Part shown: positions 1-64,000 of the stretch, piece after piece
Position numbering within the stretch: the first letter of the stretch is position 1
Layout: every line of letters starts with the position of its first letter
Origin: Bacteroidales bacterium
Lineage (GTDB): Bacteria > Bacteroidota > Bacteroidia > Bacteroidales > UBA10428
Direction of reading: 5' to 3'
Assembly: GCA_016934395.1 (NCBI GenBank)
Contig: JAFGSZ010000079.1
Coordinates: forward strand, 1-64,000
DNA: 64,000 nucleotides
Made by a program: the position numbers and the translations under genes
Notes under the pieces: generated by a model
Databases searched by the model: none
What the model was told of the DNA's origin: nothing
Seen by the model: only the letters and a program-made list of their open reading frames with translations

Positions 1-656
1 CCAACCGAGAATAACAGTGATAAATTTAACCAGAAAGATATATATACAATAGCAATCAGAATGAAAAAATTTATCCGCATAAACTCTTCAACAGTAGGTG
101 GAATACCAATAGTTATCAGACCAATGCCGATAACAAGGTATCCGAGTGTAAAAATAAGAACGCTGATAACTATTAAGGCAGCAACAAATTTTGCGTTTAT
201 TAGAAAATCACGGTATATGGGCTGTGAGAGTACCCTGCTTAATGTTCCATTGTTTTGTTCGGAATTTACGGCATCAAAACCAAGAACTATCCCTAAAAGT
301 GGACCAAGAAAACTAATAAAGACAAAAAATGAAGGCAGGGAACCGTCAGAAACTGTCAGAAGTTTTAAAAAAAAGAATGAAATGTTTAAATTATCAGACT
401 TGGCTGTTTCAGCTATATTTGATAAAGCAGTATACATCGACCCCAGACAGGTTAAAACAATTATACCTACCAGGATCAAAAAGCGCCAGCTTCGGACATG
501 GTCTGTAATTTCTTTCTGTACAATTACCCGGAAGGGATTAGTAGTTCGTGTATCTTTTTTCCCCGTATTTTTCTTTATTAAGTTCAGAAAGTAGGGTAAA
601 ATTTTCAAAGATTTTGGCCGTAAAACATGCTGCACGTGTTTTGTTGAATTATTCAT
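1..656 (-). CDS. ABC-2 type transporter permease, 3' end cut by window edge
   Basis: I translated the minus strand from an ATG at 656. The open frame runs to the left edge, so only about 218 N-terminal residues are present. After a cytoplasmic N-terminus there is a first membrane helix (FLILVGIIVLTCLG), then a long loop, then further hydrophobic segments (FFVFISFLGPLLGIVLGFDA, AALIVISVLIFTLGYLVIGIG). The stretch EQNNGTLSRVLSQPIYR between helices is typical of ABC-2 permeases of the NosY/DrrB kind. The start overlaps the 3' end of the ATPase gene by 8 bases and has a strong ribosome-binding site (664-670), so the two are translationally coupled. It is the membrane subunit of the exporter encoded by the next two genes. 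The substrate is unknown. Confidence 0.85.
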   Translation of the reverse strand, partial: MNNSTKHVQHVLRPKSLKILPYFLNLIKKNTGKKDTRTTNPFRVIVQKEITDHVRSWRFLILVGIIVLTCLGSMYTALSNIAETAKSDNLNISFFFLKLLTVSDGSLPSFFVFISFLGPLLGIVLGFDAVNSEQNNGTLSRVLSQPIYRDFLINAKFVAALIVISVLIFTLGYLVIGIGLITIGIPPTVEEFMRINFFILIAIVYISFWLNLSLLFSV

Positions 657-1629
657 GATTTTGACCTCCTTCAAAATAGCGGTAATAAATATCGTCTAAA
701 CCATATTCCTTTTTATTCAGAAAGTTAAGGTTTGCACCCGATTCAATAACTTTCCTTGCAATTAAAGGCGTTAAGTCACTTGAGCATTCCATAATGAAAG
801 TATTTTCACTATTTCTAACAGATAATACTCCTTCAATATCCCTTAATACTTCTAACAAGCTTTTCGGGAATTGCTTTTCTTTGTAATTGCCGGCACCCGG
901 ATTATAACTGATACCGGCTTTTATCGTGAAGGCATTATTTGCAAAAAGTTTCTGCGACAATGTGTTCAGGTCACCTTCAGCCAACAGTTTTCCTTTTACA
1001 AATAAACCGACACGGTCACAAACTTGCTGAACCTGATGAAGATGATGAGAAGAAAACAAAACGGTAAGGCCATCTTCCTTACTTAATTGAACAATTAATT
1101 CAAGAAATTCCCTTACACCCGCCGGATCAATTCCCAGTGTGGGTTCATCAAGAATAATTACTTCAGGATTTTTAATCAAAACATCGGCAAGTCCGAGACG
1201 CTGACGCATACCCCTGGAATATTTTCCAGCTTTCTTCTGGGCGTCATCCGATAAACCAACCCGTTGAAGTAATTGTTTCGATTTTTCCCTGGCATCATTA
1301 CGGGGAAGTCCGTTCAGCATTGCGGTATATATTAAGTTTTCCAATCCCGTATAATCATCGTAAAATCCAACATCTTCGGGTAAATAACCAACTTTCTTTT
1401 TTACTTCAACAGGGTTTCTCGTAGAATTAATTCCGCAAACTTTAACCGATCCCGAATCCGGTTCTGTTAATCCCATTAACATCAAAATTGTTGTTGACTT
1501 TCCTGCCCCGTTTGGCCCTAATAGTCCGAATATTTCACCTTTTTGAACGGTCAGATTGAGGTTGTCGACAACAGTATGTGATCCGTACTTTTTTGTCAGA
1601 TCAACCAGTTCTATGGTATTTCGATCCAT
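649..1629 (-). CDS. ABC transporter ATP-binding protein
   Basis: A 326-residue ATPase that would power the adjacent permease. Visible motifs are Walker A GPNGAGKST (residues 38-46), the signature YSRGMRQ (137-143; an SRGMRQ variant common in ABC-2 exporters), Walker B VIILDEP (157-163) and the switch histidine in SSHH (195). The nucleotide-binding domain fills about residues 5-225. The remaining 100 residues form a C-terminal extension of the kind seen in NatA/CcmA-like subunits. The gene lies 3 bases after the NEW3 gene and overlaps the permease gene. Its ATG is preceded by a canonical AGGAGGT (1635-1641). The family exports drugs, polysaccharides or copper-chain factors; nothing in the sequence fixes the substrate. 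Confidence 0.93.
   Translation of the reverse strand: MDRNTIELVDLTKKYGSHTVVDNLNLTVQKGEIFGLLGPNGAGKSTTILMLMGLTEPDSGSVKVCGINSTRNPVEVKKKVGYLPEDVGFYDDYTGLENLIYTAMLNGLPRNDAREKSKQLLQRVGLSDDAQKKAGKYSRGMRQRLGLADVLIKNPEVIILDEPTLGIDPAGVREFLELIVQLSKEDGLTVLFSSHHLHQVQQVCDRVGLFVKGKLLAEGDLNTLSQKLFANNAFTIKAGISYNPGAGNYKEKQFPKSLLEVLRDIEGVLSVRNSENTFIMECSSDLTPLIARKVIESGANLNFLNKKEYGLDDIYYRYFEGGQNHE
664..670 (-). promoter_or_regulatory. Strong Shine-Dalgarno site of the ABC permease
   Basis: Minus-strand AGGAGGT lies 7 bases before the ATG at 656. It sits inside the 3' part of the ATPase gene. Full anti-SD complementarity is rare elsewhere in this window. Confidence 0.6.
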
Positions 1630-1632
1630 GGT

Positions 1633-2781
1633 TTACCTCCTTCCGTATTTTCGGAACAGGTAGTAAACACTTCCCAGTGTGGCCGCAATAATAAAAACAC
1701 CCAGCCAAGCCCATAACATGGGCGTTTTTACCTGAATTCTGAAAGAAGCATTAGAATCAACTTCTTCTGTTCGTGCTGAAATATTGGTTGCATAATCTCC
1801 CGGAATAGCTTTTTCGTATGCTTTTATGGTAGCATATATTCGTGTATTTTCGCCTGATCTGAGAAGTTGAACCGTATCGGGTTTGAAACTTACATCCCAG
1901 TTTTGGGGTTTTGATGCGGTGAATCTGATATTTTCTAGTTCAACCGAACCTGTATTCTTTAAAAGTAATTCAATCCGCTTTTCTTTGCCGGCAGTAATGT
2001 CTGAACTGAGTAATCCGTTTGGTGTTGTTAGTTCCATTTCATAAGAGCCGCTGATAACTACTTCGAGATCCAAATCAACCAATGTGGAATTGGTGGCAGC
2101 ACGCACCGGGATTTTGTATGTGCCTGCTTTAACATTATAGGGTGGTGTTATTTCAACACTGATATTTGAAGTTCCATTGGCTTCTATTTCTACCGCAGTT
2201 GCCTGTTTATAATTAGGCTTAAACGTAACATTCCACCCGCGAGGCGGATTGGCACGCAGTGCATAAAACTGCTTCTCACCGGTAAAATTTTTCAATTTTG
2301 TTGTAAATGTAAAATTGGATTTGGCGTGGCCTTCCATGTTTGCCTGATCTGAAGTAAATTCCGTTTTAAAAGTGCCTTGCTCCGATACATTCACCATTAA
2401 AGGAAGCACATCAAATCCAGCAGCTTCAACTTTTAGTTGGTAATTGCCTTTGTTTACCTTAAGTGGTATATCTACCTTAAAAGAAAGTGATTTCATCTCA
2501 CCCGGTAGAATGGATAGTTGGCGAATATTCCAACCACCCGACTTCAAAGTATATCCCCATCCTTTAGGCATTGCAGATACTGAAATATTTACATTTTTTA
2601 TTTCACTGCTGCTGTTTTTAACATCTATAGTATAATCAACAGATTCTCCCGGCGGAACAGAAATTTTGGTATAGGGAGTGTACAAATTAACACCTTCAGC
2701 CGCAATGGCCGTGTTCCATGTTAAACCAAAATTAAGTGAGGGAGTTAAAATTAAACTAAGGACTACCGTACGAATTAACAT
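1633..2781 (-). CDS. NEW3-domain surface protein of an ABC export operon
   Basis: A 382-residue exported protein. It has an N-terminal signal sequence (about residues 1-28), three successive Ig-like segments of the NPCBM-associated NEW3 type (about 35-135, 140-245 and 250-352) and a C-terminal transmembrane helix (WAWLGVFIIAATLGSVYYLF) followed by the basic tail RKYGRR. The repeats show the family signatures PPGESVDYTIDVKN, PKGWGYTLK and NWDVSFKPDTVQLLRSGE. It is probably anchored in the inner membrane and faces the periplasm. NEW3 proteins of this layout are commonly encoded with an ABC ATPase and ABC-2 permease, which matches the operon here. The role is unknown; I infer an accessory or substrate-presenting subunit. 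Confidence 0.8.
   Translation of the reverse strand: MLIRTVVLSLILTPSLNFGLTWNTAIAAEGVNLYTPYTKISVPPGESVDYTIDVKNSSSEIKNVNISVSAMPKGWGYTLKSGGWNIRQLSILPGEMKSLSFKVDIPLKVNKGNYQLKVEAAGFDVLPLMVNVSEQGTFKTEFTSDQANMEGHAKSNFTFTTKLKNFTGEKQFYALRANPPRGWNVTFKPNYKQATAVEIEANGTSNISVEITPPYNVKAGTYKIPVRAATNSTLVDLDLEVVISGSYEMELTTPNGLLSSDITAGKEKRIELLLKNTGSVELENIRFTASKPQNWDVSFKPDTVQLLRSGENTRIYATIKAYEKAIPGDYATNISARTEEVDSNASFRIQVKTPMLWAWLGVFIIAATLGSVYYLFRKYGRR
1635..1641 (-). promoter_or_regulatory. Strong Shine-Dalgarno site of the ABC ATPase
   Basis: Minus-strand AGGAGGT lies 5 bases before the ATG at 1629 and overlaps the last codons and stop of the NEW3 gene. Confidence 0.6.
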
Positions 2782-2787
2782 AAAAAA

Positions 2788-2793
2788 TCCTCC
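2788..2793 (-). promoter_or_regulatory. Strong Shine-Dalgarno site of the NEW3 gene
   Basis: Minus-strand GGAGGA lies 6 bases before the ATG at 2781 and decides that start. Confidence 0.55.
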
Positions 2794-2824
2794 ATATTTT
2801 TTAAATGATTAGACATACGAGCTG

Positions 2825-2832
2825 CAAATTTA
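2825..2832 (-). promoter_or_regulatory. Candidate Bacteroidota -7 promoter element for the ABC operon
   Basis: The minus strand reads TAAATTTG, an exact match to the Bacteroidota -7 consensus TAnnTTTG, about 44 bases upstream of the NEW3 ATG. A possible -33 TTG lies at 2856-2858, with a spacer (23) slightly longer than usual. In AT-rich DNA such a match can arise by chance. Confidence 0.3.
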
Positions 2833-3230
2833 AAATTTAGAAGAAAAAATAAAATCAACTGTAAGGCCCTTAGCAATATGAAATTGGATCTTTAATAACA
2901 AAACGAACAGATTTTCAGTATCTTGGTTTAATTGTTAAATAATCTTAAAAAATCTTAATTTAAGTTTTAGAAAAAAAAGATAAACAAAAACCGGTCGTTT
3001 CCGCATCCATTAACCGGATTTTGATCTTTTTGTTTTGATGGTTTCCTGATTGTGTTGAAAAAAATTTCAAGGGAAAAAAACAGAAACATATGTCATTTCC
3101 ATTTAATTTGTTTTTGAAGTAGTTGCTATATTATCATTATTTTTATAATTCGGAAAAGGGTTGAGCAGAGCAGCACGCTGTTTACCAAACCGCTGCTTTT
3201 TATGGTAAAGCTAGAATTTTAAGGATATGA
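2833..3230. other. Noncoding stretch between regulator gene end and ABC operon promoter
   Basis: AT-rich and without a plausible gene. The only structure I see is AGCAGC (3169-3174) pairing with GCTGCT (3192-3197) across a 17-base loop, 3' of the minus-strand regulator gene. No T-run follows on that strand, so I do not call it a terminator. Confidence 0.4.
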
Positions 3231-3908
3231 TCACCCATTCGCACTAATCATCAATAACGATTTTTTATTTTTAATTTCAATCTGTTTATTTGAATAACTA
3301 ATAATCCCGTCTTTTTCAAATTCGGATAATATGCGACTTACGCTTTCACGGCTGGAGTCCACAAGATTTCCAAAGTCTTCCTGGGTGATCGGAATGGTAA
3401 AATGGTCGGAGAAAAAAATAAAATCAGAGAGTTCAAGCAATACATCGGCTATTTTTCCTCTGACCTGCTTTTGTGTCCTCCTGGCACATCTGTAAAAGGC
3501 CTCCAATTCGTTTCTACACAATTCTAGCATGATCTCATAGGAAAAGTCGGAATTTTCTCTTAACAAATAACGAAATGTACTTATGTCAATAAAGCAAACC
3601 TCAGCATTTTCTATAACAGTTACTGAATATTGATTTATTTTATCACCGATAGTTGTGGGTAATCCCAGGTAACTGGGTGCCTTAACAATACGTACAATTT
3701 GCTCATGGTAGGGGCCGGCAATATGGACTTTAGCCAATCCGCTTCGTAAATAGGCAACATTCGTGGAAAGTACTCCCTGCTTAATCAACGAATCTCCTTT
3801 ACTGAATTTTGCAAGCACACAATTAAATGAGAGTTGTTTTACCTGATCTTCATCTAGTTTTGAAGCTGCTTTCGATTTAATATTGCAGAGTTTGCATTCG
3901 TTTTCCAT
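3231..3908 (-). CDS. Crp/Fnr-family transcriptional regulator
   Basis: A 225-residue regulator starting MENECKLC at 3908. The frame stays open 51 codons further upstream, but that extension is AT-rich and would run across the operator and into the divergent operon, so I reject it. It has an N-terminal cyclic-nucleotide-binding-like beta roll (about 25-140), a dimerisation helix and a C-terminal winged helix (about 170-220). The recognition helix reads SSRESVSRIL. R187, E188 and R192 occupy the positions of CRP R180, E181 and R185, which read TGTGA half-sites. Cysteines at 5, 8 and 30 hint at a possible Fe-S or redox function, but the full FNR pattern is not clear. It is divergent from the Qmo-like operon and most likely controls it and itself. 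Confidence 0.85.
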   Translation of the reverse strand: MENECKLCNIKSKAASKLDEDQVKQLSFNCVLAKFSKGDSLIKQGVLSTNVAYLRSGLAKVHIAGPYHEQIVRIVKAPSYLGLPTTIGDKINQYSVTVIENAEVCFIDISTFRYLLRENSDFSYEIMLELCRNELEAFYRCARRTQKQVRGKIADVLLELSDFIFFSDHFTIPITQEDFGNLVDSSRESVSRILSEFEKDGIISYSNKQIEIKNKKSLLMISANG

Positions 3909-3925
3909 ATTGTAAATGTATAAAA

Positions 3926-3941
3926 TGTGAGCTATATCACA
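3926..3941. promoter_or_regulatory. CRP-type operator TGTGAGCTATATCACA
   Basis: A perfect palindrome TGTGA-N6-TCACA lies in the 125-base divergent region, 18 bases upstream of the regulator ATG and 93 bases upstream of the DsrE-like ATG. It fits the CRP-like recognition residues of the neighbouring regulator, so autoregulation plus control of the plus-strand operon is the simplest reading. Confidence 0.7.
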
Positions 3942-4000
3942 AAAAAATATAAGCACTCTCACAGGCAAAATTTTCGAATAAATAAAAGCAATGAGTTCTT

Positions 4001-4018
4001 TTGTTAAATAATTAACAA
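4001..4018. promoter_or_regulatory. Second palindrome TTGTTAA-N4-TTAACAA upstream of the Qmo-like operon
   Basis: A perfect 7-bp inverted repeat ends 15 bases before the ATG at 4034. Its core TGTTA-N6-TAACA has the same geometry as the CRP-type site at 3926-3941, with one change per half-site. It may be a weaker site for the same regulator, or a separate operator close to the start of transcription. Confidence 0.4.
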
Positions 4019-4033
4019 ATAAAATTTCACAAT

Positions 4034-4459
4034 ATGGAAAAGAAAAAATTATGTCTCGCACTTTATACAGGTAGTGTAGACAAACTAACTGCCGCAGGAG
4101 TTATACTCAGCGGTGCTGCCGCTGATGATATGAGTGTGGATATTTACGTGTTATTACAAGCTGCCCGGGCTTTTCGAAAAGATATCGGGGATGATTCGGA
4201 TAAATTGCAAATGGCTGAAAACCCAAACATGAAAGCTGAGTTTTTACAATCCTTAAAAAATCTGAAGGTAAAAACATGGGTTGAATTTTTTAAAGAGGCA
4301 AAAGAAATTACCGATGTAAAAATTCATATCTGTGGACTTGCAGGAAAAGTATGGGGAGGTGAGAAGCTGGATGACTTCATAAACATTGCTGATGATATTT
4401 GTGGTATTGGAGCATATATTACCTCGGCTCAGGAAGCAGATGTGAATTTATTCATTTAA
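4034..4459 (+). CDS. DsrE-family sulfur-carrier-like protein
   Basis: A 141-residue soluble protein of the DsrE/DsrF-like fold. Family features are the start KKLCLALYTGSVDKLTAAGVILSGAAA, the central helix-rich part and the strand-Cys segment KIHICGLAGKVWG, with C100 at the usual conserved cysteine position and a second cysteine at 123. DsrE-type proteins pass persulfide sulfur to or from TusA and Dsr/Hdr complexes. As first gene of the operon, 64 bases before tusA, it probably takes part in sulfur transfer with TusA and the flavoprotein complex. Whether it binds persulfide here is not shown by the sequence alone. Confidence 0.75.
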   Translation: MEKKKLCLALYTGSVDKLTAAGVILSGAAADDMSVDIYVLLQAARAFRKDIGDDSDKLQMAENPNMKAEFLQSLKNLKVKTWVEFFKEAKEITDVKIHICGLAGKVWGGEKLDDFINIADDICGIGAYITSAQEADVNLFI

Positions 4460-4522
4460 AATACAGCCGGAAAAATTATATAGAAGCCATAACGCACATT
4501 AAAACATTTAATAAAATACATT

Positions 4523-4774
4523 ATGATACTGGAAGACATAAAGAATATAAGCGTTACAAAATCTGTTGACGCTAGGGGAACAGCTTGCCCGGGACCTCTG
4601 TTGGAGGCAAAAAAAGCAATAGGCACTATAAAGCCGGGAGATATTATGGAAGTATTGTCGGCCGATGAAGGCACAAAAGTGGATATTCCAAAATGGTGCA
4701 CCAAGCAGGGGCATGAATATATCGGAACAGTAGAAGAAAGTGGATATTTCAGGATTTTCCTGAAGAAAAAATAA
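4523..4774 (+). CDS. tusA: TusA-family sulfur carrier protein
   Basis: An 83-residue protein with the TusA fold. It has VDARGTACPGPLLEAKKAIG, the invariant persulfide-carrying cysteine C22 in the CPGP motif, and the downstream GDIMEVLSADEGTKVDIPKWC segment. Its length matches the family (about 75-85). TusA proteins carry sulfane sulfur to tRNA thiolation, molybdopterin synthesis or dissimilatory sulfur pathways. Its place between a DsrE-like gene and HdrA/Qmo-type genes, 7 bases before the MvhD-like gene, favours the dissimilatory role. It could be a general sulfur carrier instead. Confidence 0.88.
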   Translation: MILEDIKNISVTKSVDARGTACPGPLLEAKKAIGTIKPGDIMEVLSADEGTKVDIPKWCTKQGHEYIGTVEESGYFRIFLKKK

Positions 4775-4781
4775 GATTTTC

Positions 4782-5189
4782 ATGACAGGTAAGGGTACTC
4801 AAAGTGCTAAAATCCTTGTATTTTCCACTGAAAAGATATCTGATCCCGCCATCGATATGGCGGGATTACTTAAGTTACATTACCCACCCACAGTATATAC
4901 TATCGCTGTTCCTTGCTCAAGCAGCATAAAATCTGCATGGATTTTACATGCATATGAAAAAGGATTTGACGGGGTTTTTATTGCTGCTGACGGGAGTGAT
5001 TGTCCCTATGGTGAATCATGTACTGAAAAAACAGGAAAAATAGTGAGCCGTACTCACGAAATGATGAAACAGAAGGATATCGAACCTGCTCGCTTACGAA
5101 TGGCTGCAATATGTTCGGTTTGTAGCGAATCGTTTGTTAAACAGATGAAAAGCTTTAATGAATACTTGCTCAAAAATTCAAATATGTAA
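4782..5189 (+). CDS. MvhD/FlpD-type iron-sulfur electron-transfer protein
   Basis: A 135-residue protein matching the hydrogenase delta-subunit/FlpD family. It has a strand-rich start (AKILVFSTEKI), SSIKSAWILHAYEKGFDGVFIAADGSDCPYGESC (typical EKGADGV-GC-DCHY region) and EPARLRMAAICSVC. Cysteines at 45, 74, 80, 111 and 114 could ligate the [2Fe-2S] cluster known in MvhD. In methanogens MvhD passes electrons from a hydrogenase to HdrA; in sulfate reducers a related domain forms the C-terminal part of QmoB. Here it is a free-standing gene 2 bases upstream of the QmoA-like gene, consistent with a split QmoB. Confidence 0.8.
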   Translation: MTGKGTQSAKILVFSTEKISDPAIDMAGLLKLHYPPTVYTIAVPCSSSIKSAWILHAYEKGFDGVFIAADGSDCPYGESCTEKTGKIVSRTHEMMKQKDIEPARLRMAAICSVCSESFVKQMKSFNEYLLKNSNM

Positions 5190-5191
5190 TT

Positions 5192-6493
5192 ATGCCAGGG
5201 AAAATTATAAACAACTCCTTTGATGCACTTGTTATTGGAGGCGGAATTGCAGGGGGTGAAGCAGCTTTAAATATTGCCAATAACGGATTTAAAGTCCTGA
5301 TCATTGAAAAGGATCTTTCAATAGGTGGTAAAATGATTTTATTGAGCAAGGTATTTCCAACATTAGATTGTTCTGCTTGTATTACAACGCCAAAAGTGTC
5401 TGAAATTTCAAGGCATCCGGGGATCACCATATTTACCGGAAGTGAAGTAAAGAATATTGCTAAAATAAAGGAAAATAGTTTCGAAGCGGAGGTGGTTAGA
5501 AACCCTCGTTATGTAAATGTGGACGATTGCACGGGCTGTCAGTTGTGTGAAGAGGCTTGTCCTGTGCTTGTTCCCGATCAGTATCAGTATAATCTTGTGG
5601 GGCGTAAAGCCGCTTTTATTCCCCATAGCATTGCCAGTCCCAGGGCAGCAGCCATAGATATCGAAAACTGCACCTTATGCGGCGCATGTGAAAAGGTTTG
5701 TCCTGCAAAATGCATCGACTTTACCCAGGAAACCGAAACATATCATTTAAAGATAAAAACGGTGGTCCTTGCTACAGGTTTTAACCTGTTTGATCCTTTA
5801 AAGATACCACGATATGGATTTGGGCAGTTTAAAAATGTAATTACATCCATGCAAATGGAACGGCAGTTAGCGCCCACCCGGCCGTTTAGTACTATTCTGC
5901 GCCCGGGGGATGGAAAAGTTCCCGATAAGATCGCCTATGTGCTATGTACTGGTTCGAGGGATGCCACAATCGGAAATCCTATTTGTTCGCAAATTTGCTG
6001 CATGTACTCAATTAAACAGGCCCAGTTATTAATGGGGGCGTTGCCTATGGCTGATGTAACGATTTATTATATTAACATACGTTCATTTGGTAAAGGCTTT
6101 GAGGAATTTTATGATCAGGCAAAAGGAATGGGTGTGAACTTTATAAAAGGTAAAATTGGGAAAATCTCGGAAACGGATAAAGGAAACCTTATACTGAGGT
6201 ACGAGGATATCAATGAAAATATAGTGAAAGAGACCGAGCATGACATGGTGGTTTTATCAGTAGGCGTATTGCCTAATCCTGAAAATTCATCATTTTTCCC
6301 TAATGAACAACTGAAGCTCGACCCCTTCAATTTTGTATATCAGACCGATTGTCTCGCCAGTCCTGCATTAACGAGCATACATGGGGTTTTTGTTGCCGGA
6401 ACAGCATCCGGTCCCATGGATATTCCGGATTCCATTCTTTCAGCAGGTGCAGCTTCTTCTGAGGCAATAAGTTATTTAACTCAAAAAAAATGA
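5192..6493 (+). CDS. QmoA-like HdrA-family FAD/Fe-S protein
   Basis: A 433-residue flavoprotein. The FAD-binding Rossmann motif GGGIAGG is at 16-22. A cysteine pair follows in FPTLDCSACITTPK (C60, C63), a signature of HdrA/QmoA proteins. A bacterial ferredoxin-type double cluster follows: CTGCQLCEEACPV (113-124) and CTLCGACEKVCPA (160-171). The second half carries the HdrA elements YVLCTGSRD, CSQICCMYSIKQA and INIRSFGKGFEEFYDQAKGMGV. It lacks the N-terminal extension and C-terminal ferredoxin of long HdrA, as QmoA does. Its last 4 bases overlap the next gene, so equal production with the QmoB-like subunit is likely. It would pass electrons between the membrane quinol subunit and a sulfur-linked partner. 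Confidence 0.82.
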   Translation: MPGKIINNSFDALVIGGGIAGGEAALNIANNGFKVLIIEKDLSIGGKMILLSKVFPTLDCSACITTPKVSEISRHPGITIFTGSEVKNIAKIKENSFEAEVVRNPRYVNVDDCTGCQLCEEACPVLVPDQYQYNLVGRKAAFIPHSIASPRAAAIDIENCTLCGACEKVCPAKCIDFTQETETYHLKIKTVVLATGFNLFDPLKIPRYGFGQFKNVITSMQMERQLAPTRPFSTILRPGDGKVPDKIAYVLCTGSRDATIGNPICSQICCMYSIKQAQLLMGALPMADVTIYYINIRSFGKGFEEFYDQAKGMGVNFIKGKIGKISETDKGNLILRYEDINENIVKETEHDMVVLSVGVLPNPENSSFFPNEQLKLDPFNFVYQTDCLASPALTSIHGVFVAGTASGPMDIPDSILSAGAASSEAISYLTQKK

Positions 6494-8421
6494 ATAAGAA
6501 ATTAGGCGTTTATATATGCCATTGCGGTGGGAATATTTCCGATTATGTTGATGTAGAACAGGTAAAAAAGGCCATAGAATCTGAAGAGGGTGTTTTTTTA
6601 GCTAAAACGACCATGTTTGCCTGCAGCGATTCCAGCCAGAAAGAAATGGTGGAGGATATTAAAAAAAATGAACTGGATGGAATTGTTGTTGCTTCCTGTT
6701 CTCCAAAACTCCACCTGCTTACCTTCAGAGCCGTGGCAGAAAGAGCGAATATTAACAAGTATAATTACGTGCATGCTAATATCCGTGAACAGTCATCATG
6801 GGCCCATTCCGATGATAAAACAGGGGCCACTGAAAAAGCTGTTTTTCTTGTGAAAGCTGCGATTTCCAAAGCTCGCTATGCCGAATCTCTTGAGCCGATT
6901 AAGATTAAATCAAAAAAGGCGGTGGCAGTAATAGGCGGAGGAGTTGCCGGAATGCGGGCAGCTATCGAACTTTCTGATATGGGCTGTCCTGTAACCCTTA
7001 TTGAAAGAGAACCTTTTGTTGGGGGCCGGGTCTCCCAGTTTGACATCTTATTCACCACTTATGAAACCGGAAAAGATTTAGTAACAAGGTTGTATAATAA
7101 TCTGTTAGCCAGAAATAATATTAGCGTATACACAGGGGCGGAAGTAATTGAGAATTCAGGAAGTATAGGTGATTTTAAATTAACAATTAAAATTACACCC
7201 CGGTATATTATGGATAGATGTAACGAAGGGCGATTGCAGAAAGCTATTGATGCTTGTCCTGTTGAAGTGCCCGATCCGTTCAATTTTAATATTACAAACC
7301 GTAAAGCTATTTACCATAATTTTCCGAGCGAATATCCGCATAAGCCGGTTATTGATATAGAAAATTGTACACGATGCGGTGAATGCGAAAAAATATGCGA
7401 GAGTGTTGATTTTTCTCAAAAAGAAGAAATAATTGATATTAATGTAGGATCTGTACTTATGGCCACCGGTTTTGATCCTTACACCCCGAAAGATGGCGAA
7501 TTTGGTTTTAACCAGATTAATAATGTAGTTACTCTTCCACAGTTTAAGCGTATTCTGGCCCTGAGTAATGAGCCGCTTATATACAATACCAGGGCAATTA
7601 AACATATTGCCTATATATATTGTGTGGGAAGCAGACAGGTTGAAGGAGAAAATAAATATTGTTCCCGGTATTGTTGCACATCTGTAATTCATGCCTCCAT
7701 TATGGCAAAGAAAAAATTCGGGAATATATTCAATTATCATTTTAACAGGGGCATAAGGACTTATGGTAAACAAGAAGTACTGTATAACGAATCGCTGAAG
7801 TCGGGCGATGTCTACCTGCAATCTTATGAAGATGACCCGCCTGTGGTTACGCAGCAAGGGAATAAAATTGTTGTTACGGTAAATGACATTCTAACAGGTA
7901 AAAAGCAGATGGCCGTTGAGGCGGATTTGGTAGTGCTGGTAACCGGTATGGTGCCAAGAGCAGATAATTCAGTGGGATCACTTTTTAAACTGCCAAAAGG
8001 CAGGGATAATTTTTTCAACGAGATACACATGAAATTACGCCCGGTGGAAACAGTGATAGATGGGATCACGATATCCGGAGCTTGCCAGGGGCCCAAAAAT
8101 ATTCTCGAATCATCGAACTCAGCACTCTCGGCTGCTACAAAATCGTTTTCATATGTCAGCAAAGGAGAACTGGAACTGGAACCTATTGTAGCTGAAATTG
8201 ATAAAAACCAGTGTACCTGGTGCGGTGCCTGTGCAGAAGCTTGTCCTTTTGATGCCATAAAAAAAATAAAGGATGGTGATAAAGAGATAGCAATGGTCAA
8301 TAATTCAGTATGCAAAGGTTGTGGCATGTGCCTGCCCGTTTGTCCGACAGATGTCATAAATTTAATTGCATATTCAAACCGCGAAATTGAAAGCATGATT
8401 GACGCTCTGGCAGGTAGTTAA
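6490..8421 (+). CDS. QmoB-like HdrA-family FAD/Fe-S protein
   Basis: A 643-residue protein. The N-terminal HdrA domain (1-135) contains YICHCGGNI, ACSDSSQ and VVASCSPKLH. The FAD domain starts with GGGVAGM at 149-155. The first inserted ferredoxin motif is decayed: RCNEGRLQKAIDACPVEVP (243-261) keeps two of four cysteines. The second, CTRCGECEKIC (293-303), keeps four but lacks the following proline. HdrA landmarks YCVGSRQ, YCSRYCCTSVIHA and NRGIRTYGKQEVLY are present. Two intact C-terminal clusters follow: CTWCGACAEACP and CKGCGMCLPVCP. QmoB of sulfate reducers carries an MvhD domain at its end; here that domain is the separate gene at 4782. The start overlaps the QmoA-like stop (ATGA). Confidence 0.82.
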   Translation: MNKKLGVYICHCGGNISDYVDVEQVKKAIESEEGVFLAKTTMFACSDSSQKEMVEDIKKNELDGIVVASCSPKLHLLTFRAVAERANINKYNYVHANIREQSSWAHSDDKTGATEKAVFLVKAAISKARYAESLEPIKIKSKKAVAVIGGGVAGMRAAIELSDMGCPVTLIEREPFVGGRVSQFDILFTTYETGKDLVTRLYNNLLARNNISVYTGAEVIENSGSIGDFKLTIKITPRYIMDRCNEGRLQKAIDACPVEVPDPFNFNITNRKAIYHNFPSEYPHKPVIDIENCTRCGECEKICESVDFSQKEEIIDINVGSVLMATGFDPYTPKDGEFGFNQINNVVTLPQFKRILALSNEPLIYNTRAIKHIAYIYCVGSRQVEGENKYCSRYCCTSVIHASIMAKKKFGNIFNYHFNRGIRTYGKQEVLYNESLKSGDVYLQSYEDDPPVVTQQGNKIVVTVNDILTGKKQMAVEADLVVLVTGMVPRADNSVGSLFKLPKGRDNFFNEIHMKLRPVETVIDGITISGACQGPKNILESSNSALSAATKSFSYVSKGELELEPIVAEIDKNQCTWCGACAEACPFDAIKKIKDGDKEIAMVNNSVCKGCGMCLPVCPTDVINLIAYSNREIESMIDALAGS

Positions 8422-8463
8422 ATCTAAAATTAAATCGCTTAATGTTTTTAAAAAAAGCAGGAA

Positions 8464-8742
8464 ATGGAAGTTGAAAAAGGAAAAACCTTTAAATATCTAA
8501 GAGAAAAAAAAGGGGTTAACCAGGAAGTAAAAGATAACCTGAAGCATTTTACTAAAATAAAAAAAGTTATTCTTGACGCGCTTAAGGAAAAAGACCTTAC
8601 CGTAGAAGAGTTAACACAACAACTTAAAATGCCAAAGCATGAAGTTGTGTATTACCTGATGTCACTTGTAAAATATGGATTTGTGAAGACCGGTGTGATT
8701 GATGATATGGATGAATATTTTAATTACAAAATTAGCAAATAA
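8464..8742 (+). CDS. Small winged-helix protein in the Qmo-like operon
   Basis: A 92-residue protein that I read as a winged helix-turn-helix domain (about 28-88): KKVILDALKEKDLTVEELTQQLKMPKHEVVYYLMSLVKYGFVKTG has the ArsR/MarR-like helix pattern and a wing. The charged N-terminus (KGKTFKYLREKKGVN) is not part of the fold. There are no cysteines, so no Fe-S or metal sensing. Its stop shares one base with the start of the QmoC-like gene, so it is co-translated with a structural subunit, which is unusual for a repressor. It might be a structural or assembly factor that reuses the fold, or a local regulator. Confidence 0.7.
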   Translation: MEVEKGKTFKYLREKKGVNQEVKDNLKHFTKIKKVILDALKEKDLTVEELTQQLKMPKHEVVYYLMSLVKYGFVKTGVIDDMDEYFNYKISK

Positions 8743-9788
8743 TGGCAACTATAAATCCTGATTTCGGAGCAGAATTAAAAAAATACGGGGCGTTCGATTT
8801 TAATGCATGTTATAATTGCGGCAATTGCACCGCCATATGTTCCCTTTCCACCGAAGAAGATTCATTTCCAAGAGAAATGGTGCGATTTAGCGTTTTAGGT
8901 TCAACCTCTGATATTAAATCATCTCTTAAGCCATGGCTTTGTTATTATTGCGGAGAATGTTCCACACATTGCCCTCAGGTAGCAAATCCGGCCGAATTAA
9001 TAATGTCGCTGAGAAGATGGCTTACTGCTGAATACGACTGGACGAAACTTTCCGGTGTATTGTACCGGTCTTTTGCATTTACAATAATTGCCTTTATAAT
9101 TGCAGCTTTAGGGGTAATAGGTTTTGGTTTTGCTGAAAATTTTAACATGGAAACCATAATGTTATTCGGTCATAAATTCGAGATGATTGCTATTATTGCT
9201 GTGTTTGGTATTATCTTGCTTCCTAATGTAATTCGTATGTGGTGGTTCATCATTTTAAAACCTAAAATTAAAGTACCATTTATAAAATATCTTACCGGGA
9301 TTTGGGAGTTGATTGTCCATATGTTCACACAAAAAAGGGCTTTGGGTTGTGACGATAATCAGTTCAGGTGGTTTGAGCATTTTATCCTTGTAATCGGCTA
9401 TTTAGCGTTGCTGTTTACAACAGTGGCACTGGATTGGTTTTCTACCGGGAATTTATTTATTATTATACTCGGGTATGTTGAAAGTATCATCATATTTATT
9501 GTCACTGTTGATTTTGTGTTAAGCCGTATCAAAAAGAACAGGGAGATAAGCAAATTTTCGATGCCCTCCGACTGGATGTTTGTTATCTGGTTATTTTTAA
9601 TGGGCCTTACGGCGTTTATAGTGCGGTTATTTATTGATACAGGGATTATTAAAAATAATATCTGGATGTATATGTTTCATTTGATTATCCTGGTGCAATG
9701 GGCGCTGATCATCGTACCTTTTGGTAAATGGACACACTTTTTATATCGCTCCTTTGCCATGTATTTTGCAAAACTAAAAGCAGCGTAA
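8742..9788 (+). CDS. QmoC-like membrane Fe-S/cytochrome b subunit
   Basis: A 348-residue fusion. The cytoplasmic N-terminus has two HdrC-type [4Fe-4S] motifs: CYNCGNCTAIC (23-33) and CYYCGECSTHCPQVANP (67-83, with the usual trailing CP). About six membrane helices follow from residue 108 on, with histidines in helix contexts (RWFEHFILVIGYLALLF; MYMFHLIILVQWALIIVPFGKWTHFLYRSF) suitable as heme b ligands, as in NarI/HdrE-type subunits. QmoC has exactly this HdrC-HdrE fusion layout and length. It would exchange electrons with menaquinone in the membrane and pass them to the flavoprotein subunits. It is the last gene of the operon. Confidence 0.83.
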   Translation: MATINPDFGAELKKYGAFDFNACYNCGNCTAICSLSTEEDSFPREMVRFSVLGSTSDIKSSLKPWLCYYCGECSTHCPQVANPAELIMSLRRWLTAEYDWTKLSGVLYRSFAFTIIAFIIAALGVIGFGFAENFNMETIMLFGHKFEMIAIIAVFGIILLPNVIRMWWFIILKPKIKVPFIKYLTGIWELIVHMFTQKRALGCDDNQFRWFEHFILVIGYLALLFTTVALDWFSTGNLFIIILGYVESIIIFIVTVDFVLSRIKKNREISKFSMPSDWMFVIWLFLMGLTAFIVRLFIDTGIIKNNIWMYMFHLIILVQWALIIVPFGKWTHFLYRSFAMYFAKLKAA

Positions 9789-9920
9789 TTATTTTGTTTT
9801 TTATTGATTTTTTACACAAAAGCGTTTCTCTTTTTTAAGTTTTTTGCACACACTGGTAAAAAGGCATTCTTTTCTGGAAATACCCGTAATCAATAATAAT
9901 TTACCATAAAACAATTCGTT

Positions 9921-9958
9921 TTGTTATAGTTACTTTTATAACAATTAAAAATAATTGT
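9921..9958. promoter_or_regulatory. Two adjoining AT-rich inverted repeats upstream of the beta-helix gene
   Basis: TTGTTATA (9921-9928) and TATAACAA (9937-9944) form a perfect 8-bp inverted repeat. Sharing its right end is a second one, ACAATTA (9941-9947) and TAATTGT (9952-9958). They end 23 bases before the ATG at 9982 and could be an operator. Their AT-richness lowers the weight of the match. Confidence 0.3.
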
Positions 9959-9981
9959 TCATCCGATATTGAAATAACCTA

Positions 9982-11106
9982 ATGTCAAAAAAGGCTAAGC
10001 AAGACAGGCAATTCTTTATTATAGTGATCGTGATTGTGATCTTCCTAATTTGGTGTTGCACCGGTGATGACGATGTGGATTTTATTAAATTCCATAATCC
10101 GCTGGAAAACCCTGAAGATGGTCCTCCTGCAGGAAACCCCGACAGCGAATACCCTGTTCCGCAAGAAGCGGGCCCTGAAGATATTTCGGAACCCGATTTT
10201 ATAATTGGAGATGGAACTCCCGAAAGCTGCAATAGTGAAGATTTTGTTGAGGCAGTTGTCCGCGGAGGTAAGATTGTATTTAATTGCGGCTCCGATCCGG
10301 TAACCATTGTTATGAACAGGCCGGCAAAAGTATTTAATGATGCTAATCCGGATATTGTAATTGACGGAGGGGGCCTGATAACCCTTAGTGGCAATGGCAG
10401 AACACGAATTCTCTATATGAACACATGCGATGAAAACCAGCACTGGACCACATCGCATTGCCAGGATCAGGATCATCCCCGTCTTACAGTGCAGAATATC
10501 AATTTTGCCGACGGTAATTCCACAGCAGAGCGCGAATATGATGGAGGAGGCGCTATATGGGTGCGGGGTGGCCGATTTAAAATGGTGAATTGCCGGTTCT
10601 TTAATAATGTATGTGCCGATACAGGCCCGGATGTTGGTGGAGCTTGTGTAAGAGTATTTAGTCAGTATAATAATTTGCCGGTATATGTGGTGAATTGCAC
10701 TTTTGGCGGTGCAGAAGGATACGGGAACCGGGGCTCGAATGGAGGTGGAATAAGCAGTATCGGCGTGTCGTGGACAATAATAAACAGTCTGTTTACGCAT
10801 AACAGCGCTATCGGAAATGGAGGTAATCCCTCACAATCCGGTACCCCGGGTGGAGGAAGCGGGGGCGCCATTTATAACGACGGCAATACCATGACGTTGA
10901 CCTTACTGGGAACCCGCATTGAATATAATGAGGTGAATGCCTATGGTTCGGCCATTTTTTTTGTAACAAACGACCATTCAGGGAATATTCAGATCGACCA
11001 GTCTGTAATTCGATATAATATTGGCGGATCGTGGTATCCGGTCTATCCGCAAATTTCTATGCACAGCGACACAAGAATAACGGTTACTAATTCAGTTATT
11101 GAGTAA
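9982..11106 (+). CDS. Secreted right-handed beta-helix protein
   Basis: A 374-residue protein with a short basic N-terminus, one hydrophobic segment (FFIIVIVIVIFLIWCC, residues 11-26; the CC could be lipidated), an acidic proline-rich spacer (about 30-80) and a right-handed parallel beta-helix of the polymorphic outer-membrane/pectate-lyase-like kind. Helix rungs are seen as IVIDGGGLITLSG, LTVQNINFADGN, GGGAIWVRGGRFKMVNCRFFNN, YVVNCTFGG, WTIINSLFTHNSA, GGAIYNDG, LTLLGTRIEYNEV and IQIDQSVIRYN. The glycine-rich stretch at about 265-300 is a loop between rungs. I see no catalytic residues that identify a lyase, so carbohydrate binding or adhesion at the cell surface is as likely. It stands alone on this strand. 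Confidence 0.7.
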   Translation: MSKKAKQDRQFFIIVIVIVIFLIWCCTGDDDVDFIKFHNPLENPEDGPPAGNPDSEYPVPQEAGPEDISEPDFIIGDGTPESCNSEDFVEAVVRGGKIVFNCGSDPVTIVMNRPAKVFNDANPDIVIDGGGLITLSGNGRTRILYMNTCDENQHWTTSHCQDQDHPRLTVQNINFADGNSTAEREYDGGGAIWVRGGRFKMVNCRFFNNVCADTGPDVGGACVRVFSQYNNLPVYVVNCTFGGAEGYGNRGSNGGGISSIGVSWTIINSLFTHNSAIGNGGNPSQSGTPGGGSGGAIYNDGNTMTLTLLGTRIEYNEVNAYGSAIFFVTNDHSGNIQIDQSVIRYNIGGSWYPVYPQISMHSDTRITVTNSVIE

Positions 11107-11498
11107 AATATTGTTTATCCGGGTTCCGGCTCAATTCTTTTTATTTTATTCCTTTCTATTTTTTATTCTTCATTTTTTTCAATTCTTCAAGGAGGTAAAA
11201 GCATAAATCTTTCAGTTACTGTAAAGGGCTGAATTTGGGCATGAGCCCTGCATAATAATTGAAAGAATAAAGATAAATTAGTTATAGTAAACAGATTTTA
11301 CAGCGATACCGTGACGCCGGATAGAATTATAGTAGAATATAATCCCGGATTATTTAATGTTTGGACATTTGGCTGCTAAAAAATTAATTTTTACATTTAG
11401 CGAGGGTTAGGGGAAAGCAAGCTTTATTAAATGTACATTTAGTGGTGTACGTAAACAACATACAAATTTTGTTTTAGCTTAAATTTAAAATAATTACC
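11107..11498. other. Noncoding stretch between two plus-strand surface-protein genes
   Basis: No gene is seen. GGGCT (11226-11230) and AGCCC (11244-11248) can pair but no T-run follows. The rest is AT-rich and presumably holds the promoter of the next gene, although I found no exact TAnnTTTG match. Confidence 0.4.
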
Positions 11499-12689
11499 AT
11501 GAGAAACATAATTCACTTATGCCTTGCATTAATTATATTTTCCATACAATTTAGTTTTGGACAAAAAGAATATAAACCGGGATACATTATTTCAAATAAC
11601 AATGACACGATTTCCGGATTTATAAACCTGAAATCAAATTATAGTAACAGCCTTGAATGTGATTTTAAAAAAACAAAAGAAGAAAAACCACTTATCTATT
11701 CACCTGACGAAATTAGTGGGTATCGGATTGAAAACAGTAAATTTTATGTTTCCCGGGAAGTGAAAATAGATAGTCTGAAAACCAGGGTATTTCTGGAATA
11801 TCTGGTAGATGGAATTGTTGATCTTTATTATTATCGGGAATTGACCCGTGAATTCTATTTTATAGAGAAAGACAGTGTTTTAATCCAATTGTCAAATGAA
11901 GAAGTAGAGCGAGAAATTAACGGGGTGAGCATGGTTGGAAACTCAAACCAGTATATCCGGATGTTAAATTATCTGTTTAGTGATAGTCCTGAAATTACAC
12001 GTGATTTGAGAAATGCAGAATTCGGATATAAACCGCTGATTAATCTTACTAAGAATTATCATAATGCTGTGTGTAAAGATTATGATTGTATTGATTATAC
12101 CAAATCTACCAGATCGAATATTTATATTGAAGGATTTTTAGGCGGTGGTGTTTCATGGATGGGATTTAAATATTCTGAAGATTACCTGCAGACCATTAAT
12201 CCCAATATGGGTATAATGTTCCGATTCATGCCTCTAAGAATGTTTCACAAATGGAATTTGCTAACAGGTTTTAATTATTCAAGAAATAATTTCGAAGGAG
12301 AAATTTTAGACGAGAAAGATTACGTATCCAGAGATTATGATATCCTGGCAAATTATTCTTATATAAGTTTTCCGTTTATTATTGAATATTGTTTTGTGTC
12401 TTCAAAGATTCAGCCGATTATTTCTTTTGGATTGAATAATGTAATCATTTTTAATGAAAATCACAGAATAAAAGCTGGCCGGTATGATATAGAATCGGTT
12501 TTTCGAAAATATCAGTATGGTATTGCTTTCGGTGCAGGGGTTAAATATCATTTTTCGAATTTCAATTATTTATTTATTAAAAATGATTTTGAATACAGGT
12601 TGCCAAGCGCAAACCTGGGTCATTTTTTTGATTTACATCATGTAATATCAAGTACTGTTAATGTTGGTTATGGACTTAAATTAAAATAA
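11499..12689 (+). CDS. Exported Bacteroidota protein with outer-membrane beta-barrel-like C-terminus
   Basis: A 396-residue protein with a signal peptide (about 1-21, cleaved after FSFGQ). The N-terminal domain, YKPGYIISNNNDTISGFINLKSNYSNS, is followed by YSPDEISGYRIENSKFYVSREV, FLEYLVDGIVDLYYYRE and LINLTKNYHNAVCKDYDCIDY. This pattern is familiar from a large family of Bacteroidota hypothetical proteins. From about residue 205 on, alternating strands rich in aromatic residues (GGGVSWMGFKY, IMFRFMPLRMFHKWNLLTGFNY, ISFPFIIEYCF, YQYGIAFGAGVKYHF, VISSTVNVGYGLKLK) look like a small outer-membrane barrel ending in a hydrophobic strand. The function is unknown. Confidence 0.65.
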   Translation: MRNIIHLCLALIIFSIQFSFGQKEYKPGYIISNNNDTISGFINLKSNYSNSLECDFKKTKEEKPLIYSPDEISGYRIENSKFYVSREVKIDSLKTRVFLEYLVDGIVDLYYYRELTREFYFIEKDSVLIQLSNEEVEREINGVSMVGNSNQYIRMLNYLFSDSPEITRDLRNAEFGYKPLINLTKNYHNAVCKDYDCIDYTKSTRSNIYIEGFLGGGVSWMGFKYSEDYLQTINPNMGIMFRFMPLRMFHKWNLLTGFNYSRNNFEGEILDEKDYVSRDYDILANYSYISFPFIIEYCFVSSKIQPIISFGLNNVIIFNENHRIKAGRYDIESVFRKYQYGIAFGAGVKYHFSNFNYLFIKNDFEYRLPSANLGHFFDLHHVISSTVNVGYGLKLK

Positions 12690-12824
12690 TCCTTAATTTT
12701 CCGAATATATAAAAAGCCGTGGAAAGCCAGAGACCATGAATATTTTAACAGTAAGAAATTTATCTCATGTAAAAACTAACCATTGGAATAAATAAATAAA
12801 TAAACCACACAAGAATAACTTTTA
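12690..12824. other. Short convergent intergenic region
   Basis: It separates the plus-strand gene ending at 12689 from the minus-strand PdxA-like gene ending at 12825. It is AT-rich and I see no clear terminator hairpin. Confidence 0.4.
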
Positions 12825-13817
12825 TTATACAAGCTTATGGGCCAGGATAATCGCTTCCACCATACTGTTTTCATTAGCTTTTCCCTGCCAGGCAATTTCA
12901 AATGCGGTACCATGGTCTACTGAGGTTCTAATAAAAGGAAGACCTATAGTAACGTTTACCCCTGTATTAAATCCTAAAAGTTTAAGCGGAATATGTCCCT
13001 GGTCATGATACATAGCCACTACAATGTCGTATTTGCCTTCAACAGCCTGGAGAAATACAGTATCCGGTGGTATGGGGCCTTCAACTCCGATACCGGAGGC
13101 TTTCATATGTTCAACAGCCGGAATAATCGTTTTTATTTCTTCATTACCAAACAACCCCTTTTCTCCGGCATGAGGATTTATACCGGCAACAGCAATTCTG
13201 GGTTTATCTTTTAAGATTCTTTTCATAAATATATCTGCCAGCCGGATAACCGTTTCAATTCGTTTTCTGTTCAGGGAAGTAATTGCTTCAAGCAGGGATA
13301 TATGGGTAGAAACATGAATAACTCTCAGTTTACTGTCGTACAGTAACATAGCATAGTCGCGGGCGCCTGAAAGAGAGGCCAGCAATTCGGTGTGACCGGG
13401 AAATTTCTTGCCGGCCAGATACATGGCTTCTTTATTTAAAGGAGCAGTTGTTATTGCGTTTATATCTTTATTTAATACCAGTTCTACAGCCTTTTGAATA
13501 CATTTATATGCAGCAAGTCCTGAATTTGCCTGAACACTTCCGGGGCGAAATTCATCTATATCTATTAGTTGAAGATCCAGAACATTTAGAATTCCGGGGC
13601 TAAATATACATTCATTAAAATTCAGTGCCCTATTTAATTTATAAGATGTAATTTTTAGCATTTTGTAAGCGGCCATCATGATTTGAAAATCGCCGATAAC
13701 GACAATTCTGCTGTTTCTAATTTTTTCTTTTTCGAAACTTTTTAAAATAATTTCCGGGCCGATTCCTGAAGGATCACCCATCGTAATTCCAACAGTTGAA
13801 GTATCTTTTTGTATCAT
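12825..13817 (-). CDS. PdxA-family 4-phosphate dehydrogenase, likely PdxA2 type
   Basis: A 330-residue NAD-dependent dehydrogenase of the PdxA family, with the usual length. Motifs are GITMGDPSGIGPEI at the start, TTAPLNKEAM, the metal-binding FPGHTELLA, INPHAGEKGLFG and MYHDQGHIPLK, and GVNVTIGLPFIRTSVDHGTAFEIA near the end. Classical PdxA makes pyridoxal phosphate from 4-phosphohydroxy-L-threonine. Here the gene lies 4 bases after a permease-kinase fusion whose kinase half belongs to the four-carbon sugar acid kinase (DUF1537) family. That context points to the PdxA2 role: oxidation of 4-phosphorylated D-threonate or D-erythronate with decarboxylation to dihydroxyacetone phosphate. I therefore give no gene symbol. 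A true PdxA is the alternative. Confidence 0.88.
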   Translation of the reverse strand: MIQKDTSTVGITMGDPSGIGPEIILKSFEKEKIRNSRIVVIGDFQIMMAAYKMLKITSYKLNRALNFNECIFSPGILNVLDLQLIDIDEFRPGSVQANSGLAAYKCIQKAVELVLNKDINAITTAPLNKEAMYLAGKKFPGHTELLASLSGARDYAMLLYDSKLRVIHVSTHISLLEAITSLNRKRIETVIRLADIFMKRILKDKPRIAVAGINPHAGEKGLFGNEEIKTIIPAVEHMKASGIGVEGPIPPDTVFLQAVEGKYDIVVAMYHDQGHIPLKLLGFNTGVNVTIGLPFIRTSVDHGTAFEIAWQGKANENSMVEAIILAHKLV

Positions 13818-13821
13818 TTTT

Positions 13822-16050
13822 TTACCTGTTTTTTAAAAAGTTTAATACCTGAACAATTGTTTCTTCATTACCAAATCCCCCGGCTTTTGTTACTATGGTA
13901 ATATTTCTATACTGCTCTTCTATATAATGACCATAAGGCACCCCGGGTAATATTTCATCTTGAATAATTGTGCCTGTAATATTTAGCCGCTGAGCAGCTT
14001 TTATAGCGGTATCACCGCCGGTGAACATAATCCCGTTAATCTTGAATTTTTGCAAAATATCCTTTGTTATTTCACCTAGGAACAATGCAATGGTTTCACT
14101 CACTTTAAATCCATCCAAACCATACTTACGGCCGGTTTCAAAACTTTTGGCTACTGTTTCTTTCGATGAGGCACTTCTTATTATAATATCTTCACCATTT
14201 TGGGTGGATTCTTTAATAATCTGAACAATCCGGGTTTTTTCCAAATTTTGTTTGCCTGATAATAATTTTTCAATGTCAATATCAATTAACTTAACTGCTA
14301 ATTTTGATTCAGCATATTCTAACTGTTTCCGTGTCACTTCACTTACACTTCCTGCAATAATCAGGTTGCTTTTTTTCTCCTTTTTTATATCTAAGTATTC
14401 TGGGAGATAACCGGCAAGGCCTGAAGAACCGGCAATCAGTATTTTTTCTTTAAGGGAAGTAATGGCAGAAGCGATCAGGCTGAGATCTTTATTTTCCTGG
14501 GCATCAATAACAATTATTTGGATACCGTTTTTTATATGTTGCTGCAGTTTTTGGATCAGGTGTTGTTTACCTTCCTGCACGTCTTTATAATTTATTAAAC
14601 CTGTTTTTTTGTCTGTTTGCTGAGAAATAATCTTTGGAATGTAAGATTCTTTTACCGGAGTTTTAGGGTCTCTTGCCATTTCTGTTTCTGCTAACAGAAT
14701 TTCATTTAGGTATACATTTCCGTCTTTTATAATTCTTCCATATAAAGGTAATGCCGGCACCACAACAGCATGGTTAATATCAAGTGAATCCATCAGGCCG
14801 GAGATTTCAGCACTAATGTTTCCGCGCAGGGTGGAATCCAGTTTTTTATAAAAGTACTTTATGTTTTCAGCCCTGGCTTTTTTTCCTACTTCAAAGGTTT
14901 TTTTGTAGGCGATATCCTTATTATCGCTTCTGCTTTCAGTATCCATGACCAGGACGTCATATTCCGTTATAAACTTTCCGATCTGCTTGTTATTAGTAAT
15001 AAGAACGCTTTTTAGCTGTTTTTTACTGAACTGAACTCCGGTATCGGTAGCACCCGTATAATCATCCGTAACAATTAATAATTTATTATTTACAGAAGAA
15101 TCCACGGATGTGTTTGAATCTGTAGTTAGCTTATAGCGTTTTGCAATATACGCAGTTAATATTGGGGTTAAAATGGCAGTTGTCATTACAGATGCAGCAA
15201 CCTGTGGCGTAGCAATCTGTGATAATGCAGTAAGGCCGGGATCTGCCAGTGCCACTGCAGCAGGGGTTGCCACAGCATTACCCGCAGTACTTGAAGCTGC
15301 AGCACCTGCAATTCCGCTTCCTCCGGTAATCCGGTCAGATAAAATATTAAAAAATCCTCCGATAAAAGTCGTAAATACACCCAATAGTATACCGGATAAA
15401 CCGGCTACTATTAACATTTTAAAATTGATTCCCGTGCCCAGGGCAAATGCAAAAAATGGAATTAATATCGGACCTCCTGCCATTAAAAACTTTTTCATCT
15501 CATTATCCAAATTACCCAATATCATTCCAGCTACTATAGGTATTAGTACTCCGATAAGACTGTTTAATGGGATCGTAGCAATTCCGGCTGTACCCAAAGC
15601 AATCATAGTCAGAAAAGGGCCGTCGTTCAAAGACAGTACTGCTATGGAACCGACATCTGTTTCATCTCCGAATTCTCCTACCAGCGCTGCAAACAATCCT
15701 CCGTTGCTGTTGGTCATGGCTGCAATTACAGCAAGTGATGAAAGCCCCCATAAACCTTTGGTTCCGAAAAACCGGGCAATGTTAAGACCAATTGCTACAC
15801 CAATCAGAAATTTTGTGACAGTTATAACGCCTCCTTTTTTTAAGGCTTTGGGCGCTGCCTTAAAACTAATACCTGCGCCCATACATACCAGAAACACTCC
15901 GATCAGAGCGGCAGAACCATTAGCTATAGCCGTTGTAAATCCACCGATCTGTAAAGCTTTTGGTGATATTGTATTTATAACAGCCCCTAATATCAAAGGA
16001 AATATCATCATCCCTCCGGGAACTTTTTCAATATTTTTTTTAATGTTCAT
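13822..16050 (-). CDS. KdgT-like sugar-acid permease fused to four-carbon sugar acid kinase (DUF1537)
   Basis: A 742-residue two-part protein. Residues 1-306 are a 2-keto-3-deoxygluconate permease-type transporter, rich in membrane helices and carrying [36 protein letters not shown] and [21 protein letters not shown] polar linker of about 15 residues (307-321) leads into a complete DUF1537 kinase (322-742), with the start [17 protein letters not shown] (DDxTGAxD at 329-336), [11 protein letters not shown], and the C-terminal [19 protein letters not shown] and [10 protein letters not shown] nucleotide-binding motifs. The frame is continuous, with no stop or shift at the junction. The protein would take up a four-carbon sugar acid and phosphorylate it on the cytoplasmic side, and the PdxA-family enzyme would then oxidise it. 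Confidence 0.88.
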
Positions 16051-16764
16051 CTTTTGGTATTTTTTAACTCATCATATTGTAGAATGGAAAATCAGGATGA
16101 ATATAAATTTTAACATGTTACGTAATGTTATCAAACTGTCGTTTATAACTTCATGGCCATAGTTGGGTTAGTAAATTCCGCAAGGTTAAAACTTTATTGG
16201 TTTATTAAAGCCAAAGGGGTCTAAATTTATTCATTCAGGCATTTGTTACCCAGGTTTATTTGTTTTTATACTTTTCTTAATATGTATACAACTGCATCGA
16301 TTTTGAACGAAAAAGTTTACATCCGCTAAAACTCCCCTTTTAATATCCGGTTATTTAACAAATATAAATTCATTAAAAACTTCAAAATAAAAGTAATCTC
16401 ATTAATCAGGATATTAAGTTGATTTAAAGATAACAAAAATGTCTAATTCCGAATTATTGATAATATTACGGGACATTACAGGCCCTAAGTTTAATTTGCC
16501 CCATTGATGCCGGTACATAATTTATTTTATAATAGTACCGATTTAATCGGGTTCGGTGAGTAATTGAAATTTTGAAAATTGCCAGATGCATGTATTTGTA
16601 ATATATTCAGCAATAAAAAAAATTAAAACTTGGCAAACCTGCTTATATTATTTATTTTTATTGAATTACTTTATATTAAGATTACATCTTGAAACCAGAG
16701 GAAATAAATATTGCACTTTTGCGACCCGGAATAATAATGTATTAATTTTTCACCTGCTAATATT
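16051..16764. other. Divergent intergenic region between sugar-acid operon and GH43 gene
   Basis: About 710 bases without a convincing gene; a 60-codon plus-strand frame at 16586-16768 has no start context or recognisable protein. A minus-strand TATATTTG (16359-16366) fits the -7 consensus for the permease-kinase gene but would leave a leader of about 300 bases. No repeat or RNA structure stands out. Confidence 0.4.
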
Positions 16765-18111
16765 ATGAAGAAATTTGTGTTTTACCTTTCTGTACTTACT
16801 TACTTTCTGCTATTCCTAATGCATAGTTTACAGGCTCAAAACCCTCTTATTCTTGATCAGTTTACTGCTGATCCTTCTGCCAGGGTTTTTGAGGGAAAAG
16901 TGTATGTCTATCCCTTACACGATATTCGGATTGATACTGGAAGGTTTGCCACCTGGTTTTGTATGGAAGATTATCATGTGTTTTCATCAGAAAATCTTAC
17001 ACAATGGAAAGACCACGGAGTAATTGTATCACAAAACGACGTACAATGGGTTGATCCGCAAACCTACAGCATGTGGGCGCCTGACTGCATCTATAGAAAT
17101 GGCAAGTACTATTTCTATTTCCCTGCAATTACTAAAGATAAAACTGATGGAAGAAGAATGAGCGTAGGGGTAGCTATTTCAGATAAGCCATACGGACCTT
17201 TTATACCCGAATCCAAACCTATTGAAGGAATATCAGGGATCGATCCGAATCCTTTTATTGATACTGATGGGCAGGCCTATATATACTGGGCGGGTAATAA
17301 ACGTATATTCATGGCAAAACTCAACGATAATATGCTGGAACTTGCTTCTGAACCGCAAGAGATTGCAAACCTGCCGGAGAAATTCAAAGAAGGACCTTAT
17401 CTTTTTGAGCGAAAAGGAAAATATTATCTGACATTTCCCTTTGTTCCGGATTCAACGGAACAAATAGTCTATGCAATGGGTTATAATCCCATGGGACCGT
17501 TTACATACACCGGAGTAATCATGGACGAATCACCTGTGGGTTGCTGGACAAATCACCAATCTATAATTGAATATAAGGGTCAATGGTACCTGTTTTATCA
17601 CCACAATGACCTGTCTCCGGATTTTGATAAAAACAGATCCATACGTGCTGACAGCCTGTTTTTTAACGAGGATGGCACCATACAAAAAGTGATACCTACC
17701 TGGCGGGGTGTGGGATTAACTTCTGCCCGCGATACGGTTCAAATCGACAGGTATAGCGAAATTAGTAATGAGGGTGTTTCTGTTGAATTTCTTGATACAC
17801 TCAATAAGCAGAAAGGCTGGAAAACAAGGCTAAATGGAAAAGGGGCATGGATACAGTATAATAGCATTAACTTTGGTAATAAGGATTTGAATTCCATACT
17901 AATTAAAGCTAAGTCTTTATCCGGGAGTATTGTTGAAATACGACTTGATCAGTTGAACGGACCAATGCTTGCTCGCTTAGACATAGGCAAAAGTAAGGAA
18001 TGGGAAGTTGTAAATTCAGCTTTGCTTGATATTCCTGAGGGTATACATAATCTGGTATTTTTGCTTAATGGTACCAATACTATTGATATTGACTGGATAA
18101 AGTTTGAGTGA
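16765..18111 (+). CDS. Secreted GH43-family glycosidase with C-terminal CBM6-like module
   Basis: A 448-residue protein with a signal peptide (about 1-24, cleaved near LQAQN). The five-bladed GH43 propeller spans about 28-325. The candidate catalytic base is D36 (FTADPSAR), the pKa-modulating aspartate D160 (GIDPNPFID) and the general acid E209 (FKEGPYLF). Other landmarks are MWAPDCIYRNGKYYFYFPA and GCWTNHQSIIEYKGQWYLFYHH. The last 120 residues look like a family 6 carbohydrate-binding module (WIQYNSINFG, LNSILIKAKS, VEIRLDQLNGPMLARLDIG, GIHNLVFLLNG, IDWIKFE). GH43 enzymes release arabinose or xylose from arabinoxylan and related glycans. It acts in the periplasm or outside the cell. The substrate is inferred from the family only. 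Confidence 0.9.
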   Translation: MKKFVFYLSVLTYFLLFLMHSLQAQNPLILDQFTADPSARVFEGKVYVYPLHDIRIDTGRFATWFCMEDYHVFSSENLTQWKDHGVIVSQNDVQWVDPQTYSMWAPDCIYRNGKYYFYFPAITKDKTDGRRMSVGVAISDKPYGPFIPESKPIEGISGIDPNPFIDTDGQAYIYWAGNKRIFMAKLNDNMLELASEPQEIANLPEKFKEGPYLFERKGKYYLTFPFVPDSTEQIVYAMGYNPMGPFTYTGVIMDESPVGCWTNHQSIIEYKGQWYLFYHHNDLSPDFDKNRSIRADSLFFNEDGTIQKVIPTWRGVGLTSARDTVQIDRYSEISNEGVSVEFLDTLNKQKGWKTRLNGKGAWIQYNSINFGNKDLNSILIKAKSLSGSIVEIRLDQLNGPMLARLDIGKSKEWEVVNSALLDIPEGIHNLVFLLNGTNTIDIDWIKFE

Positions 18112-18168
18112 TCTGACGTCAATATCTTATCGTTTATTAACTATACAACTTATATTTTCAGGTATTAT

Positions 18169-19533
18169 TTATTTTACTTTCACAACGGCCAATTCAAGAT
18201 CCCCAAGTTTGCGCCATTCTCTCCATAAGAATATGGCCACAATAACTGCCGAGGTAAAATCGGCCAAAGGGAAAGCTGTCCATATGCCCTTTAGGCCCAT
18301 AAAACCGGGTAAAATATAAAGCAGGGGAATAAGCACAATAACCTGCCTTAATAAGGACAGGAACATGGCAATTTTTGCTTTACCTATCGACTGAAACAGG
18401 CTACCTGCCACCACCTGGAAACCGATTACCGGCCATACAATAACTACTGTCCTTAACCCGAGGTGAGTAATCTGGTAAAGAACATCACTGCTGTTGTTAA
18501 AAAGCCGGATGATAAAATGAGGCATCAATTCTATAATAAATGCAGCACTGGTTGAAATAATGGTTGCAGCAATCAACGCGATCCGTAAAGCTTCTTTTAC
18601 CCTTCCAGAATTTTTGGCGCCAAAGTTAAAGCCAATAATGGGCTGAGAGGCCATATTTACAGCTACAATGGCCATAATAACCAGAGTTATTACCGAATTA
18701 ATAATCCCCATAGCGCCTGCAGCCAGATCACCTCCATAAGTAATAAGTTTTTTATTTAATAAGCCTTGTACAACACTGTTTGCAATTTGCATGGAAAAAG
18801 GGGCCATTCCGATAGCGACAATGTCTTTTACTATCGAAAAATCTATGCTCATGTATTCTTTTTTGAGTTTTATTACTGACCTGTGGCTTCGGAAATGAAG
18901 TACTACCCAGATTAATAAAATAAACATGGAAATAACTGTAGCGTATGCTGCTCCTTTGACACCCATATCAAAAACAAAAATAAAGATCGGATCGAGAATA
19001 AGATTGGTTCCGGCACTGATGATCATGGAGTACATGGCTATTTTAGCATTACCTTCAGCACGTATCACATTGTTGAGCGAAAATCCTGCCACCTGAAATA
19101 CAACACCCCAAAGAATTATATTTAAGTAATCATTGGCATACCCTATAATTTCTTCTGTAGCGCCAAAAGATTCAAGGATTGTTCTTTTCAGGGCAAAACC
19201 GATAATCATAATCAGGGCTGAAACAATCAATATCAAAATTACGCTGTTCCCAAGAGTTTTCTCAGCGCGGTTTTTATCTTTTTTCCCAAGATTAATTGAA
19301 ACCATAACACCGGTGCCAATCCCGATAAGCATTCCAAAAGCCATCATGATGAGCATGATCGGGAAAATAACCGATACTCCTGATAGTGCTTCAGCGCCTA
19401 CTCCCTGTCCGATAAAAATCCGGTCTACAATATTGTACAAGGCATTTACGAATACCCCGATAAAAGATGGAATAAAGTATTTGAGCATTAAAGGCCCGAT
19501 CCGGGCTTCGCTCAGCTCCTTAATTTTATCCAT
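18169..19533 (-). CDS. MATE-family multidrug/cation efflux transporter
   Basis: A polytopic protein of 454 residues if started at MDKIKELSEARIG (19533). The frame is open 16 codons further up, but that extension contains the candidate promoter and reads like leader sequence. Twelve hydrophobic segments are arranged in two homologous halves. MATE landmarks are IGPLMLKYFIPSFIGVFVNALYNIVDRIFIGQGVGAEALSGVSVIFP, GTGVMVSINLGKKDK, GNAKIAMYSMIISAGTNLILDPIFIF and, in the second half, ASQPIIGFNFGAKN. It most resembles the MepA/DinF-like branch. It would use Na+ or H+ gradients to export drugs or metabolites. It is convergent with the GH43 gene (57 bases apart) and monocistronic. Confidence 0.92.
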   Translation of the reverse strand: MDKIKELSEARIGPLMLKYFIPSFIGVFVNALYNIVDRIFIGQGVGAEALSGVSVIFPIMLIMMAFGMLIGIGTGVMVSINLGKKDKNRAEKTLGNSVILILIVSALIMIIGFALKRTILESFGATEEIIGYANDYLNIILWGVVFQVAGFSLNNVIRAEGNAKIAMYSMIISAGTNLILDPIFIFVFDMGVKGAAYATVISMFILLIWVVLHFRSHRSVIKLKKEYMSIDFSIVKDIVAIGMAPFSMQIANSVVQGLLNKKLITYGGDLAAGAMGIINSVITLVIMAIVAVNMASQPIIGFNFGAKNSGRVKEALRIALIAATIISTSAAFIIELMPHFIIRLFNNSSDVLYQITHLGLRTVVIVWPVIGFQVVAGSLFQSIGKAKIAMFLSLLRQVIVLIPLLYILPGFMGLKGIWTAFPLADFTSAVIVAIFLWREWRKLGDLELAVVKVK

Positions 19534-19556
19534 ATTTACTTTTGATTTTGAAGGTG

Positions 19557-19564
19557 CAAATGTA
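19557..19564 (-). promoter_or_regulatory. Candidate -7 promoter element for the MATE gene
   Basis: Minus-strand TACATTTG followed by C matches TAnnTTTG exactly, 24 bases upstream of the ATG at 19533. No good -33 TTTG sits at the ideal distance. Confidence 0.3.
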
Positions 19565-19863
19565 CCGAAATATTCAAACAATTCCCGGTAAGAAAAGTTT
19601 TGGTTTATTTCTTCAATATATTTTTATTCAAGATAAAACAGCAAATTTCAAAATAAATATCTTGCTTTTTAAGGGGTTCAGAAATTTCAAGGATAGCTAA
19701 AGATATCTAACCTTAAGTTCCTTAAAATGAATAGAATTTATACAACATTTGGATATGTATTTTCGTATCAAAGAGAAATTTGGATTACAACGATTCATCC
19801 ATATCCGTTTCAAAAAAGGATACCTGGAATCCTGGCATTATTTTCAATTTAATTATTAAAATT

Positions 19864-20280
19864 ATGAAAAGTCTATTTACAAAGCTGTTGCTGGTTCTTT
19901 TCTCTACAGGTCTTATTTTTCTTTGTTCCTGTTCAAAAGATGATGATAAAATTGGTAGTGGAATACAGGTTTACTATGTTATTGAGGGAATTTATGATGC
20001 AAGACCTGACGGGCCTGTTCCCGAAGGACAAGTTGAGGTTATTGCTTCAATGACTATGCCAAGTGGTGGGGCAAGCCAGGGTTTGGTATCAACACCTTAT
20101 ACATCCTCAACCCGGGAATACACATCGGGTATGACTGTAACTGTTTATGCAGAATCCGTGCTTTCATATACTACAATTACCGTTAAAATTTTCAGAAACG
20201 GCGAACTTTGGAAAACGGATACGGCAACAGAGGTTGGCTATGGTAATTATGCAGTTGCAACAGTATCGGGAACGCTATAA
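19864..20280 (+). CDS. Small lipoprotein of unknown function
   Basis: A 138-residue protein from the ATG at 19864. The frame opens 28 codons earlier, but only this start places a signal peptide at the N-terminus: MKSLFTKLLLVLFSTGLIFLCSCSKDDD, with lipobox-type LCSC and the DDD tail typical of surface-exposed or outer-membrane Bacteroidota lipoproteins. The mature part (TPYTSSTREYTSGMTVTVYAES, TITVKIFRNGELWKTDTATE, GNYAVATVSGTL) reads as one beta-sandwich domain of about 100 residues. I do not recognise a family with a known function. No operon partner is close. Confidence 0.6.
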   Translation: MKSLFTKLLLVLFSTGLIFLCSCSKDDDKIGSGIQVYYVIEGIYDARPDGPVPEGQVEVIASMTMPSGGASQGLVSTPYTSSTREYTSGMTVTVYAESVLSYTTITVKIFRNGELWKTDTATEVGYGNYAVATVSGTL

Positions 20281-20590
20281 GTTAAATTATATTATCTCCC
20301 AGGTTATTTGTATTAGTAGTAATAAAGGTCAAAAATTACATAAATACCGATTAAGCATAGCTCATGTTTTTATGCTATTAGATAAGTGTGTTTAATTCTG
20401 TCCTTAGACTTTCTATTTACTAAAATACATGGAAACTATAGAATATTTCAGAAGCAAAGATATATGCTAGAATTGGTTTGATTCTAATGCCGTTACTGAT
20501 CTGATCAAAGGGAATATTTCCGGAAATAAAAGAAGAATTAATGTGTGCATTTTGAGTAACCATTAATATAGTATATTTTTGAGCCAACGT
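20281..20590. other. Noncoding stretch before the VF530-like gene
   Basis: AT-rich, with no plausible gene. A 76-codon minus-strand frame (20420-20650) has no signature and runs into the VF530-like gene. No hairpin or repeat was noticed. Confidence 0.4.
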
Positions 20591-20839
20591 ATGGATATAA
20601 AAAACACAAGAAAAAACATAAGCACAGACCAACCGAACAATCCATTGCATGGAATTACGCTGGCAGAGATACTGGAATACCTGGTAGCAAAGTACGGCTG
20701 GGCTGAATTAGGCAAAAAGATTAATATCCGTTGCTTCAACAGCGATCCTTCAATTAAGTCAAGTCTTACATTCCTGAGAAAAACACCATGGGCCAGAGAT
20801 AAAGTAGAACGATTATATCTTAAATCAGCTAGGAAGTAA
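20591..20839 (+). CDS. VF530-family (DUF2132) small protein
   Basis: An 82-residue protein from the ATG at 20591. A TTG four codons upstream is possible but unneeded. The sequence [62 protein letters not shown] is characteristic of the VF530 family, small helical proteins with a proposed DNA-binding role. The length is typical. The first 20 residues are polar and likely disordered. Single gene, convergent with carB 101 bases away. The function in the cell is not established. Confidence 0.85.
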
Positions 20840-20905
20840 TAAAATATTGAGAGTTAGCCCAGATGGCAAAAAACTCCGGCCCAGTGCCCCCAAATTTGCA
20901 CCACT

Positions 20906-20919
20906 GCAGCATTCGCTGC
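20906..20919. other. Small GC hairpin between convergent genes
   Basis: GCAGC-ATTC-GCTGC lies between the ends of the VF530-like gene and carB. Neither strand has a T-run next to it, so a terminator role is only possible. Confidence 0.25.
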
Positions 20920-20940
20920 GAATTCCAATAATATCGGATT

Positions 20941-23900
20941 CTAATTCTTTATGCTTATGTGATAATCCTGTAACGATCTGACTTTATATTCTCCGTTTCT
21001 TCTTTCTTTTATACCCAAGGTAGCAGCTAGGGCAGCAGAAGTAGTTGTAATATACGGTATTTTATATTTTATAGCATTTTTTCTTATGTAAGAATCATCG
21101 TATTCACTCATTTTTCCGGCCGGGGTATTAACTACCATATTGATTTCTCCGTTTTTAATGGCATCAACAATATTTGGTCTGCCTTCATGAACTTTTTTAA
21201 TGCTTACAGCTTCTATTCCATACTTATTAAGAAACTGTTTTGTGCCTTCTGTTGCAAGAATTTTAAATTGCATATCCCTGAAATTCTTGGCACTCTCTAC
21301 TATTTTATCTTTGTCCCTGTCGGCGATTGTAATTAATATGGTTCCCTCAATAGGCAATGAAATTTGGGTGGCTTCCTGAGATTTGAAAAATGCAAGTCCG
21401 TAAGAATCTGCCAGGCCGAGCACCTCACCGGTAGACCTCATTTCAGGGCCCAATAGCGGATCAACATCCGGAAACATATTAAAAGGAAAAACAGCTTCTT
21501 TAACCCCAAAATGTTTTATAATATTATTTTTCAGGTTAAAATCACTAAGCTTTTTACCCAGTAATATTTGTGTAGCCAGCAATGCCATAGAAATATTGCA
21601 GACTTTTGATACCAAAGGTACTGTTCGTGATGCCCTTGGATTTGCCTCTAAAATATAAACCGTGTCTTCATAAATGGCATATTGAATGTTCATCAAACCA
21701 ATAACATTTAATTCAGTGGCAATTCTTTTTGTATATTCCCGAATTGTGTTTTGGTGTTTTTCAGGAATAATAACCGGAGGAATAACGCAGGCCGAATCGC
21801 CCGAATGAATTCCGGCATATTCTATATGCTGCATTACAGTTGGAACGAAGGCACTTGTTCCATCAGCAATGGCATCTGCTTCAGCCTCAATAGCATCTTC
21901 CAAAAATTTATCTATTAACAGGGGCCTGTCAGGCGAAACATCAACAGCAGCAGCAACGTATTGTTTAAGCATATTTTCATCAAGAATAATTTTCATTGCC
22001 CTTCCGCCTAAAACGTATGAAGGTCTAACCATTAACGGGTATCCTATTTTATTGGCAATTATTAGCGCTTCTTCAAGCGTACTTGCCATTCCGGATTCAG
22101 GCTGGGGAATACTAAGATTATCCATTATTTTGCGAAACCTGTCGCGGTCTTCAGCTAAATCAATTGTTTCAGGGGTTGTGCCCAGTATTTTTACACCTGC
22201 TTCTGCCAGCTCACTGGCGATATTCAAAGGGGTCTGGCCTCCAAATTGAACGATAATTCCTTCCGGTTTTTCTTTATTGTAAATACTCAATACATCTTCC
22301 ACTGTTAGCGGCTCAAAATATAATTTGTCTGAGGTATCATAGTCAGTCGATACTGTTTCGGGATTACAATTTATCATGATGGATTCATATCCGGCCTTGC
22401 GAATGGCAAATGCCGCATGAACGCAACAATAATCAAATTCTATACCTTGTCCTATCCTGTTGGGTCCGCCTCCCAATACCATAATTTTTTTATGATTACT
22501 TACTTTTACTTCATTGGGACCATTGTATGTTGAGTAATAATAGGCGGCATCTTCAACACCACTTACAGGTACTGCTTGCCAGGATTCAGCCATTCCCAGA
22601 GCAATACGTCTTTCCCTGATCTCCCTCTCCGGAACTCTCAGTATTTTAGATAAATATTTATCGGCAAAACCCTCTTTTTTTGCTTCTATCAGAAGCTTAT
22701 CCGGTAACATACTCCCCTTATAAGATAAAATCTTTTCTTCAAGTCCAACGAGTTCCTTCATTTGCTTTATAAACCAAACCTTTATATGTGTTATTTCATG
22801 AAGTTTATTGATATCAGCTCCTTTTCTCAATGCTTCATACATAATAAATTGTCGTTCGCTGGATGCATGCTTAAGCATAACCATAAGTTCGTTCAGCGAT
22901 TTTTTATTAAAATCTCTGGCAAATCCTAATCCGTACCTACCTATTTCAAGTGAACGTATCGCTTTTTGCAATGCTTCTTTATAGGTTTTCCCAATACTCA
23001 TTACTTCACCTACAGCCTGCATCTGTGTACCGAGTTTATCTTCAAGGCCATCAAATTTTTCAAAGGCCCAACGTGCAAATTTTACAACTACATAATCTCC
23101 TGATGGTGTATATTTTTCAAGAGTTCCATCCCGCCAGTAAGGAATTTCATCCATTGTCAGACCACCTGCAAGAAGTGATGATACCAGGGCAATAGGAAAT
23201 CCTGTAGCCTTGGAAGCCAGTGCTGATGAACGTGAAGTACGCGGATTGATCTCGATTACAACAACCCTGTCTGTTTTAGGATCATGGGCAAATTGCACAT
23301 TAGTACCGCCAATAACTTCAATGGCTTCCACAATATCATAAGAATATTTCTGCAGTCGTTTCTGGAGTTCAGGAGTAATCGTCAGCATTGGGGCAGTACA
23401 AAATGAATCACCTGTGTGAACACCCATGGCATCTACATTTTCAATAAAACATACGGTGATCATCTGGTTCTTGGAATCCCTTACAACTTCAAGTTCTAGT
23501 TCTTCCCATCCAATTACCGATTCTTCCACTAAAACCTGGTTAACAATACTGGCAGACAGGCCCCGAGAAGCCACTGTTCTCAATTCTTCCACATTATATA
23601 CAATTCCGCCGCCAGTGCCCCCCATTGTATATGCCGGTCTTATTACTACGGGATATCCAAGTTGGTCCGCAATTTTTTCGGCATCTTCAACTGTATTTAC
23701 TGCTGTGCTTTTAGGCATTTCTATACCCAGGCGGTTCATGGTTTCCTTAAATGCAATGCGGTCTTCACCACGTTCTATGGCATCAATGTTTACACCAATA
23801 ACTTTCACATTATATTTTTCCAGAATACCCTTTTTTGCCAGTAATGAAGAAAGGTTCAAACCTGTCTGTCCTCCTAAATTCGGGAGAAGTGCATCCGGTC

Positions 23901-24144
23901 GTTCTTTTTTAATGATTTCAGTAAGCGCATATTCATTTAATGGTTCTATATATGTAGCATCTGCTATTTCAGGATCGGTCATTATTGTGGCCGGATTAGA
24001 ATTTACGAGTACAATTTTATAACCAAGCGAACGAAGGGCCTTACAAGCCTGTGTCCCTGAGTAATCAAATTCGCAGGCTTGTCCGATAATAATCGGTCCT
24101 GATCCTATGATCAATACTTTTTCAATGCCTAATAGTTTTCCCAT
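20941..24144 (-). CDS. carB: Carbamoyl-phosphate synthase large subunit
   Basis: A 1067-residue protein, full length for the family. It makes carbamoyl phosphate from bicarbonate, glutamine-derived ammonia and two ATP, for pyrimidine and arginine synthesis. The two homologous ATP-grasp halves are evident: half one begins KVLIIGSGPIIIGQACEFDYSGTQA and has RPAYTMGGTGGGIVYN; half two begins KIMVLGGGPNRIGQGIEFDYCCVHA and has RPSYVLGGRAMKII. The C-terminal MGS-like allosteric domain (about 935-1067) contains ATEGTKQFL and VVNTPAG. No carA for the glutaminase subunit is nearby, so the subunits are encoded apart. The promoter lies in 24145-24287. Confidence 0.97.
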   Translation of the reverse strand: MGKLLGIEKVLIIGSGPIIIGQACEFDYSGTQACKALRSLGYKIVLVNSNPATIMTDPEIADATYIEPLNEYALTEIIKKERPDALLPNLGGQTGLNLSSLLAKKGILEKYNVKVIGVNIDAIERGEDRIAFKETMNRLGIEMPKSTAVNTVEDAEKIADQLGYPVVIRPAYTMGGTGGGIVYNVEELRTVASRGLSASIVNQVLVEESVIGWEELELEVVRDSKNQMITVCFIENVDAMGVHTGDSFCTAPMLTITPELQKRLQKYSYDIVEAIEVIGGTNVQFAHDPKTDRVVVIEINPRTSRSSALASKATGFPIALVSSLLAGGLTMDEIPYWRDGTLEKYTPSGDYVVVKFARWAFEKFDGLEDKLGTQMQAVGEVMSIGKTYKEALQKAIRSLEIGRYGLGFARDFNKKSLNELMVMLKHASSERQFIMYEALRKGADINKLHEITHIKVWFIKQMKELVGLEEKILSYKGSMLPDKLLIEAKKEGFADKYLSKILRVPEREIRERRIALGMAESWQAVPVSGVEDAAYYYSTYNGPNEVKVSNHKKIMVLGGGPNRIGQGIEFDYCCVHAAFAIRKAGYESIMINCNPETVSTDYDTSDKLYFEPLTVEDVLSIYNKEKPEGIIVQFGGQTPLNIASELAEAGVKILGTTPETIDLAEDRDRFRKIMDNLSIPQPESGMASTLEEALIIANKIGYPLMVRPSYVLGGRAMKIILDENMLKQYVAAAVDVSPDRPLLIDKFLEDAIEAEADAIADGTSAFVPTVMQHIEYAGIHSGDSACVIPPVIIPEKHQNTIREYTKRIATELNVIGLMNIQYAIYEDTVYILEANPRASRTVPLVSKVCNISMALLATQILLGKKLSDFNLKNNIIKHFGVKEAVFPFNMFPDVDPLLGPEMRSTGEVLGLADSYGLAFFKSQEATQISLPIEGTILITIADRDKDKIVESAKNFRDMQFKILATEGTKQFLNKYGIEAVSIKKVHEGRPNIVDAIKNGEINMVVNTPAGKMSEYDDSYIRKNAIKYKIPYITTTSAALAATLGIKERRNGEYKVRSLQDYHISIKN

Positions 24145-24287
24145 AGTTTTAGTTAGGTTCGATATTCATTGCAATATAGAAAATCAATTTTATTCAAAAA
24201 AATATTCAGAATTGAATGTAACTATAATTATTCAAGCCTTTCGGTAAGGATAAAAAATCAGAAATTAAGCATACCATAAGCGAGGCA

Positions 24288-27200
24288 CTAAATCGTGGTT
24301 ATTGTTGGTTTTTTCTTCCTGTATTTTAAGTAAGGAATAATGTCTTCATTTTTTATCCCTGTAGTTCCGTCGTATTCTATGGTTACCACGGGCACTCCGG
24401 TCAATTCCTCAATTTTTGAGGTCATGGCTTCAGTTACCAGTGAGGGACAACAATACGAGGGATTTGTCTGTATAAACAGGTCCAGATCGGGATGTTGCGT
24501 AATAAGCCTGTGAATTTTCAGAATATTCTCCAGTGACTCGCCCCGATGCAAAATGTTCAATCCAAACTGATTCAGCCAGTCGTCTGTTTCCCTCGAAGTG
24601 ATAGCTTTTATCGCTCCATTATAACGGTGAAAATATTTTGTATAGTTGTCTTCTACCAGGGGAATCAGTGATTTCAGAAACTTATTTTTAACATACTTCA
24701 TATAATGGCCTTCTTTAAAACTTCTTTCAGTCAAAGGATCGGCAATAATTTTTATATATTCGCTGTAAGGCGTTGTGATCACTTCGCCTCCATTTTTTTC
24801 TACTGTTTTTATCAGATCCTGATTCATCTGGTCGTTATCACGAACATACAGATCACCAAATATGGCTACTTTGGGTCGCAGATACTTCTCCGTTTTTATG
24901 GATTCGAAATTCTCTATAATTTTTTCCAGAACAGGTTCTTTGGGTTTACCCTGCCTAAAGGCATCAGTTAACATGGATAATGCCTGCCGTATCTTGATGT
25001 CGGTGCTTCCTTTGTGTATTTCATAAGGCCGGATGCTACAGCCGATCTTTCGGATATAACCGCCGAACATATACGCCAGATAAGCATTTATGGCCGTAGC
25101 TAATGAAAAATCATAGAATATAACATCCCCCATATACACAGAAACCTGCTCCATACCTTTACCATAGTTGTTCAGCAACTTTTTCATATAATAAGGGAAC
25201 ATACTCAGGTTACATGAAAGATCGGACTTCATCATCCAGAGCGCTGTATCCCGGGGATTCAGATGGTTTTCTTTGATGTAGTCAATAGCATTCTGAACAA
25301 TAATATTTAAGGGCAAACACTGACCTGTATTCGAACTCAGACTTAACTGAGTCGATTCATCTGAACTGTCTACCAAACGAACATTAATATTACTATTTAA
25401 CAATACTGCCTCCAATAAAGGTCCTGTATAAGGATCCCATGCCGGTAACAATAATGTTTTATTTTTTACATTTTTTGCACCAGTGAAAATAGAGTGTGAC
25501 ATATCTTTTTCCTGGACTTCAATCTGTTGAATTATCCGGCTGAAAAGTTTAAAGTCTATTGCATGAGCACGGAGAATACCGGAAGCTTCGTGGACAAGTT
25601 TTTTGATTTGATTTTGCCAAACCAGGTTGGCAGGTGATTTGCCTTCTGCTTGTGAAGTCTTTATTTTTTCTTCTTTTCCAGGCAGTTTTTTTTCAATATC
25701 TGTTTTTTTTCTTTCCCGGTGATTCCGGAATGCCCTGATACCGGCTTCAATTCTTGTCTCATAACCTACAGATGAATCATGTTCATCGAGTTGTAGGATA
25801 AGATAAGGCTTCTGATGAGCATCAAGAATATCTTTAAAATATTCAATAACAAAAGAGTCGGGTGTGCATTTAAAAGACGTAACCAGCACCGGATAACAAT
25901 TATCTGTTTTTGCAACTATTTCGGCTGCATGCAGAATTTTTGAGGCAAATTTCCATTGTATGGTTTTTACGAGTTCATCGGCTTTTGATATCTCGGTTTG
26001 ATTATTGTCCAGCATATCCATAAAAAAGGTTTTTATCCCCATTTTTTCGATAATCTCGGGAATATAATTATTCATAGCCGAAGACAAAATAGTATAAGGC
26101 CGGCCAAGCAACATAATATGGATATCTTCCATCACTTTTGTTTCCTTCGCGTAAAGGGCCTTCCATTTTTTATTCGCCAATTGAAACTGTTTTTTTGCCT
26201 TTTCATAAGCAAGGCTGAGCGTGAAAAAACCGATATCGTTTATACCAATTGCCTTAAGCATCCGGTATAATTCGAGCCGGATAGAAAGCTCACCCTGGGA
26301 AGATTTTAACAACGGGGTCAGCAATTTTTCGCGGGATGTAAAATTTTTCTGCACTGATATAACCGATGAAACAAACTGCGTATAATAGCAATATTGTTTG
26401 TTTTTTTGAGCTTCCTGTGTTTCCTTAAGGTAAACCGGCAGAAAAATATAATCGGCCTTATTCCTGAGATAATTCACATGCCCGTGCATGGCTGCAATCG
26501 GCGCACAAAATTCTGCTCCGCATAAATTCTTTCCGTCTTTTACAGCATTATTATATTCCTCACTTGTAACGGTTCGGATATTAAGAAAATCGAAAAATTT
26601 ACGCCAGAATAGTATTTCTTCATACAGGTGCAAACCGGCAGGAATACCAATGGTAAGGTTTACATTGTCGGCTTTGGCTTTAAACCGGAACAACTCTTTC
26701 CGTTTACGGATCAATTGAAAATGAATGGATTTGTTTCTCACATATTTATTCAGGTGATAATCCCTGCCGCATAAAAATCCATAGGCTTCAATTTGATTAT
26801 CGATTTCAGCGATTTTAAGTTTACAATGATTGGTGCAGATTTCACAAACTTCAGACCGTACAGGTATATTTTTTTTATAAAGATCAAGACCCTTAAATGT
26901 GGTTGTTTTAAATGGTTTATCGTATAATTCAAGCGCTACCCCCAGAGCGCCGGTTAAATGACAATACCGGGAAACCATGATAGGTTTGTTCAGTTTTTGT
27001 TCAAATGCCGCTACAAGCGCTTTGTTTTTTGCTGTAGCGCCCTGAAAAAAGATCTTCTTTCCTATAAAGCCTTTAATCGCTACTTTTGTGAAATAGTTCT
27101 CACGGGTGGAATGTAAAACAGCTGCCAGTATTTCATCCGATGAATAGCCGGCCATAAGATAATGGTTTAGGTCCCGTTCCATAAATACAGTACACCGGTC

Positions 27201-28670
27201 GCTTGCCATGGGAGCCTGGACCCTTTCAGCCCGTGATGAATATTCAGACAACAAACAACCGAGTTTTTTGGCCTGTTCTTCAATAAAACTTCCGGTTCCG
27301 GCAGCACATACATTATTCATCACCGAAAAAGTTACCATACCATTTCGCAGGGTGGTGAATTTGGAGTCCTGGCCTCCAATTTCAATTATGGTATCTGTCT
27401 CCGGGTCTAATTCGTAGGCAGCCCGGGCATGGGCCGTTATTTCATCAGGGATAATATCTGCACCGATAATCTTTCCTGTAAATTTTCTTCCCGATCCGGT
27501 AGTGCCGGCTCCTGAAATGATGAACTGAAGCTTTTGTGTATTTGCAAAATCGCTTATGGCTTCAAAAATTATTTGCACGGCTAATAACGGTTGTCCCGAA
27601 GTGCGTGTATAAAAACCGGCTATAACTTCCTTTTTTTTGTCGATTAAAACGGCTTTGGTGCTGGTTGAGCCGATATCAATACCAAGAAAAACCTTTACAG
27701 GACTCTTGGCTACAATAGATGAATAAACATCTACTTCAACCGCTTTTTTTCCGGGAAAACAAACAGAATGGAATTCGTATTTTTTATGTTTTTCGAAATC
27801 GGGATATTCAGACAACTTTAGTTGCAACGGAGGATAAAAATATTTTTTATCTTTTTTTTCGGATTGTATTATATCTTCAATGCGGTTTAAATTACTTTTT
27901 ATCTCAGATTTTTCTTCCTTACAATTTATGGCTGCCCCTATGGCGCCATATACATGTGCATATTTATCAACTGCAATACGGAGTTGTATCAGTTCTTCTA
28001 TATGGCCGATAACTGCATTATTTAATGCCACACCGCCCGCAGCAACAACATTTGAAAAAGCAGGGTTCTGAAAAACAGTATCGACAATATTTTTTGCCAG
28101 GCCATAGGATAAACCGTCACATATTTCGCTGAGCGAATACCCTTCCTGCTGGGCATGAATAAGATCGGTTTTGGCAAATACGGCGCAACGGGATGCTATT
28201 TTAGGGAAGCTTCCCGTATTCTCATATGCCAGTTTAGTAAATTCCTGAATATCGCGCAGATTAAGCCGCTCGGCCTGCTGATCGAGGAAATTCCCGGTTC
28301 CGGCAGCGCAGGCGGTGTTGGATTTGTAGTTCAGGTATTCACCGGACGTATCAAAGGTGATAAGACCGAATTTCTCGGCGCCTATAATTAATAGAGACTG
28401 TACCTCAGGGTGAAAATATTTGGATGATGTTATAAAGGCAATCCTTGTGTCAACAGATTTTCCATGGCGAAAAATGGAAGGGGAAGAAGCAGTATATCCG
28501 ATCGCTTTAAGTTTTTTTAGTTCAATACCGCTGAGAAGCTTCAACAAATTTTCTGTGATCTGCCCCTTATGAAAAGTATAAGCAGTCTGAAGAATCCGGT
28601 TGTGTTCATCAAGCAGTGCCAAAGCAATAGCAACCGAACCAATATCAATTCCCAGGTAGTTATTTCTCAC
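24288..28670 (-). CDS. Large acyl-CoA dehydratase activase-like protein with two ASKHA domains
   Basis: A 1460-residue protein related to activators of 2-hydroxyacyl-CoA dehydratases and benzoyl-CoA reductases. ASKHA ATPase domain 1 (about 3-250) starts LGIDIGSVA; domain 2 (about 326-590) starts FLGIDIGSTSTKA and has GGQDSK (432-437). Each keeps both cysteines that hold the [4Fe-4S] cluster in HgdC-type dimers: C121 (ACAAGTG) and C162 (SRCAVFA); C455 (VCAAGTG) and C493 (DRCTVFM). In domain 1 the GGQDSK site is degraded to IGAEKF. A cysteine cluster (VCEICTNHC) and a DUF2229-like region (about 650-900) follow, then an HgdB-like C-terminal part. GTG start, chosen because AGGAGGT lies 7 bases upstream. 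No dehydratase gene is nearby; the role is unknown. Confidence 0.85.
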   Translation of the reverse strand: MRNNYLGIDIGSVAIALALLDEHNRILQTAYTFHKGQITENLLKLLSGIELKKLKAIGYTASSPSIFRHGKSVDTRIAFITSSKYFHPEVQSLLIIGAEKFGLITFDTSGEYLNYKSNTACAAGTGNFLDQQAERLNLRDIQEFTKLAYENTGSFPKIASRCAVFAKTDLIHAQQEGYSLSEICDGLSYGLAKNIVDTVFQNPAFSNVVAAGGVALNNAVIGHIEELIQLRIAVDKYAHVYGAIGAAINCKEEKSEIKSNLNRIEDIIQSEKKDKKYFYPPLQLKLSEYPDFEKHKKYEFHSVCFPGKKAVEVDVYSSIVAKSPVKVFLGIDIGSTSTKAVLIDKKKEVIAGFYTRTSGQPLLAVQIIFEAISDFANTQKLQFIISGAGTTGSGRKFTGKIIGADIIPDEITAHARAAYELDPETDTIIEIGGQDSKFTTLRNGMVTFSVMNNVCAAGTGSFIEEQAKKLGCLLSEYSSRAERVQAPMASDRCTVFMERDLNHYLMAGYSSDEILAAVLHSTRENYFTKVAIKGFIGKKIFFQGATAKNKALVAAFEQKLNKPIMVSRYCHLTGALGVALELYDKPFKTTTFKGLDLYKKNIPVRSEVCEICTNHCKLKIAEIDNQIEAYGFLCGRDYHLNKYVRNKSIHFQLIRKRKELFRFKAKADNVNLTIGIPAGLHLYEEILFWRKFFDFLNIRTVTSEEYNNAVKDGKNLCGAEFCAPIAAMHGHVNYLRNKADYIFLPVYLKETQEAQKNKQYCYYTQFVSSVISVQKNFTSREKLLTPLLKSSQGELSIRLELYRMLKAIGINDIGFFTLSLAYEKAKKQFQLANKKWKALYAKETKVMEDIHIMLLGRPYTILSSAMNNYIPEIIEKMGIKTFFMDMLDNNQTEISKADELVKTIQWKFASKILHAAEIVAKTDNCYPVLVTSFKCTPDSFVIEYFKDILDAHQKPYLILQLDEHDSSVGYETRIEAGIRAFRNHRERKKTDIEKKLPGKEEKIKTSQAEGKSPANLVWQNQIKKLVHEASGILRAHAIDFKLFSRIIQQIEVQEKDMSHSIFTGAKNVKNKTLLLPAWDPYTGPLLEAVLLNSNINVRLVDSSDESTQLSLSSNTGQCLPLNIIVQNAIDYIKENHLNPRDTALWMMKSDLSCNLSMFPYYMKKLLNNYGKGMEQVSVYMGDVIFYDFSLATAINAYLAYMFGGYIRKIGCSIRPYEIHKGSTDIKIRQALSMLTDAFRQGKPKEPVLEKIIENFESIKTEKYLRPKVAIFGDLYVRDNDQMNQDLIKTVEKNGGEVITTPYSEYIKIIADPLTERSFKEGHYMKYVKNKFLKSLIPLVEDNYTKYFHRYNGAIKAITSRETDDWLNQFGLNILHRGESLENILKIHRLITQHPDLDLFIQTNPSYCCPSLVTEAMTSKIEELTGVPVVTIEYDGTTGIKNEDIIPYLKYRKKKPTITTI

Positions 28671-28677
28671 AATGAAT

Positions 28678-28684
28678 ACCTCCT
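28678..28684 (-). promoter_or_regulatory. Strong Shine-Dalgarno site deciding the GTG start
   Basis: Minus-strand AGGAGGT lies 7 bases before the GTG at 28670. No in-frame ATG lies at a suitable distance. Confidence 0.6.
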
Positions 28685-28749
28685 TATTTAGGAACGATTT
28701 ACCGATAAGAATGGAAATCCAAAATACTAAAAAAGAATAAATCCCCTTT

Positions 28750-28757
28750 CAAATGTA
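28750..28757 (-). promoter_or_regulatory. Candidate -7 promoter element for the activase gene
   Basis: Minus-strand TACATTTG matches TAnnTTTG exactly, 80 bases upstream of the GTG start. GTTG at 28780-28783 could be a -33 element, with a spacer of about 22. Confidence 0.3.
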
Positions 28758-28848
28758 AGCCCTAAATACGGATAAAGAACAACTATTTTCATTTATTTTA
28801 GTGTAATTTTAATTTAAATTCAGATAATATTGTAGGGTTTAAATGGTA

Positions 28849-29095
28849 CGTTTTGTTCAAATCGGAAAAATTCTGTTTACTAAAAATTTAACGTGCGCCT
28901 GCAAATAATACCGGCTGTTGTTTTGTGCTCCTAAATTTGCCCTATTATGCCGAAATTGGGAATCCTGATGAAAATATCGGGATGTAACAATCTCTTGCTA
29001 TCAAATGAGTATAACAAAACAAAGGCTTTCACTTTGAGATCATTTCGGAATTATTTGCCAGCCCTTTTGCCTATCATTAATTCCTCATGATGACG
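28849..29095. repeat. Diverged tandem noncoding repeat, copy A
   Basis: About 247 bases that align end to end with copy B (29126-29374). Shared blocks, in the same order, include CGTTTTGTT, CTGTTTAC, AAATTTAACG, TTGTGCTCCT, AGTATAACAAAACAAAGGCT, GGGATGwAA-type and ATTCCTCATGATGACG. Neither copy has a long open frame. Confidence 0.75.
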
Positions 29096-29125
29096 TATAA
29101 TACCTTGTACAGTTTCACTGGCGCG

Positions 29126-29374
29126 CGTTTTGTTTAAACCGAAAACGTCCTGTTTACCGAAAATTTAACGCGTGCCCCCACAGATAGCTCAACACTTGTG
29201 CCTTGTGCTCCTGAATTTGTCCTAATTTACCTTCATTGCCCATGCTGATATTAAATCGGGATGAAAGAATCTCCTGCTACCAAATAAGTATAACAAAACA
29301 AAGGCTTTTACATTGGGATCATTTCGAAATTACAGGCCAACTTTTTTGCTGCCTAATAATTCCTCATGATGACG
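29126..29374. repeat. Diverged tandem noncoding repeat, copy B
   Basis: The second copy, offset 277 bases from copy A. It is best conserved at AGTATAACAAAACAAAGGCT, GATCATTTCG and ATTCCTCATGATGACG, and weaker in the middle. It ends 25 bases before the stop of the TPR-CRTAC1 gene, so it may lie in the 3' untranslated region of that long transcript. Confidence 0.75.
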
Positions 29375-29398
29375 GTAAAAAAATAGTATTTAAGACTT

Positions 29399-32300
29399 TT
29401 ACTTTTTTAATGCATTTATCAGTTCCGCATTAGTAACTTCCCGGGTATTGTATTCCCTCAAATATTCCTGGTGTTCAGTGTCATTTGGATAAGATTCGTC
29501 GGGGCCATAAGGGTAACAGCTCATGCCATGGAAGGGCAGGGGTTCCACCGTCTGGCCGGTGGCTGTATTTAAATCACCGTCTTTTACCCAGCCTACGTTA
29601 TAGATCATAAAGTCTCGTTTCCAGCCATCTTTTAATACAGGTAATTTATCTGTGCTGAATTCCAGGGATATTTCGTCACCGGCGTTCATTATAACGTATT
29701 TGCTGTCGGGTTTATCGAGCAGGGGTAATACATCGCCAAAGCGGGTATACATACCGGTGAGGTCGCGCCATTTTTTATCTTCTGAAACCTTAGTGTAGTC
29801 AAACCAATGCGGACCGTATCTTCCTCCTTTTCTGAATTCGGCTGAGAAACCCCGGTATTGAAGATCGGCTGTTTCGGGTTTCAATTCGTTGGTAAGCAAA
29901 TGTTTATTGATATCGGTATATGCATAAAAAATCAAATCCCAATAAATTTGCATATTTGTGCGTATGCGGATGCACCGGTCAGCCGACAGGAATTTGTTGC
30001 CCAGCTTCACCACTATGGTTTTATTTTTTCCCATAGGGAAACTCAGGTCCCGGATCACTGTTTCCCATTCCCCGTTTTTGTTCACTACCTGTATTACCGG
30101 CATTTCAGATTTTAATTCCGAAGATTGCGAAAGTGCAAAATTTATGCTGGCATCCGTGGGGAATACCCAGCCGTTTAGAAAGAGGTAAAGATTATCTGCG
30201 GGTTTCACCTTGCCCAGATCCAGGATCAGGTCTTTGGGTACGGTAATGCCCTGGTATTTTCCAAGCTTAAAATTAGAGATGTAGTTATCATCTTTTTCAA
30301 TGATGTACGGGAGCAGATCGTTACCTTTATCATCGGTTGCAGAAACCGGAAAATATTTTTTACCGGTAACATATACATCAAAATAGGGAAAGGGTGGGGG
30401 AGAAAAACGTTCGTCCACGTAAACATCCACCGAATCGGGATGGTCTACGGCAATAAGCCTTATTTTGTCCATATAAATAGTTTCCCATAATTCAGCCGTT
30501 ACCTTCAGGGAATACTTTCCGTCTTTTGGCTGCAACAATTCTCCGGGAATTTTATAATAATCATCCGATGCTTCGGGAAATCCATAGGTAGTAGTTCCCC
30601 CCATAATTCCTAAGGGCATTCCCAGAGCGCTTCTCCATAGTATGTCCTTGGCCAGTACATATTCACTTCCGTTCCAGGTATACAAAAACGGGCACGAACC
30701 TTTTAAAACCTGGGCTTCGATAATCGACTGGTCGGATCCCGGGAAAAAGATATTCTGGGGCACCCCGTTGGTCCAGGTAATCCGTATAATATCCGATTTC
30801 TGTCGACTACCCAGCCCGAAGATCACATTCGGATCGGTAACCACCTTGGTTTGGTAAAGGTCTCCCGAGCGCATTTCAACCTTGGCGCCAATTCCGTAAT
30901 AATTGTTTTTAGCGCTGCCGGTGCGTAATCCCACCAGTTTTATTTTCACAAAATGGTTCAGGTTGCCGCCATCATTCCGGAGGAGGCGCACTGTTCCGTT
31001 AAAACCTGCAATCAGTATATCCACATCACCGTCTACATTATAATCGAAGGTGGTGATTTGCCGGCCCGATTTTAAATCTTCAGGTAATAAGTAAGAAACA
31101 TCGTCGTAATTATCAATACCGTTATTATGAAATAAAAACACCCCGTTTCCGTCTTTTTCAGACGATTCTCCTACCACCAAAAGATCAAGGGCCCCATCGT
31201 TATCAAAATCGATAAATTCAGCATCATAAACGCTAACATTTTTTAATTCCTTAAAAATCTCACCCGACTTTTCATCCTTTGTAAATTTTCCTTCACCGGC
31301 ATTAATATATAACTTTTGGTTCCCCCCCTCTGAAGTGCCGATAAAAAAATCGAGGAATCCATCGTTATTATAGTCACCCACAGCCACGGCACTTGAGTGA
31401 GTATTATTTTCCAGTCCCGATTCTTCAATACTATTTTTAAACTGGTCCTGCCGCTGATTAAAATAGAGTGCATTTTTCGCATCCTGGTTAATCACAAACA
31501 GGTCAATATCGCCGTCTTCGTCAAAATCGCCAAATGCGGCATCACGGCTAATGGTATTCCCTCCGTCTATAAACATTTTTCCGGCCTGTTCCCCGAAGGT
31601 TCCATCTCCGTTATTGCGGAAAAGTACATTTGGTCCTGCTTTAGGTAAAAATAAATCCAGGTCGCCGTCATGATCAATATCAAAAAACAGGGCTTTATTT
31701 CCTCCGGTTTGGATATCTAAGTTTGCTTTGCGGGAAACATCCTCAAATTCTCCTTTTCCGTTGTTCCTGTAAAGAATATTATTTCCTTCGGTGATAATAA
31801 ATAAATCGGGATAGCCATCATTGTCATAATCGTCAAATTTTGACCCGAGTTCGTTACCTGAATGCCTTATTCCGGCATCTTTTGCCACATCGAAGAACTT
31901 TCCCATATCGCTGGTAAACAGGTAATGCCTGTAGGTTGACGATTTCACATCAAAGGTTCCTGCATACAGGTCAATATCCCCGTCGCTGTCATAATCATTT
32001 ACCGAAACGTGAGTTAATCCCGGTGTTGTATTTTCACTGATTTGATTTATAACATCCAGGCCTGCAGAGGCTGTGATATCTGTAAAGCTCATATTTTCAA
32101 GTATGGATACCGGTTTGTTTTCATCTGAAAGTACCTGCTGATCAAAGGTAATTACAGGGAACCCGATGAGAGAACCCCCGGGGCCTTTAAGATCCATTAT
32201 GCCTGCCTGATATGGGGACGTAACTTTCAGATAATTATGAAATATTATAAAGGGTGTGATTGCTTTTTCATAATCTCCTTGTTGCAGTATATCCAGGCAT

Positions 32301-32947
32301 CTATCATAATACTCTTCTGCCTCTCTTGGAAATTCAGGAAAAAGTTTTACAATCTCTTCCAGTTGTTCCAAAGCAGGTTCGGCTTTACCGTTCCGGATAA
32401 AAATTTCGGTGAGGCTTAAACGCGGAACCAGGTTTGCCGGATCGTTCTCAACGATTTTAAGTAAATAAAATTCCCGTTGTTTCTGGTATGAGGTATCTGT
32501 TTGGTTTGAAAATAACTCAGAAAGATTATACAGGGTTTTAATATGTGTGGGAGAGTATTTCAGGGATTCTTTTAGTTGTTCGATGGCCTTTTCTTTGTCA
32601 TCGGCCATTTCATATACAGTGGCAATTATTAACCGTACATCCGGATCTTCAGGATCAATTTTTATGGCTTTTTTTAAGATTTTTTCCGCTTCCTTATATT
32701 TTCCCATCCTCAAATACACCAGCCCTAAATTGGCATATCCTAATTTTTCTTTTGGGGCGAGTTTAATAAATTTAAGGAATTCCTGCTCCGCTTCGTCAAG
32801 TTTGTTTTCTTCAAGGTAGGCGAGTCCAACTGTGCGGGCTGAAATCAGTTCGAGTGATTTTTTCTTTTGTTTTTCTTCGTTATTGGTACAGTTTATCAAA
32901 AAGAGAGAAAAAATACCGATTAAAAGATAAGAATATAAGGTCTTCAT
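29399..32947 (-). CDS. TPR-CRTAC1 lipoprotein (TPR, VCBS propeller, ASPIC/UnbV, unknown C-terminal domain)
   Basis: A 1182-residue lipoprotein (lipobox FLINC, C20). TPR repeats cover about 40-240 (YANLGLVYLRMGKYKEAEKILKKAIKIDPEDPD). A seven-bladed VCBS/FG-GAP propeller covers about 310-660, with blade motifs such as DYDSDGDIDLYAG, DYDNDGYPDLFI and DIDHDGDLDLFL, whose aspartates bind Ca2+ in this family. An ASPIC/UnbV domain follows (about 665-745, ending in VIFGLGSRQKSDIIRITWTNG). The final 430 residues start GSCPFLYTWNGSEYVLAKDILWRSALGMPLG and form a domain I cannot assign, though I know this start from other CRTAC1 proteins. It is probably surface- or periplasm-exposed and is the last gene of the minus-strand locus. 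Confidence 0.82.
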   Translation of the reverse strand: MKTLYSYLLIGIFSLFLINCTNNEEKQKKKSLELISARTVGLAYLEENKLDEAEQEFLKFIKLAPKEKLGYANLGLVYLRMGKYKEAEKILKKAIKIDPEDPDVRLIIATVYEMADDKEKAIEQLKESLKYSPTHIKTLYNLSELFSNQTDTSYQKQREFYLLKIVENDPANLVPRLSLTEIFIRNGKAEPALEQLEEIVKLFPEFPREAEEYYDRCLDILQQGDYEKAITPFIIFHNYLKVTSPYQAGIMDLKGPGGSLIGFPVITFDQQVLSDENKPVSILENMSFTDITASAGLDVINQISENTTPGLTHVSVNDYDSDGDIDLYAGTFDVKSSTYRHYLFTSDMGKFFDVAKDAGIRHSGNELGSKFDDYDNDGYPDLFIITEGNNILYRNNGKGEFEDVSRKANLDIQTGGNKALFFDIDHDGDLDLFLPKAGPNVLFRNNGDGTFGEQAGKMFIDGGNTISRDAAFGDFDEDGDIDLFVINQDAKNALYFNQRQDQFKNSIEESGLENNTHSSAVAVGDYNNDGFLDFFIGTSEGGNQKLYINAGEGKFTKDEKSGEIFKELKNVSVYDAEFIDFDNDGALDLLVVGESSEKDGNGVFLFHNNGIDNYDDVSYLLPEDLKSGRQITTFDYNVDGDVDILIAGFNGTVRLLRNDGGNLNHFVKIKLVGLRTGSAKNNYYGIGAKVEMRSGDLYQTKVVTDPNVIFGLGSRQKSDIIRITWTNGVPQNIFFPGSDQSIIEAQVLKGSCPFLYTWNGSEYVLAKDILWRSALGMPLGIMGGTTTYGFPEASDDYYKIPGELLQPKDGKYSLKVTAELWETIYMDKIRLIAVDHPDSVDVYVDERFSPPPFPYFDVYVTGKKYFPVSATDDKGNDLLPYIIEKDDNYISNFKLGKYQGITVPKDLILDLGKVKPADNLYLFLNGWVFPTDASINFALSQSSELKSEMPVIQVVNKNGEWETVIRDLSFPMGKNKTIVVKLGNKFLSADRCIRIRTNMQIYWDLIFYAYTDINKHLLTNELKPETADLQYRGFSAEFRKGGRYGPHWFDYTKVSEDKKWRDLTGMYTRFGDVLPLLDKPDSKYVIMNAGDEISLEFSTDKLPVLKDGWKRDFMIYNVGWVKDGDLNTATGQTVEPLPFHGMSCYPYGPDESYPNDTEHQEYLREYNTREVTNAELINALKK

Positions 32948-33390
32948 GGCTGTTTACGATTGCTTTTAATAGAAAGAGAATACAATATTATTAAAATCCT
33001 GAGGAAATAGAGCTTAATAATTACAATTAATTGATCGAAACCGGGTAATATTCAGTATTTTATTTTCCTGCATATTATATTTTTTCATCGTTTTTCCGTT
33101 TCTAAGCGAATTTAAGTGCCTAAAGTGCCTAGAGTGTCTAAAGTTAAAAATTTAGCCAAAATTTATGAAATCCAAACTTCATGAACTTTAAGTACTTCGA
33201 TGTATGGCTGAAGTATTTTTAGAATAATGAAAACTTCAAACTACAAAACACCAATAATATCCAATTTTAAAATTCCAAATCTGCTTCAAACTAAAAGCTG
33301 CTTTTGATATTGAAAATTGGTCATTGATATTTATTTGATATTTGATTATTGAGTTTTGTGATTTTATTCAAAAAACCAGGTTTACTTTTT
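32948..33390. other. Noncoding region with dispersed-repeat material
   Basis: No gene. It holds the short composite repeat copy at 33114-33190, listed separately. From about 33235 to 33365 it is a low-complexity AT-rich tract with alternating CAAA/TTTGATATT-like words, a kind of intergenic filler often seen in environmental Bacteroidota. Confidence 0.5.
33114..33190. repeat. Composite intergenic repeat, short copy
   Basis: Three 9-bp units (AAGTGCCTA, AAGTGCCTA, GAGTGTCTA; 33114-33140) are followed by AAGTTAAAAATT and two 16-bp-type units (ATTTATGAAATCCAA, ACTTCATGAACTTTAA) and GTACTT. The same succession of modules occurs in the longer copy at 44665-44827. Confidence 0.75.
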
Positions 33391-34677
33391 TCATTTAGCT
33401 TCAACAGGCTTACCATTTCTGATTTCCAGTAAATCAGGTATTCCTTTTCTATTGCCATACCTTTCAAACTCTATTGATCCGGTTGCTCCATTGTATTGAA
33501 GTGATTTCATGGATTGTATTATATTTTCTCTATCGGTACCTCCCTTTCTGATAGCTTCAATTATTACATTCATTCCATCATAAGCATAAGCTGCCACCGG
33601 ACCCGGCAGATATCCAAACTGCTCCAGAAAATCATTTTGAAATTCCATCCCTTTTGTTGTAAACCAAAAATCTGCAGAAATAAATACTCCTTTTTCAGCG
33701 TATTTCCAGAATTCCTTCAGGGTGGCGCTTTCACCTAAAACAGAAATCGGGCCATACAGGGTATAATCCATTTCAGTTTCTGACAATTTTTTAATTAACC
33801 GAAGTGAATTTTCAGGTCCTCCAAACAGTATTATGTTTTGTATTCCCGATGCCTGAATTTGATTAAGCAAATTGTTAAAATCAGGCTTCAGCAGATCATA
33901 AAACAATTGTTGCGGAACAGGAGATTCTATTTTTTTTAATTGTTTTACAAAACAACCGGCAGCCAGTTTGCCATCATACCCGTTGTCTGATACAATTATA
34001 AATTTACTGGGTTTTCTTTTATTTATTATTTCATCGGCAAGTACTTTTGCCTGCTGATTATCGTCTGGCACGCATCGGAAATACCAGGGAACAAAAGCCT
34101 GTGAAAGGGTGGGATCGGTAGCCCGCGATGATACCATCATCACTTTTGCTTTTGTAGCTACCTGTTCGATTAAATGAGCATTTCGCCCATCCAGCGATGC
34201 AAGAATAGCCGTAACATTATATTCAGTAATCAGACTTACTACTTCTTTAGCAGCGGCACCCCATGGCCCGTCGCAATAACGTACCAATAGTTTAAAATCT
34301 TTTTGATTAAATCCACCTACGGAATTAGCATGGTTTATGGCAAGTTTTGCTCCATGAAGGGCAGCCAGGGCTAACTCACTTTTCGATTCCCTGGTGCTGA
34401 GCATTAATCCAATATTAGTGGTTTCTGTACAGAAATCATGTTCAGCGACAACTGATGTTACTTTTTTATCCGATATATTTACCGGTATTTTTATTTTAGA
34501 TGAATCTTTATTAACCGTATTTGCTTTTATAGTTTGTTTTTCCGTTTTCGAAGATATATTTTGACATGCAGCGAATACAATTAAGCTAGTAAAGCTCAAT
34601 ACTCTTACAATTCCTGATATTGTAAAATATTTTGCTCCGACAGCCATCCGGGCATAATTCTTCTTTCGGAACATCAT
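33391..34677 (-). CDS. Type I periplasmic binding lipoprotein (LivJ/Peripla_BP_6-like), second copy
   Basis: A 428-residue lipoprotein with an unusually long N-region before the hydrophobic core (VLSFTSLIVFAACQN, lipobox FAAC). The mature domain has the two-lobed fold of branched-chain amino acid/urea-type binding proteins: TNIGLMLSTRESKSELALAALHGAKLAINHANSVGGFNQKDFKLLVRYCDGPWGAAAKEVVSLI, VMMVSSRATDPTLSQAFVPWYFRCVPDDNQQAKVLADEI and GPVAAYAYDGMNVIIEAI. It is a paralogue of the upstream gene, which shares WGAAANEVV, PWMIRCMSDD and AYDGMN. No ABC permease or ATPase of the Liv type is in the window, so it may deliver ligand to something else or act as a sensor. Confidence 0.82.
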   Translation of the reverse strand: MMFRKKNYARMAVGAKYFTISGIVRVLSFTSLIVFAACQNISSKTEKQTIKANTVNKDSSKIKIPVNISDKKVTSVVAEHDFCTETTNIGLMLSTRESKSELALAALHGAKLAINHANSVGGFNQKDFKLLVRYCDGPWGAAAKEVVSLITEYNVTAILASLDGRNAHLIEQVATKAKVMMVSSRATDPTLSQAFVPWYFRCVPDDNQQAKVLADEIINKRKPSKFIIVSDNGYDGKLAAGCFVKQLKKIESPVPQQLFYDLLKPDFNNLLNQIQASGIQNIILFGGPENSLRLIKKLSETEMDYTLYGPISVLGESATLKEFWKYAEKGVFISADFWFTTKGMEFQNDFLEQFGYLPGPVAAYAYDGMNVIIEAIRKGGTDRENIIQSMKSLQYNGATGSIEFERYGNRKGIPDLLEIRNGKPVEAK

Positions 34678-34754
34678 GTTGTAAAAATATTGAGGGATTC
34701 CTTTAATATTAAAACATATTTGCCAGTAAAATATCAGAATGATTTTGAGCCGGA

Positions 34755-36026
34755 TTATTTAAAAGCTGTGGGGAAAAACACAAATTTACCGTTTTTCACT
34801 TCTGCCTGCCAGATATCCCCAATGTCATTCCAGGATGCATCAAAAATAATTTTTCCGGTGATCCCCTGGTATCCCTGGAAAGTTTTCATATCGGTTAATA
34901 CATCCCTAATTAGGGCACGGTTTAAACCTGCTTTTTTTATAGCTTCAATGGTAATATTCATTCCATCGTATGCATGTGCTGCAAATACATCAGGTTCCTG
35001 GTTAAACCTTTTCCGGTAATTTTGTTGAAATGCCTTTAGCTCCGGAATATCCGCATCCGGATTATACTGACAGGTAGTAATAATCCCTTCAGCATTTTTC
35101 CCGGCAATCCTTAAAAATTCGGGAGATACTACACGGTCGCTTGCAAATGCAGGTTGGTTCATACCCATTTCACGCATCTGGTTTAAAATTAACGCTGATT
35201 CTGTGGCATTACCCCAAATCAATACCGCATCAGGGGATAAGGTTTTTATTCGTTCCAGTTGTGTTTTAAAATTCGTTTCACCATCATCAAATCGCACTTC
35301 CAGAATTGTGGGATGCCCTATACGTTCGGCGCCGTCTTTAAACTCGGCTGTGCCTACACGTCCGTACCTGTTATTAGCCCGGATTACGGCAACACGTTTA
35401 TACCCTTTCTGTTCATAAACATAGTTTACCAGGGCATAACAACTCTGCCGGTCATCACTCATACACCGAATCATCCATGGGATACGGGTTTCAGTAAATG
35501 TAGGATCCGGATCACTTGTGTTTATCATAGGAATTTCAAGTTTCAAAGCGACCCTCAGAGCCACATGTGAATTGATATCATCAATAGTCCCTAAGAAAGC
35601 CCAGGCGCCTGCATCATTCATTTTTACCACTTCATTTGCAGCAGCGCCCCATAATCCCACATCATTATGCACTAATATTTCAAAAGGAATACCATGGTAT
35701 CCGCCTTTTTTGTTTGCTTCTTCCAATGCCAGCATGGTACCCTGCAACATTTGTCTGCCCTGAGGTACTAAAGGGGAACCTTCAAAAGGTCCGAGAACTC
35801 CTATTTTTATCGTTTTTAAATTTGTGGGTGCAGGTTTTTCACGACCGGCGCCAGTAAATTCCTGCGGAGTATCAAAGAAATTTACATAGGCTTTTTGAAA
35901 TCGTCCGAAAGGAACCATTTCATCAGGCGTTCTGCCATAGTTTTGTTTTTGATCCTGCCCGTAGGTTTCCGGGAAAAGTATAAGGACCAAGCTAAATGCC
36001 GATAATATAAACAACCTGGTTTTCAT
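34755..36026 (-). CDS. Type I periplasmic binding protein (LivK/Peripla_BP_6-like), first copy
   Basis: A 423-residue exported protein with a signal peptide cleaved near TYGQD (about residue 23). The binding-protein core starts IKIGVLGPFEGSPLVPQGRQMLQGTMLALEEANKKGGYHGIPFEILVHND and continues with WGAAANEVVKMNDAGAWAFLGTIDD, EIPMINTSDPDPTFTETRIPWMIRCMSDDRQ, YKRVAVIRANNRYGRVG and AAHAYDGMNITIEAI. Members bind amino acids, urea, amides or aromatic acids. It lies 35 bases after the Reg_prop gene and 77 bases before the second copy. The ligand is unknown; keeping two paralogues suggests two related ligands. Confidence 0.85.
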   Translation of the reverse strand: MKTRLFILSAFSLVLILFPETYGQDQKQNYGRTPDEMVPFGRFQKAYVNFFDTPQEFTGAGREKPAPTNLKTIKIGVLGPFEGSPLVPQGRQMLQGTMLALEEANKKGGYHGIPFEILVHNDVGLWGAAANEVVKMNDAGAWAFLGTIDDINSHVALRVALKLEIPMINTSDPDPTFTETRIPWMIRCMSDDRQSCYALVNYVYEQKGYKRVAVIRANNRYGRVGTAEFKDGAERIGHPTILEVRFDDGETNFKTQLERIKTLSPDAVLIWGNATESALILNQMREMGMNQPAFASDRVVSPEFLRIAGKNAEGIITTCQYNPDADIPELKAFQQNYRKRFNQEPDVFAAHAYDGMNITIEAIKKAGLNRALIRDVLTDMKTFQGYQGITGKIIFDASWNDIGDIWQAEVKNGKFVFFPTAFK

Positions 36027-36061
36027 ATTATTTATTGGATTGAATGAATAGCCTATTATTA

Positions 36062-37168
36062 TTATTTTATTTTAGTTCCGTGAGATACTCCTTTTGATGT
36101 AGCTACCCATATATCATCACCTTTTACATCTACACCAATTACAAAATTATGTGCAATAGCAGTCGGAGCGGTATTTTCAGTTATATCATCACCCTTACGA
36201 TAAATAACTTTTCCTGATGTACCATTCTCATCTTTTTTATAGGTAACCCAGCTTTCACCATTAAAACTACTGAGCCCCTTGTCGGTGCATAAAAATACTA
36301 CCGGGCCAATGGCTCTAAGGTTGTTTATAAAATTACTGGCCAGGCCGCTATCGTGATCAAAAAAACCTTTCCACCTCGTACCATCGTATCGGCTTAATCC
36401 AAAATAGGTTGCAACCCATAATATATCATCAGCATACGATACTGCTGTGGTAATATCATGCACCACACCATCATCGGGGAATAAGTCAATTTCCATTTCA
36501 CCGTCCGGGTCCACGTGATCCCTGAATCGTTTGGTCTTTTTATCCTGTTCAATCACACCGCCACCCCAGGCAGCAATATATACTTTTTCTTCACTGGCAC
36601 ATACGCCATACGTCCATGGTTCGTGCATGGGTGCGTTTCTTTCTGTGTAAATTTCCCATTCTCTTGTATAGGTATCATAATGGCTCGCACCTCCACCGGT
36701 AGCAGCCCATATATCTTTACCATCGCACACAATGGAGTAAATTACATCGTTTGCCAAACCACTATTAAACTGCGTATAGGTTACAAATTTACCCGCGGAA
36801 AGCTGGCTGACACCTCCCATGGTCCCAATCCACAGGTCTCCGGAAAGTTCGCTTACATCAATAGAAATTACATGATTATGGGCGAGGCCGTCATCCACTG
36901 TATAGGTCTTCCATGTTCCATTTTCGAATAATGCAAGTCCGGCGCTGGTTCCAACCCATACCCTGTTTCCATCAATACGAACACAATAAGCCTTATCAGC
37001 CGGAAGTCCGTTCTTTTTCGAATAACTTTTCCAGTTTCCATAGGTTGGTACAGGGGCAGGTTTAAAGCTGCCCCCGGTGCCCTGGCAGAAGATTTCAAAA
37101 TCCGCAGCCCAAAAGAAAACAAATACAAGCGCGGTAATTAACAGATGTTTCAGGTTAGTTGTTTTCAT
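36062..37168 (-). CDS. Exported Reg_prop-type beta-propeller protein
   Basis: A 368-residue protein with a signal peptide (about 1-28). It is made of repeated blades of the two-component-regulator propeller type: WKSYSKKNGLPADKAYCVRIDGNRVWVGTSAGLALFENG, WKTYTVDDGLAHNHVISI, DLWIGTMGGVSQL, IWAATGGGASHYD, LWVATYFGLSRYDG and IWVATSKGVSHG. In hybrid two-component sensors these blades form the periplasmic ligand-binding part. Here there is no histidine kinase or DNA-binding part, so the protein is a free periplasmic or surface propeller. It sits between the heme-propeller genes and the two binding-protein genes, 7 bases after the former. Confidence 0.8.
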   Translation of the reverse strand: MKTTNLKHLLITALVFVFFWAADFEIFCQGTGGSFKPAPVPTYGNWKSYSKKNGLPADKAYCVRIDGNRVWVGTSAGLALFENGTWKTYTVDDGLAHNHVISIDVSELSGDLWIGTMGGVSQLSAGKFVTYTQFNSGLANDVIYSIVCDGKDIWAATGGGASHYDTYTREWEIYTERNAPMHEPWTYGVCASEEKVYIAAWGGGVIEQDKKTKRFRDHVDPDGEMEIDLFPDDGVVHDITTAVSYADDILWVATYFGLSRYDGTRWKGFFDHDSGLASNFINNLRAIGPVVFLCTDKGLSSFNGESWVTYKKDENGTSGKVIYRKGDDITENTAPTAIAHNFVIGVDVKGDDIWVATSKGVSHGTKIK

Positions 37169-37175
37169 AATTCAT

Positions 37176-39209
37176 TTAATGATAAGATAGTAAAGAATCT
37201 GAAGCAGTTTCGGGATTTTCCACATAATAATCTGCTTCTCGTATAGATTTTAAATATTCCACAAGATCATTTAGCTGGTCTTTTAACATATCGTTGGCAA
37301 CACCATGTTTATCTTCAGGATTAAATTTTGTCCATATTTCCTCAAGAGTAGGAGCACTACCATCGTGTAAATAGGGTGAAGAAGCAAATATGTTATTTAA
37401 CTGAGGAGTATCAAACAGCATGGAATCGTCTGTTGCAGCCAGTGTGCCAACATCTGCCATTTGTAAATTTGTGAAATAGGGCGGGGGATGGCAGGTATAA
37501 CAACGGTTACTTGCCGGAATTTCATTACCAAAATTATCGTGTGTACGATAGAATATTGCTTTTCCCCTTTGCTGTGCAGGAGTCAGATTTTCATCCGGAT
37601 TGTACATAAGGTTTGGAATATCTTTTATACCGGTTCTGATATAACAGACCAATGCATCCAGATCATCATAATTAAATGATTCCGTTCTTGTGAGGTATTT
37701 TGAAAAACGCATGCCATCCTGTTTGTGTATGCTCTGGTTTTTCCCGTTCCATTTAAAAGGCGGAGTGTCTCCAATATCTCTCAGGGTTTGCACATTGGTA
37801 ATGTTGCGGCCAATCGCAGCCATATTGTATACCAGGCCGTCTTCATGAGCGTCGGGATGGCAGGTATAACATGAATACTGGTTTTCAAATGTTCGGCCGG
37901 CGTTATTAAACAGCCTGCGTCCGCGACGCGACATGGTAATTTTGGAAGGACCTTTAAGATCAATATGTCCCGAAACCTCTAAATTATCCGTATTAATGAT
38001 AGCTATCCGGTCTTCAAGCCGTTCTGCAACATACAGCAGTTTTCCATCTGGTGAAAGTGAAAGACCTTTTGGATTAGCCCCTGTTGCAATTCGTGTAATC
38101 ACATATTTTGAACTTATACCAAGATGGTTGGCATACATTTTCAGGCTATCTTCAGAAGTATTGGCTATAAAATCCCGTAAGGAATCAATATCTATTACGG
38201 AAATTACATTTACCCCGGCATTTGAAATAAAGGCTTTTTTTCCGTCCGGAGTAATAGCAATATCAAAGGGATCGGAATAATATGCATTCGGCTCATCAAG
38301 CAGAAATTGAAAAATTCTGCCGCCTTCTTTCCGTTCAATAATTCCAATGCCATGATTCATCATCCAGCCTTTTTCAACCTGTATTGAAGGAATTAAATTT
38401 TTAGGACGAATCAATGTGGCAATTGCCAGATCGCCTGAAGGAGTGAAGGCCACATTTTCCATTACATAGGCTTTTTCAAATATTATCCTGTCTGTAACAT
38501 ATTGCGAGTTAGTATTTAATACGGTTAACTCCGTCATTGGAGGTGTATTATAGGGCATTGGGAGCGTGCGTCTGCTGGTAACAAATACATTATTGCCATC
38601 GGGAGAGATTTTTGCACAAGTTGGATTATTTCCGGCAGCCAGTCGTTTCTTTTCTTTTTTTAAATTTAAATCAAGAACTGAGATATCAGATGAAAACGAA
38701 TTTACCACATACAGGTAGTTATTATCATTACTTATGGCAAGACCGGCCGGGCCATTTCCGGTTTTTAGAGAATCTATTTCTTTTGAGGTTCCCAGATCAA
38801 TAACTGAAATATAATCAGACCATTGGTTACTGACATAAGCAAGAGTGTTGTTGCTATTAAGCACCACACTGTGGGGATGTTCTCCGACTTTTATTTTATG
38901 GATTACTTTCCCTGAAGTCACATCCACCTCAAGTAAAACATTACCTTCCTGGCCCACCACGTACATTTTATTACCCTCTTTGGATAAGGTAAGGTTCAAT
39001 GGTGAAATGTACTGCCTGTTTAAGATTTTATAAATCGGGCCTTCTTCTTTTTCATACAAATGGCAATTCAGACAATTTAGCGGATGATCATCCACTTCGG
39101 TAATATAATTTACATGTGCCCTGGCCCATTTTTTTGCAGGTTTTGAAATTAAATGACCCGCCAGATATAGGATTCCGATAATAGGAATTATTAAATAGTA
39201 TTTTTTCAT
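37176..39209 (-). CDS. YVTN beta-propeller fused to multiheme cytochrome c (MauG/CCP-like)
   Basis: A 677-residue membrane-anchored protein (helix LIIPIIGILYLAGHLI, residues 6-21). Three c-type heme motifs are present: CLNCH (46-50) close to the membrane, CYTCH (447-451) and CYTCH (570-574). Between the first two lies a YVTN-type propeller (GKVIHKIKVGEHPHSVVLNSNNTLAYVSNQWSDYISVIDL, SPDGKLLYVAERLEDRIAIINT). The C-terminal 250 residues resemble the di-heme peroxidase/MauG group (GDTPPFKWNG, LTPAQQRGKAIFYR, FDTPQLNNIFASSPYLHDGSAPTLEEIW). It would be periplasmic and redox-active: electron transfer, peroxide reduction or oxidation of a bound substrate. It follows the next heme-propeller gene by one base. 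Confidence 0.85.
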   Translation of the reverse strand: MKKYYLIIPIIGILYLAGHLISKPAKKWARAHVNYITEVDDHPLNCLNCHLYEKEEGPIYKILNRQYISPLNLTLSKEGNKMYVVGQEGNVLLEVDVTSGKVIHKIKVGEHPHSVVLNSNNTLAYVSNQWSDYISVIDLGTSKEIDSLKTGNGPAGLAISNDNNYLYVVNSFSSDISVLDLNLKKEKKRLAAGNNPTCAKISPDGNNVFVTSRRTLPMPYNTPPMTELTVLNTNSQYVTDRIIFEKAYVMENVAFTPSGDLAIATLIRPKNLIPSIQVEKGWMMNHGIGIIERKEGGRIFQFLLDEPNAYYSDPFDIAITPDGKKAFISNAGVNVISVIDIDSLRDFIANTSEDSLKMYANHLGISSKYVITRIATGANPKGLSLSPDGKLLYVAERLEDRIAIINTDNLEVSGHIDLKGPSKITMSRRGRRLFNNAGRTFENQYSCYTCHPDAHEDGLVYNMAAIGRNITNVQTLRDIGDTPPFKWNGKNQSIHKQDGMRFSKYLTRTESFNYDDLDALVCYIRTGIKDIPNLMYNPDENLTPAQQRGKAIFYRTHDNFGNEIPASNRCYTCHPPPYFTNLQMADVGTLAATDDSMLFDTPQLNNIFASSPYLHDGSAPTLEEIWTKFNPEDKHGVANDMLKDQLNDLVEYLKSIREADYYVENPETASDSLLSYH

Positions 39210-39210
39210 T

Positions 39211-40614
39211 TTATTCTACTATATGTTCTTCATCATCCAAAGTTTCTAAAGAAGGAATTAAAACCGGAGCCTTTTGGGCAGATAAGGTAAGCCTGTTATC
39301 AGGAGCTAATTCCGGATCCTGATGACAACCCACGCAACCCCGCCGTTCGTTCGGCCTGATCCATAGCCATGCAGAGGGCCCATTTACAATTTCCCCGGTA
39401 TCATTAATGGTTTGAATGCGGAAAGGAGTATTGGCAATTACCTGAAGATGAAACGAGCCGTCGTTTTCAACAGTAGCTTTACCCAATGAGCCATGTATGC
39501 CTGTCAAACGGATTCTGTTTGTTTTTTTACTCTCATTATTTTTAGATGATGTGTTCGTTAAATTTATATCCTGGCAAAAATACAATCCGGTTTTTTTCGA
39601 TTCATCCACTTCACTGGGGAGGTTTCTTGGCCGCTCTCGAGGGACTGCTACCACGGCTTCAACAATATGATAATCCGGGGTACTGTAAACTTTTTCCTTT
39701 ATTTTTTTTGTTTCCGGATCAAATTCATATAGTCCATAGTTATCCTTTTCAGATGTTCGGTAAGAAACGAGGCATTGACCGGATGGCAAGGGAAAAATAT
39801 AACGAAAACTTCCTTCAGTGTCCGGAGATAAATTCATCCTGGTAAACAATGGCCTGTTTTGATTTACGGCGATTATATTTCCTTTGTTTGCATCTCTTTC
39901 ACAGGTTTCTGTAAAAAAAACCATTCCTTCCGGAGTTTCCCATGCCCGGCTAATAAATTTGCTGTTTTCAGGGAGGTCATAAAACAACTCTGCTTTTGTA
40001 CCATCAGGACGCATGACCATTAATATAGGTTTCGCGGGTTCGGGGTATAATTGTGTGCTGACTGTAACAATTCGTCCGTCTTTTAACACAGTTGATGAAA
40101 GATCGGTATGCGGATGAAAAGTTATCTGTTGCATTCCGGATCCATCCAGGTTGCAGACATAAAGCGCCTTTTCATTTCCTGTTACTATATTTTCGGGCCG
40201 TTTACTAAATACACATTTACCTCCGGGCAAATAGGCCGGATTTGAACAATTTTCCTTGCCCGATGTAATTTGTTTATATTCAAGAGAAATAAGATCCATT
40301 TCCCATATCTGCCAAAGGTCTTCTTTATTTTTTTGTGCGCAAAAAAGCATTTTTCTCCCGTCGTATGAAATTTCCGGGGATTGGGCTCCATAAAAATCTG
40401 CAGTAAGCTCTTTAACCGGTTTATCGGATTTTGTTAAATTAAATGCCACGATGCGTGGCCGGGGAAAATTATCCATTACAATGTTGTCGGGAGAATCAGA
40501 TGAAATTTCCGTCAGTATAACCAAACCTTCCGGTATTTTATTACCACAGGATATAGCCAGGAAGGAAAGAAAAATAAAAACTATACTATATTGTAATCTG
40601 GATATTTGTTTCAT
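39211..40614 (-). CDS. PD40/TolB-like propeller lipoprotein with one c-heme site
   Basis: A 467-residue lipoprotein (lipobox AISC, C23). The bulk is a TolB/PD40-type propeller (SPEISYDGRKMLFCAQKNKEDLWQIWEMDL, NPAYLPGGKCVFSKR, LYVCNLDGSGMQQITFHPHTDLSSTVLKDGRIV). Near the C-terminus, RPNERRGCVGCHQDPE supplies one heme c site (C427, C430, H431) inside a short domain like that in hydrazine-synthase-alpha-related proteins of many non-anammox bacteria. I infer a periplasmic or outer-membrane electron-transfer or substrate-oxidising protein. It ends one base before the YVTN-cytochrome gene and begins 4 bases after a CRTAC1 gene, so these are one operon. Confidence 0.8.
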   Translation of the reverse strand: MKQISRLQYSIVFIFLSFLAISCGNKIPEGLVILTEISSDSPDNIVMDNFPRPRIVAFNLTKSDKPVKELTADFYGAQSPEISYDGRKMLFCAQKNKEDLWQIWEMDLISLEYKQITSGKENCSNPAYLPGGKCVFSKRPENIVTGNEKALYVCNLDGSGMQQITFHPHTDLSSTVLKDGRIVTVSTQLYPEPAKPILMVMRPDGTKAELFYDLPENSKFISRAWETPEGMVFFTETCERDANKGNIIAVNQNRPLFTRMNLSPDTEGSFRYIFPLPSGQCLVSYRTSEKDNYGLYEFDPETKKIKEKVYSTPDYHIVEAVVAVPRERPRNLPSEVDESKKTGLYFCQDINLTNTSSKNNESKKTNRIRLTGIHGSLGKATVENDGSFHLQVIANTPFRIQTINDTGEIVNGPSAWLWIRPNERRGCVGCHQDPELAPDNRLTLSAQKAPVLIPSLETLDDEEHIVE

Positions 40615-40618
40615 GCTG

Positions 40619-42277
40619 TTATTTTTGAGAAGATTCTTTCACGGTAAGTATCTGGTTGGCCTGAACATTTTCTAAATGTTGAATAATCCCCGAAGGCCAG
40701 ATAATTTCGATTTTATCAGCCTTTTCTTTCGATCCAAGACCAAAATGCAATCGAGGATCATTCTGTGAAAGATAGCCGGTTGTACTTTTTTTCTGTGCTG
40801 CCTGAATTTTATCACCTACTGTTATTTTAATCCTGGCGCCAATACCGTCTTTGTTACTTTTATCACCTATAAGGTGCAACTCCAGCCAGTTATTTTCATT
40901 TCCTTTATTATTTCTCAGCAACACTCCTTTATCATTCAGGTTCATGATGTAGGCATCAATATCCCCGTCGTTATCGTAATCGCCGAAACATGCCCCGCGG
41001 CCAACAAGTTCTTTTTTAAAATATTCTCCGTGTTCAACAGAAACTTCTTTAAAGGTTTTCCCATCAATATTCTCAAACAGCTGGTCTTCGTGACCATATA
41101 AATGTTTCAGTTCACCGTTGGTTTTAAAAATATCCACATCACCATCGTTGTCAAAATCGATAAAAGATGATGACCAGCCCACATGTTGAGCGGCAGCGGA
41201 GGCAATTCCCGAAGGATTTGAAACTTCGCTGAATACTCCGTTACCCTCATTTCTATAAAGGGAACAATAACTATCATCTGAAACAAAAAGGTCCAGCAGG
41301 CCATCATTATTAAAATCGGCAAAATCCACCGACATACTTATGGTTGCCTCACCGCTCTGGTTAAAAGCCAGTCCGGACATTACTCCGTGATCGACAAATT
41401 TTTTACCACCTTCATTATGAAAAAGGTAATTTACCATGTGATCATTGGCAACAAATACATCCACAAATCCATCATCATCGTAATCTGCAGCGCCAACACC
41501 CATAGCTCTTCCATCCGGGTTGTAGATCCCCATGGGTTCGGAAACATCAGTAAATGTTTCATCTCCGTTATTGTGGTATAACACATCGGCCTGGGCGTCA
41601 TAGGCCATGGGGCCGGGAAAACCATCAGGGGCATAGTAATAATCATATTCCGGATCAAAATACACATAATTGCCTACATAAATATCCAGGAAACCGTCGT
41701 TATCATAGTCAAACCAAACAGCTCCAACACTGCATGATTCGCCTCTTATTCCTGCTTTTTCAGAGATATCGGTAAAAGTACCATTACCATTGTTCCTGTA
41801 AAGTACGTTTGGCCCGTTATTACTAATATAAATATCAGGAAAACCATCGTTATTAAAATCGCCTATGGTTATTCCCATACCGTAACCGGTATGTCCAACG
41901 CCTGCTTTTTTAGTCACAGCTTCAAATGTGCCATCCTGCCGGTTCCTGTACAGATGATTCTCGTATGGCTTTTCCGGTTTTTCACCTTCACTGAACCCTT
42001 CAATATAGGCTCCGTTGCATACATACAGATCTATAAATCCATCCTGGTCATAATCCAAAAAGGCAGCCCCGCCTCCAACCGATTCAACAATATTGCTTAA
42101 ATGATCATCACCGATGGAGTGGATAAAATTTATTCCCGAATAATCGGTAATTTCCTGAAAATAATCATCATTGGCTGCAGGAAGTGTTAATGATGCTTGT
42201 TTGTCTGTAGATTTTTTATCCGTTGAACAAGCAGATAACAGAATAATCAACGATAGTAAACAGAAATAATTCTTCAT
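40619..42277 (-). CDS. CRTAC1-family lipoprotein (VCBS propeller plus ASPIC/UnbV)
   Basis: A 552-residue lipoprotein (LLSACS, C17). One VCBS/FG-GAP propeller covers about 40-450, with blades reading FLDYDQDGFIDLYVCNG, IGDFNNDGFPDIYISNNG, WFDYDNDGFLDIYVGNY, AADYDDDGFVDVFVAND, FADFNNDGLLDLFVSDD, FIDFDNDGDVDIFKTNG and FGDYDNDGDIDAYIMN. An ASPIC/UnbV domain closes it (WLELHLIGDKSNKDGIGARIKI, LHFGLGSKEKADKIEIIWPSG). It closely parallels the 551-residue protein at 44826-46481, probably by duplication. It lies directly upstream of the heme-propeller genes. No enzyme activity is known for such propellers; calcium-dependent binding is likely. Confidence 0.85.
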   Translation of the reverse strand: MKNYFCLLSLIILLSACSTDKKSTDKQASLTLPAANDDYFQEITDYSGINFIHSIGDDHLSNIVESVGGGAAFLDYDQDGFIDLYVCNGAYIEGFSEGEKPEKPYENHLYRNRQDGTFEAVTKKAGVGHTGYGMGITIGDFNNDGFPDIYISNNGPNVLYRNNGNGTFTDISEKAGIRGESCSVGAVWFDYDNDGFLDIYVGNYVYFDPEYDYYYAPDGFPGPMAYDAQADVLYHNNGDETFTDVSEPMGIYNPDGRAMGVGAADYDDDGFVDVFVANDHMVNYLFHNEGGKKFVDHGVMSGLAFNQSGEATISMSVDFADFNNDGLLDLFVSDDSYCSLYRNEGNGVFSEVSNPSGIASAAAQHVGWSSSFIDFDNDGDVDIFKTNGELKHLYGHEDQLFENIDGKTFKEVSVEHGEYFKKELVGRGACFGDYDNDGDIDAYIMNLNDKGVLLRNNKGNENNWLELHLIGDKSNKDGIGARIKITVGDKIQAAQKKSTTGYLSQNDPRLHFGLGSKEKADKIEIIWPSGIIQHLENVQANQILTVKESSQK

Positions 42278-42361
42278 TTGTAGTGCAGGGTAAAAGATTT
42301 GGTAATCAAATATTGTAAAATATTGTCAATTCTCCAAAGATATTATACACAAAAATAAGTC

Positions 42362-43321
42362 TCAGTGAGTATTACAAGAACAATCAACCGAAGTTACTAT
42401 TTTTTGGTTCAGGTTCATTTCTAATAATCTGTTTTTTCTCAGTCCGAAACATTCCGGGCAATCTGAAAATTTTTCTATATCCCAAATATCTGAAAAAACC
42501 CTGCCGGCATTAAGTTGAAGGCCGTATTCCATAACCTCTTCCAGAGACCGGATTTTGGGAGGTGAAAAAAAATTGTTTTGAGCCAAAATTTCCAAAGCGC
42601 CATTGCCTCCTCTTGTAGGAATTACTGTGCAACATTCAACTCCTGCCCTGAAAGCAAAATCGAGTGATTTTTTTGCCCAGTAAACACCTTCCTCATCTAT
42701 CAGGAAAGGAGGGTTGAGCAAAATAAATGCCCTTGATAAAATGCCATTATTTTTAAGAAAATGTACTGCATGTAAAAACTCATTTTGTTCCATTCTCTTA
42801 TTGAGTTTTAGAAGCACCTTAGGGTGTACCGTTTCAAGTCCCATAGCAATCTGCAAATCAGGTTTTAACATATCCCGAAAACGGAGACACTTTTCATTTA
42901 TTAGTTTAGGGTGATTCTCAACAAGTACCGTCTTAAAATTTCTCACAACAGCAGCTATTGCTCCATAGTCCTGTTCAGGTATTGCCTGTGCATCAAAAAA
43001 ATTACCACTGTTATACAATTTTAAATGTTTGGCCGGTGGCAGATTAGTTAATGCCCATTCTATTTGTTTTGGAATAGCGCCAACCGGCACCGGAGTATCC
43101 GTTGTGTTTTTCCAGAGATCACACATCAGGCAATGGAAAGGACATTCACTATTGGTTAAAAAAATGACCGCTGTATCTTCAACACTTCCCGTAACCGTAT
43201 ATTCCTTTTCAATCAGGAATGCATAGGGCTTATATGGATCAAGCTTATTTTTCTTTCCCCTGTGTGTTACAATCCATTGATCATCGACCCGGAAATCAGG
43301 AAATTCATTCATAAATGGCAT
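42362..43321 (-). CDS. Radical SAM enzyme of unknown reaction
   Basis: A 319-residue protein with the radical SAM cluster motif CPFHCLMC (C60, C64, C67: CxxxCxxC) in a strand context (AVIFLTNSEC). The family-like stretches LWKNTTDTPVPVGAIPKQIEWAL, LKLYNSGNFFDAQAIPEQDY, VLVENHPKLIN, MGLETVHPKVLLKLNKRM, AFILLNPPFLIDEEGVYWA and CCTVIPTRGGNGALE resemble an uncharacterised radical SAM group I know from Planctomycetes and Bacteroidota, distantly like the ELP3/TIGR01210 type. C-terminal cysteine pairs (DCPEC, DCSC) might hold an auxiliary site. It overlaps the asparagine-synthase-like gene by 17 bases, so they are translationally coupled and probably act on the same product. A start at 43312 (fourth codon) is also possible. 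Confidence 0.8.
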   Translation of the reverse strand: MPFMNEFPDFRVDDQWIVTHRGKKNKLDPYKPYAFLIEKEYTVTGSVEDTAVIFLTNSECPFHCLMCDLWKNTTDTPVPVGAIPKQIEWALTNLPPAKHLKLYNSGNFFDAQAIPEQDYGAIAAVVRNFKTVLVENHPKLINEKCLRFRDMLKPDLQIAMGLETVHPKVLLKLNKRMEQNEFLHAVHFLKNNGILSRAFILLNPPFLIDEEGVYWAKKSLDFAFRAGVECCTVIPTRGGNGALEILAQNNFFSPPKIRSLEEVMEYGLQLNAGRVFSDIWDIEKFSDCPECFGLRKNRLLEMNLNQKIVTSVDCSCNTH

Positions 43322-44633
43322 GAAATACTTTCCGGTAATCGATCTCCTTTTCAGGAAAGTGCTTTTTGAAAGTTTCTGAAGCTGCTGCTCCGTGCTGGAA
43401 ACGTCTTTTCGGGAAAACAGGCATATCCATACCTGTTATGGCTTTCACACCTTTAGAAACGATTTGTCCTTTCAGTTCATAAAGTTTTTCATGATCCCAA
43501 TTCGTGATATCGATAAATGGAATTCCTTCGGCAATTTCGATGACATTGGGTAAGGTATACGGACTAAAAGTATCAAAACCAAGTTGATCTCCCGGGGCAT
43601 ACGTGCGCATGTATCCGCGGCTCAATCCCCCGGAATAGGTTAATGAATGTTTTATGGATTCCACACCCCAACCTTCATGATAGAGCATTAAGTTATTCAG
43701 TACACTGCGAATAGTTAATTCCGGGTTTTCTTCAATAGGATAATCTTTCAGGTTTTCATCGCCGCCATCCCCGTCAAGCATATATTTCCAGTCGGGATAC
43801 AGGGATCGGATTCCCCTGAGCAACGAAAAATTCATTGTTGCCGATTCAATATCTAAGGGTTTATAATCTTCCACAATTTTAACAGTCTTTCTCCAGTCAA
43901 GGTCAGAGTATTTAATCTCAACAGGTTCCAGAAACAGATCAAGATTCAGCATTTCCAGGAATTTTCTTGCCTGTATAATATCTTCTCCACCGCCATCTAT
44001 GCTTAATGTAAATGTCTTAAGCCGTGAGGGACTTTCGCCAAGTTCTTTTAAAGCATGGTAGGTGAGCAGAAATACAGATCCGCTATCTATTCCTGCAGAA
44101 AAAGTAACGCCAACAGGCCCTGTTGTTGCATGCAGTTTGATCCATTTTTTAATTTCTTCATATAAGGCGCCAATATACAGTTCACCTATCTGCTCCATCG
44201 TATGGTTTTTCAGCCGGTTGCGCTCCGGTTTAAAAAAGCGCTGATATACCGGGTTGGGATCGGGGCATCCGAGCAATTCGATTTTTGTAATATAATGAGC
44301 CGGAACCATGCGGGTATAGGAGGGGAAAAACTGATCATCAAGGCCTTCTTTTTTAAGGTATTCGAAAATTGTATCAATACGTTCACTGATAATCAGGTTG
44401 GGCCCTTCGGCTTTTTTTGCAATAAAATACCGCATTGGGCGGCCTAATGACCTTGCCATCCGAATAGTTTTGCCATCGACTGAAACCAGCGAAAACTGAC
44501 CGTCAATTTTACGCACGGCATTCAGGTCGCCTGATTTTAAAATTTCAACAGCTTCATCGTGTGTCATGTTATAAATAATATTCTTTTTCGGATCTGTAAG
44601 ATCAATTACCCGTTCTATGTATTGGTGGTTCAT
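43305..44633 (-). CDS. Asparagine-synthase-like amidotransferase/ligase without glutaminase cysteine
   Basis: A 442-residue protein. The C-terminal half has the PPi-loop synthetase core FSAGIDSGS (178-186, variant of SGGxDS) and downstream MLDGDGGDENLKDYP, as in AsnB. The N-terminal 135 residues resemble the class II glutaminase fold (VRKIDGQFSLVSVDGKTIRMARSLGRPMRYF, LIISERIDTIFEYL) but begin MNHQYIERV, with no cysteine at position 2. Glutamine hydrolysis is therefore unlikely, as in beta-lactam and carbapenam synthetases. It would adenylate a carboxylate and couple it to an amine or use ammonia. The overlap with the radical SAM gene suggests a joint biosynthetic step. Confidence 0.82.
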   Translation of the reverse strand: MNHQYIERVIDLTDPKKNIIYNMTHDEAVEILKSGDLNAVRKIDGQFSLVSVDGKTIRMARSLGRPMRYFIAKKAEGPNLIISERIDTIFEYLKKEGLDDQFFPSYTRMVPAHYITKIELLGCPDPNPVYQRFFKPERNRLKNHTMEQIGELYIGALYEEIKKWIKLHATTGPVGVTFSAGIDSGSVFLLTYHALKELGESPSRLKTFTLSIDGGGEDIIQARKFLEMLNLDLFLEPVEIKYSDLDWRKTVKIVEDYKPLDIESATMNFSLLRGIRSLYPDWKYMLDGDGGDENLKDYPIEENPELTIRSVLNNLMLYHEGWGVESIKHSLTYSGGLSRGYMRTYAPGDQLGFDTFSPYTLPNVIEIAEGIPFIDITNWDHEKLYELKGQIVSKGVKAITGMDMPVFPKRRFQHGAAASETFKKHFPEKEIDYRKVFHAIYE

Positions 44634-44664
44634 ATTGAGTGGTTTTAGTTGATTATGTTTTTAT

Positions 44665-44827
44665 AAGTGCTTAGAGTACTTAAAGTGTCTGAAGTGTCTA
44701 AAGTGTCTGAAGTGCCTAAAGTATTAAAAGTGCCAAAAGTGCCAAAAGTGCCAAAAGTTAAAAATTAATCAATACTTTATGAACTCCAAACTTTATGAAC
44801 TCCAAACTTTATGAACTTTAAATACTT
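44665..44827. repeat. Composite intergenic repeat, long copy
   Basis: Ten consecutive 9-bp units with consensus AAGTGYCWA-like sequence (44665-44754: among them AAGTGTCTG, AAGTGTCTA, AAGTGCCTA and three AAGTGCCAA) are followed by AAGTTAAAAATT and three 16-bp units (ACTTTATGAACTCCAA twice, ACTTTATGAACTTTAA; 44774-44821). The end runs into the last codons of the CRTAC1 gene at 44826. Module order and orientation equal those at 33114-33190. Confidence 0.85.
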
Positions 44828-46481
44828 ATTGTAAAATCCCTGTACCCTGTAAAACTTTTAAATACCGGTTAACCTGTATATTCTCAAAGCTTTCGTTAGT
44901 CCCGTCTGACCATAAAATTTCCATTTTATCTATGTTCTTATACTGCCCCAATCCGATATGTAAACGCGGATCGTGTGATGAAAGGTAGCTGGTTACTTTC
45001 TGATTAATCAGCACCTGTTTTTTACCCTCATATTCAACGGTTACTTTTGCCCCGATTGCAGCAGCCGGGCCATTTTTACCCACAAGAGTAAGCCCCAGCC
45101 AGTTATTTTTATTTCCCCCGTCGTTTCGAAGCAACACCGCAGTGGCTTCAAGATCAATGTGCGAAACAATAATATCCAGGTCTCCGTCATTGTCATAATC
45201 CCATATAGCAGCTGTTCTTCCCGATCGTTTCGAAGAAAAATAATCACATCGTTCTTTTCCCACGTCTTTAAAATGCCCTTTACCATCATTTTCCAGCAAC
45301 AGTGGATGTTGCAATATCAGTTCTTCGGCAGTACCGTTTGCTGAAAAAATATCGAGATCACCATCGTTATCATAATCAAAAAGGGCAGCACCCCACTCAC
45401 CCTTACCGGCGAATGGACCGGAAATCCCATGTTTTTCGGTAATATCCTGAAATAAGCCATTTCCAATATTTCGATACAGGGCACCGTATCTTAAATCGGT
45501 AACCAGCAGATCAATCAATCCGTCACCATCAATATCACCGATTGAGCCATGCATAGAACCGGTAGGAATACCCTGACTGTTTGCGGCAACTCCGCTGGCT
45601 ACACCCACTTCTGTAAAACTGCCATTGTCGTTACGGAAAAGAAAGTTTAGCTGGTGGTCATTTCCCTGAAAAAGGTCAAGGTCACCATCGTCGTCATAAT
45701 CAAATACGGTAAGGCCCATACATTTTGAATCGGGATAATAAAACCCCATCTTTTTAGAAACATCAGTGAAAGTTCCATCGGGTTGTTGTTCATAAAGCAT
45801 CGAAGCCTGACCTTTGTATTCTGATGGATGCGGCATAAGATCCGGAGTGGCAGGTGATTTGTATGCCGGATCAAAGGCAAGAAAATTTCCCACCATAGCG
45901 TCTAATCGTCCATCCCGGTTATAATCCCAAAAGGCAACACCAACGCTCCATTTTGTAAAACCATTTAATTTCTCCGGACCCTGTAAGCCTAATTTATCAG
46001 TAATATCTGTAAACGTACCGTTCCCATTGTTTCTGTAAAATACATTAGGTCCGTAATTTAACAGGTACAAATCTTCGTCACCGTCATTATCGTAATCAAT
46101 AGCTCCGGCAGCCATGCTCCAATGTTGGTCATCCACCCCGGCAATACCTGCAACTTCTGTAAAAGTACCATTGCCATTATTTTTATAGAGTTTGTTGGGT
46201 GTATTTTTAAAGATTTTTCCTTCCGGATCGGAAATACCTTCAATATATGTTCCGTTAAGCATGTACAGGTCATAAAGTCCATCGTTGTTGTAGTCAATAA
46301 TTGTAATCCCCGACCCGCTGCTTTCAAGAATATTTTCATAGGTATAATCCCCAAAGGTGTATTTGAAATTTATACCGGCTTGCCGGGTTACATTGTTGAA
46401 TATAACTTTTTTTTCCTGCGATGAAAGAATCAACGGGAAAAAAAAGGGAATAATGAAAAAATAAACTGCTTTTAAATTCAT
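44826..46481 (-). CDS. CRTAC1-family exported protein (VCBS propeller plus ASPIC/UnbV)
   Basis: A 551-residue protein with a signal peptide (about 1-21, PLILSSQEK). VCBS blades run from about 45 to 460 (IIDYNNDGLYDLYMLNG, AIDYDNDGDEDLYLLNYG, FWDYNRDGRLDAMVGNF, VFDYDDDGDLDLFQGND, IGDIDGDGLIDLLVTDL, LFDYDNDGDLDIFSANG, IWDYDNDGDLDIIVSH). The ASPIC/UnbV domain follows (WLGLTLVGKNGPAAAIGAKVTV, LHIGLGQYKNIDKMEILWSDG). Length and blade order match the 552-residue protein at 40619-42277; this one lacks a lipobox cysteine and so may be soluble in the periplasm or secreted. The composite repeat lies between it and the asparagine-synthase-like gene. Confidence 0.85.
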   Translation of the reverse strand: MNLKAVYFFIIPFFFPLILSSQEKKVIFNNVTRQAGINFKYTFGDYTYENILESSGSGITIIDYNNDGLYDLYMLNGTYIEGISDPEGKIFKNTPNKLYKNNGNGTFTEVAGIAGVDDQHWSMAAGAIDYDNDGDEDLYLLNYGPNVFYRNNGNGTFTDITDKLGLQGPEKLNGFTKWSVGVAFWDYNRDGRLDAMVGNFLAFDPAYKSPATPDLMPHPSEYKGQASMLYEQQPDGTFTDVSKKMGFYYPDSKCMGLTVFDYDDDGDLDLFQGNDHQLNFLFRNDNGSFTEVGVASGVAANSQGIPTGSMHGSIGDIDGDGLIDLLVTDLRYGALYRNIGNGLFQDITEKHGISGPFAGKGEWGAALFDYDNDGDLDIFSANGTAEELILQHPLLLENDGKGHFKDVGKERCDYFSSKRSGRTAAIWDYDNDGDLDIIVSHIDLEATAVLLRNDGGNKNNWLGLTLVGKNGPAAAIGAKVTVEYEGKKQVLINQKVTSYLSSHDPRLHIGLGQYKNIDKMEILWSDGTNESFENIQVNRYLKVLQGTGILQ

Positions 46482-46559
46482 AATGTAATTAGAGTTTATG
46501 CTTTCATACGATTAGTATAAGTGATAAAAGAATTTATTGGCAAAACTATAAAAAAGGAA

Positions 46560-49500
46560 TTATGGGATTAAATTAAGTTCAATTAATTTCAGGGCATCAT
46601 TATTGATCGCGAACAAAAATGCATCTTTCCCGGAAGCTAACTTAATTTTCTCAATTACTTTAACCTCACCCCTTATAAATAATGAACTCTCAGCCGGAGG
46701 GATGGCTTTGATTTTGCCCTGATTATCTGTTTCCAAAACTAACCCGATACCGGCATCAATTCGGGGGGTTTCCACTTCCATTCCATATAAATTACCGGCA
46801 ACAATATATGCGGGATTTTCATTTTTATATTTTATTTCAATCATATCATTAATAGATGATAGTTGTGTAAAATTGGGTAATTTATGTTTTTCAAATTTTT
46901 TATTTCCCTTATTCTCGATCCAGTAATGAGCAAATGTATTCATTTTATAATGCAGTGATGATTTGAGCATCTGTTCACCATAAATCTCTTCTAAAGTAGC
47001 ACTGGCAAATTTTTCATGACCTTCAAAACGCAACCTAAGCACCGGTATTTGCCTGCTTGAAGCATCCAGTCCCCGTGCGGGATAATTTATTCCATTTTCA
47101 TTGTGACTTAATACAATATCCAATTGACCATTTACATCAAAGTCATTTGAATAAATTTCAAAAGGTCCATTTTCACTGGAGTTGTACTTAAAGTTCAATC
47201 CCAGATTTCCAACCAGATAATCCAAATCGCCATCACTGTCAACATCGGCAGAATTAATACTATACCACCAGCCCACGGTTTCATTAAACCCTAGTTTCCC
47301 GGAAACATCTATAAAACCATTGGGGGAGTTTTCAAAAAAATGAATGTTCATCCATTCCCCGACAATAATGAGATCTTCATCACCATCGCTGTCAAAATCA
47401 GTCCAGATAGCATCTGTAACAAGTCCCAACTCATAAAAATCAGGAGCAATTTGCTGGGTTACATTTTCAAATTGTATTTCTTCACCAGATTTACCATTGT
47501 TTCTTAGTATATAGCTGTTTGCCGGAATGGGGTATTTACCGGGTACAATGCTACCACCGATAAATAAATCAAGATCGCCGTCATTATCATAATCGGCAGC
47601 TTTTACACATTTTCCACTTTGATTCAGATTGGCAGGAAGGCCATGCTCATATTTAACAAAACCTTTTGATGTATTCAGGTATAACCTGTCCTGATAATAA
47701 TTTTCTTTTAGTCTTCTGTTATTCCCTCCGCTAACAACATATAAATCCAGTTTCCCGTCATTATCAGCATCAAACAAAAGAGCACCGGTATCCTCAAAAA
47801 CCGAGTCATTTATCCAGGGGCCGGGCATTTCAACAAATGTGCTTTCTTTCGTTTGCAAATACATGACTGCTGGTGAATACGCAGCATTCCCTATAAAAAA
47901 GTCTTCCAAACCGTCACCATTTATATCTCCTACAGACAGACCAGGTCCCATTTCTGAATTTTTATGAGGCAGCATTATTTCATATTCGAAATCGTCATAA
48001 TCGTCTTCCTTATGATTAAAAGTTATTCCGGCCTCACGGGTAATATCTTTAAATTCTGACTTTTGACTAACCTGTTTTTTTTCAGCAGGACCTGCATCTT
48101 TATAAAACAACTCCAGGGTTTGATTCACATCAATATTTTGCAATGTTTGCTGTTTCCCGTCCGGCCAGGTAATTGCTAATTCATTAATTATTTCATTTGT
48201 TCCTAAACCAAAATGTATTACTGGTGGAACGCTTGATTGATATCCCCGGGAAAGTGTAAGCTCCTGTTTCTGTATGTTTGTTCCGGATTGAATTGTGACA
48301 ATACTGCCTAATCCAAACAGGTTTGTGGCAGGACCTTTAAGTTTAATTTTAATAAAATGATTATCTTTTTTTACTGCTTTATTTTCATAAATGCTTGAAA
48401 TGGTATTTACGTTACTAATTACAATATCAAGATCTCCATCATTATCGAAATCACCAAATGACATCCCATTGGATAAATTTGGATCATCAAATCCCCAGGC
48501 GTTTGTCTTATTGCTAAAGGTCAGGTCTCCGTTATTTCTATATGCGTAATTTTTTACCGGAGTACTCGGGAAAAGTTCAGGACGGTATTCCTTCTTTTCG
48601 GCAAAATAGATATTATTTTTCGAATCATCGAGTATATCCCTGTTGTTTATATCTTTTAGAACACCATTAGTAACGAATAAGTCTTTATTGCCATCATTAT
48701 CCATATCTAAAAACACACCTCCCCAACTCCAGTCTGTATAAGCAACCCCTGAGAATAGAGAAATATTACTGTATATGGGGATATTATTAAAAATACCATT
48801 ATTGAGTTGTAATGAGTTTTGCATGTATTGATAATGAAAACCAAAATCAAGACTTAAATAAAATGTTTTTCGGCTCATTGGTATCACGTTTACCATCGCC
48901 CGGTAATGATCTTCCGGCGTCATATCAATCTGGAATAAGTCAATGAATCCATCGTTATTAATATCTGCTGCATCGAAGCCCATACCAAAAATTGATGTTT
49001 GAAAGGTTGATTCTTTTACAATTTCCCTGAAGGTGCCATCACCATTATTTAAATAGAAATAATCAGGTGGGTTAAAATCATTTGAAATATACAAATCTTT
49101 CCATCCGTCATTATTATAATCCATGGCAACCACACCAATAGACATTCCAAAGTTTTGCACTCCAGCCTCCTTTGTTACACAAGTAAAAGTACCATTGCCA
49201 TTATTTTTGTACAGATGTCCGGATTCATAATAGTTATTTTCCTGCATTTTATTATAATAAAATGTAGCTCCCATACTTACAAGTACTATTGGATAATTGG
49301 CAACATATAAATCCAGTAATTCATCATTATTGTAATCAAAAAATGTAGCCTGGACCGAAGAACTCTGGTCATTTATTCCATAACTTTTTGCACTTTCAAT
49401 AAAAGTATTGTCTTTGTTATTAATAAAAAGTAAATTGTCTGAAGGTTTATATTTAGCTGAAACACAAACATAAATATCCAACCAGCCGTCATTATTAATA

Positions 49501-49850
49501 TCAACCATTGTTGATCCGGTAAACCATTGATGATCTCCTTCTATTCCGGCTTTTTCAGAAATATCTTCAAACTGCATATTCCCTTTATTTAAATAAAGCT
49601 TATTTGAAACCAGATTTCCTGTAAAAAATATATCCGGCAAATCATCATTATTAATGTCCCCGACAGATAACCCTCCGCCCATATACATGTAAGGAAATAC
49701 GGTATAGTTCAGGGTGTCGTTTTCTATCAATTCATTCAAAAATTTAACTCCGGATTTTGCAGGTGAAACCTTTTTGAACGATTCTTTTGAAAATTTATCG
49801 CAGGAAATGATCACAATAAAAATGAATAGGATATAGAATTTAATTTTCAT
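46560..49850 (-). CDS. Large two-propeller CRTAC1 lipoprotein
   Basis: About 1096 residues from MKIKFYILFIFIVIISCDKFS (49850). The frame opens 16 codons earlier, but this start gives a proper lipoprotein signal (IISC). The order is: first VCBS propeller (DINNDDLPDIFFTGN, DINNDGWLDIYVCVS, DYNNDELLDLYVAN, DYNNDGWKDLYISND, DINNDGFIDLFQID, DMDNDGNKDLFVTNG, DFDNDGDLDIVISN), an ASPIC/UnbV domain in the middle (IKIKLKGPATNLFGLGSIVTI, IHFGLGTNEIINELAITWPDG), then a second VCBS propeller (DINGDGLEDFFIGN, DADNDGKLDLYVVSGG, DYDNDGDLDLFIGG, DFDSDGDEDLIIVG, DVDSDGDLDYLVGN). It is paralogous to the protein at 51487-54843. The two are separated by the chorismatase-like gene. Confidence 0.85.
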   Translation of the reverse strand: MKIKFYILFIFIVIISCDKFSKESFKKVSPAKSGVKFLNELIENDTLNYTVFPYMYMGGGLSVGDINNDDLPDIFFTGNLVSNKLYLNKGNMQFEDISEKAGIEGDHQWFTGSTMVDINNDGWLDIYVCVSAKYKPSDNLLFINNKDNTFIESAKSYGINDQSSSVQATFFDYNNDELLDLYVANYPIVLVSMGATFYYNKMQENNYYESGHLYKNNGNGTFTCVTKEAGVQNFGMSIGVVAMDYNNDGWKDLYISNDFNPPDYFYLNNGDGTFREIVKESTFQTSIFGMGFDAADINNDGFIDLFQIDMTPEDHYRAMVNVIPMSRKTFYLSLDFGFHYQYMQNSLQLNNGIFNNIPIYSNISLFSGVAYTDWSWGGVFLDMDNDGNKDLFVTNGVLKDINNRDILDDSKNNIYFAEKKEYRPELFPSTPVKNYAYRNNGDLTFSNKTNAWGFDDPNLSNGMSFGDFDNDGDLDIVISNVNTISSIYENKAVKKDNHFIKIKLKGPATNLFGLGSIVTIQSGTNIQKQELTLSRGYQSSVPPVIHFGLGTNEIINELAITWPDGKQQTLQNIDVNQTLELFYKDAGPAEKKQVSQKSEFKDITREAGITFNHKEDDYDDFEYEIMLPHKNSEMGPGLSVGDINGDGLEDFFIGNAAYSPAVMYLQTKESTFVEMPGPWINDSVFEDTGALLFDADNDGKLDLYVVSGGNNRRLKENYYQDRLYLNTSKGFVKYEHGLPANLNQSGKCVKAADYDNDGDLDLFIGGSIVPGKYPIPANSYILRNNGKSGEEIQFENVTQQIAPDFYELGLVTDAIWTDFDSDGDEDLIIVGEWMNIHFFENSPNGFIDVSGKLGFNETVGWWYSINSADVDSDGDLDYLVGNLGLNFKYNSSENGPFEIYSNDFDVNGQLDIVLSHNENGINYPARGLDASSRQIPVLRLRFEGHEKFASATLEEIYGEQMLKSSLHYKMNTFAHYWIENKGNKKFEKHKLPNFTQLSSINDMIEIKYKNENPAYIVAGNLYGMEVETPRIDAGIGLVLETDNQGKIKAIPPAESSLFIRGEVKVIEKIKLASGKDAFLFAINNDALKLIELNLIP

Positions 49851-50078
49851 AATATGAAGTAATAGGAATGAAGTAAAAATAATTAGATTCCTAAGCAAAT
49901 CAAAACTCTTTTACTTGTATCTAAAATCTCTAATAGAATGGTTTTAAAACGTAGGCATTAAACACATGTAAACAGATATTTAATAAAATTCACACAGAAA
50001 TACCAGGCATAGATAATAAAGTTTTTGAAGATAAAAATTAAAAGGTAGAGAAAACAACTGATTTATTGCACAGACAAT
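49851..50078. other. Intergenic region upstream of the second large CRTAC1 gene
   Basis: About 230 AT-rich bases between the chorismatase-like gene and the start of the large CRTAC1 gene. No hairpin or promoter consensus was recognised. Confidence 0.35.
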
Positions 50079-51254
50079 CTATGCTTTATTAAGCCTATAC
50101 GTACCTTCTATTTCAACGAGCAATTCTGGCCGACAAATATCTGCAATGAGGTATAGCACATTTTTCATTTCTCCGAATCTGGATTTAAAAGCAGATTGCA
50201 CTTTTTGTAAATCAGCAATTGTTTTAACATAAATTCTGAAAGAAACAGGTTCAATGACAGAAGCAGAAGAATAAGGTATATTATGATCAACAATATTTTT
50301 TTTATCGGTAAGTAGTCGGATGTTATCAAGGGTAATCAGTGTTTGCTCATATGCATCGTTTTGTGCAATGCTTTTCTGGCCTTTAATGGCAGCTGTTCCT
50401 GAGATGTATATCAGAATATTTTCATCCAGGTCAATGGCTTTGGCCCGCTCAAATTTTGGTGTACTTTTTGTAAACTTTTTAGAAAGTTTATTTTCAGCCA
50501 AAACCTCGGCAGAGTACCTATGGGCATCAACCTGTCCGGGATTTCTGACAGGCCAAACCTGATGATGACGCGCAGCCAAAAAATCAATGATCACACCACC
50601 GGTTTTCATGCCGATTCCTGTCGCCGCAGGATAACCGCAATTAAACTCCGATTCATTATAAAATAAGGATCTTACATCGTTAAAGATTTGATAGGGCTGA
50701 CTATCTGAAACGGTATCAACAATCGATTCAATATAATTCCATTGCCTGTAAACATTACAGAAATTCATGTTTTCACCATAGAGTATTTCCTTCATTAACC
50801 TGAATGATTCCATGCTTTGTTTCAGGGGGTCATTTATGAATTTTCTCGTTTGAAGTCCGCCTGAAACGAGATATTTATTGTTGTTGTGGTAGAATACACA
50901 ATATGGATATCCTTCAAATTGTTTATATTCCGGAATAACTGCTTTTGTACAATGATACACCTCTACATTGATCATTGTTCCATCTACCGGTGGCTGGGCA
51001 ATAATACTGAAAGGTGCTCTAAATTTTGCATAATGGATTTTTTTTATCCGGTTAAAAAGATCATTATATTCTGCGGAGTTTTGAGCATTGACAAAATAAA
51101 CAAGTAAAACAACATGTCTTTTTAAGCCGGCAATGTTTTGCTGCAATTGATCATGACAATCATCCAGTTGCTCTTCTATTGTATTGGATGGGTCCGGACT
51201 CAGGTGAAGTCCATTGCTCAATACCTCTGTTTTTTTCTCTCTGGTAATAATCAT
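50079..51254 (-). CDS. Chorismatase/RidA-superfamily enzyme-like protein
   Basis: A 391-residue cytoplasmic protein (no signal). It looks like the two-module RidA-type fold of the chorismatase family (FkbO/Hyg5/XanB2). The second module carries NVYRQWNYIESI, YQIFNDVRSLFY, NCGYPAATGIGMKTGGVIIDFLAA and the C-terminal VLYLIADICRPELLVEIEG; the late glutamate in LLVEIEG is where chorismatases place a catalytic glutamate. Chorismatases cut chorismate to pyruvate plus hydroxybenzoate or a dihydroxycyclohexadiene acid. It stands between two large CRTAC1 genes in the SusCD-led locus, which suggests an aromatic ligand or precursor in this pathway. A non-enzymatic or imine-deaminating RidA role is the alternative. 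Confidence 0.6.
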   Translation of the reverse strand: MIITREKKTEVLSNGLHLSPDPSNTIEEQLDDCHDQLQQNIAGLKRHVVLLVYFVNAQNSAEYNDLFNRIKKIHYAKFRAPFSIIAQPPVDGTMINVEVYHCTKAVIPEYKQFEGYPYCVFYHNNNKYLVSGGLQTRKFINDPLKQSMESFRLMKEILYGENMNFCNVYRQWNYIESIVDTVSDSQPYQIFNDVRSLFYNESEFNCGYPAATGIGMKTGGVIIDFLAARHHQVWPVRNPGQVDAHRYSAEVLAENKLSKKFTKSTPKFERAKAIDLDENILIYISGTAAIKGQKSIAQNDAYEQTLITLDNIRLLTDKKNIVDHNIPYSSASVIEPVSFRIYVKTIADLQKVQSAFKSRFGEMKNVLYLIADICRPELLVEIEGTYRLNKA

Positions 51255-51486
51255 TGTAATAAAATGAAAAGTTATTAAATTATTTCCTTTGTCATATTTA
51301 AAAAAAGCACTATTATCAAATCATACAAGATACTAAAAATATTATTTGAAAAGGAAAATTTTGAACTAAAGATTCATGTGATTCGTTTAAATTCTGTGTA
51401 TATATGACATTTATCATCATTTCTCAGTTTTTTTGAAGAAATCTCTTATTTGTATATTTTTTTTATGATTGAATTTTTCTTGTTTT

Positions 51487-54400
51487 TTATTGTTCCAGTT
51501 TAAACACCTGCATATTTTCATTGTTATTTCCGACAAGGATCAGTTTTTGTCCGTTACCAGTTTTAATCATCGATAAAGCTTTAACATTTCCAGGAACAAA
51601 AAAACCTGTATTCCATACAGGGACAAATTCAAAACTACCATCACCAGAACCTTTCAAAAATACTCCAACGCCTCCATCATTTCTTGGGGTTACTATTTCT
51701 ACATCGTATAGATTTCCAGCAGCTAAAATATCCGGGTTTCCATCATTGTTAAAATCATCAATAATAATATCATTAATGGAAGATAACTGGGCTTCATTTG
51801 GTAATTTATGGATTTTAAATTTTCCATTTCCGGCATTTTCAAAATAACAACTGGCAAAAATTTCTGACTGAAGATGAAGTGACTTCTGTAATGCTTTTTT
51901 TGTATATATATCTGAAACCGTAGCTTTACCAAAAGATTCATAGGTGGGAAATTTTAAACTGATTCCGGGGTTTTGTTCAACAAAACACTCTCTGCCTCTT
52001 AGCGGGTATTGATTTTTTCCCTGATAATAGCTTAAAACAATATCTGATTTACCATCATTTTCGAAATCTGCCGCATATATATCAAAAGTTTTTTCAGTAC
52101 TTGCCTGATATCTAAAATTTAATCCGAGATTGCCTGCAACCAGGTCAATATCACCATCTTTATCAAAATCGGCACCCTCAATGCTAAACCACCAACCCTT
52201 GGTTCCTTCAACAATCGTTTTTTCGAATTTGCCCTTATTATTTCTATAAAAACAAACAGGCATCCATTCACCAACAACTACCAAATCGGTCCACTGGTCA
52301 TTATCTATATCTGCAGATAACACAGAGGTAACCATTCCTGCTTCCACCAAATCAGGGGCCACAGTTGAGGTAACATCTTTAAATTTTACGTATCCATTAT
52401 TTGTGATATTTTCAAGAATATAGCTTTTAGCAGGAAAGGGATATTTTTTAGGGATTTGTCTACCTCCCACAAAAAGGTCTAAGTCCCCGTCATTATCAAA
52501 ATCAATACTTGTAACACACGATCCGCTTGTGGTAATAACAGGCAAAGAATTTTCACTTTTGGAAAAATTACCTTTACCATCATTTATATACAAACGATCT
52601 TGATAATTTTTTGAATCTTCCGGAAATTCCGAACCACCAGATACAACATATAAGTCCAGGTCTCCGTCAAGATCTGCATCAAATAGCAAGGATCCGAGAT
52701 CTTCATATAGATAATCTGTTTCCCATGGTCCTTTCAGTATATCAAACGCCCCATCAGATCGCTGTGTGAACATTCGACCAGCGCTGTTTGAAGCATTACC
52801 AAAGAAAAAATCTTCAAGTTTATCATTATTTACATCGCCTGAAGATATATCCGGTCCAAGATGAGACATCTTATGGGGAAGTAAAACCTGATACTTGTAA
52901 TCATCATATACGTTTTCTTTGTGAATAAATTTGAATTCAACAATATCAGTAATTTCCTGAAATATCTTTGTATTTATATCAACTTGCTTAATTACAGGTT
53001 TAGCCTCAGCATATTTTAAAGTAAGTTTTTGATTTCCTTTTATATTTTTTAATTTCTGAACTTTTCCATCACTCCAGGTTACTTGAAGGGAATCAATCAT
53101 TTCATTGCCAGACAAACCAAAATACAATATTGGTTCTACCGAAGATTGATAACCTCTTGACAGTGTAAGTTCGGCCATTTGTTGTTTGCCTTTATGCCAT
53201 ATATTCACAATAGAACCTATTCCCATTTTATTGGTGCTTGTTCCTTCAAAGTTTACTTTCAGGTAATTCCCGAACTTTTTTTCCCGGGCAAGATTCCTGT
53301 AAACTAATGCTTCTTCATCTATATTATTTACAATCAGTTCAAGATCGCCGTCATTATCAAGGTCGGCATAGGCAACTCCGTTAGAATAACTGGTTTCGTT
53401 GATATTCCATTGTTTATTAAACTGAGAAAATGTAAAATCGCCGTTATTTTTAAAAATATAATTAACTAAGGGTTTATAAGGCATATTTTTCACCCAATCC
53501 AGCATTTCAGATTTATCAAGACCTTTATCAAAGTAACCGGATTTCCCCATTTTATTAAAATAGTCAATATTGTTAATATCTCTGCGTGATCCGTTTGTAA
53601 TATATAAATCCTTCCATCCATCCAGATCAAAATCAGCAAACAGCGCTGCCCAACTCCAATCAGTAGATGTAACTCCGGCTATCCAGGCAGCATTGCTAAA
53701 ATACGGCAACTCGTTTTTTATAACACCCCTGTTTAAAAACAAGGTGCTGTAACGGTATTGATGATGTAATCCTTCTTTAATCATATCATCAAAATCTACA
53801 CGGTCCATGCTAGCCATATTTTCTTTTGCCCGTTGGTTGTCTTCAGGCGCCATATCAATTTGCATAATATCAAGCAGTCCATCATTATTATAATCGGCAA
53901 TATCAGCGCCCATGCCATAAAATGATGTTTGTCTTATAACTTCAGCTGTTCTGTCGGTAAATGTACCATCACCGTTATTAAAGTAAAAAAAATCAGGGCT
54001 GGTAAAATCATTGGAGATATAGATATCTTTAAATCCGTCTTGGTTTAAGTCGCCTACAGTTGCACTTAATGATAATCCAAAAGATAATAAACCTGACTCA
54101 ACAGTAACGTTTGTGAAAGTCCCGTCACCATTGTTGCGATACAAATGATCAGAATCTTTCATTTTTACATGTCTCATCATTTGCTTATAAAAAAACGGGG
54201 GAGATTTAAAGCTGGTTATAGGATAATTTGCAACATACAGGTCCAGGTCACCATCATTATCGTAATCAAAGAACGTACTCTGGGTGCTAAGTCCAGGATC
54301 ATTTATGCCATATTTCTCAGCTTCTTCAATAAATACAGGAATACCCTCTTTATTGATTCCCTGATTTACAAACAATAAATTTTCACGAATATTTAATAAT

Positions 54401-54843
54401 CCGGATACACTTACATAAATGTCAAGTAATCCATCGTTATTTATATCGCAGATCGTTGATCCCAACATCCATCGGGTATCGCCACCGGTATTTGAAATTT
54501 CTGTCACATCTTCAAATTCAAGATTTCCTTTATTTAAATACAGTTTATTACTTATCATATTTCCAACTAAATATATATCCGTTAGTCCATCATTATTAAA
54601 ATCACCTACTGATACCCCACCGCCCATATATATATATGAAAATAAGAAATAATTAAAAGTATCTGTTTCAGTAAGGGTGTTTTCGAATGTTATATTCGTT
54701 TTATCAGAGGAGAGTTTTTTGAAAAGTGAAAGGTCTTTACTTTTTTCTAATTGAGTACATGAAATTAATAGAAAAAAAAATAAAGATTTTATAATACCAA
54801 AAATTACTACTGTCTTAAATGGGAGTTTAGAAGATATATTCAT
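51487..54843 (-). CDS. Large two-propeller CRTAC1 lipoprotein, first after SusD
   Basis: A 1118-residue lipoprotein (LLISCT, C29). The architecture equals the paralogue at 46560: an N-terminal VCBS propeller (DFNNDGLTDIYLVGN, DINNDGLLDIYVSVS, DYDNDGDLDLYVANY, DLNQDGFKDIYISND, DYNNDGLLDIMQID, DFDLDGWKDLYITNG, DLDNDGDLELIVNN), a central ASPIC/UnbV domain (LKVNFEGTSTNKMGIGSIVNI, LYFGLSGNEMIDSLQVTWSDG) and a C-terminal propeller (DADLDGDLDLYVVSGG, DFDNDGDLDLFVGG, DFDKDGDIDLVAGN, DFNNDGNPDILAAGN). It is the first gene after SusD, the position where surface glycan-binding proteins sit in polysaccharide utilization loci, and is separated from susD by a terminator hairpin. I infer a surface ligand-binding protein working with SusCD. 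Confidence 0.85.
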   Translation of the reverse strand: MNISSKLPFKTVVIFGIIKSLFFFLLISCTQLEKSKDLSLFKKLSSDKTNITFENTLTETDTFNYFLFSYIYMGGGVSVGDFNNDGLTDIYLVGNMISNKLYLNKGNLEFEDVTEISNTGGDTRWMLGSTICDINNDGLLDIYVSVSGLLNIRENLLFVNQGINKEGIPVFIEEAEKYGINDPGLSTQSTFFDYDNDGDLDLYVANYPITSFKSPPFFYKQMMRHVKMKDSDHLYRNNGDGTFTNVTVESGLLSFGLSLSATVGDLNQDGFKDIYISNDFTSPDFFYFNNGDGTFTDRTAEVIRQTSFYGMGADIADYNNDGLLDIMQIDMAPEDNQRAKENMASMDRVDFDDMIKEGLHHQYRYSTLFLNRGVIKNELPYFSNAAWIAGVTSTDWSWAALFADFDLDGWKDLYITNGSRRDINNIDYFNKMGKSGYFDKGLDKSEMLDWVKNMPYKPLVNYIFKNNGDFTFSQFNKQWNINETSYSNGVAYADLDNDGDLELIVNNIDEEALVYRNLAREKKFGNYLKVNFEGTSTNKMGIGSIVNIWHKGKQQMAELTLSRGYQSSVEPILYFGLSGNEMIDSLQVTWSDGKVQKLKNIKGNQKLTLKYAEAKPVIKQVDINTKIFQEITDIVEFKFIHKENVYDDYKYQVLLPHKMSHLGPDISSGDVNNDKLEDFFFGNASNSAGRMFTQRSDGAFDILKGPWETDYLYEDLGSLLFDADLDGDLDLYVVSGGSEFPEDSKNYQDRLYINDGKGNFSKSENSLPVITTSGSCVTSIDFDNDGDLDLFVGGRQIPKKYPFPAKSYILENITNNGYVKFKDVTSTVAPDLVEAGMVTSVLSADIDNDQWTDLVVVGEWMPVCFYRNNKGKFEKTIVEGTKGWWFSIEGADFDKDGDIDLVAGNLGLNFRYQASTEKTFDIYAADFENDGKSDIVLSYYQGKNQYPLRGRECFVEQNPGISLKFPTYESFGKATVSDIYTKKALQKSLHLQSEIFASCYFENAGNGKFKIHKLPNEAQLSSINDIIIDDFNNDGNPDILAAGNLYDVEIVTPRNDGGVGVFLKGSGDGSFEFVPVWNTGFFVPGNVKALSMIKTGNGQKLILVGNNNENMQVFKLEQ

Positions 54844-54882
54844 ATATAGAATTATAAAACTTATTTAGGTTTATTATAGATA

Positions 54883-54917
54883 GCAAAAAAAATGGTTCTT
54901 CACAGAACCATTTTTTT
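54883..54917 (-). terminator. Rho-independent terminator/attenuator after susD (bidirectional shape)
   Basis: AATGGTTCT (54891-54899) and AGAACCATT (54904-54912) form a 9-bp perfect stem with loop TCAC, flanked by an A-run on one side and a T-run on the other. It works as a terminator in either direction. On the minus strand it lies between the SusD stop and the CRTAC1 start, so partial readthrough would set a higher level for SusCD than for downstream genes. Confidence 0.8.
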
Positions 54918-54936
54918 ACTAAATGATTTAAGATTT

Positions 54937-56529
54937 TTAATATCCAGGATTCTGATCAGCATTTGTTAAACTCTCATTTGCATTAATTTCAGTCTGGGGT
55001 ATTGGCCATAATACATGTGTGGTTGCATTAAAAACCAGATCTTCTTGCTCCTGTAAAGGAAGGTCATCATATACCTCAGTCATAAAAGCAGCTAATCGAC
55101 CCCATCTTACTAGGTCGGGGAATCTGACTTGTTCACCGCATAATTCCACCTTACGTTCATGTTCAAGAGCAACCATAAACTCAGCCAAAGTACCAACAGG
55201 GTAAGTTGCATCCATAGCCAGAGTACCGTAATTAGGCATAGCTACATCTGCTCTGTTTCTTACCTGGTTCATATAACCAACTGCTGTAGCAAGGTTTCCG
55301 CCTGCTCTGTTGGCTTCAGCCTCAGCCATCATCAACAAAACATCGGCATATCGTATAATTTGCATATTTATACCAGATGCTTCTCCGGATACACTACCTT
55401 CACTCGGTTGTTTATAATAATTCTGGTATTTTCTCCAACCAGCTCTTGGGTAGAAAGAGCCGTCTGATTGTTCTAAATCAGTTATAGCAGCCGTAAGAGT
55501 ACCATTATTATATGAATCACCATTCAAATAGAAACAATATCCAAACCTTGGATCACCAGCTTCAAATTCATTACGAAGGTTTACAGAAGGAAATACATTC
55601 CACCAGTTGAAGCAGCCATATTCCTGGCCCCTGAAACAAGATTCATTTAATCCCTGGTCACTCCTGTCGGAATCCCAACGATTCGCATTACCTGCTGCAA
55701 TATTAAATTCTACAGCAAATATAGATTCATCACCATGTTCGGTTTCTTCCATAAAGTTATCAAAGTAAGCATCCTCAAGTGAGTACCCTGTAACATTATT
55801 AAAGGCATCCATTGCTCCCTGGTAATCTTCCTGGAACAAACGAACTTTACCTAATAATGCCCAGGCAGCACCCGATGTTACCCTACCAAGATCTTCTTCT
55901 GATTTATCAAGACACTGTGCTGCAGCATCTTCAAGGTCTGATTCAATTAGGTCATATATTACCGCTTTCGATGTTTTTGGCTGACCCTGTACCGGATCAT
56001 TAGGATCAGGAACTTCCAACATTAAAGGTACATCGCCAAACCGATCAACCAGCATAAAATAATACAAGGCCCTTAAAAATTTAGCTTCACCGTCAAACTT
56101 TAATTTTCTTGCTGTTGCCATTTCCGATTCCAGTATTTCTCCGATTACATCAGCATTATTAATAACAAAATTTGCTTTATTAATACCCCTGTAGCAGCTT
56201 TCCCAGAAAGCTCCAATTGCTCCGTGTGACGGGTCAAATGAAAAATCCAGGTACTGACGTTTGTCAGATTCCAATTGAGGATTGCCAGAATTTTCGTGTC
56301 CCATATTATCATATCCAAACCAGATATGACGGTTATATAGACCCCTGGTTTGTAAACTGCCATATATAGCATTTACCGCAGATTGCACCTGTACCTCATT
56401 TTTAAAATAGGTTTCAGGTCGAAGTTCATTTGGATTTGACAGTTCTAATTTATCAGCATTACAGGAGTAATTTAGAACTAGTGCACCAAAAGTAATTGCT
56501 AGAAATATAAATTTAATTATTTTCATCAT
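54937..56529 (-). CDS. SusD/RagB-family outer-membrane lipoprotein
   Basis: A 530-residue lipoprotein (LNYSC, C23) with the SusD/RagB helical fold: the N-terminal NPNELRPETYFKNEVQVQSAVNAIYGSLQTRGLYNRH, TPR-like helices (LRALYYFMLVDRFGDVPLM, AAWALLGKVRLFQEDYQGAMDAFNNV) and the C-terminal family signature RYADVLLMMAEAEAN, GYMNQVRNRADV, ERKVELCGEQVRFPDLVRWGR and LWPIPQTEINAN. It forms the lid on the SusC barrel and captures the substrate outside the cell. The gene follows susC by 15 bases. The substrate is not evident, as no glycanase is present in the locus. Confidence 0.95.
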   Translation of the reverse strand: MMKIIKFIFLAITFGALVLNYSCNADKLELSNPNELRPETYFKNEVQVQSAVNAIYGSLQTRGLYNRHIWFGYDNMGHENSGNPQLESDKRQYLDFSFDPSHGAIGAFWESCYRGINKANFVINNADVIGEILESEMATARKLKFDGEAKFLRALYYFMLVDRFGDVPLMLEVPDPNDPVQGQPKTSKAVIYDLIESDLEDAAAQCLDKSEEDLGRVTSGAAWALLGKVRLFQEDYQGAMDAFNNVTGYSLEDAYFDNFMEETEHGDESIFAVEFNIAAGNANRWDSDRSDQGLNESCFRGQEYGCFNWWNVFPSVNLRNEFEAGDPRFGYCFYLNGDSYNNGTLTAAITDLEQSDGSFYPRAGWRKYQNYYKQPSEGSVSGEASGINMQIIRYADVLLMMAEAEANRAGGNLATAVGYMNQVRNRADVAMPNYGTLAMDATYPVGTLAEFMVALEHERKVELCGEQVRFPDLVRWGRLAAFMTEVYDDLPLQEQEDLVFNATTHVLWPIPQTEINANESLTNADQNPGY

Positions 56530-56544
56530 TCTATATTATTTGAA

Positions 56545-59500
56545 TTAAAATGTAATTTGAATACCTGCTGTCAGCGCTTTTGGTATAGGATAAGCACCTA
56601 CATCAATTCCATTAGCAAAGTTATTTAATGGCTGGCCATTACTGTTAGTTCTTGGTGCGCCAATGTTAGAAGCGTCATTTTGAACAACTGTGTTTGCTCC
56701 AATTTCAGGATCTAAACCAGAATAATCGGTAAGGGTTATCAGATTTTGTGCACTTACATAGATTCTCATTTTTGAAAATACGTTTCCAAAAATGCCGTCA
56801 GGTAATGTGTATCCCAGTGTAATATTCTTAACCCTGGTATATGAACCGTCTTCTACGAACCTGGAAGATGCTTGAATATTTGTTGCGGCACCACCAGCTC
56901 TTGGAACTGTATTTGAAGGATTAGTAGTAGTCCATCTGTCTAATACTGCTGTTCCAGAATTAAATAATCTTGGCATACCTTCCAAATCATAAATATTGGT
57001 ATTGTATACGTCATTACCATATACTCCGGTAATAAATACATTAAGATCAAGCCCTTTATAATTTGCACTTAAATTTAATGCAGCTGTCAGTTTTGGGAAT
57101 GGATTTCCAATTTTTGTTCTATCAGCATCGCTAATTACATTATCTCCATTGGTATCTGCAATGCGGAAGTCACCAGCCCTGGCGCTTTTTGTATTATATT
57201 GCGAGCCTCCCATATAGGCGAGCGCGTCTGCATCACTCTGGAAGATACCATCAAATTTCCAGCCATAAAAATAGAACAAGGGTTCACCTACATCTGCTCT
57301 TGAAATATTTTCATTTTCAAAACTGAATCCCTGAATGGGTTGTCCACCGAGCGATAACACTTCATTTTTAAAAGTACCCAGGTTCAAACTAGCAGACCAT
57401 TGAAAATCACCTTCAAAATCATTATAACCCAATTGAAGTTCCAAACCTTTTGTTTCAACAGAACCTACATTTTGCGGTACTGATGCAGTAAATATACCAA
57501 AAGTAGGTATAGTTGGTACGGGTATTAACAAGTCATCAGATTTATTAATGTAATATTCAACAGCCATTGTAAACTGATTGTTTAATAATCCAAGGTCCAA
57601 TCCAATGTTTGTCATACTTATTTCCTCCCATTTCAAATCGGGATTTTCCAAATTACCAATGGTTGTACCAACAGCAGCTATATCATTAATTACATAAAAC
57701 ATATTTGATGATGCTGTTGAAGAATATTTATAATCTCCGATTTTATCATTTCCGGTTTTACCCCAACTGGCCCTTAGTTTTAAGTTGCTGATCATATCTG
57801 CATTCATCATAAATGCTTCTTTATTAATTCTCCAACCTACAGCTACTGATGGGAAGATACCCCAACGGTTATTGGCACCAAACCGGGAAGAAGCATCTCT
57901 TCTAATTGAAGCTGCAAACAAATATTTCTGGTCATAGTTATAATTTAACCTGCCTAAATATCCGATCCTTTTATATTCAGTAAGTGTGGAAGTCATATTG
58001 GAACCTGTATTTACGAGTTGCTCCACATCGTCACTTATAGAATTCTGACTGGAGATGTTGGCAAGAGTGTTGTTGATATTACTTGCTTCAATCAGGGCTA
58101 ATATCTCCACATTATGAACATCAGCAAATGTTTTTGTATAATTCAAACTATTGGTAAATATAAGCGACTGATAAGTTGCCCTGTTTTTCCTTATAATTGA
58201 ACTGCTTCTAGCATGTGTGCCACTACCAAGGTTATCGTCGTTATACGAAGGTAAAAACTGGTCATCATTTAGCCTGATATCTTCCAACCCGGCTACTGAT
58301 TTAAATTTCAACCCATCAATTATTTCAAGTTCACCATAGATATTCCCTATAATGCTGGTTGTTTTATTGGAAAAAGTATTTAATTGAAGAATTCTTAAAG
58401 GGTTTTCTGCATCCTGTCCGTCAATTGGTGAAGACGGCCCCTGATAACCACCTAAGTTATTTTCATTATAAACAGGCAAATATGGCGCCATTTTAATAGA
58501 ATGCTCAAGAATTGAACGACCGCCTGCATCAGGTAAAGGATTCTGATCAGAAAAGGCCACAGCTAAATTTTCTCCTATTTTTAATTTTCCATACTTAAAA
58601 TCACTATTAGCCCTGAAATTATACCGTTCGTAACCTGTGGTTTTTATGATCCCTTCCTGGCTAACGTATCCCCCTGAAATTCTGTAAGTACTGTTTTCAC
58701 CTCCACCAGCTACTCCCAGATTATAATTTTGCATAAAACCCGTTTGAAATACTTCGTCCTGCCAGTTTGTTTCACCCTGAATTCTGCTTGCATATATAGG
58801 ATTAGTTATTGCTTCAGGAGTTGTAGTCACATCAGGAGATGAAGCATATTGAATATATTGTTCGGTATTTAATACATCAAACCTGCTGTTGTTCCATTGT
58901 GTACCCCAGTAAGCATCAAAATCAACTTTTACTTTACCGGAAACACCTTGTTTTGTTGTAACTAAGATTACACCATTAGATCCCTGAGAACCATAAATGG
59001 CAGCTGTAGAGGCATCTTTCAACACCTGAATAGATTCAATATCGTTTGGATTTACATCTCCCAATCCGGCAGCAACAACACCATCAATAACAATTAGCGG
59101 GTCGTTGTTTCCAGCAGTACTTATACCCCTGATTCGAATTGTTGGGGCAACGCCAGGAGAACCATTATTTACAACAGTTACACCAGCAGCACGACCTTGT
59201 AATGCCTGATCAGCCGTAGTAACAGGAACTGCGGTAATTTCCTGAGCATCAACGGAAGAAATTGCTCCGGTAACTTCAAGTCTTCGCTGGGTGCCATAAC
59301 CTACAACCACGATTTCTTCGAGGCTTCTAATATCAGGCATTAATGCAATGCTTAAGACGGTTTGTGCACCAACAGTAACTTCTTCATTTAAATATCCCAC
59401 GTAGCTAAATACGAGCACATCACCTGCATTTGCCTGAATACTAAATTTTCCATCGAGGTCTGAAACAACACCACGTGTTGTACCTTTAACCAGCACATTG

Positions 59501-59934
59501 GCACCCGGCAGAGGTTCCTGGGTAGAACCATCTGTTATTGTACCCTCAATGCTCTGCTGCAGATTTTGTTTAAGAGTTAATACCACAAGGTCGTTATTAA
59601 ATACCTTGTAAGTAATGTCAGAAGTTTCAAACAGTTTTTCCAGAATCTGTTCAACATTTTCATTCTTAACATTCAGATTTACAACATTATCAATGTAACT
59701 GAATTCATCGTTGTAAAAGAACCTGAATTTGCTTTGTTGTTCAAGGATCTGAAAAACTTCACGTACTGTCTTTCCGTTTAAATCCAGGTTAAACTTAGTA
59801 TTCTGTGAATACACAGATGCTCCTAAGTTTAAAGATAAAACAAATGATAATAGTGTAGTTAGTTTCATAATCAGGATTAGTTTATTAAGCTTTCTTTTAT
59901 ATAGGAAAGCTAGATAATAAAAATAATTTTTCAT
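56545..59934 (-). CDS. SusC/RagA-family TonB-dependent transporter with STN domain
   Basis: A 1129-residue outer-membrane transporter. The signal sequence ends near VYSQN (residue 44); the 23-residue basic pre-region is common in this group, and M23 at 59868 is the alternative start. An STN signalling domain (about 46-118) is followed by a carboxypeptidase-regulatory-like Ig domain (127-198), the EEIVVVGYGTQ segment (206-216), the plug (AISSVDAQEITAVPVTTADQALQGRAAGV) and a long barrel (RIRGISTAGNNDPLIVIDG, SRFGANNRWGIFPSVAVGWRINKEAF) ending in AGIQITF. The STN domain implies ligand-dependent signalling to the FecR anti-sigma factor encoded just upstream. It imports an oligomer captured by SusD. 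Confidence 0.96.
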   Translation of the reverse strand: MKNYFYYLAFLYKRKLNKLILIMKLTTLLSFVLSLNLGASVYSQNTKFNLDLNGKTVREVFQILEQQSKFRFFYNDEFSYIDNVVNLNVKNENVEQILEKLFETSDITYKVFNNDLVVLTLKQNLQQSIEGTITDGSTQEPLPGANVLVKGTTRGVVSDLDGKFSIQANAGDVLVFSYVGYLNEEVTVGAQTVLSIALMPDIRSLEEIVVVGYGTQRRLEVTGAISSVDAQEITAVPVTTADQALQGRAAGVTVVNNGSPGVAPTIRIRGISTAGNNDPLIVIDGVVAAGLGDVNPNDIESIQVLKDASTAAIYGSQGSNGVILVTTKQGVSGKVKVDFDAYWGTQWNNSRFDVLNTEQYIQYASSPDVTTTPEAITNPIYASRIQGETNWQDEVFQTGFMQNYNLGVAGGGENSTYRISGGYVSQEGIIKTTGYERYNFRANSDFKYGKLKIGENLAVAFSDQNPLPDAGGRSILEHSIKMAPYLPVYNENNLGGYQGPSSPIDGQDAENPLRILQLNTFSNKTTSIIGNIYGELEIIDGLKFKSVAGLEDIRLNDDQFLPSYNDDNLGSGTHARSSSIIRKNRATYQSLIFTNSLNYTKTFADVHNVEILALIEASNINNTLANISSQNSISDDVEQLVNTGSNMTSTLTEYKRIGYLGRLNYNYDQKYLFAASIRRDASSRFGANNRWGIFPSVAVGWRINKEAFMMNADMISNLKLRASWGKTGNDKIGDYKYSSTASSNMFYVINDIAAVGTTIGNLENPDLKWEEISMTNIGLDLGLLNNQFTMAVEYYINKSDDLLIPVPTIPTFGIFTASVPQNVGSVETKGLELQLGYNDFEGDFQWSASLNLGTFKNEVLSLGGQPIQGFSFENENISRADVGEPLFYFYGWKFDGIFQSDADALAYMGGSQYNTKSARAGDFRIADTNGDNVISDADRTKIGNPFPKLTAALNLSANYKGLDLNVFITGVYGNDVYNTNIYDLEGMPRLFNSGTAVLDRWTTTNPSNTVPRAGGAATNIQASSRFVEDGSYTRVKNITLGYTLPDGIFGNVFSKMRIYVSAQNLITLTDYSGLDPEIGANTVVQNDASNIGAPRTNSNGQPLNNFANGIDVGAYPIPKALTAGIQITF

Positions 59935-60025
59935 AGATTTGAATTGTTTTTAAGATTAGACATTTTTATGCTGGAGAACATCGCGTTACATTCCGCATTA
60001 TTGATGTTTGATCAGATTTTTAATG

Positions 60026-60051
60026 GGGAATGGATCTTTGCATCTGTTCCC
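60026..60051. promoter_or_regulatory. Stem-loop in the susC leader region
   Basis: GGGAATGGAT (60026-60035) pairs with ATCTGTTCCC (60042-60051), a 10-bp stem with two GT pairs and a 6-base loop, about 90 bases upstream of the SusC start. The T-run (60052-60058) follows it on the plus strand only, where there is no upstream gene. On the coding strand it would be an mRNA leader hairpin. Confidence 0.4.
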
Positions 60052-60133
60052 TTTTTTTAATTTTTTTAATTATTTTGGCATAGGCGTTTTTTAATTTTTA
60101 TGAAGTTAATAATTAATGTAGTATTATTCTAGT

Positions 60134-61285
60134 TTATTTTTTCTTCAGGTGATTACTGAATTTTCTCATCATATCTTCATTTTCATATATTTCAACATTC
60201 TTACCTTTTAAGGCATATTCAATAGGCGCAGAAAGTTTAATGACATCCAATACCTGAGTAAGTGTTTCGTCCTCAAGTGTTCCGGTAAAACGAAAATGCT
60301 TTAAGTTTTCTGATTCAAAATTAAATGTGACATTATATTTTCGTTCCAGTTTAATTAACAGGTTACTAAGTTCTTCTCCTTTTAAAATCAGCCTGTTATC
60401 TTTCCATGAAACAACTGGAGCAGGATCGACTTCAGCTGCAATATACATATTCCCTTTTTTCGGTTTTAGTATTTCGGGAATTGATTGCCTGATGGTGTTT
60501 ATATCTTCAACCCTTAATTGTTGATATTCTTTTATATATACTGCCTTCTGATGAGGTTTTAGAAAGATAGTCTGAAGGGAATTGTTTTTCTGCTGATTAT
60601 GCTGAATGGATACCCTGCCTTCGACCAAGGTAGTTTCTATTACACCTTCATCCTCATATGATTTTACATTAAATTCTGTACCTAATGCCACAATTTTTAA
60701 TTCTCCGGTAATTACATTAAAAGGCAATTTTTTATTTTTAGCTACCTTAAAATAAGCTTCTCCTTCGAGAGATACGAATCTGTTTTTTTTGTTAAACATA
60801 TCCAAATATCTGATCTTACTCCCTGCGTTTAGCCAGACTTTTGATCCGTCAGGAAGTATTACTTCAGATCGTGCACCAAGGGGGGCGCAGATTTCATTAT
60901 ATGAGAATACAGATCGTTCTTCGTGATTAAAAATATAATAGGACAGAACACCACCGGATGCAAATAATAATATGAAAATGGCAGCAATTTTCACTAACTT
61001 CATAATGCTCCAGTCTTTCCAGTTTGTGATTTGCATTTTGAATTTTTTCTCATGCTTGTTATGGTCAATGGCAGAAACAATTGAGTTATAAATCCTGTCA
61101 AAATTAACTGATTGATCTTCTGATTCGTTTGGTTTAAAATCAGATAACTCATCCAAAAGAATATCCTTTACGAGGTGTTCATTATTATCATCGGTTAAAG
61201 CTTCCCTTAACTTTTTTAAATCATCCTTTGTAGATTCATTTCTTCGGAACTTCTTCAAGTGTATTTTTAACTCAAAAATATTCAT
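60134..61285 (-). CDS. FecR-family anti-sigma factor
   Basis: A 383-residue inner-membrane protein. The cytoplasmic N-terminal sigma-binding part (1-95) is followed by one membrane helix (IMKLVKIAAIFILLFASGGVLSYYIF, about 94-119), the periplasmic FecR domain (ICAPLGARSEVILPDGSKVWLNAGSKIRYL, VSLEGEAYFKVAKNKKLPFNVITGELKIVALGTEFNVKSY, TTLVEGRVSI) and a DUF4974-type C-terminal domain (LSNLLIKLERKYNVTFNFESENLKHFRFTGTLEDETLTQVLDVI). It would contact the STN domain of SusC and release the ECF sigma factor. It is encoded between the two. Confidence 0.95.
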   Translation of the reverse strand: MNIFELKIHLKKFRRNESTKDDLKKLREALTDDNNEHLVKDILLDELSDFKPNESEDQSVNFDRIYNSIVSAIDHNKHEKKFKMQITNWKDWSIMKLVKIAAIFILLFASGGVLSYYIFNHEERSVFSYNEICAPLGARSEVILPDGSKVWLNAGSKIRYLDMFNKKNRFVSLEGEAYFKVAKNKKLPFNVITGELKIVALGTEFNVKSYEDEGVIETTLVEGRVSIQHNQQKNNSLQTIFLKPHQKAVYIKEYQQLRVEDINTIRQSIPEILKPKKGNMYIAAEVDPAPVVSWKDNRLILKGEELSNLLIKLERKYNVTFNFESENLKHFRFTGTLEDETLTQVLDVIKLSAPIEYALKGKNVEIYENEDMMRKFSNHLKKK

Positions 61286-61423
61286 GTATACGTGAATGTT
61301 AAAATACTTATTTCGTATGTATTATCTATAATACAACTTAGTGATCTTAACTACTCATTCAAAATTGATTTTTTTTTGAAAATAAAGTTGCAGGTGAAAA
61401 GGTGGGCAAGTATTGTTGTGTAT

Positions 61424-61467
61424 TAGAGAATTTTAATCAAATAGAGAATTTTAATCAATTAGAGAAT
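61424..61467. repeat. 18-bp tandem repeat spanning the ECF sigma stop codon
   Basis: TAGAGAATTTTAATCAAA (61424-61441) and TAGAGAATTTTAATCAAT (61442-61459) are followed by a partial third unit TAGAGAAT (61460-61467). The ECF stop codon (61451-61453) lies inside the second unit, so the repeat forms the last codons and the 3' untranslated start. Confidence 0.8.
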
Positions 61468-62017
61468 ATTCCTTGTTTAAATTTTCCCTGATATATCTTA
61501 AGGCCCTGTAAATTTGATTTTCTACTGAGCGCACAGATAGTCCTAAACGATTTGCAATTTCAATATGAGATAAACCTTCCTGCCGGCTTAATTTAAATAT
61601 CATTTGTTGCCTTAAGGGGAGACCCTTTATTAGGTTATCCACAGCGCCTTTCAGGTCATTATAGGCAATAACGTTCTGTGAATGGTCATCCTCTTGTAAT
61701 TCCTGATCCGAAACATGCTTGATGTATTTTTGATGAACAAGTTGATGTTTGAAGTAATTATATACCAGGTTGATGACAGATTTGTAAAGGAAATTTTTTA
61801 AAGAAAGCTTTTCATTTAGGGTTTTACGGTTTTCCCAAAGCGAAATAAATACGTTTTGAATTACTTCTTCAGTTTCGGCAGAGGAATGCAAATATCCTAG
61901 TGCAAAGAAGTATAATTTTTCTTTATACTTATTAAAGATCGCTTCAAATGCGGATTTATCACCATCCTTCAGCTTACGGACCAGATAGCAGTCACTATAT
62001 GAACACTTTGAACTCAA
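61451..62017 (-). CDS. ECF-type RNA polymerase sigma factor
   Basis: A 188-residue sigma-70 family protein of the Bacteroidota SusCD-linked ECF group. Region 2 (about 20-90) contains DKSAFEAIFNKYKEKLYFFALGYLHSSAETEEVIQNVFISLWENRKTLN; region 4 (about 125-180) contains LPLRQQMIFKLSRQEGLSHIEIANRLGLSVRSVENQIYRALRYIRENL. No ATG precedes region 2; the start is TTG at 62017 (or ATT three codons up), an in-frame TAA being only a few codons further. It lies 165 bases upstream of fecR. It is held by FecR and, when SusC binds ligand, should activate the SusCD-led locus. Confidence 0.93.
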   Translation of the reverse strand: MSSKCSYSDCYLVRKLKDGDKSAFEAIFNKYKEKLYFFALGYLHSSAETEEVIQNVFISLWENRKTLNEKLSLKNFLYKSVINLVYNYFKHQLVHQKYIKHVSDQELQEDDHSQNVIAYNDLKGAVDNLIKGLPLRQQMIFKLSRQEGLSHIEIANRLGLSVRSVENQIYRALRYIRENLNKEYSLID

Positions 62018-62025
62018 AGTTCCAA

Positions 62026-62058
62026 TAGTTAGATTTTAGTTAGATTCAGTAGTTAGAT
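62026..62058. repeat. Three direct repeats TAGTTAGAT before the ECF sigma gene
   Basis: Identical 9-bp words start at 62026, 62037 and 62050, spaced 11 and 13 bases, roughly one helical turn apart. They lie 9-41 bases upstream of the sigma start codon, in the promoter or leader. They could be repeated operator half-sites. Confidence 0.6.
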
Positions 62059-62553
62059 GTAATAATGCAAGCTAAGTGCATACAAATCTTACATTATTTC
62101 ATATTAATTTAAAGCTAATATATAATTAACTTATTAATTAAACAAATATTCAGGTAAATTAACAATCGTTCAAAGTCTCATCAGGATTCTGTTTTTAAAT
62201 TTTTTTGACATAAGTCTACCTGCTAAAAATATTTTTTATGTAACTAACTTCTTTTATATTATCCTTATGAATATGTTTATATTATTGTTTTATTTTTTTG
62301 TTCAGAATTGCTTAAAAATAATTTTTTGAAAAAACAGAATGAACTTGGATGATTACATTTACCCGAGTTGAAAATTATTCATCTAGGCTCAAGGAATTCA
62401 TTATGTATATTGTTATAATATACATTGGCTTACATATTTTGTGTCTGAAAAGGTTCTTATAATATTGTTATTTGTTTGGGATAAAAACTTATTACTGTGA
62501 TTATTTAGTAAAGGATGGTATTCATTAATTGAATAATTCATTAGGATTTACAT

Positions 62554-62573
62554 AGGTTTTTCCATAAAAACCT
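62554..62573 (+). promoter_or_regulatory. Perfect 8-bp hairpin upstream of the GH8 gene
   Basis: AGGTTTTT-CCAT-AAAAACCT ends 67 bases before the ATG at 62641. It is either an operator or a leader hairpin. No T-run makes it a terminator. Confidence 0.35.
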
Positions 62574-62640
62574 TAAATTTAATTTTTATTAAATTTTGAA
62601 CCTAAGTAGAGAAATTTAGAATAACAATTAACAATCATTG

Positions 62641-63939
62641 ATGATGAAAAAGAAGTTTGTTTCTAATATTGTTTTTATGATTTTATGTCTAGGGACAAAT
62701 TATTCATTCCTTGTGGCAAGTCCATCCGGGAAAACTCCAGACGATGGTTCAGGAGCATTTGTAACCGGCAATTTTCGTAATCTGTTTCTGGAAAATGGCC
62801 ATACACAGGCTGAAATATCTACAAAACTGGGAAAAGCATTTCAACAGCTTTTTTATGGAGACAGCACACAAAGACTGTATTTTAAAGCAGGCAGTAATAA
62901 TAACGGTAAACTGGCCTATTTCTGCGATATTAATAATCAGGATGTACGAAGTGAAGGTATGTCGTATGCCATGATGATTTGTTTGCAGTTAAATAAAAAA
63001 GAAGAGTTTGATGCCCTTTGGAACTGGTCCATGACCTACATGTACAACAGTTCCCCGGATCATCCATCGGTAGGTTATTTCTCCTGGTCAGTAAAGCCTG
63101 ATGGAACACCAAATGCTGAAACGGCAGCTCCCGATGGTGAGGAATATTTTGTTATGGCTTTATATTTTGCAGCACATCGCTGGGGCAGTGGAAATGGAAT
63201 TTATAATTATAAAGCTTTTGCCGATTCTATACTTACTGCAATGAGGCATCGTCCAATAAAAACAGGCCTTACTAAATTCGGCCCGCGCACTGTTGGGCCT
63301 ATGGTAAACGAAGATGCCCGGATGATCTTATTTGTTCCTGATAAAGGATCAAATGATTTTACCGATCCTTCCTATCATCTGCCTGCATTTTATGAATTGT
63401 GGGCCAGGTGGGGCCCGGAGCAGGACCGGAACTTCTGGGCTGAAGCAGCAGATGCCAGCCGGAGGTTTTTTAATAATGCCTGTCATCCCATAACAGGCCT
63501 TTCATCAGACTATGCTAATTTTGACGGCACACCTCATTTTGTGCAGTGGAATCCAAACTCAGTTAACTTTGCTTATGATTCCTGGCGAACTGCCGGTAAT
63601 TGGGCTGTTGACTGGTCGTGGTGGAAAAAAGATTCAAGCCAAATTGATCTGAGCAACCGGATTCAGAGCTTTTTTGCTTCCGGAGGTGTAAATACGTACG
63701 GTTCACTTTTTAAGTTATCCGGAGAGCTGATAAATGATCGTCATCGTATCGGGCTGATATCTACCAATGCGGTTGTAAGTCTGGCAGCCAGCCATGCACT
63801 GGCAAAAGATTTTGTTGAGGCACTATGGAATGCCCCGGTACCTCAGGAATTTGATACAAGATATTATGACGGTGTGCTGTATTTAATGAGTCTGTTGCAC
63901 TGTAGCGGGGAATTTAAAATCTGGAAACCGGTTCTGTAA
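62641..63939 (+). CDS. Secreted GH8-family enzyme, probably exo-oligoxylanase or xylanase
   Basis: 432 residues from the ATG at 62641. A signal peptide (about 1-28, SNIVFMILCLGTNYSFLVAS) is followed by the (alpha/alpha)6 GH8 barrel. The candidate general acid is E105 in DVRSEGMSYAMMICLQL, and a candidate base is D313 in FAYDSWRTAGNWAVDW. Other family stretches are LWNWSMTYMYN, GYFSWSVKPDGTPNAETAAPDGEEYFVMALYFA, FYELWARWG and DGVLYLMSLLHCSGEFKIW. The length and the HTQAEISTKLGKAFQQLFYGDS start resemble the reducing-end xylose-releasing exo-oligoxylanase group rather than cellulases. It is divergent from the ECF/SusCD locus and not clearly part of it. Confidence 0.88.
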   Translation: MMKKKFVSNIVFMILCLGTNYSFLVASPSGKTPDDGSGAFVTGNFRNLFLENGHTQAEISTKLGKAFQQLFYGDSTQRLYFKAGSNNNGKLAYFCDINNQDVRSEGMSYAMMICLQLNKKEEFDALWNWSMTYMYNSSPDHPSVGYFSWSVKPDGTPNAETAAPDGEEYFVMALYFAAHRWGSGNGIYNYKAFADSILTAMRHRPIKTGLTKFGPRTVGPMVNEDARMILFVPDKGSNDFTDPSYHLPAFYELWARWGPEQDRNFWAEAADASRRFFNNACHPITGLSSDYANFDGTPHFVQWNPNSVNFAYDSWRTAGNWAVDWSWWKKDSSQIDLSNRIQSFFASGGVNTYGSLFKLSGELINDRHRIGLISTNAVVSLAASHALAKDFVEALWNAPVPQEFDTRYYDGVLYLMSLLHCSGEFKIWKPVL

Positions 63940-64000
63940 AAATTAAAGTATTTGGATTTAGATGCATCTCATCAGAATATCAATAGGTATATTAAATTGT
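63940..64000. other. Right edge after the GH8 gene
   Basis: 61 bases, with nothing recognisable before the window ends. Confidence 0.4.

Follow-up and report, generated by a model that had tools for sequence, protein, structure and literature searches.

Gene content of the locus

The window (the whole stretch of 64,000 nucleotides that was analysed) contained 17 genes at positions 29399-62017, all on the minus strand. The ORF check confirmed the coordinates of all ORFs that the initial annotation had named on one strand, and its family calls also stood: ECF sigma, FecR, SusC, SusD, FG-GAP/ASPIC-UnbV, chorismatase-like, Asn_synthase, radical SAM, Reg_prop and two Peripla_BP_6. Read along the minus strand, the stretch began with an ECF sigma factor (61451..62017; PF08281, PF04542) and a FecR anti-sigma factor (60134..61285; PF04773, PF16344), followed by SusC with STN and CarbopepD_reg domains (56545..59934; TIGR04056 at 869.7 bits, above cut-off), SusD (54937..56529; PF07980) and, adjoining SusD, the tandem CRTAC1 protein V1 (51487..54843; domain search). 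A chorismatase-fold protein of the FkbO/Hyg5-like kind (50079..51254), the tandem CRTAC1 protein V2 (46560..49898; domain and motif search) and the CRTAC1-type protein V3 (44826..46481; domain search) preceded an Asn-synthase-like amide synthetase with a SAGIDS loop (43305..44633; PF00733) and a RaSEA-like radical SAM protein (42362..43321). The latter had the CxxxCxxC motif and scored 21.1 bits in Pfam, under the cut-off of 29.5, and 85.2 bits with TIGR01210 against a cut-off of 212. The remaining genes encoded the CRTAC1-type FG-GAP/ASPIC protein V4 (40619..42277; PF13517/PF07593), a hydrazine synthase (HZS) alpha homologue of 467 aa with a lipobox-like N-terminus (39211..40614; PF18582, NF052339, 5c2v_A), a fused HZS beta-gamma homologue of 677 aa (37176..39209; NF052342, 5c2v_B, 5c2v_C), a Reg_prop propeller protein (36062..37168; PF07494), the LivJ/HAAT-type periplasmic binding protein 1 (34755..36026; PF13458), the LivJ-type binding protein 2 (33391..34677; PF13458) and the TPR, FG-GAP and ASPIC protein V5 (29399..32947; Pfam domains).

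Four of the five CRTAC1-type proteins passed the UnbV_ASPIC cut-off in hmmscan. V5 scored 21.4 bits against the cut-off of 23.4 in one search and 26.7 bits, above it, in another, and its FG-GAP repeats were strong (E = 6e-44). By profile, the closest solved structures to binding protein 1 were branched-chain amino acid/amide-type binding proteins (4gnr, E = 4e-40). The chorismatase-like protein matched TIGR04444 over residues 146-384 with an E value of 2e-36, but at 125.7 bits against a cut-off of 325. It also had sequence matches to 5ag3 and 4bps, and its structural model (mean pLDDT 63) matched 5a3k in Foldseek with an E value of 2e-18. The C-terminal Cys/Glu motif, whose two residues have a role in chorismatases, was retained as C374 and E381.

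The shared strand of the 17 genes does not equal a single transcript, and intergenic gaps of 192-443 bp were present at four joints. Promoter consensus scans gave 44 and 68 matches compared with 56.5 and 78.5 in shuffles, terminator scans gave 22 and 14 compared with 15.4 and 11.2, and the Bacteroidota-type promoter pattern gave 2 compared with 3.7.

Homology to hydrazine synthase and active-site residues

HZS is the key enzyme of anammox bacteria. The two proteins described in the initial annotation as heme-c propellers were homologues of anammox HZS alpha and fused beta-gamma; the anatomy given there was correct (one and three CxxCH motifs) and incomplete, as the HZS homology had been missed. 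Both scores were far under the equivalog cut-offs, with 106.5 bits against 800 for alpha (NF052339) and 213.5 bits against 1250 for beta-gamma (NF052342). The alpha homologue reached 64 bits with PF18582 and matched 5c2v_A with an E value of 7e-19, while a beta-gamma profile of three sequences matched 5c2v_B (E = 1e-54) and 5c2v_C (E = 3e-30). Domain-wide homologues of HZS alpha, beta and gamma were all found in the locus, with alpha lacking its third domain: it consisted of a propeller and a middle domain with one CxxCH (position 427), and no counterpart of the C-terminal heme-aII domain was present. The beta-gamma homologue was arranged as an N-terminal hydrophobic stretch (by eye), an extra CxxCH at position 46, a YVTN propeller and a C-terminal di-heme gamma domain with CxxCH at positions 447 and 570. 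Its AF2 model showed a propeller with 5c2v_B as the best Foldseek match (TMt 0.88); the gamma part of the model was unreliable. Among relatives, the alpha heme motif was missing from all five Balneolaceae homologues, many clade-I-type relatives retained two alpha heme motifs, and the multi-heme form of the HZS-like protein had ten heme motifs in a single chain. A cytochrome c assembly gene and NrfA nitrite reductase (PF02335) were present in the host genome. HAO-like PF13447 had no match there; of the 43 module genomes, 19 had one (18 above cut-off), and several of these matches, in frames of ~960 aa, may be the module's own multi-heme protein.

The residue alignment comprised 95 rows: 82 of clade I/III type (62 multi-heme, 19 three-heme and L044), seven anammox and six divergent. 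Both heme-gII His positions were kept in 95/95 rows, as H574 and H635 in the window protein. At the gammaHis144 position, Trp was present in all 82 clade I/III-type rows (W487 in the window protein), His in all seven anammox rows and neither in the six divergent rows; this is a position at which MauG and peroxidases carry Trp (PMC12758564). The gammaCys165 position was Asp in all six window-like rows (D498 in the window protein), and clade-I-type relatives kept this Cys in 62/62 rows, with Asp at the Glu122 position in 60/62. In two alignment-dependent results, the aligned gammaAsp168 position was F or L, with F in the window-like rows, and no Glu was present at the gammaGlu122 position in the latter. 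In addition, alphaTyr591, alphaCys303 and alphaHis772 are not conserved in HZS homologues (Hagglund et al., PMC12758564). Since key HZS residues were changed, hydrazine production by the window proteins is unlikely, judging from the sequences. The exchange of gammaCys165 for Asp, together with the missing alpha heme motif of Balneolaceae, suggests that the chemistry may vary between branches of the HZS-like module.

Conservation of the module and its neighbours

A total of 80 loci with flanks of up to 10 kb were fetched, of which 44 had enough flank for synteny. The core of the module was HZS-like alpha and beta-gamma with CRTAC1 (V4), Reg_prop and LivJ-type binding proteins, and it occurred in nearly constant gene order in Bacteroidota, Balneolaceae, Planctomycetota, Acidobacteriota, Verrucomicrobiota and candidate phyla. 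In 44/44 loci beta-gamma was immediately preceded by V4 and HZS alpha, and the next recognised gene downstream was Reg_prop, also in all 44. Reg_prop was followed by binding protein 1 in 39 of the 44, with a RidA-type gene intervening in the other five. Binding protein 2 came after binding protein 1 in 36 loci, and in five more the count ended at binding protein 1. V5-type proteins were found in 19 of the 80 loci, on either strand, and V3 was located near V4 in relatives L144, L146 and (divergent) L141. A quick tree of 48 rows, which did not include the clade III sequences of Hagglund et al., placed the window with three-heme Bacteroidota, Balneolaceae and one Planctomycetota row (98). Four of the five three-heme Planctomycetota rows fell outside the group that also included multi-heme rows, so the three-heme rows did not form one group in this tree.

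A chorismatase- or RidA-type gene was present in 24 of the 44 loci with flank and neither was seen in the other 20; two of the closest relatives, L015 and L139/L140, had none in the stretch examined. Over all 80 loci, RidA-type genes were found in 23 and chorismatase-type genes in eight (the one in L081 was weak and lay on the opposite strand), and no locus had both (p 0.06, ignoring shared ancestry and uncorrected for the number of looks). All seven loci with a DAHP synthase also had a RidA- or chorismatase-type gene (p 8e-4, with the same two reservations). A chorismatase homologue was also found directly beside a far more divergent beta-gamma-like protein in L013, L133, L134 and L135, i.e. 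in four of the seven own-order divergent loci examined (of 8), L133 and L134 being of the same genus. Its position beside two very different HZS-like branches is a concrete hint at the substrate class.

Of the 13 Bacteroidota/Balneolaceae loci that had 6 kb or more on one side, 8 carried SusC at a distance of up to about 20 kb from the beta-gamma gene, and it was not seen in the other five; among the 80 fetched loci, one scan showed it in three and another in four, all Bacteroidota or Balneolaceae. Of 149 own-order genomes, four encoded V1-type tandem CRTAC1 proteins and each of these had the module, and no V1-type protein was found in G841, the fifth module genome of that sample. The SusC-SusD-V1/V2-type order was repeated in L184, L185, L187 and L188. 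The own genome (4.53 Mb) had 11 SusC above cut-off. The best reading is that SusCD is a lineage-specific addition and the HZS-like module the conserved part; the capture system based on SusCD that was proposed initially is partly supported, by the recurrence of SusCD near the module, but the SusCD pair is not the defining part.

The Asn-synthase-like and radical SAM genes, initially counted as part of the unit, were a separate cassette. The Asn-synthase-like gene was present in 24 of 395 Bacteroidota genomes, 20 of which had no beta-gamma match (in a phylum sample of the same size), and 10 of the 12 asn loci examined also had a recognisable radical SAM homologue.

Interpretation and comparison with known systems

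With a probability of about 0.5, the locus is an HZS-like envelope di-heme redox module linked to a small molecule derived from chorismate, and SusCD is an addition specific to the lineage. Both the redox theme and the aromatic theme of the initial annotation were upheld. The products would assemble as a complex in the periplasm or at the outer membrane, and its gamma-type di-heme domain would oxidise or reduce a small ligand delivered by the LivJ-type binding proteins. This ligand or its redox partner may be a chorismate-derived small aromatic, and SusCD-V1, controlled by the sigma/FecR pair, would carry the same or a related compound over the outer membrane. The SusCD-V1 units point to a way in which an HZS-like system may be coupled to uptake in Bacteroidota.

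The sigma/FecR/SusCD/V1 unit, the HZS-like module and the asn-radical SAM cassette were each found apart in other genomes, and gaps of 180-443 bp occurred at several joints, which would fit a chance juxtaposition of two or three separate units. This is an unlikely explanation, although the best placed of the alternatives. Relatives from two other families of the order had similar combinations on the upstream side of the module, as SusC, SusD, sulfatase, V2, asn, radical SAM, V4, HZSa and HZSbg in L139 and as SusC, SusD, four other genes, V1, V3, asn, radical SAM, V4, HZSa and HZSbg in L144, and merely 84 bp separated radical SAM from V4 in the window. Somewhat less probable is a MauG/MbnH-like maturation, in which beta-gamma would oxidise Trp/Tyr of a neighbouring secreted CRTAC1 or Reg_prop protein to a protein-derived cofactor. 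The weak NCBIfam matches to MbnH and MauG, the conserved Trp of the gamma domain and the constant company of CRTAC1 and Reg_prop genes agree with it, but the binding proteins and chorismate enzymes are left unexplained. A PUL-like locus for a glycan or sulfated glycan, with the redox genes as unrelated neighbours, is more doubtful still. The SusC and SusD pair by which a PUL is recognised was present with sigma/FecR, a GH8 gene was located on the opposite strand at 62638-63939, outside the 17-gene stretch, and a sulfatase gene adjoined SusCD in L139; however, the domain search found no glycoside hydrolase family or other carbohydrate-active enzyme among the 17 proteins of 29399-62017, and SusCD-V1 and the module co-occurred in genomes of the order. 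Finally, a true hydrazine (or hydroxylamine) synthase outside anammox, with NO reduced at the gamma heme and condensed at the alpha heme, is highly improbable: counterparts of all three subunits, clade-I-type relatives with two alpha heme motifs, gammaCys165, both gII His and Asp at the Glu122 position, and NrfA in the own genome speak for it, but against it stand the changes at gammaHis144, gammaAsp168 and (in the window subclade) gammaCys165, the Balneolaceae alpha without heme motif, the three non-conserved alpha residues and the HAO-like matches, absent in the own genome.

Beyond the preferred reading of a redox module tied to a chorismate-derived molecule, HZS-fold complexes outside anammox could form a widespread envelope redox system for an aromatic mediator that the cell itself makes from chorismate. 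Chorismate would be diverted by a DAHP synthase and a chorismatase/RidA-type enzyme dedicated to this purpose, the HZS-like complex would exchange electrons with the mediator, and the binding proteins would recover it, with import by SusCD-V1 in Bacteroidota. This generalisation is speculative and improbable; if true, hydrazine synthase would have branched off from an enzyme that handles aromatics and turned to nitrogen compounds.

Compared with SusCD loci with FecR/ECF sigma, the window had the same sigma-FecR-SusC-SusD order, as in L188, but tandem CRTAC1 proteins of 1100 aa followed in place of the usual glycanases. The chorismatase-fold protein resembled FkbO/Hyg5 in sequence over residues 146-384, overall fold and C-terminal Cys/Glu, and differed in its score under the family cut-off and its gene position beside HZS-like genes. 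With anammox HZS (Kuenenia, 5c2v) the window shared the alpha propeller and middle domain, the beta propeller and the gamma di-heme arrangement, and fused beta-gamma was also found in L153 and L158, which are taken to be anammox from their HZS genes. The window differed in gene order, the lack of a C-terminal alpha domain, altered active-site residues, the extra N-terminal heme motif and the accompanying CRTAC1, Reg_prop and binding proteins.

HZS is described as unique to anammox in PMC12607021. The literature searched contained one report of co-localised HZS homologues (Hagglund et al., Genome Biol Evol, December 2025, PMC12758564), which describes the genes for alpha, beta-gamma, CRTAC1 and the binding proteins as linked and leaves the function of the homologues open. 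The window locus fits the clade III description of that paper: alpha is preceded by a CRTAC1/FG-GAP gene and followed by beta-gamma, with two genes for ABC-type binding proteins further downstream, beta-gamma has one extra heme motif, and alpha has the aI motif only and no heme-aII domain; Trp at gammaHis144 is also shared with its HZS-like proteins. Clade I-III members are all described as containing the heme-aI site, whereas the five Balneolaceae loci had no alpha heme motif, and the paper's set may omit them. Its main text makes no mention of chorismatase, RidA, SusD, TonB or 'regulator propeller'. Beside that text, the present analysis adds Reg_prop as a core gene, the chorismatase/RidA-type and DAHP synthase genes, V5, SusCD-V1 in Bacteroidota, more phyla and the change of gammaCys165 to Asp in the window's subclade.

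Hydrazine synthase homologues in the locus

The domain labels which the initial annotation had given to the 17 minus-strand genes at 29399-62017 were borne out by domain searches. The window takes up the first 64 kb of a 117,765-base contig and the host genome (4.53 Mb, 155 contigs) showed a completeness of 98.6% and a contamination of 4.3%. The N-termini of many locus proteins were signal-peptide-like or lipobox-like by eye or simple motif. ABC uptake by the window locus was rejected since no permease or ABC ATPase family was found among the matches listed for the 17 locus and 8 flanking proteins scanned. A Bacteroidota-type promoter pattern gave 2 matches in the locus against 3.7 expected, while sigma-70 promoter and terminator scans of the locus were uninformative. 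A 1460-aa BadF/BcrA-type protein with DUF2229 was encoded downstream of the HZS-like module described below, on the same strand (24288-28670).

The two heme propellers are homologues of anammox hydrazine synthase (HZS). The 467-aa cytochrome (HZSa) matched HZS alpha (PF18582, NF052339 and 5c2v_A from the Kuenenia HZS structure) and the 677-aa cytochrome (HZSbg) matched HZS beta-gamma (NF052342, 5c2v_B and 5c2v_C). Window cytochrome scores were far under the NCBI cut-offs for HZS. When 14 alpha homologues of other phyla were combined in a profile, 5c2v_A was matched at E 4e-92 in three stretches reaching into the C-terminal domain, and a profile of 15 beta-gamma homologues matched 5c2v_B at E 3e-57 and 5c2v_C at E 3e-27. 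The best PDB match of the AF2 model of HZSbg was also 5c2v_B; its propeller was good and its gamma region had pLDDT mostly <50, so the model was not used for the gamma site.

A syntenic gene module across phyla

Genome contigs were searched with a profile from an alignment of three beta-gamma proteins (the window and two Balneolaceae), and the best 80 of 110 confirmed loci were compared; the search requires one of two short conserved peptides and this sample of loci is therefore biased. The record titles of these 80 loci named, among others, Bacteroidetes, Chlorobiota, Balneolaceae, Planctomycetota, Acidobacteria, Verrucomicrobia, Omnitrophota, Aminicenantes and Deltaproteobacteria. Where loci were GC-rich, a simple ORF caller overlaid genuine genes with antisense ORFs and, for this reason, the main counts were, with some exceptions, made by tblastn or HMMs. 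In these loci, many of them incomplete, tblastn detected HZSbg in 80, Reg_prop in 78, the CRTAC1-type FG-GAP/ASPIC protein V4 in 75, LivJ-type binding protein 1 in 71, HZSa in 64 and binding protein 2 in 52. Companions were RidA-type (23 loci), V5, another CRTAC1-type protein (19), chorismatase-type (8), DAHP synthase (7) and nitrilase-type (7) genes, the V2 type (4), SusC (3), the asparagine-synthase-like gene asn (2) and radical SAM (2).

Gene order was read in the 44 loci whose sequence extended 4.7 kb or more upstream and 3.5 kb or more downstream of HZSbg. V4 and HZSa were the two genes directly upstream of HZSbg in all 44 by tblastn, ordered HZSa-V4-HZSbg in 38 and V4-HZSa-HZSbg, as in the window, in 6. 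Reg_prop was the next recognised gene downstream in 44/44. In 39 of these binding protein 1 came next, and in the remaining 5 a RidA-type gene stood between the two; this read-out is blind to intervening genes outside the tblastn query set. A formamidase/nitrilase-like gene lay near the multi-heme module in 7/80 loci (L033 at 17149-18180, L038, L060, L062, L068, L075 and L089). Separately, L150 (8505-11125), L010 (7256-9877) and L214 (11519-14171) each encoded a 600-aa CRTAC1-like protein and, paired with it, a membrane-like protein of 264-288 aa.

HZSbg had about 950 aa and ten CxxCH motifs in most non-Bacteroidota loci, the added part being cytochrome c554-like, and three CxxCH in the Bacteroidota/Balneolaceae form. 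One carrier of a multi-heme module is Aquisphaera insulae (L072). Three-heme modules were found in Planctomycetota too, and the six read (L161-L165, L168) carried a RidA-type gene in 6/6 and DAHP synthase in 4/6. The module is uncommon. At 1e-20, beta-gamma was matched in 5/395 Bacteroidota genomes including the host, one of them (G347) by the divergent type only. Within the Bacteroidales, 13/198 genomes matched beta-gamma, six of which, including the host, had the full-length type. The multi-heme profile matched 194/392 Planctomycetota genomes at 1e-15, a set drawn around one genome known to carry the module; many listed matches were partial, and 14 genomes reached 430 bits or more.

Genes accompanying the module

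The initial annotation had read SusCD and the remaining genes as one locus, a capture system plus a small biosynthetic unit. This linkage held in part: among the 13 Bacteroidota/Balneolaceae loci (single or joined) that had a flank of 6 kb or more on one side, SusC lay no farther than about 20 kb from HZSbg in eight (window, L021, L022, L023, L085, which is cut, L139, L141/L142 and L144) and was not found within that distance in five (L015, L018, L024, L143 and L146/L147). SusC shared the strand of the module in the window, L022, L023, L085, L139 and L144. With 11 above-cut-off SusC in its 4.53 Mb, the host genome would be expected to carry at most about 0.1 per 40 kb; this rate may differ in other genomes. 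The tandem CRTAC1 type, V1, occurred in 4/149 Bacteroidales genomes, all four module-bearing (hypergeometric p 2.5e-7 with five module genomes, assuming no further one among the 149; two of the four belong to one genus). The fifth, G841, had no V1 match and its module is on a 14-kb contig. SusC-SusD-V1/V2-type units recurred in V1-bearing genomes, once as sigma-FecR-SusC-SusD-V1/V2-type (L188).

The asn/radical SAM pair was not supported as part of the module core, asn being seen in 2/80 module loci and 20 of the 24 asn-bearing genomes (among 395 Bacteroidota) having no beta-gamma match. Five loci (window, L015, L018, L139 and L144) carried the pair upstream of V4. Near SusCD-V1 units, L186 had both genes and L184 had radical SAM (asn absent or missed by the ORF caller), with a creatininase-family gene in both loci. 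A third gene, FAD-binding-oxidoreductase-like at its N-terminus by eye, was common to 10/12 asn loci read. As in L210-L219 (e.g. L211, 5527-9544), many Bacteroidota genomes that lack the HZS-like module had asn and radical SAM clustered with a gene which, judged by eye, probably encodes an FAD oxidoreductase.

The 391-aa window protein had the fold of a chorismatase (Foldseek match to 5a3k at E 2e-18; model mean pLDDT only 63). D372, C374, R375 and E381 were kept in it and invariant in 7/7 aligned homologues; the Cys is a mark of 3-hydroxybenzoate formers. In other loci its place is filled by a RidA-type protein, about 190 aa long, and the two types were never labelled in one locus (0/80, p 0.06). 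All seven DAHP synthase loci carried one or the other (p 8e-4), as did 24/44 flanked loci, the other 20 having neither. Four of seven Bacteroidales loci examined also had a chorismatase homologue next to a beta-gamma-like protein of much greater divergence, L131 being cut at the relevant side and an eighth, L137, left out. The homologue directly adjoined this two-heme protein in L013 (17431-20000), L133 (1062-4036), L134 (1408-4382) and L135 (1393-4347). A 1331-aa alpha-like protein with an FGE-sulfatase domain was nearby in L013 (12499-16494).

Altered residues and published clades

Residues were surveyed in 95 beta-gamma rows (62 multi-heme, 19 three-heme, 7 anammox, 6 divergent and L044), numbered after PMC12607021 and PMC12758564. 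The gammaCys165 position was Cys in 62/62 multi-heme, 13/19 three-heme and 7/7 anammox rows, Asp in six window-like rows, Glu in L044 and non-Cys in 6/6 divergent rows. The gammaHis144 position was Trp in 82/82 clade I/III-type rows, L044 included, and both gII histidine positions were His in 95/95. The alpha CxxCH was present in the window and 6/6 other Bacteroidota homologues and in 0/5 Balneolaceae homologues; L022-L025 and L085 thus have HZSa homologues without CxxCH and keep the rest of the module. Anammox-like nitrogen metabolism was not preferred because of the altered HZS residues and the patchy occurrence of HAO-like genes. The module proteins may form a complex, putatively in the envelope, which would carry out di-heme oxidoreductase chemistry on a putatively chorismate-derived partner compound and to which SusCD could be coupled.

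In a quick tree of 48 rows, five window-like rows clustered with the window (99) and the next to join were the Balneolaceae and Cytophagales-type rows (100); anammox HZS formed a group of its own (100). Within the part of the literature searched, the matches listed held no further report of such HZS-like clusters and no paper with 'ASPIC UnbV', no paper joined UnbV with SusD, and those joining CRTAC1 with SusD were, by title, all on people, animals or medicine. Hagglund et al. (PMC12758564) describe clades I-IV of HZS homologues, in which they note a CRTAC1 gene, a form with ten hemes and a pair of binding-protein genes; they conclude that such homologues are not hydrazine synthases, and chorismat, RidA, SusD and TonB do not occur in their main text. 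Four three-heme Planctomycetota rows branched elsewhere in the 48-row tree, which argues against a single clade III. The window nevertheless matches the description that PMC12758564 gives of clade III.
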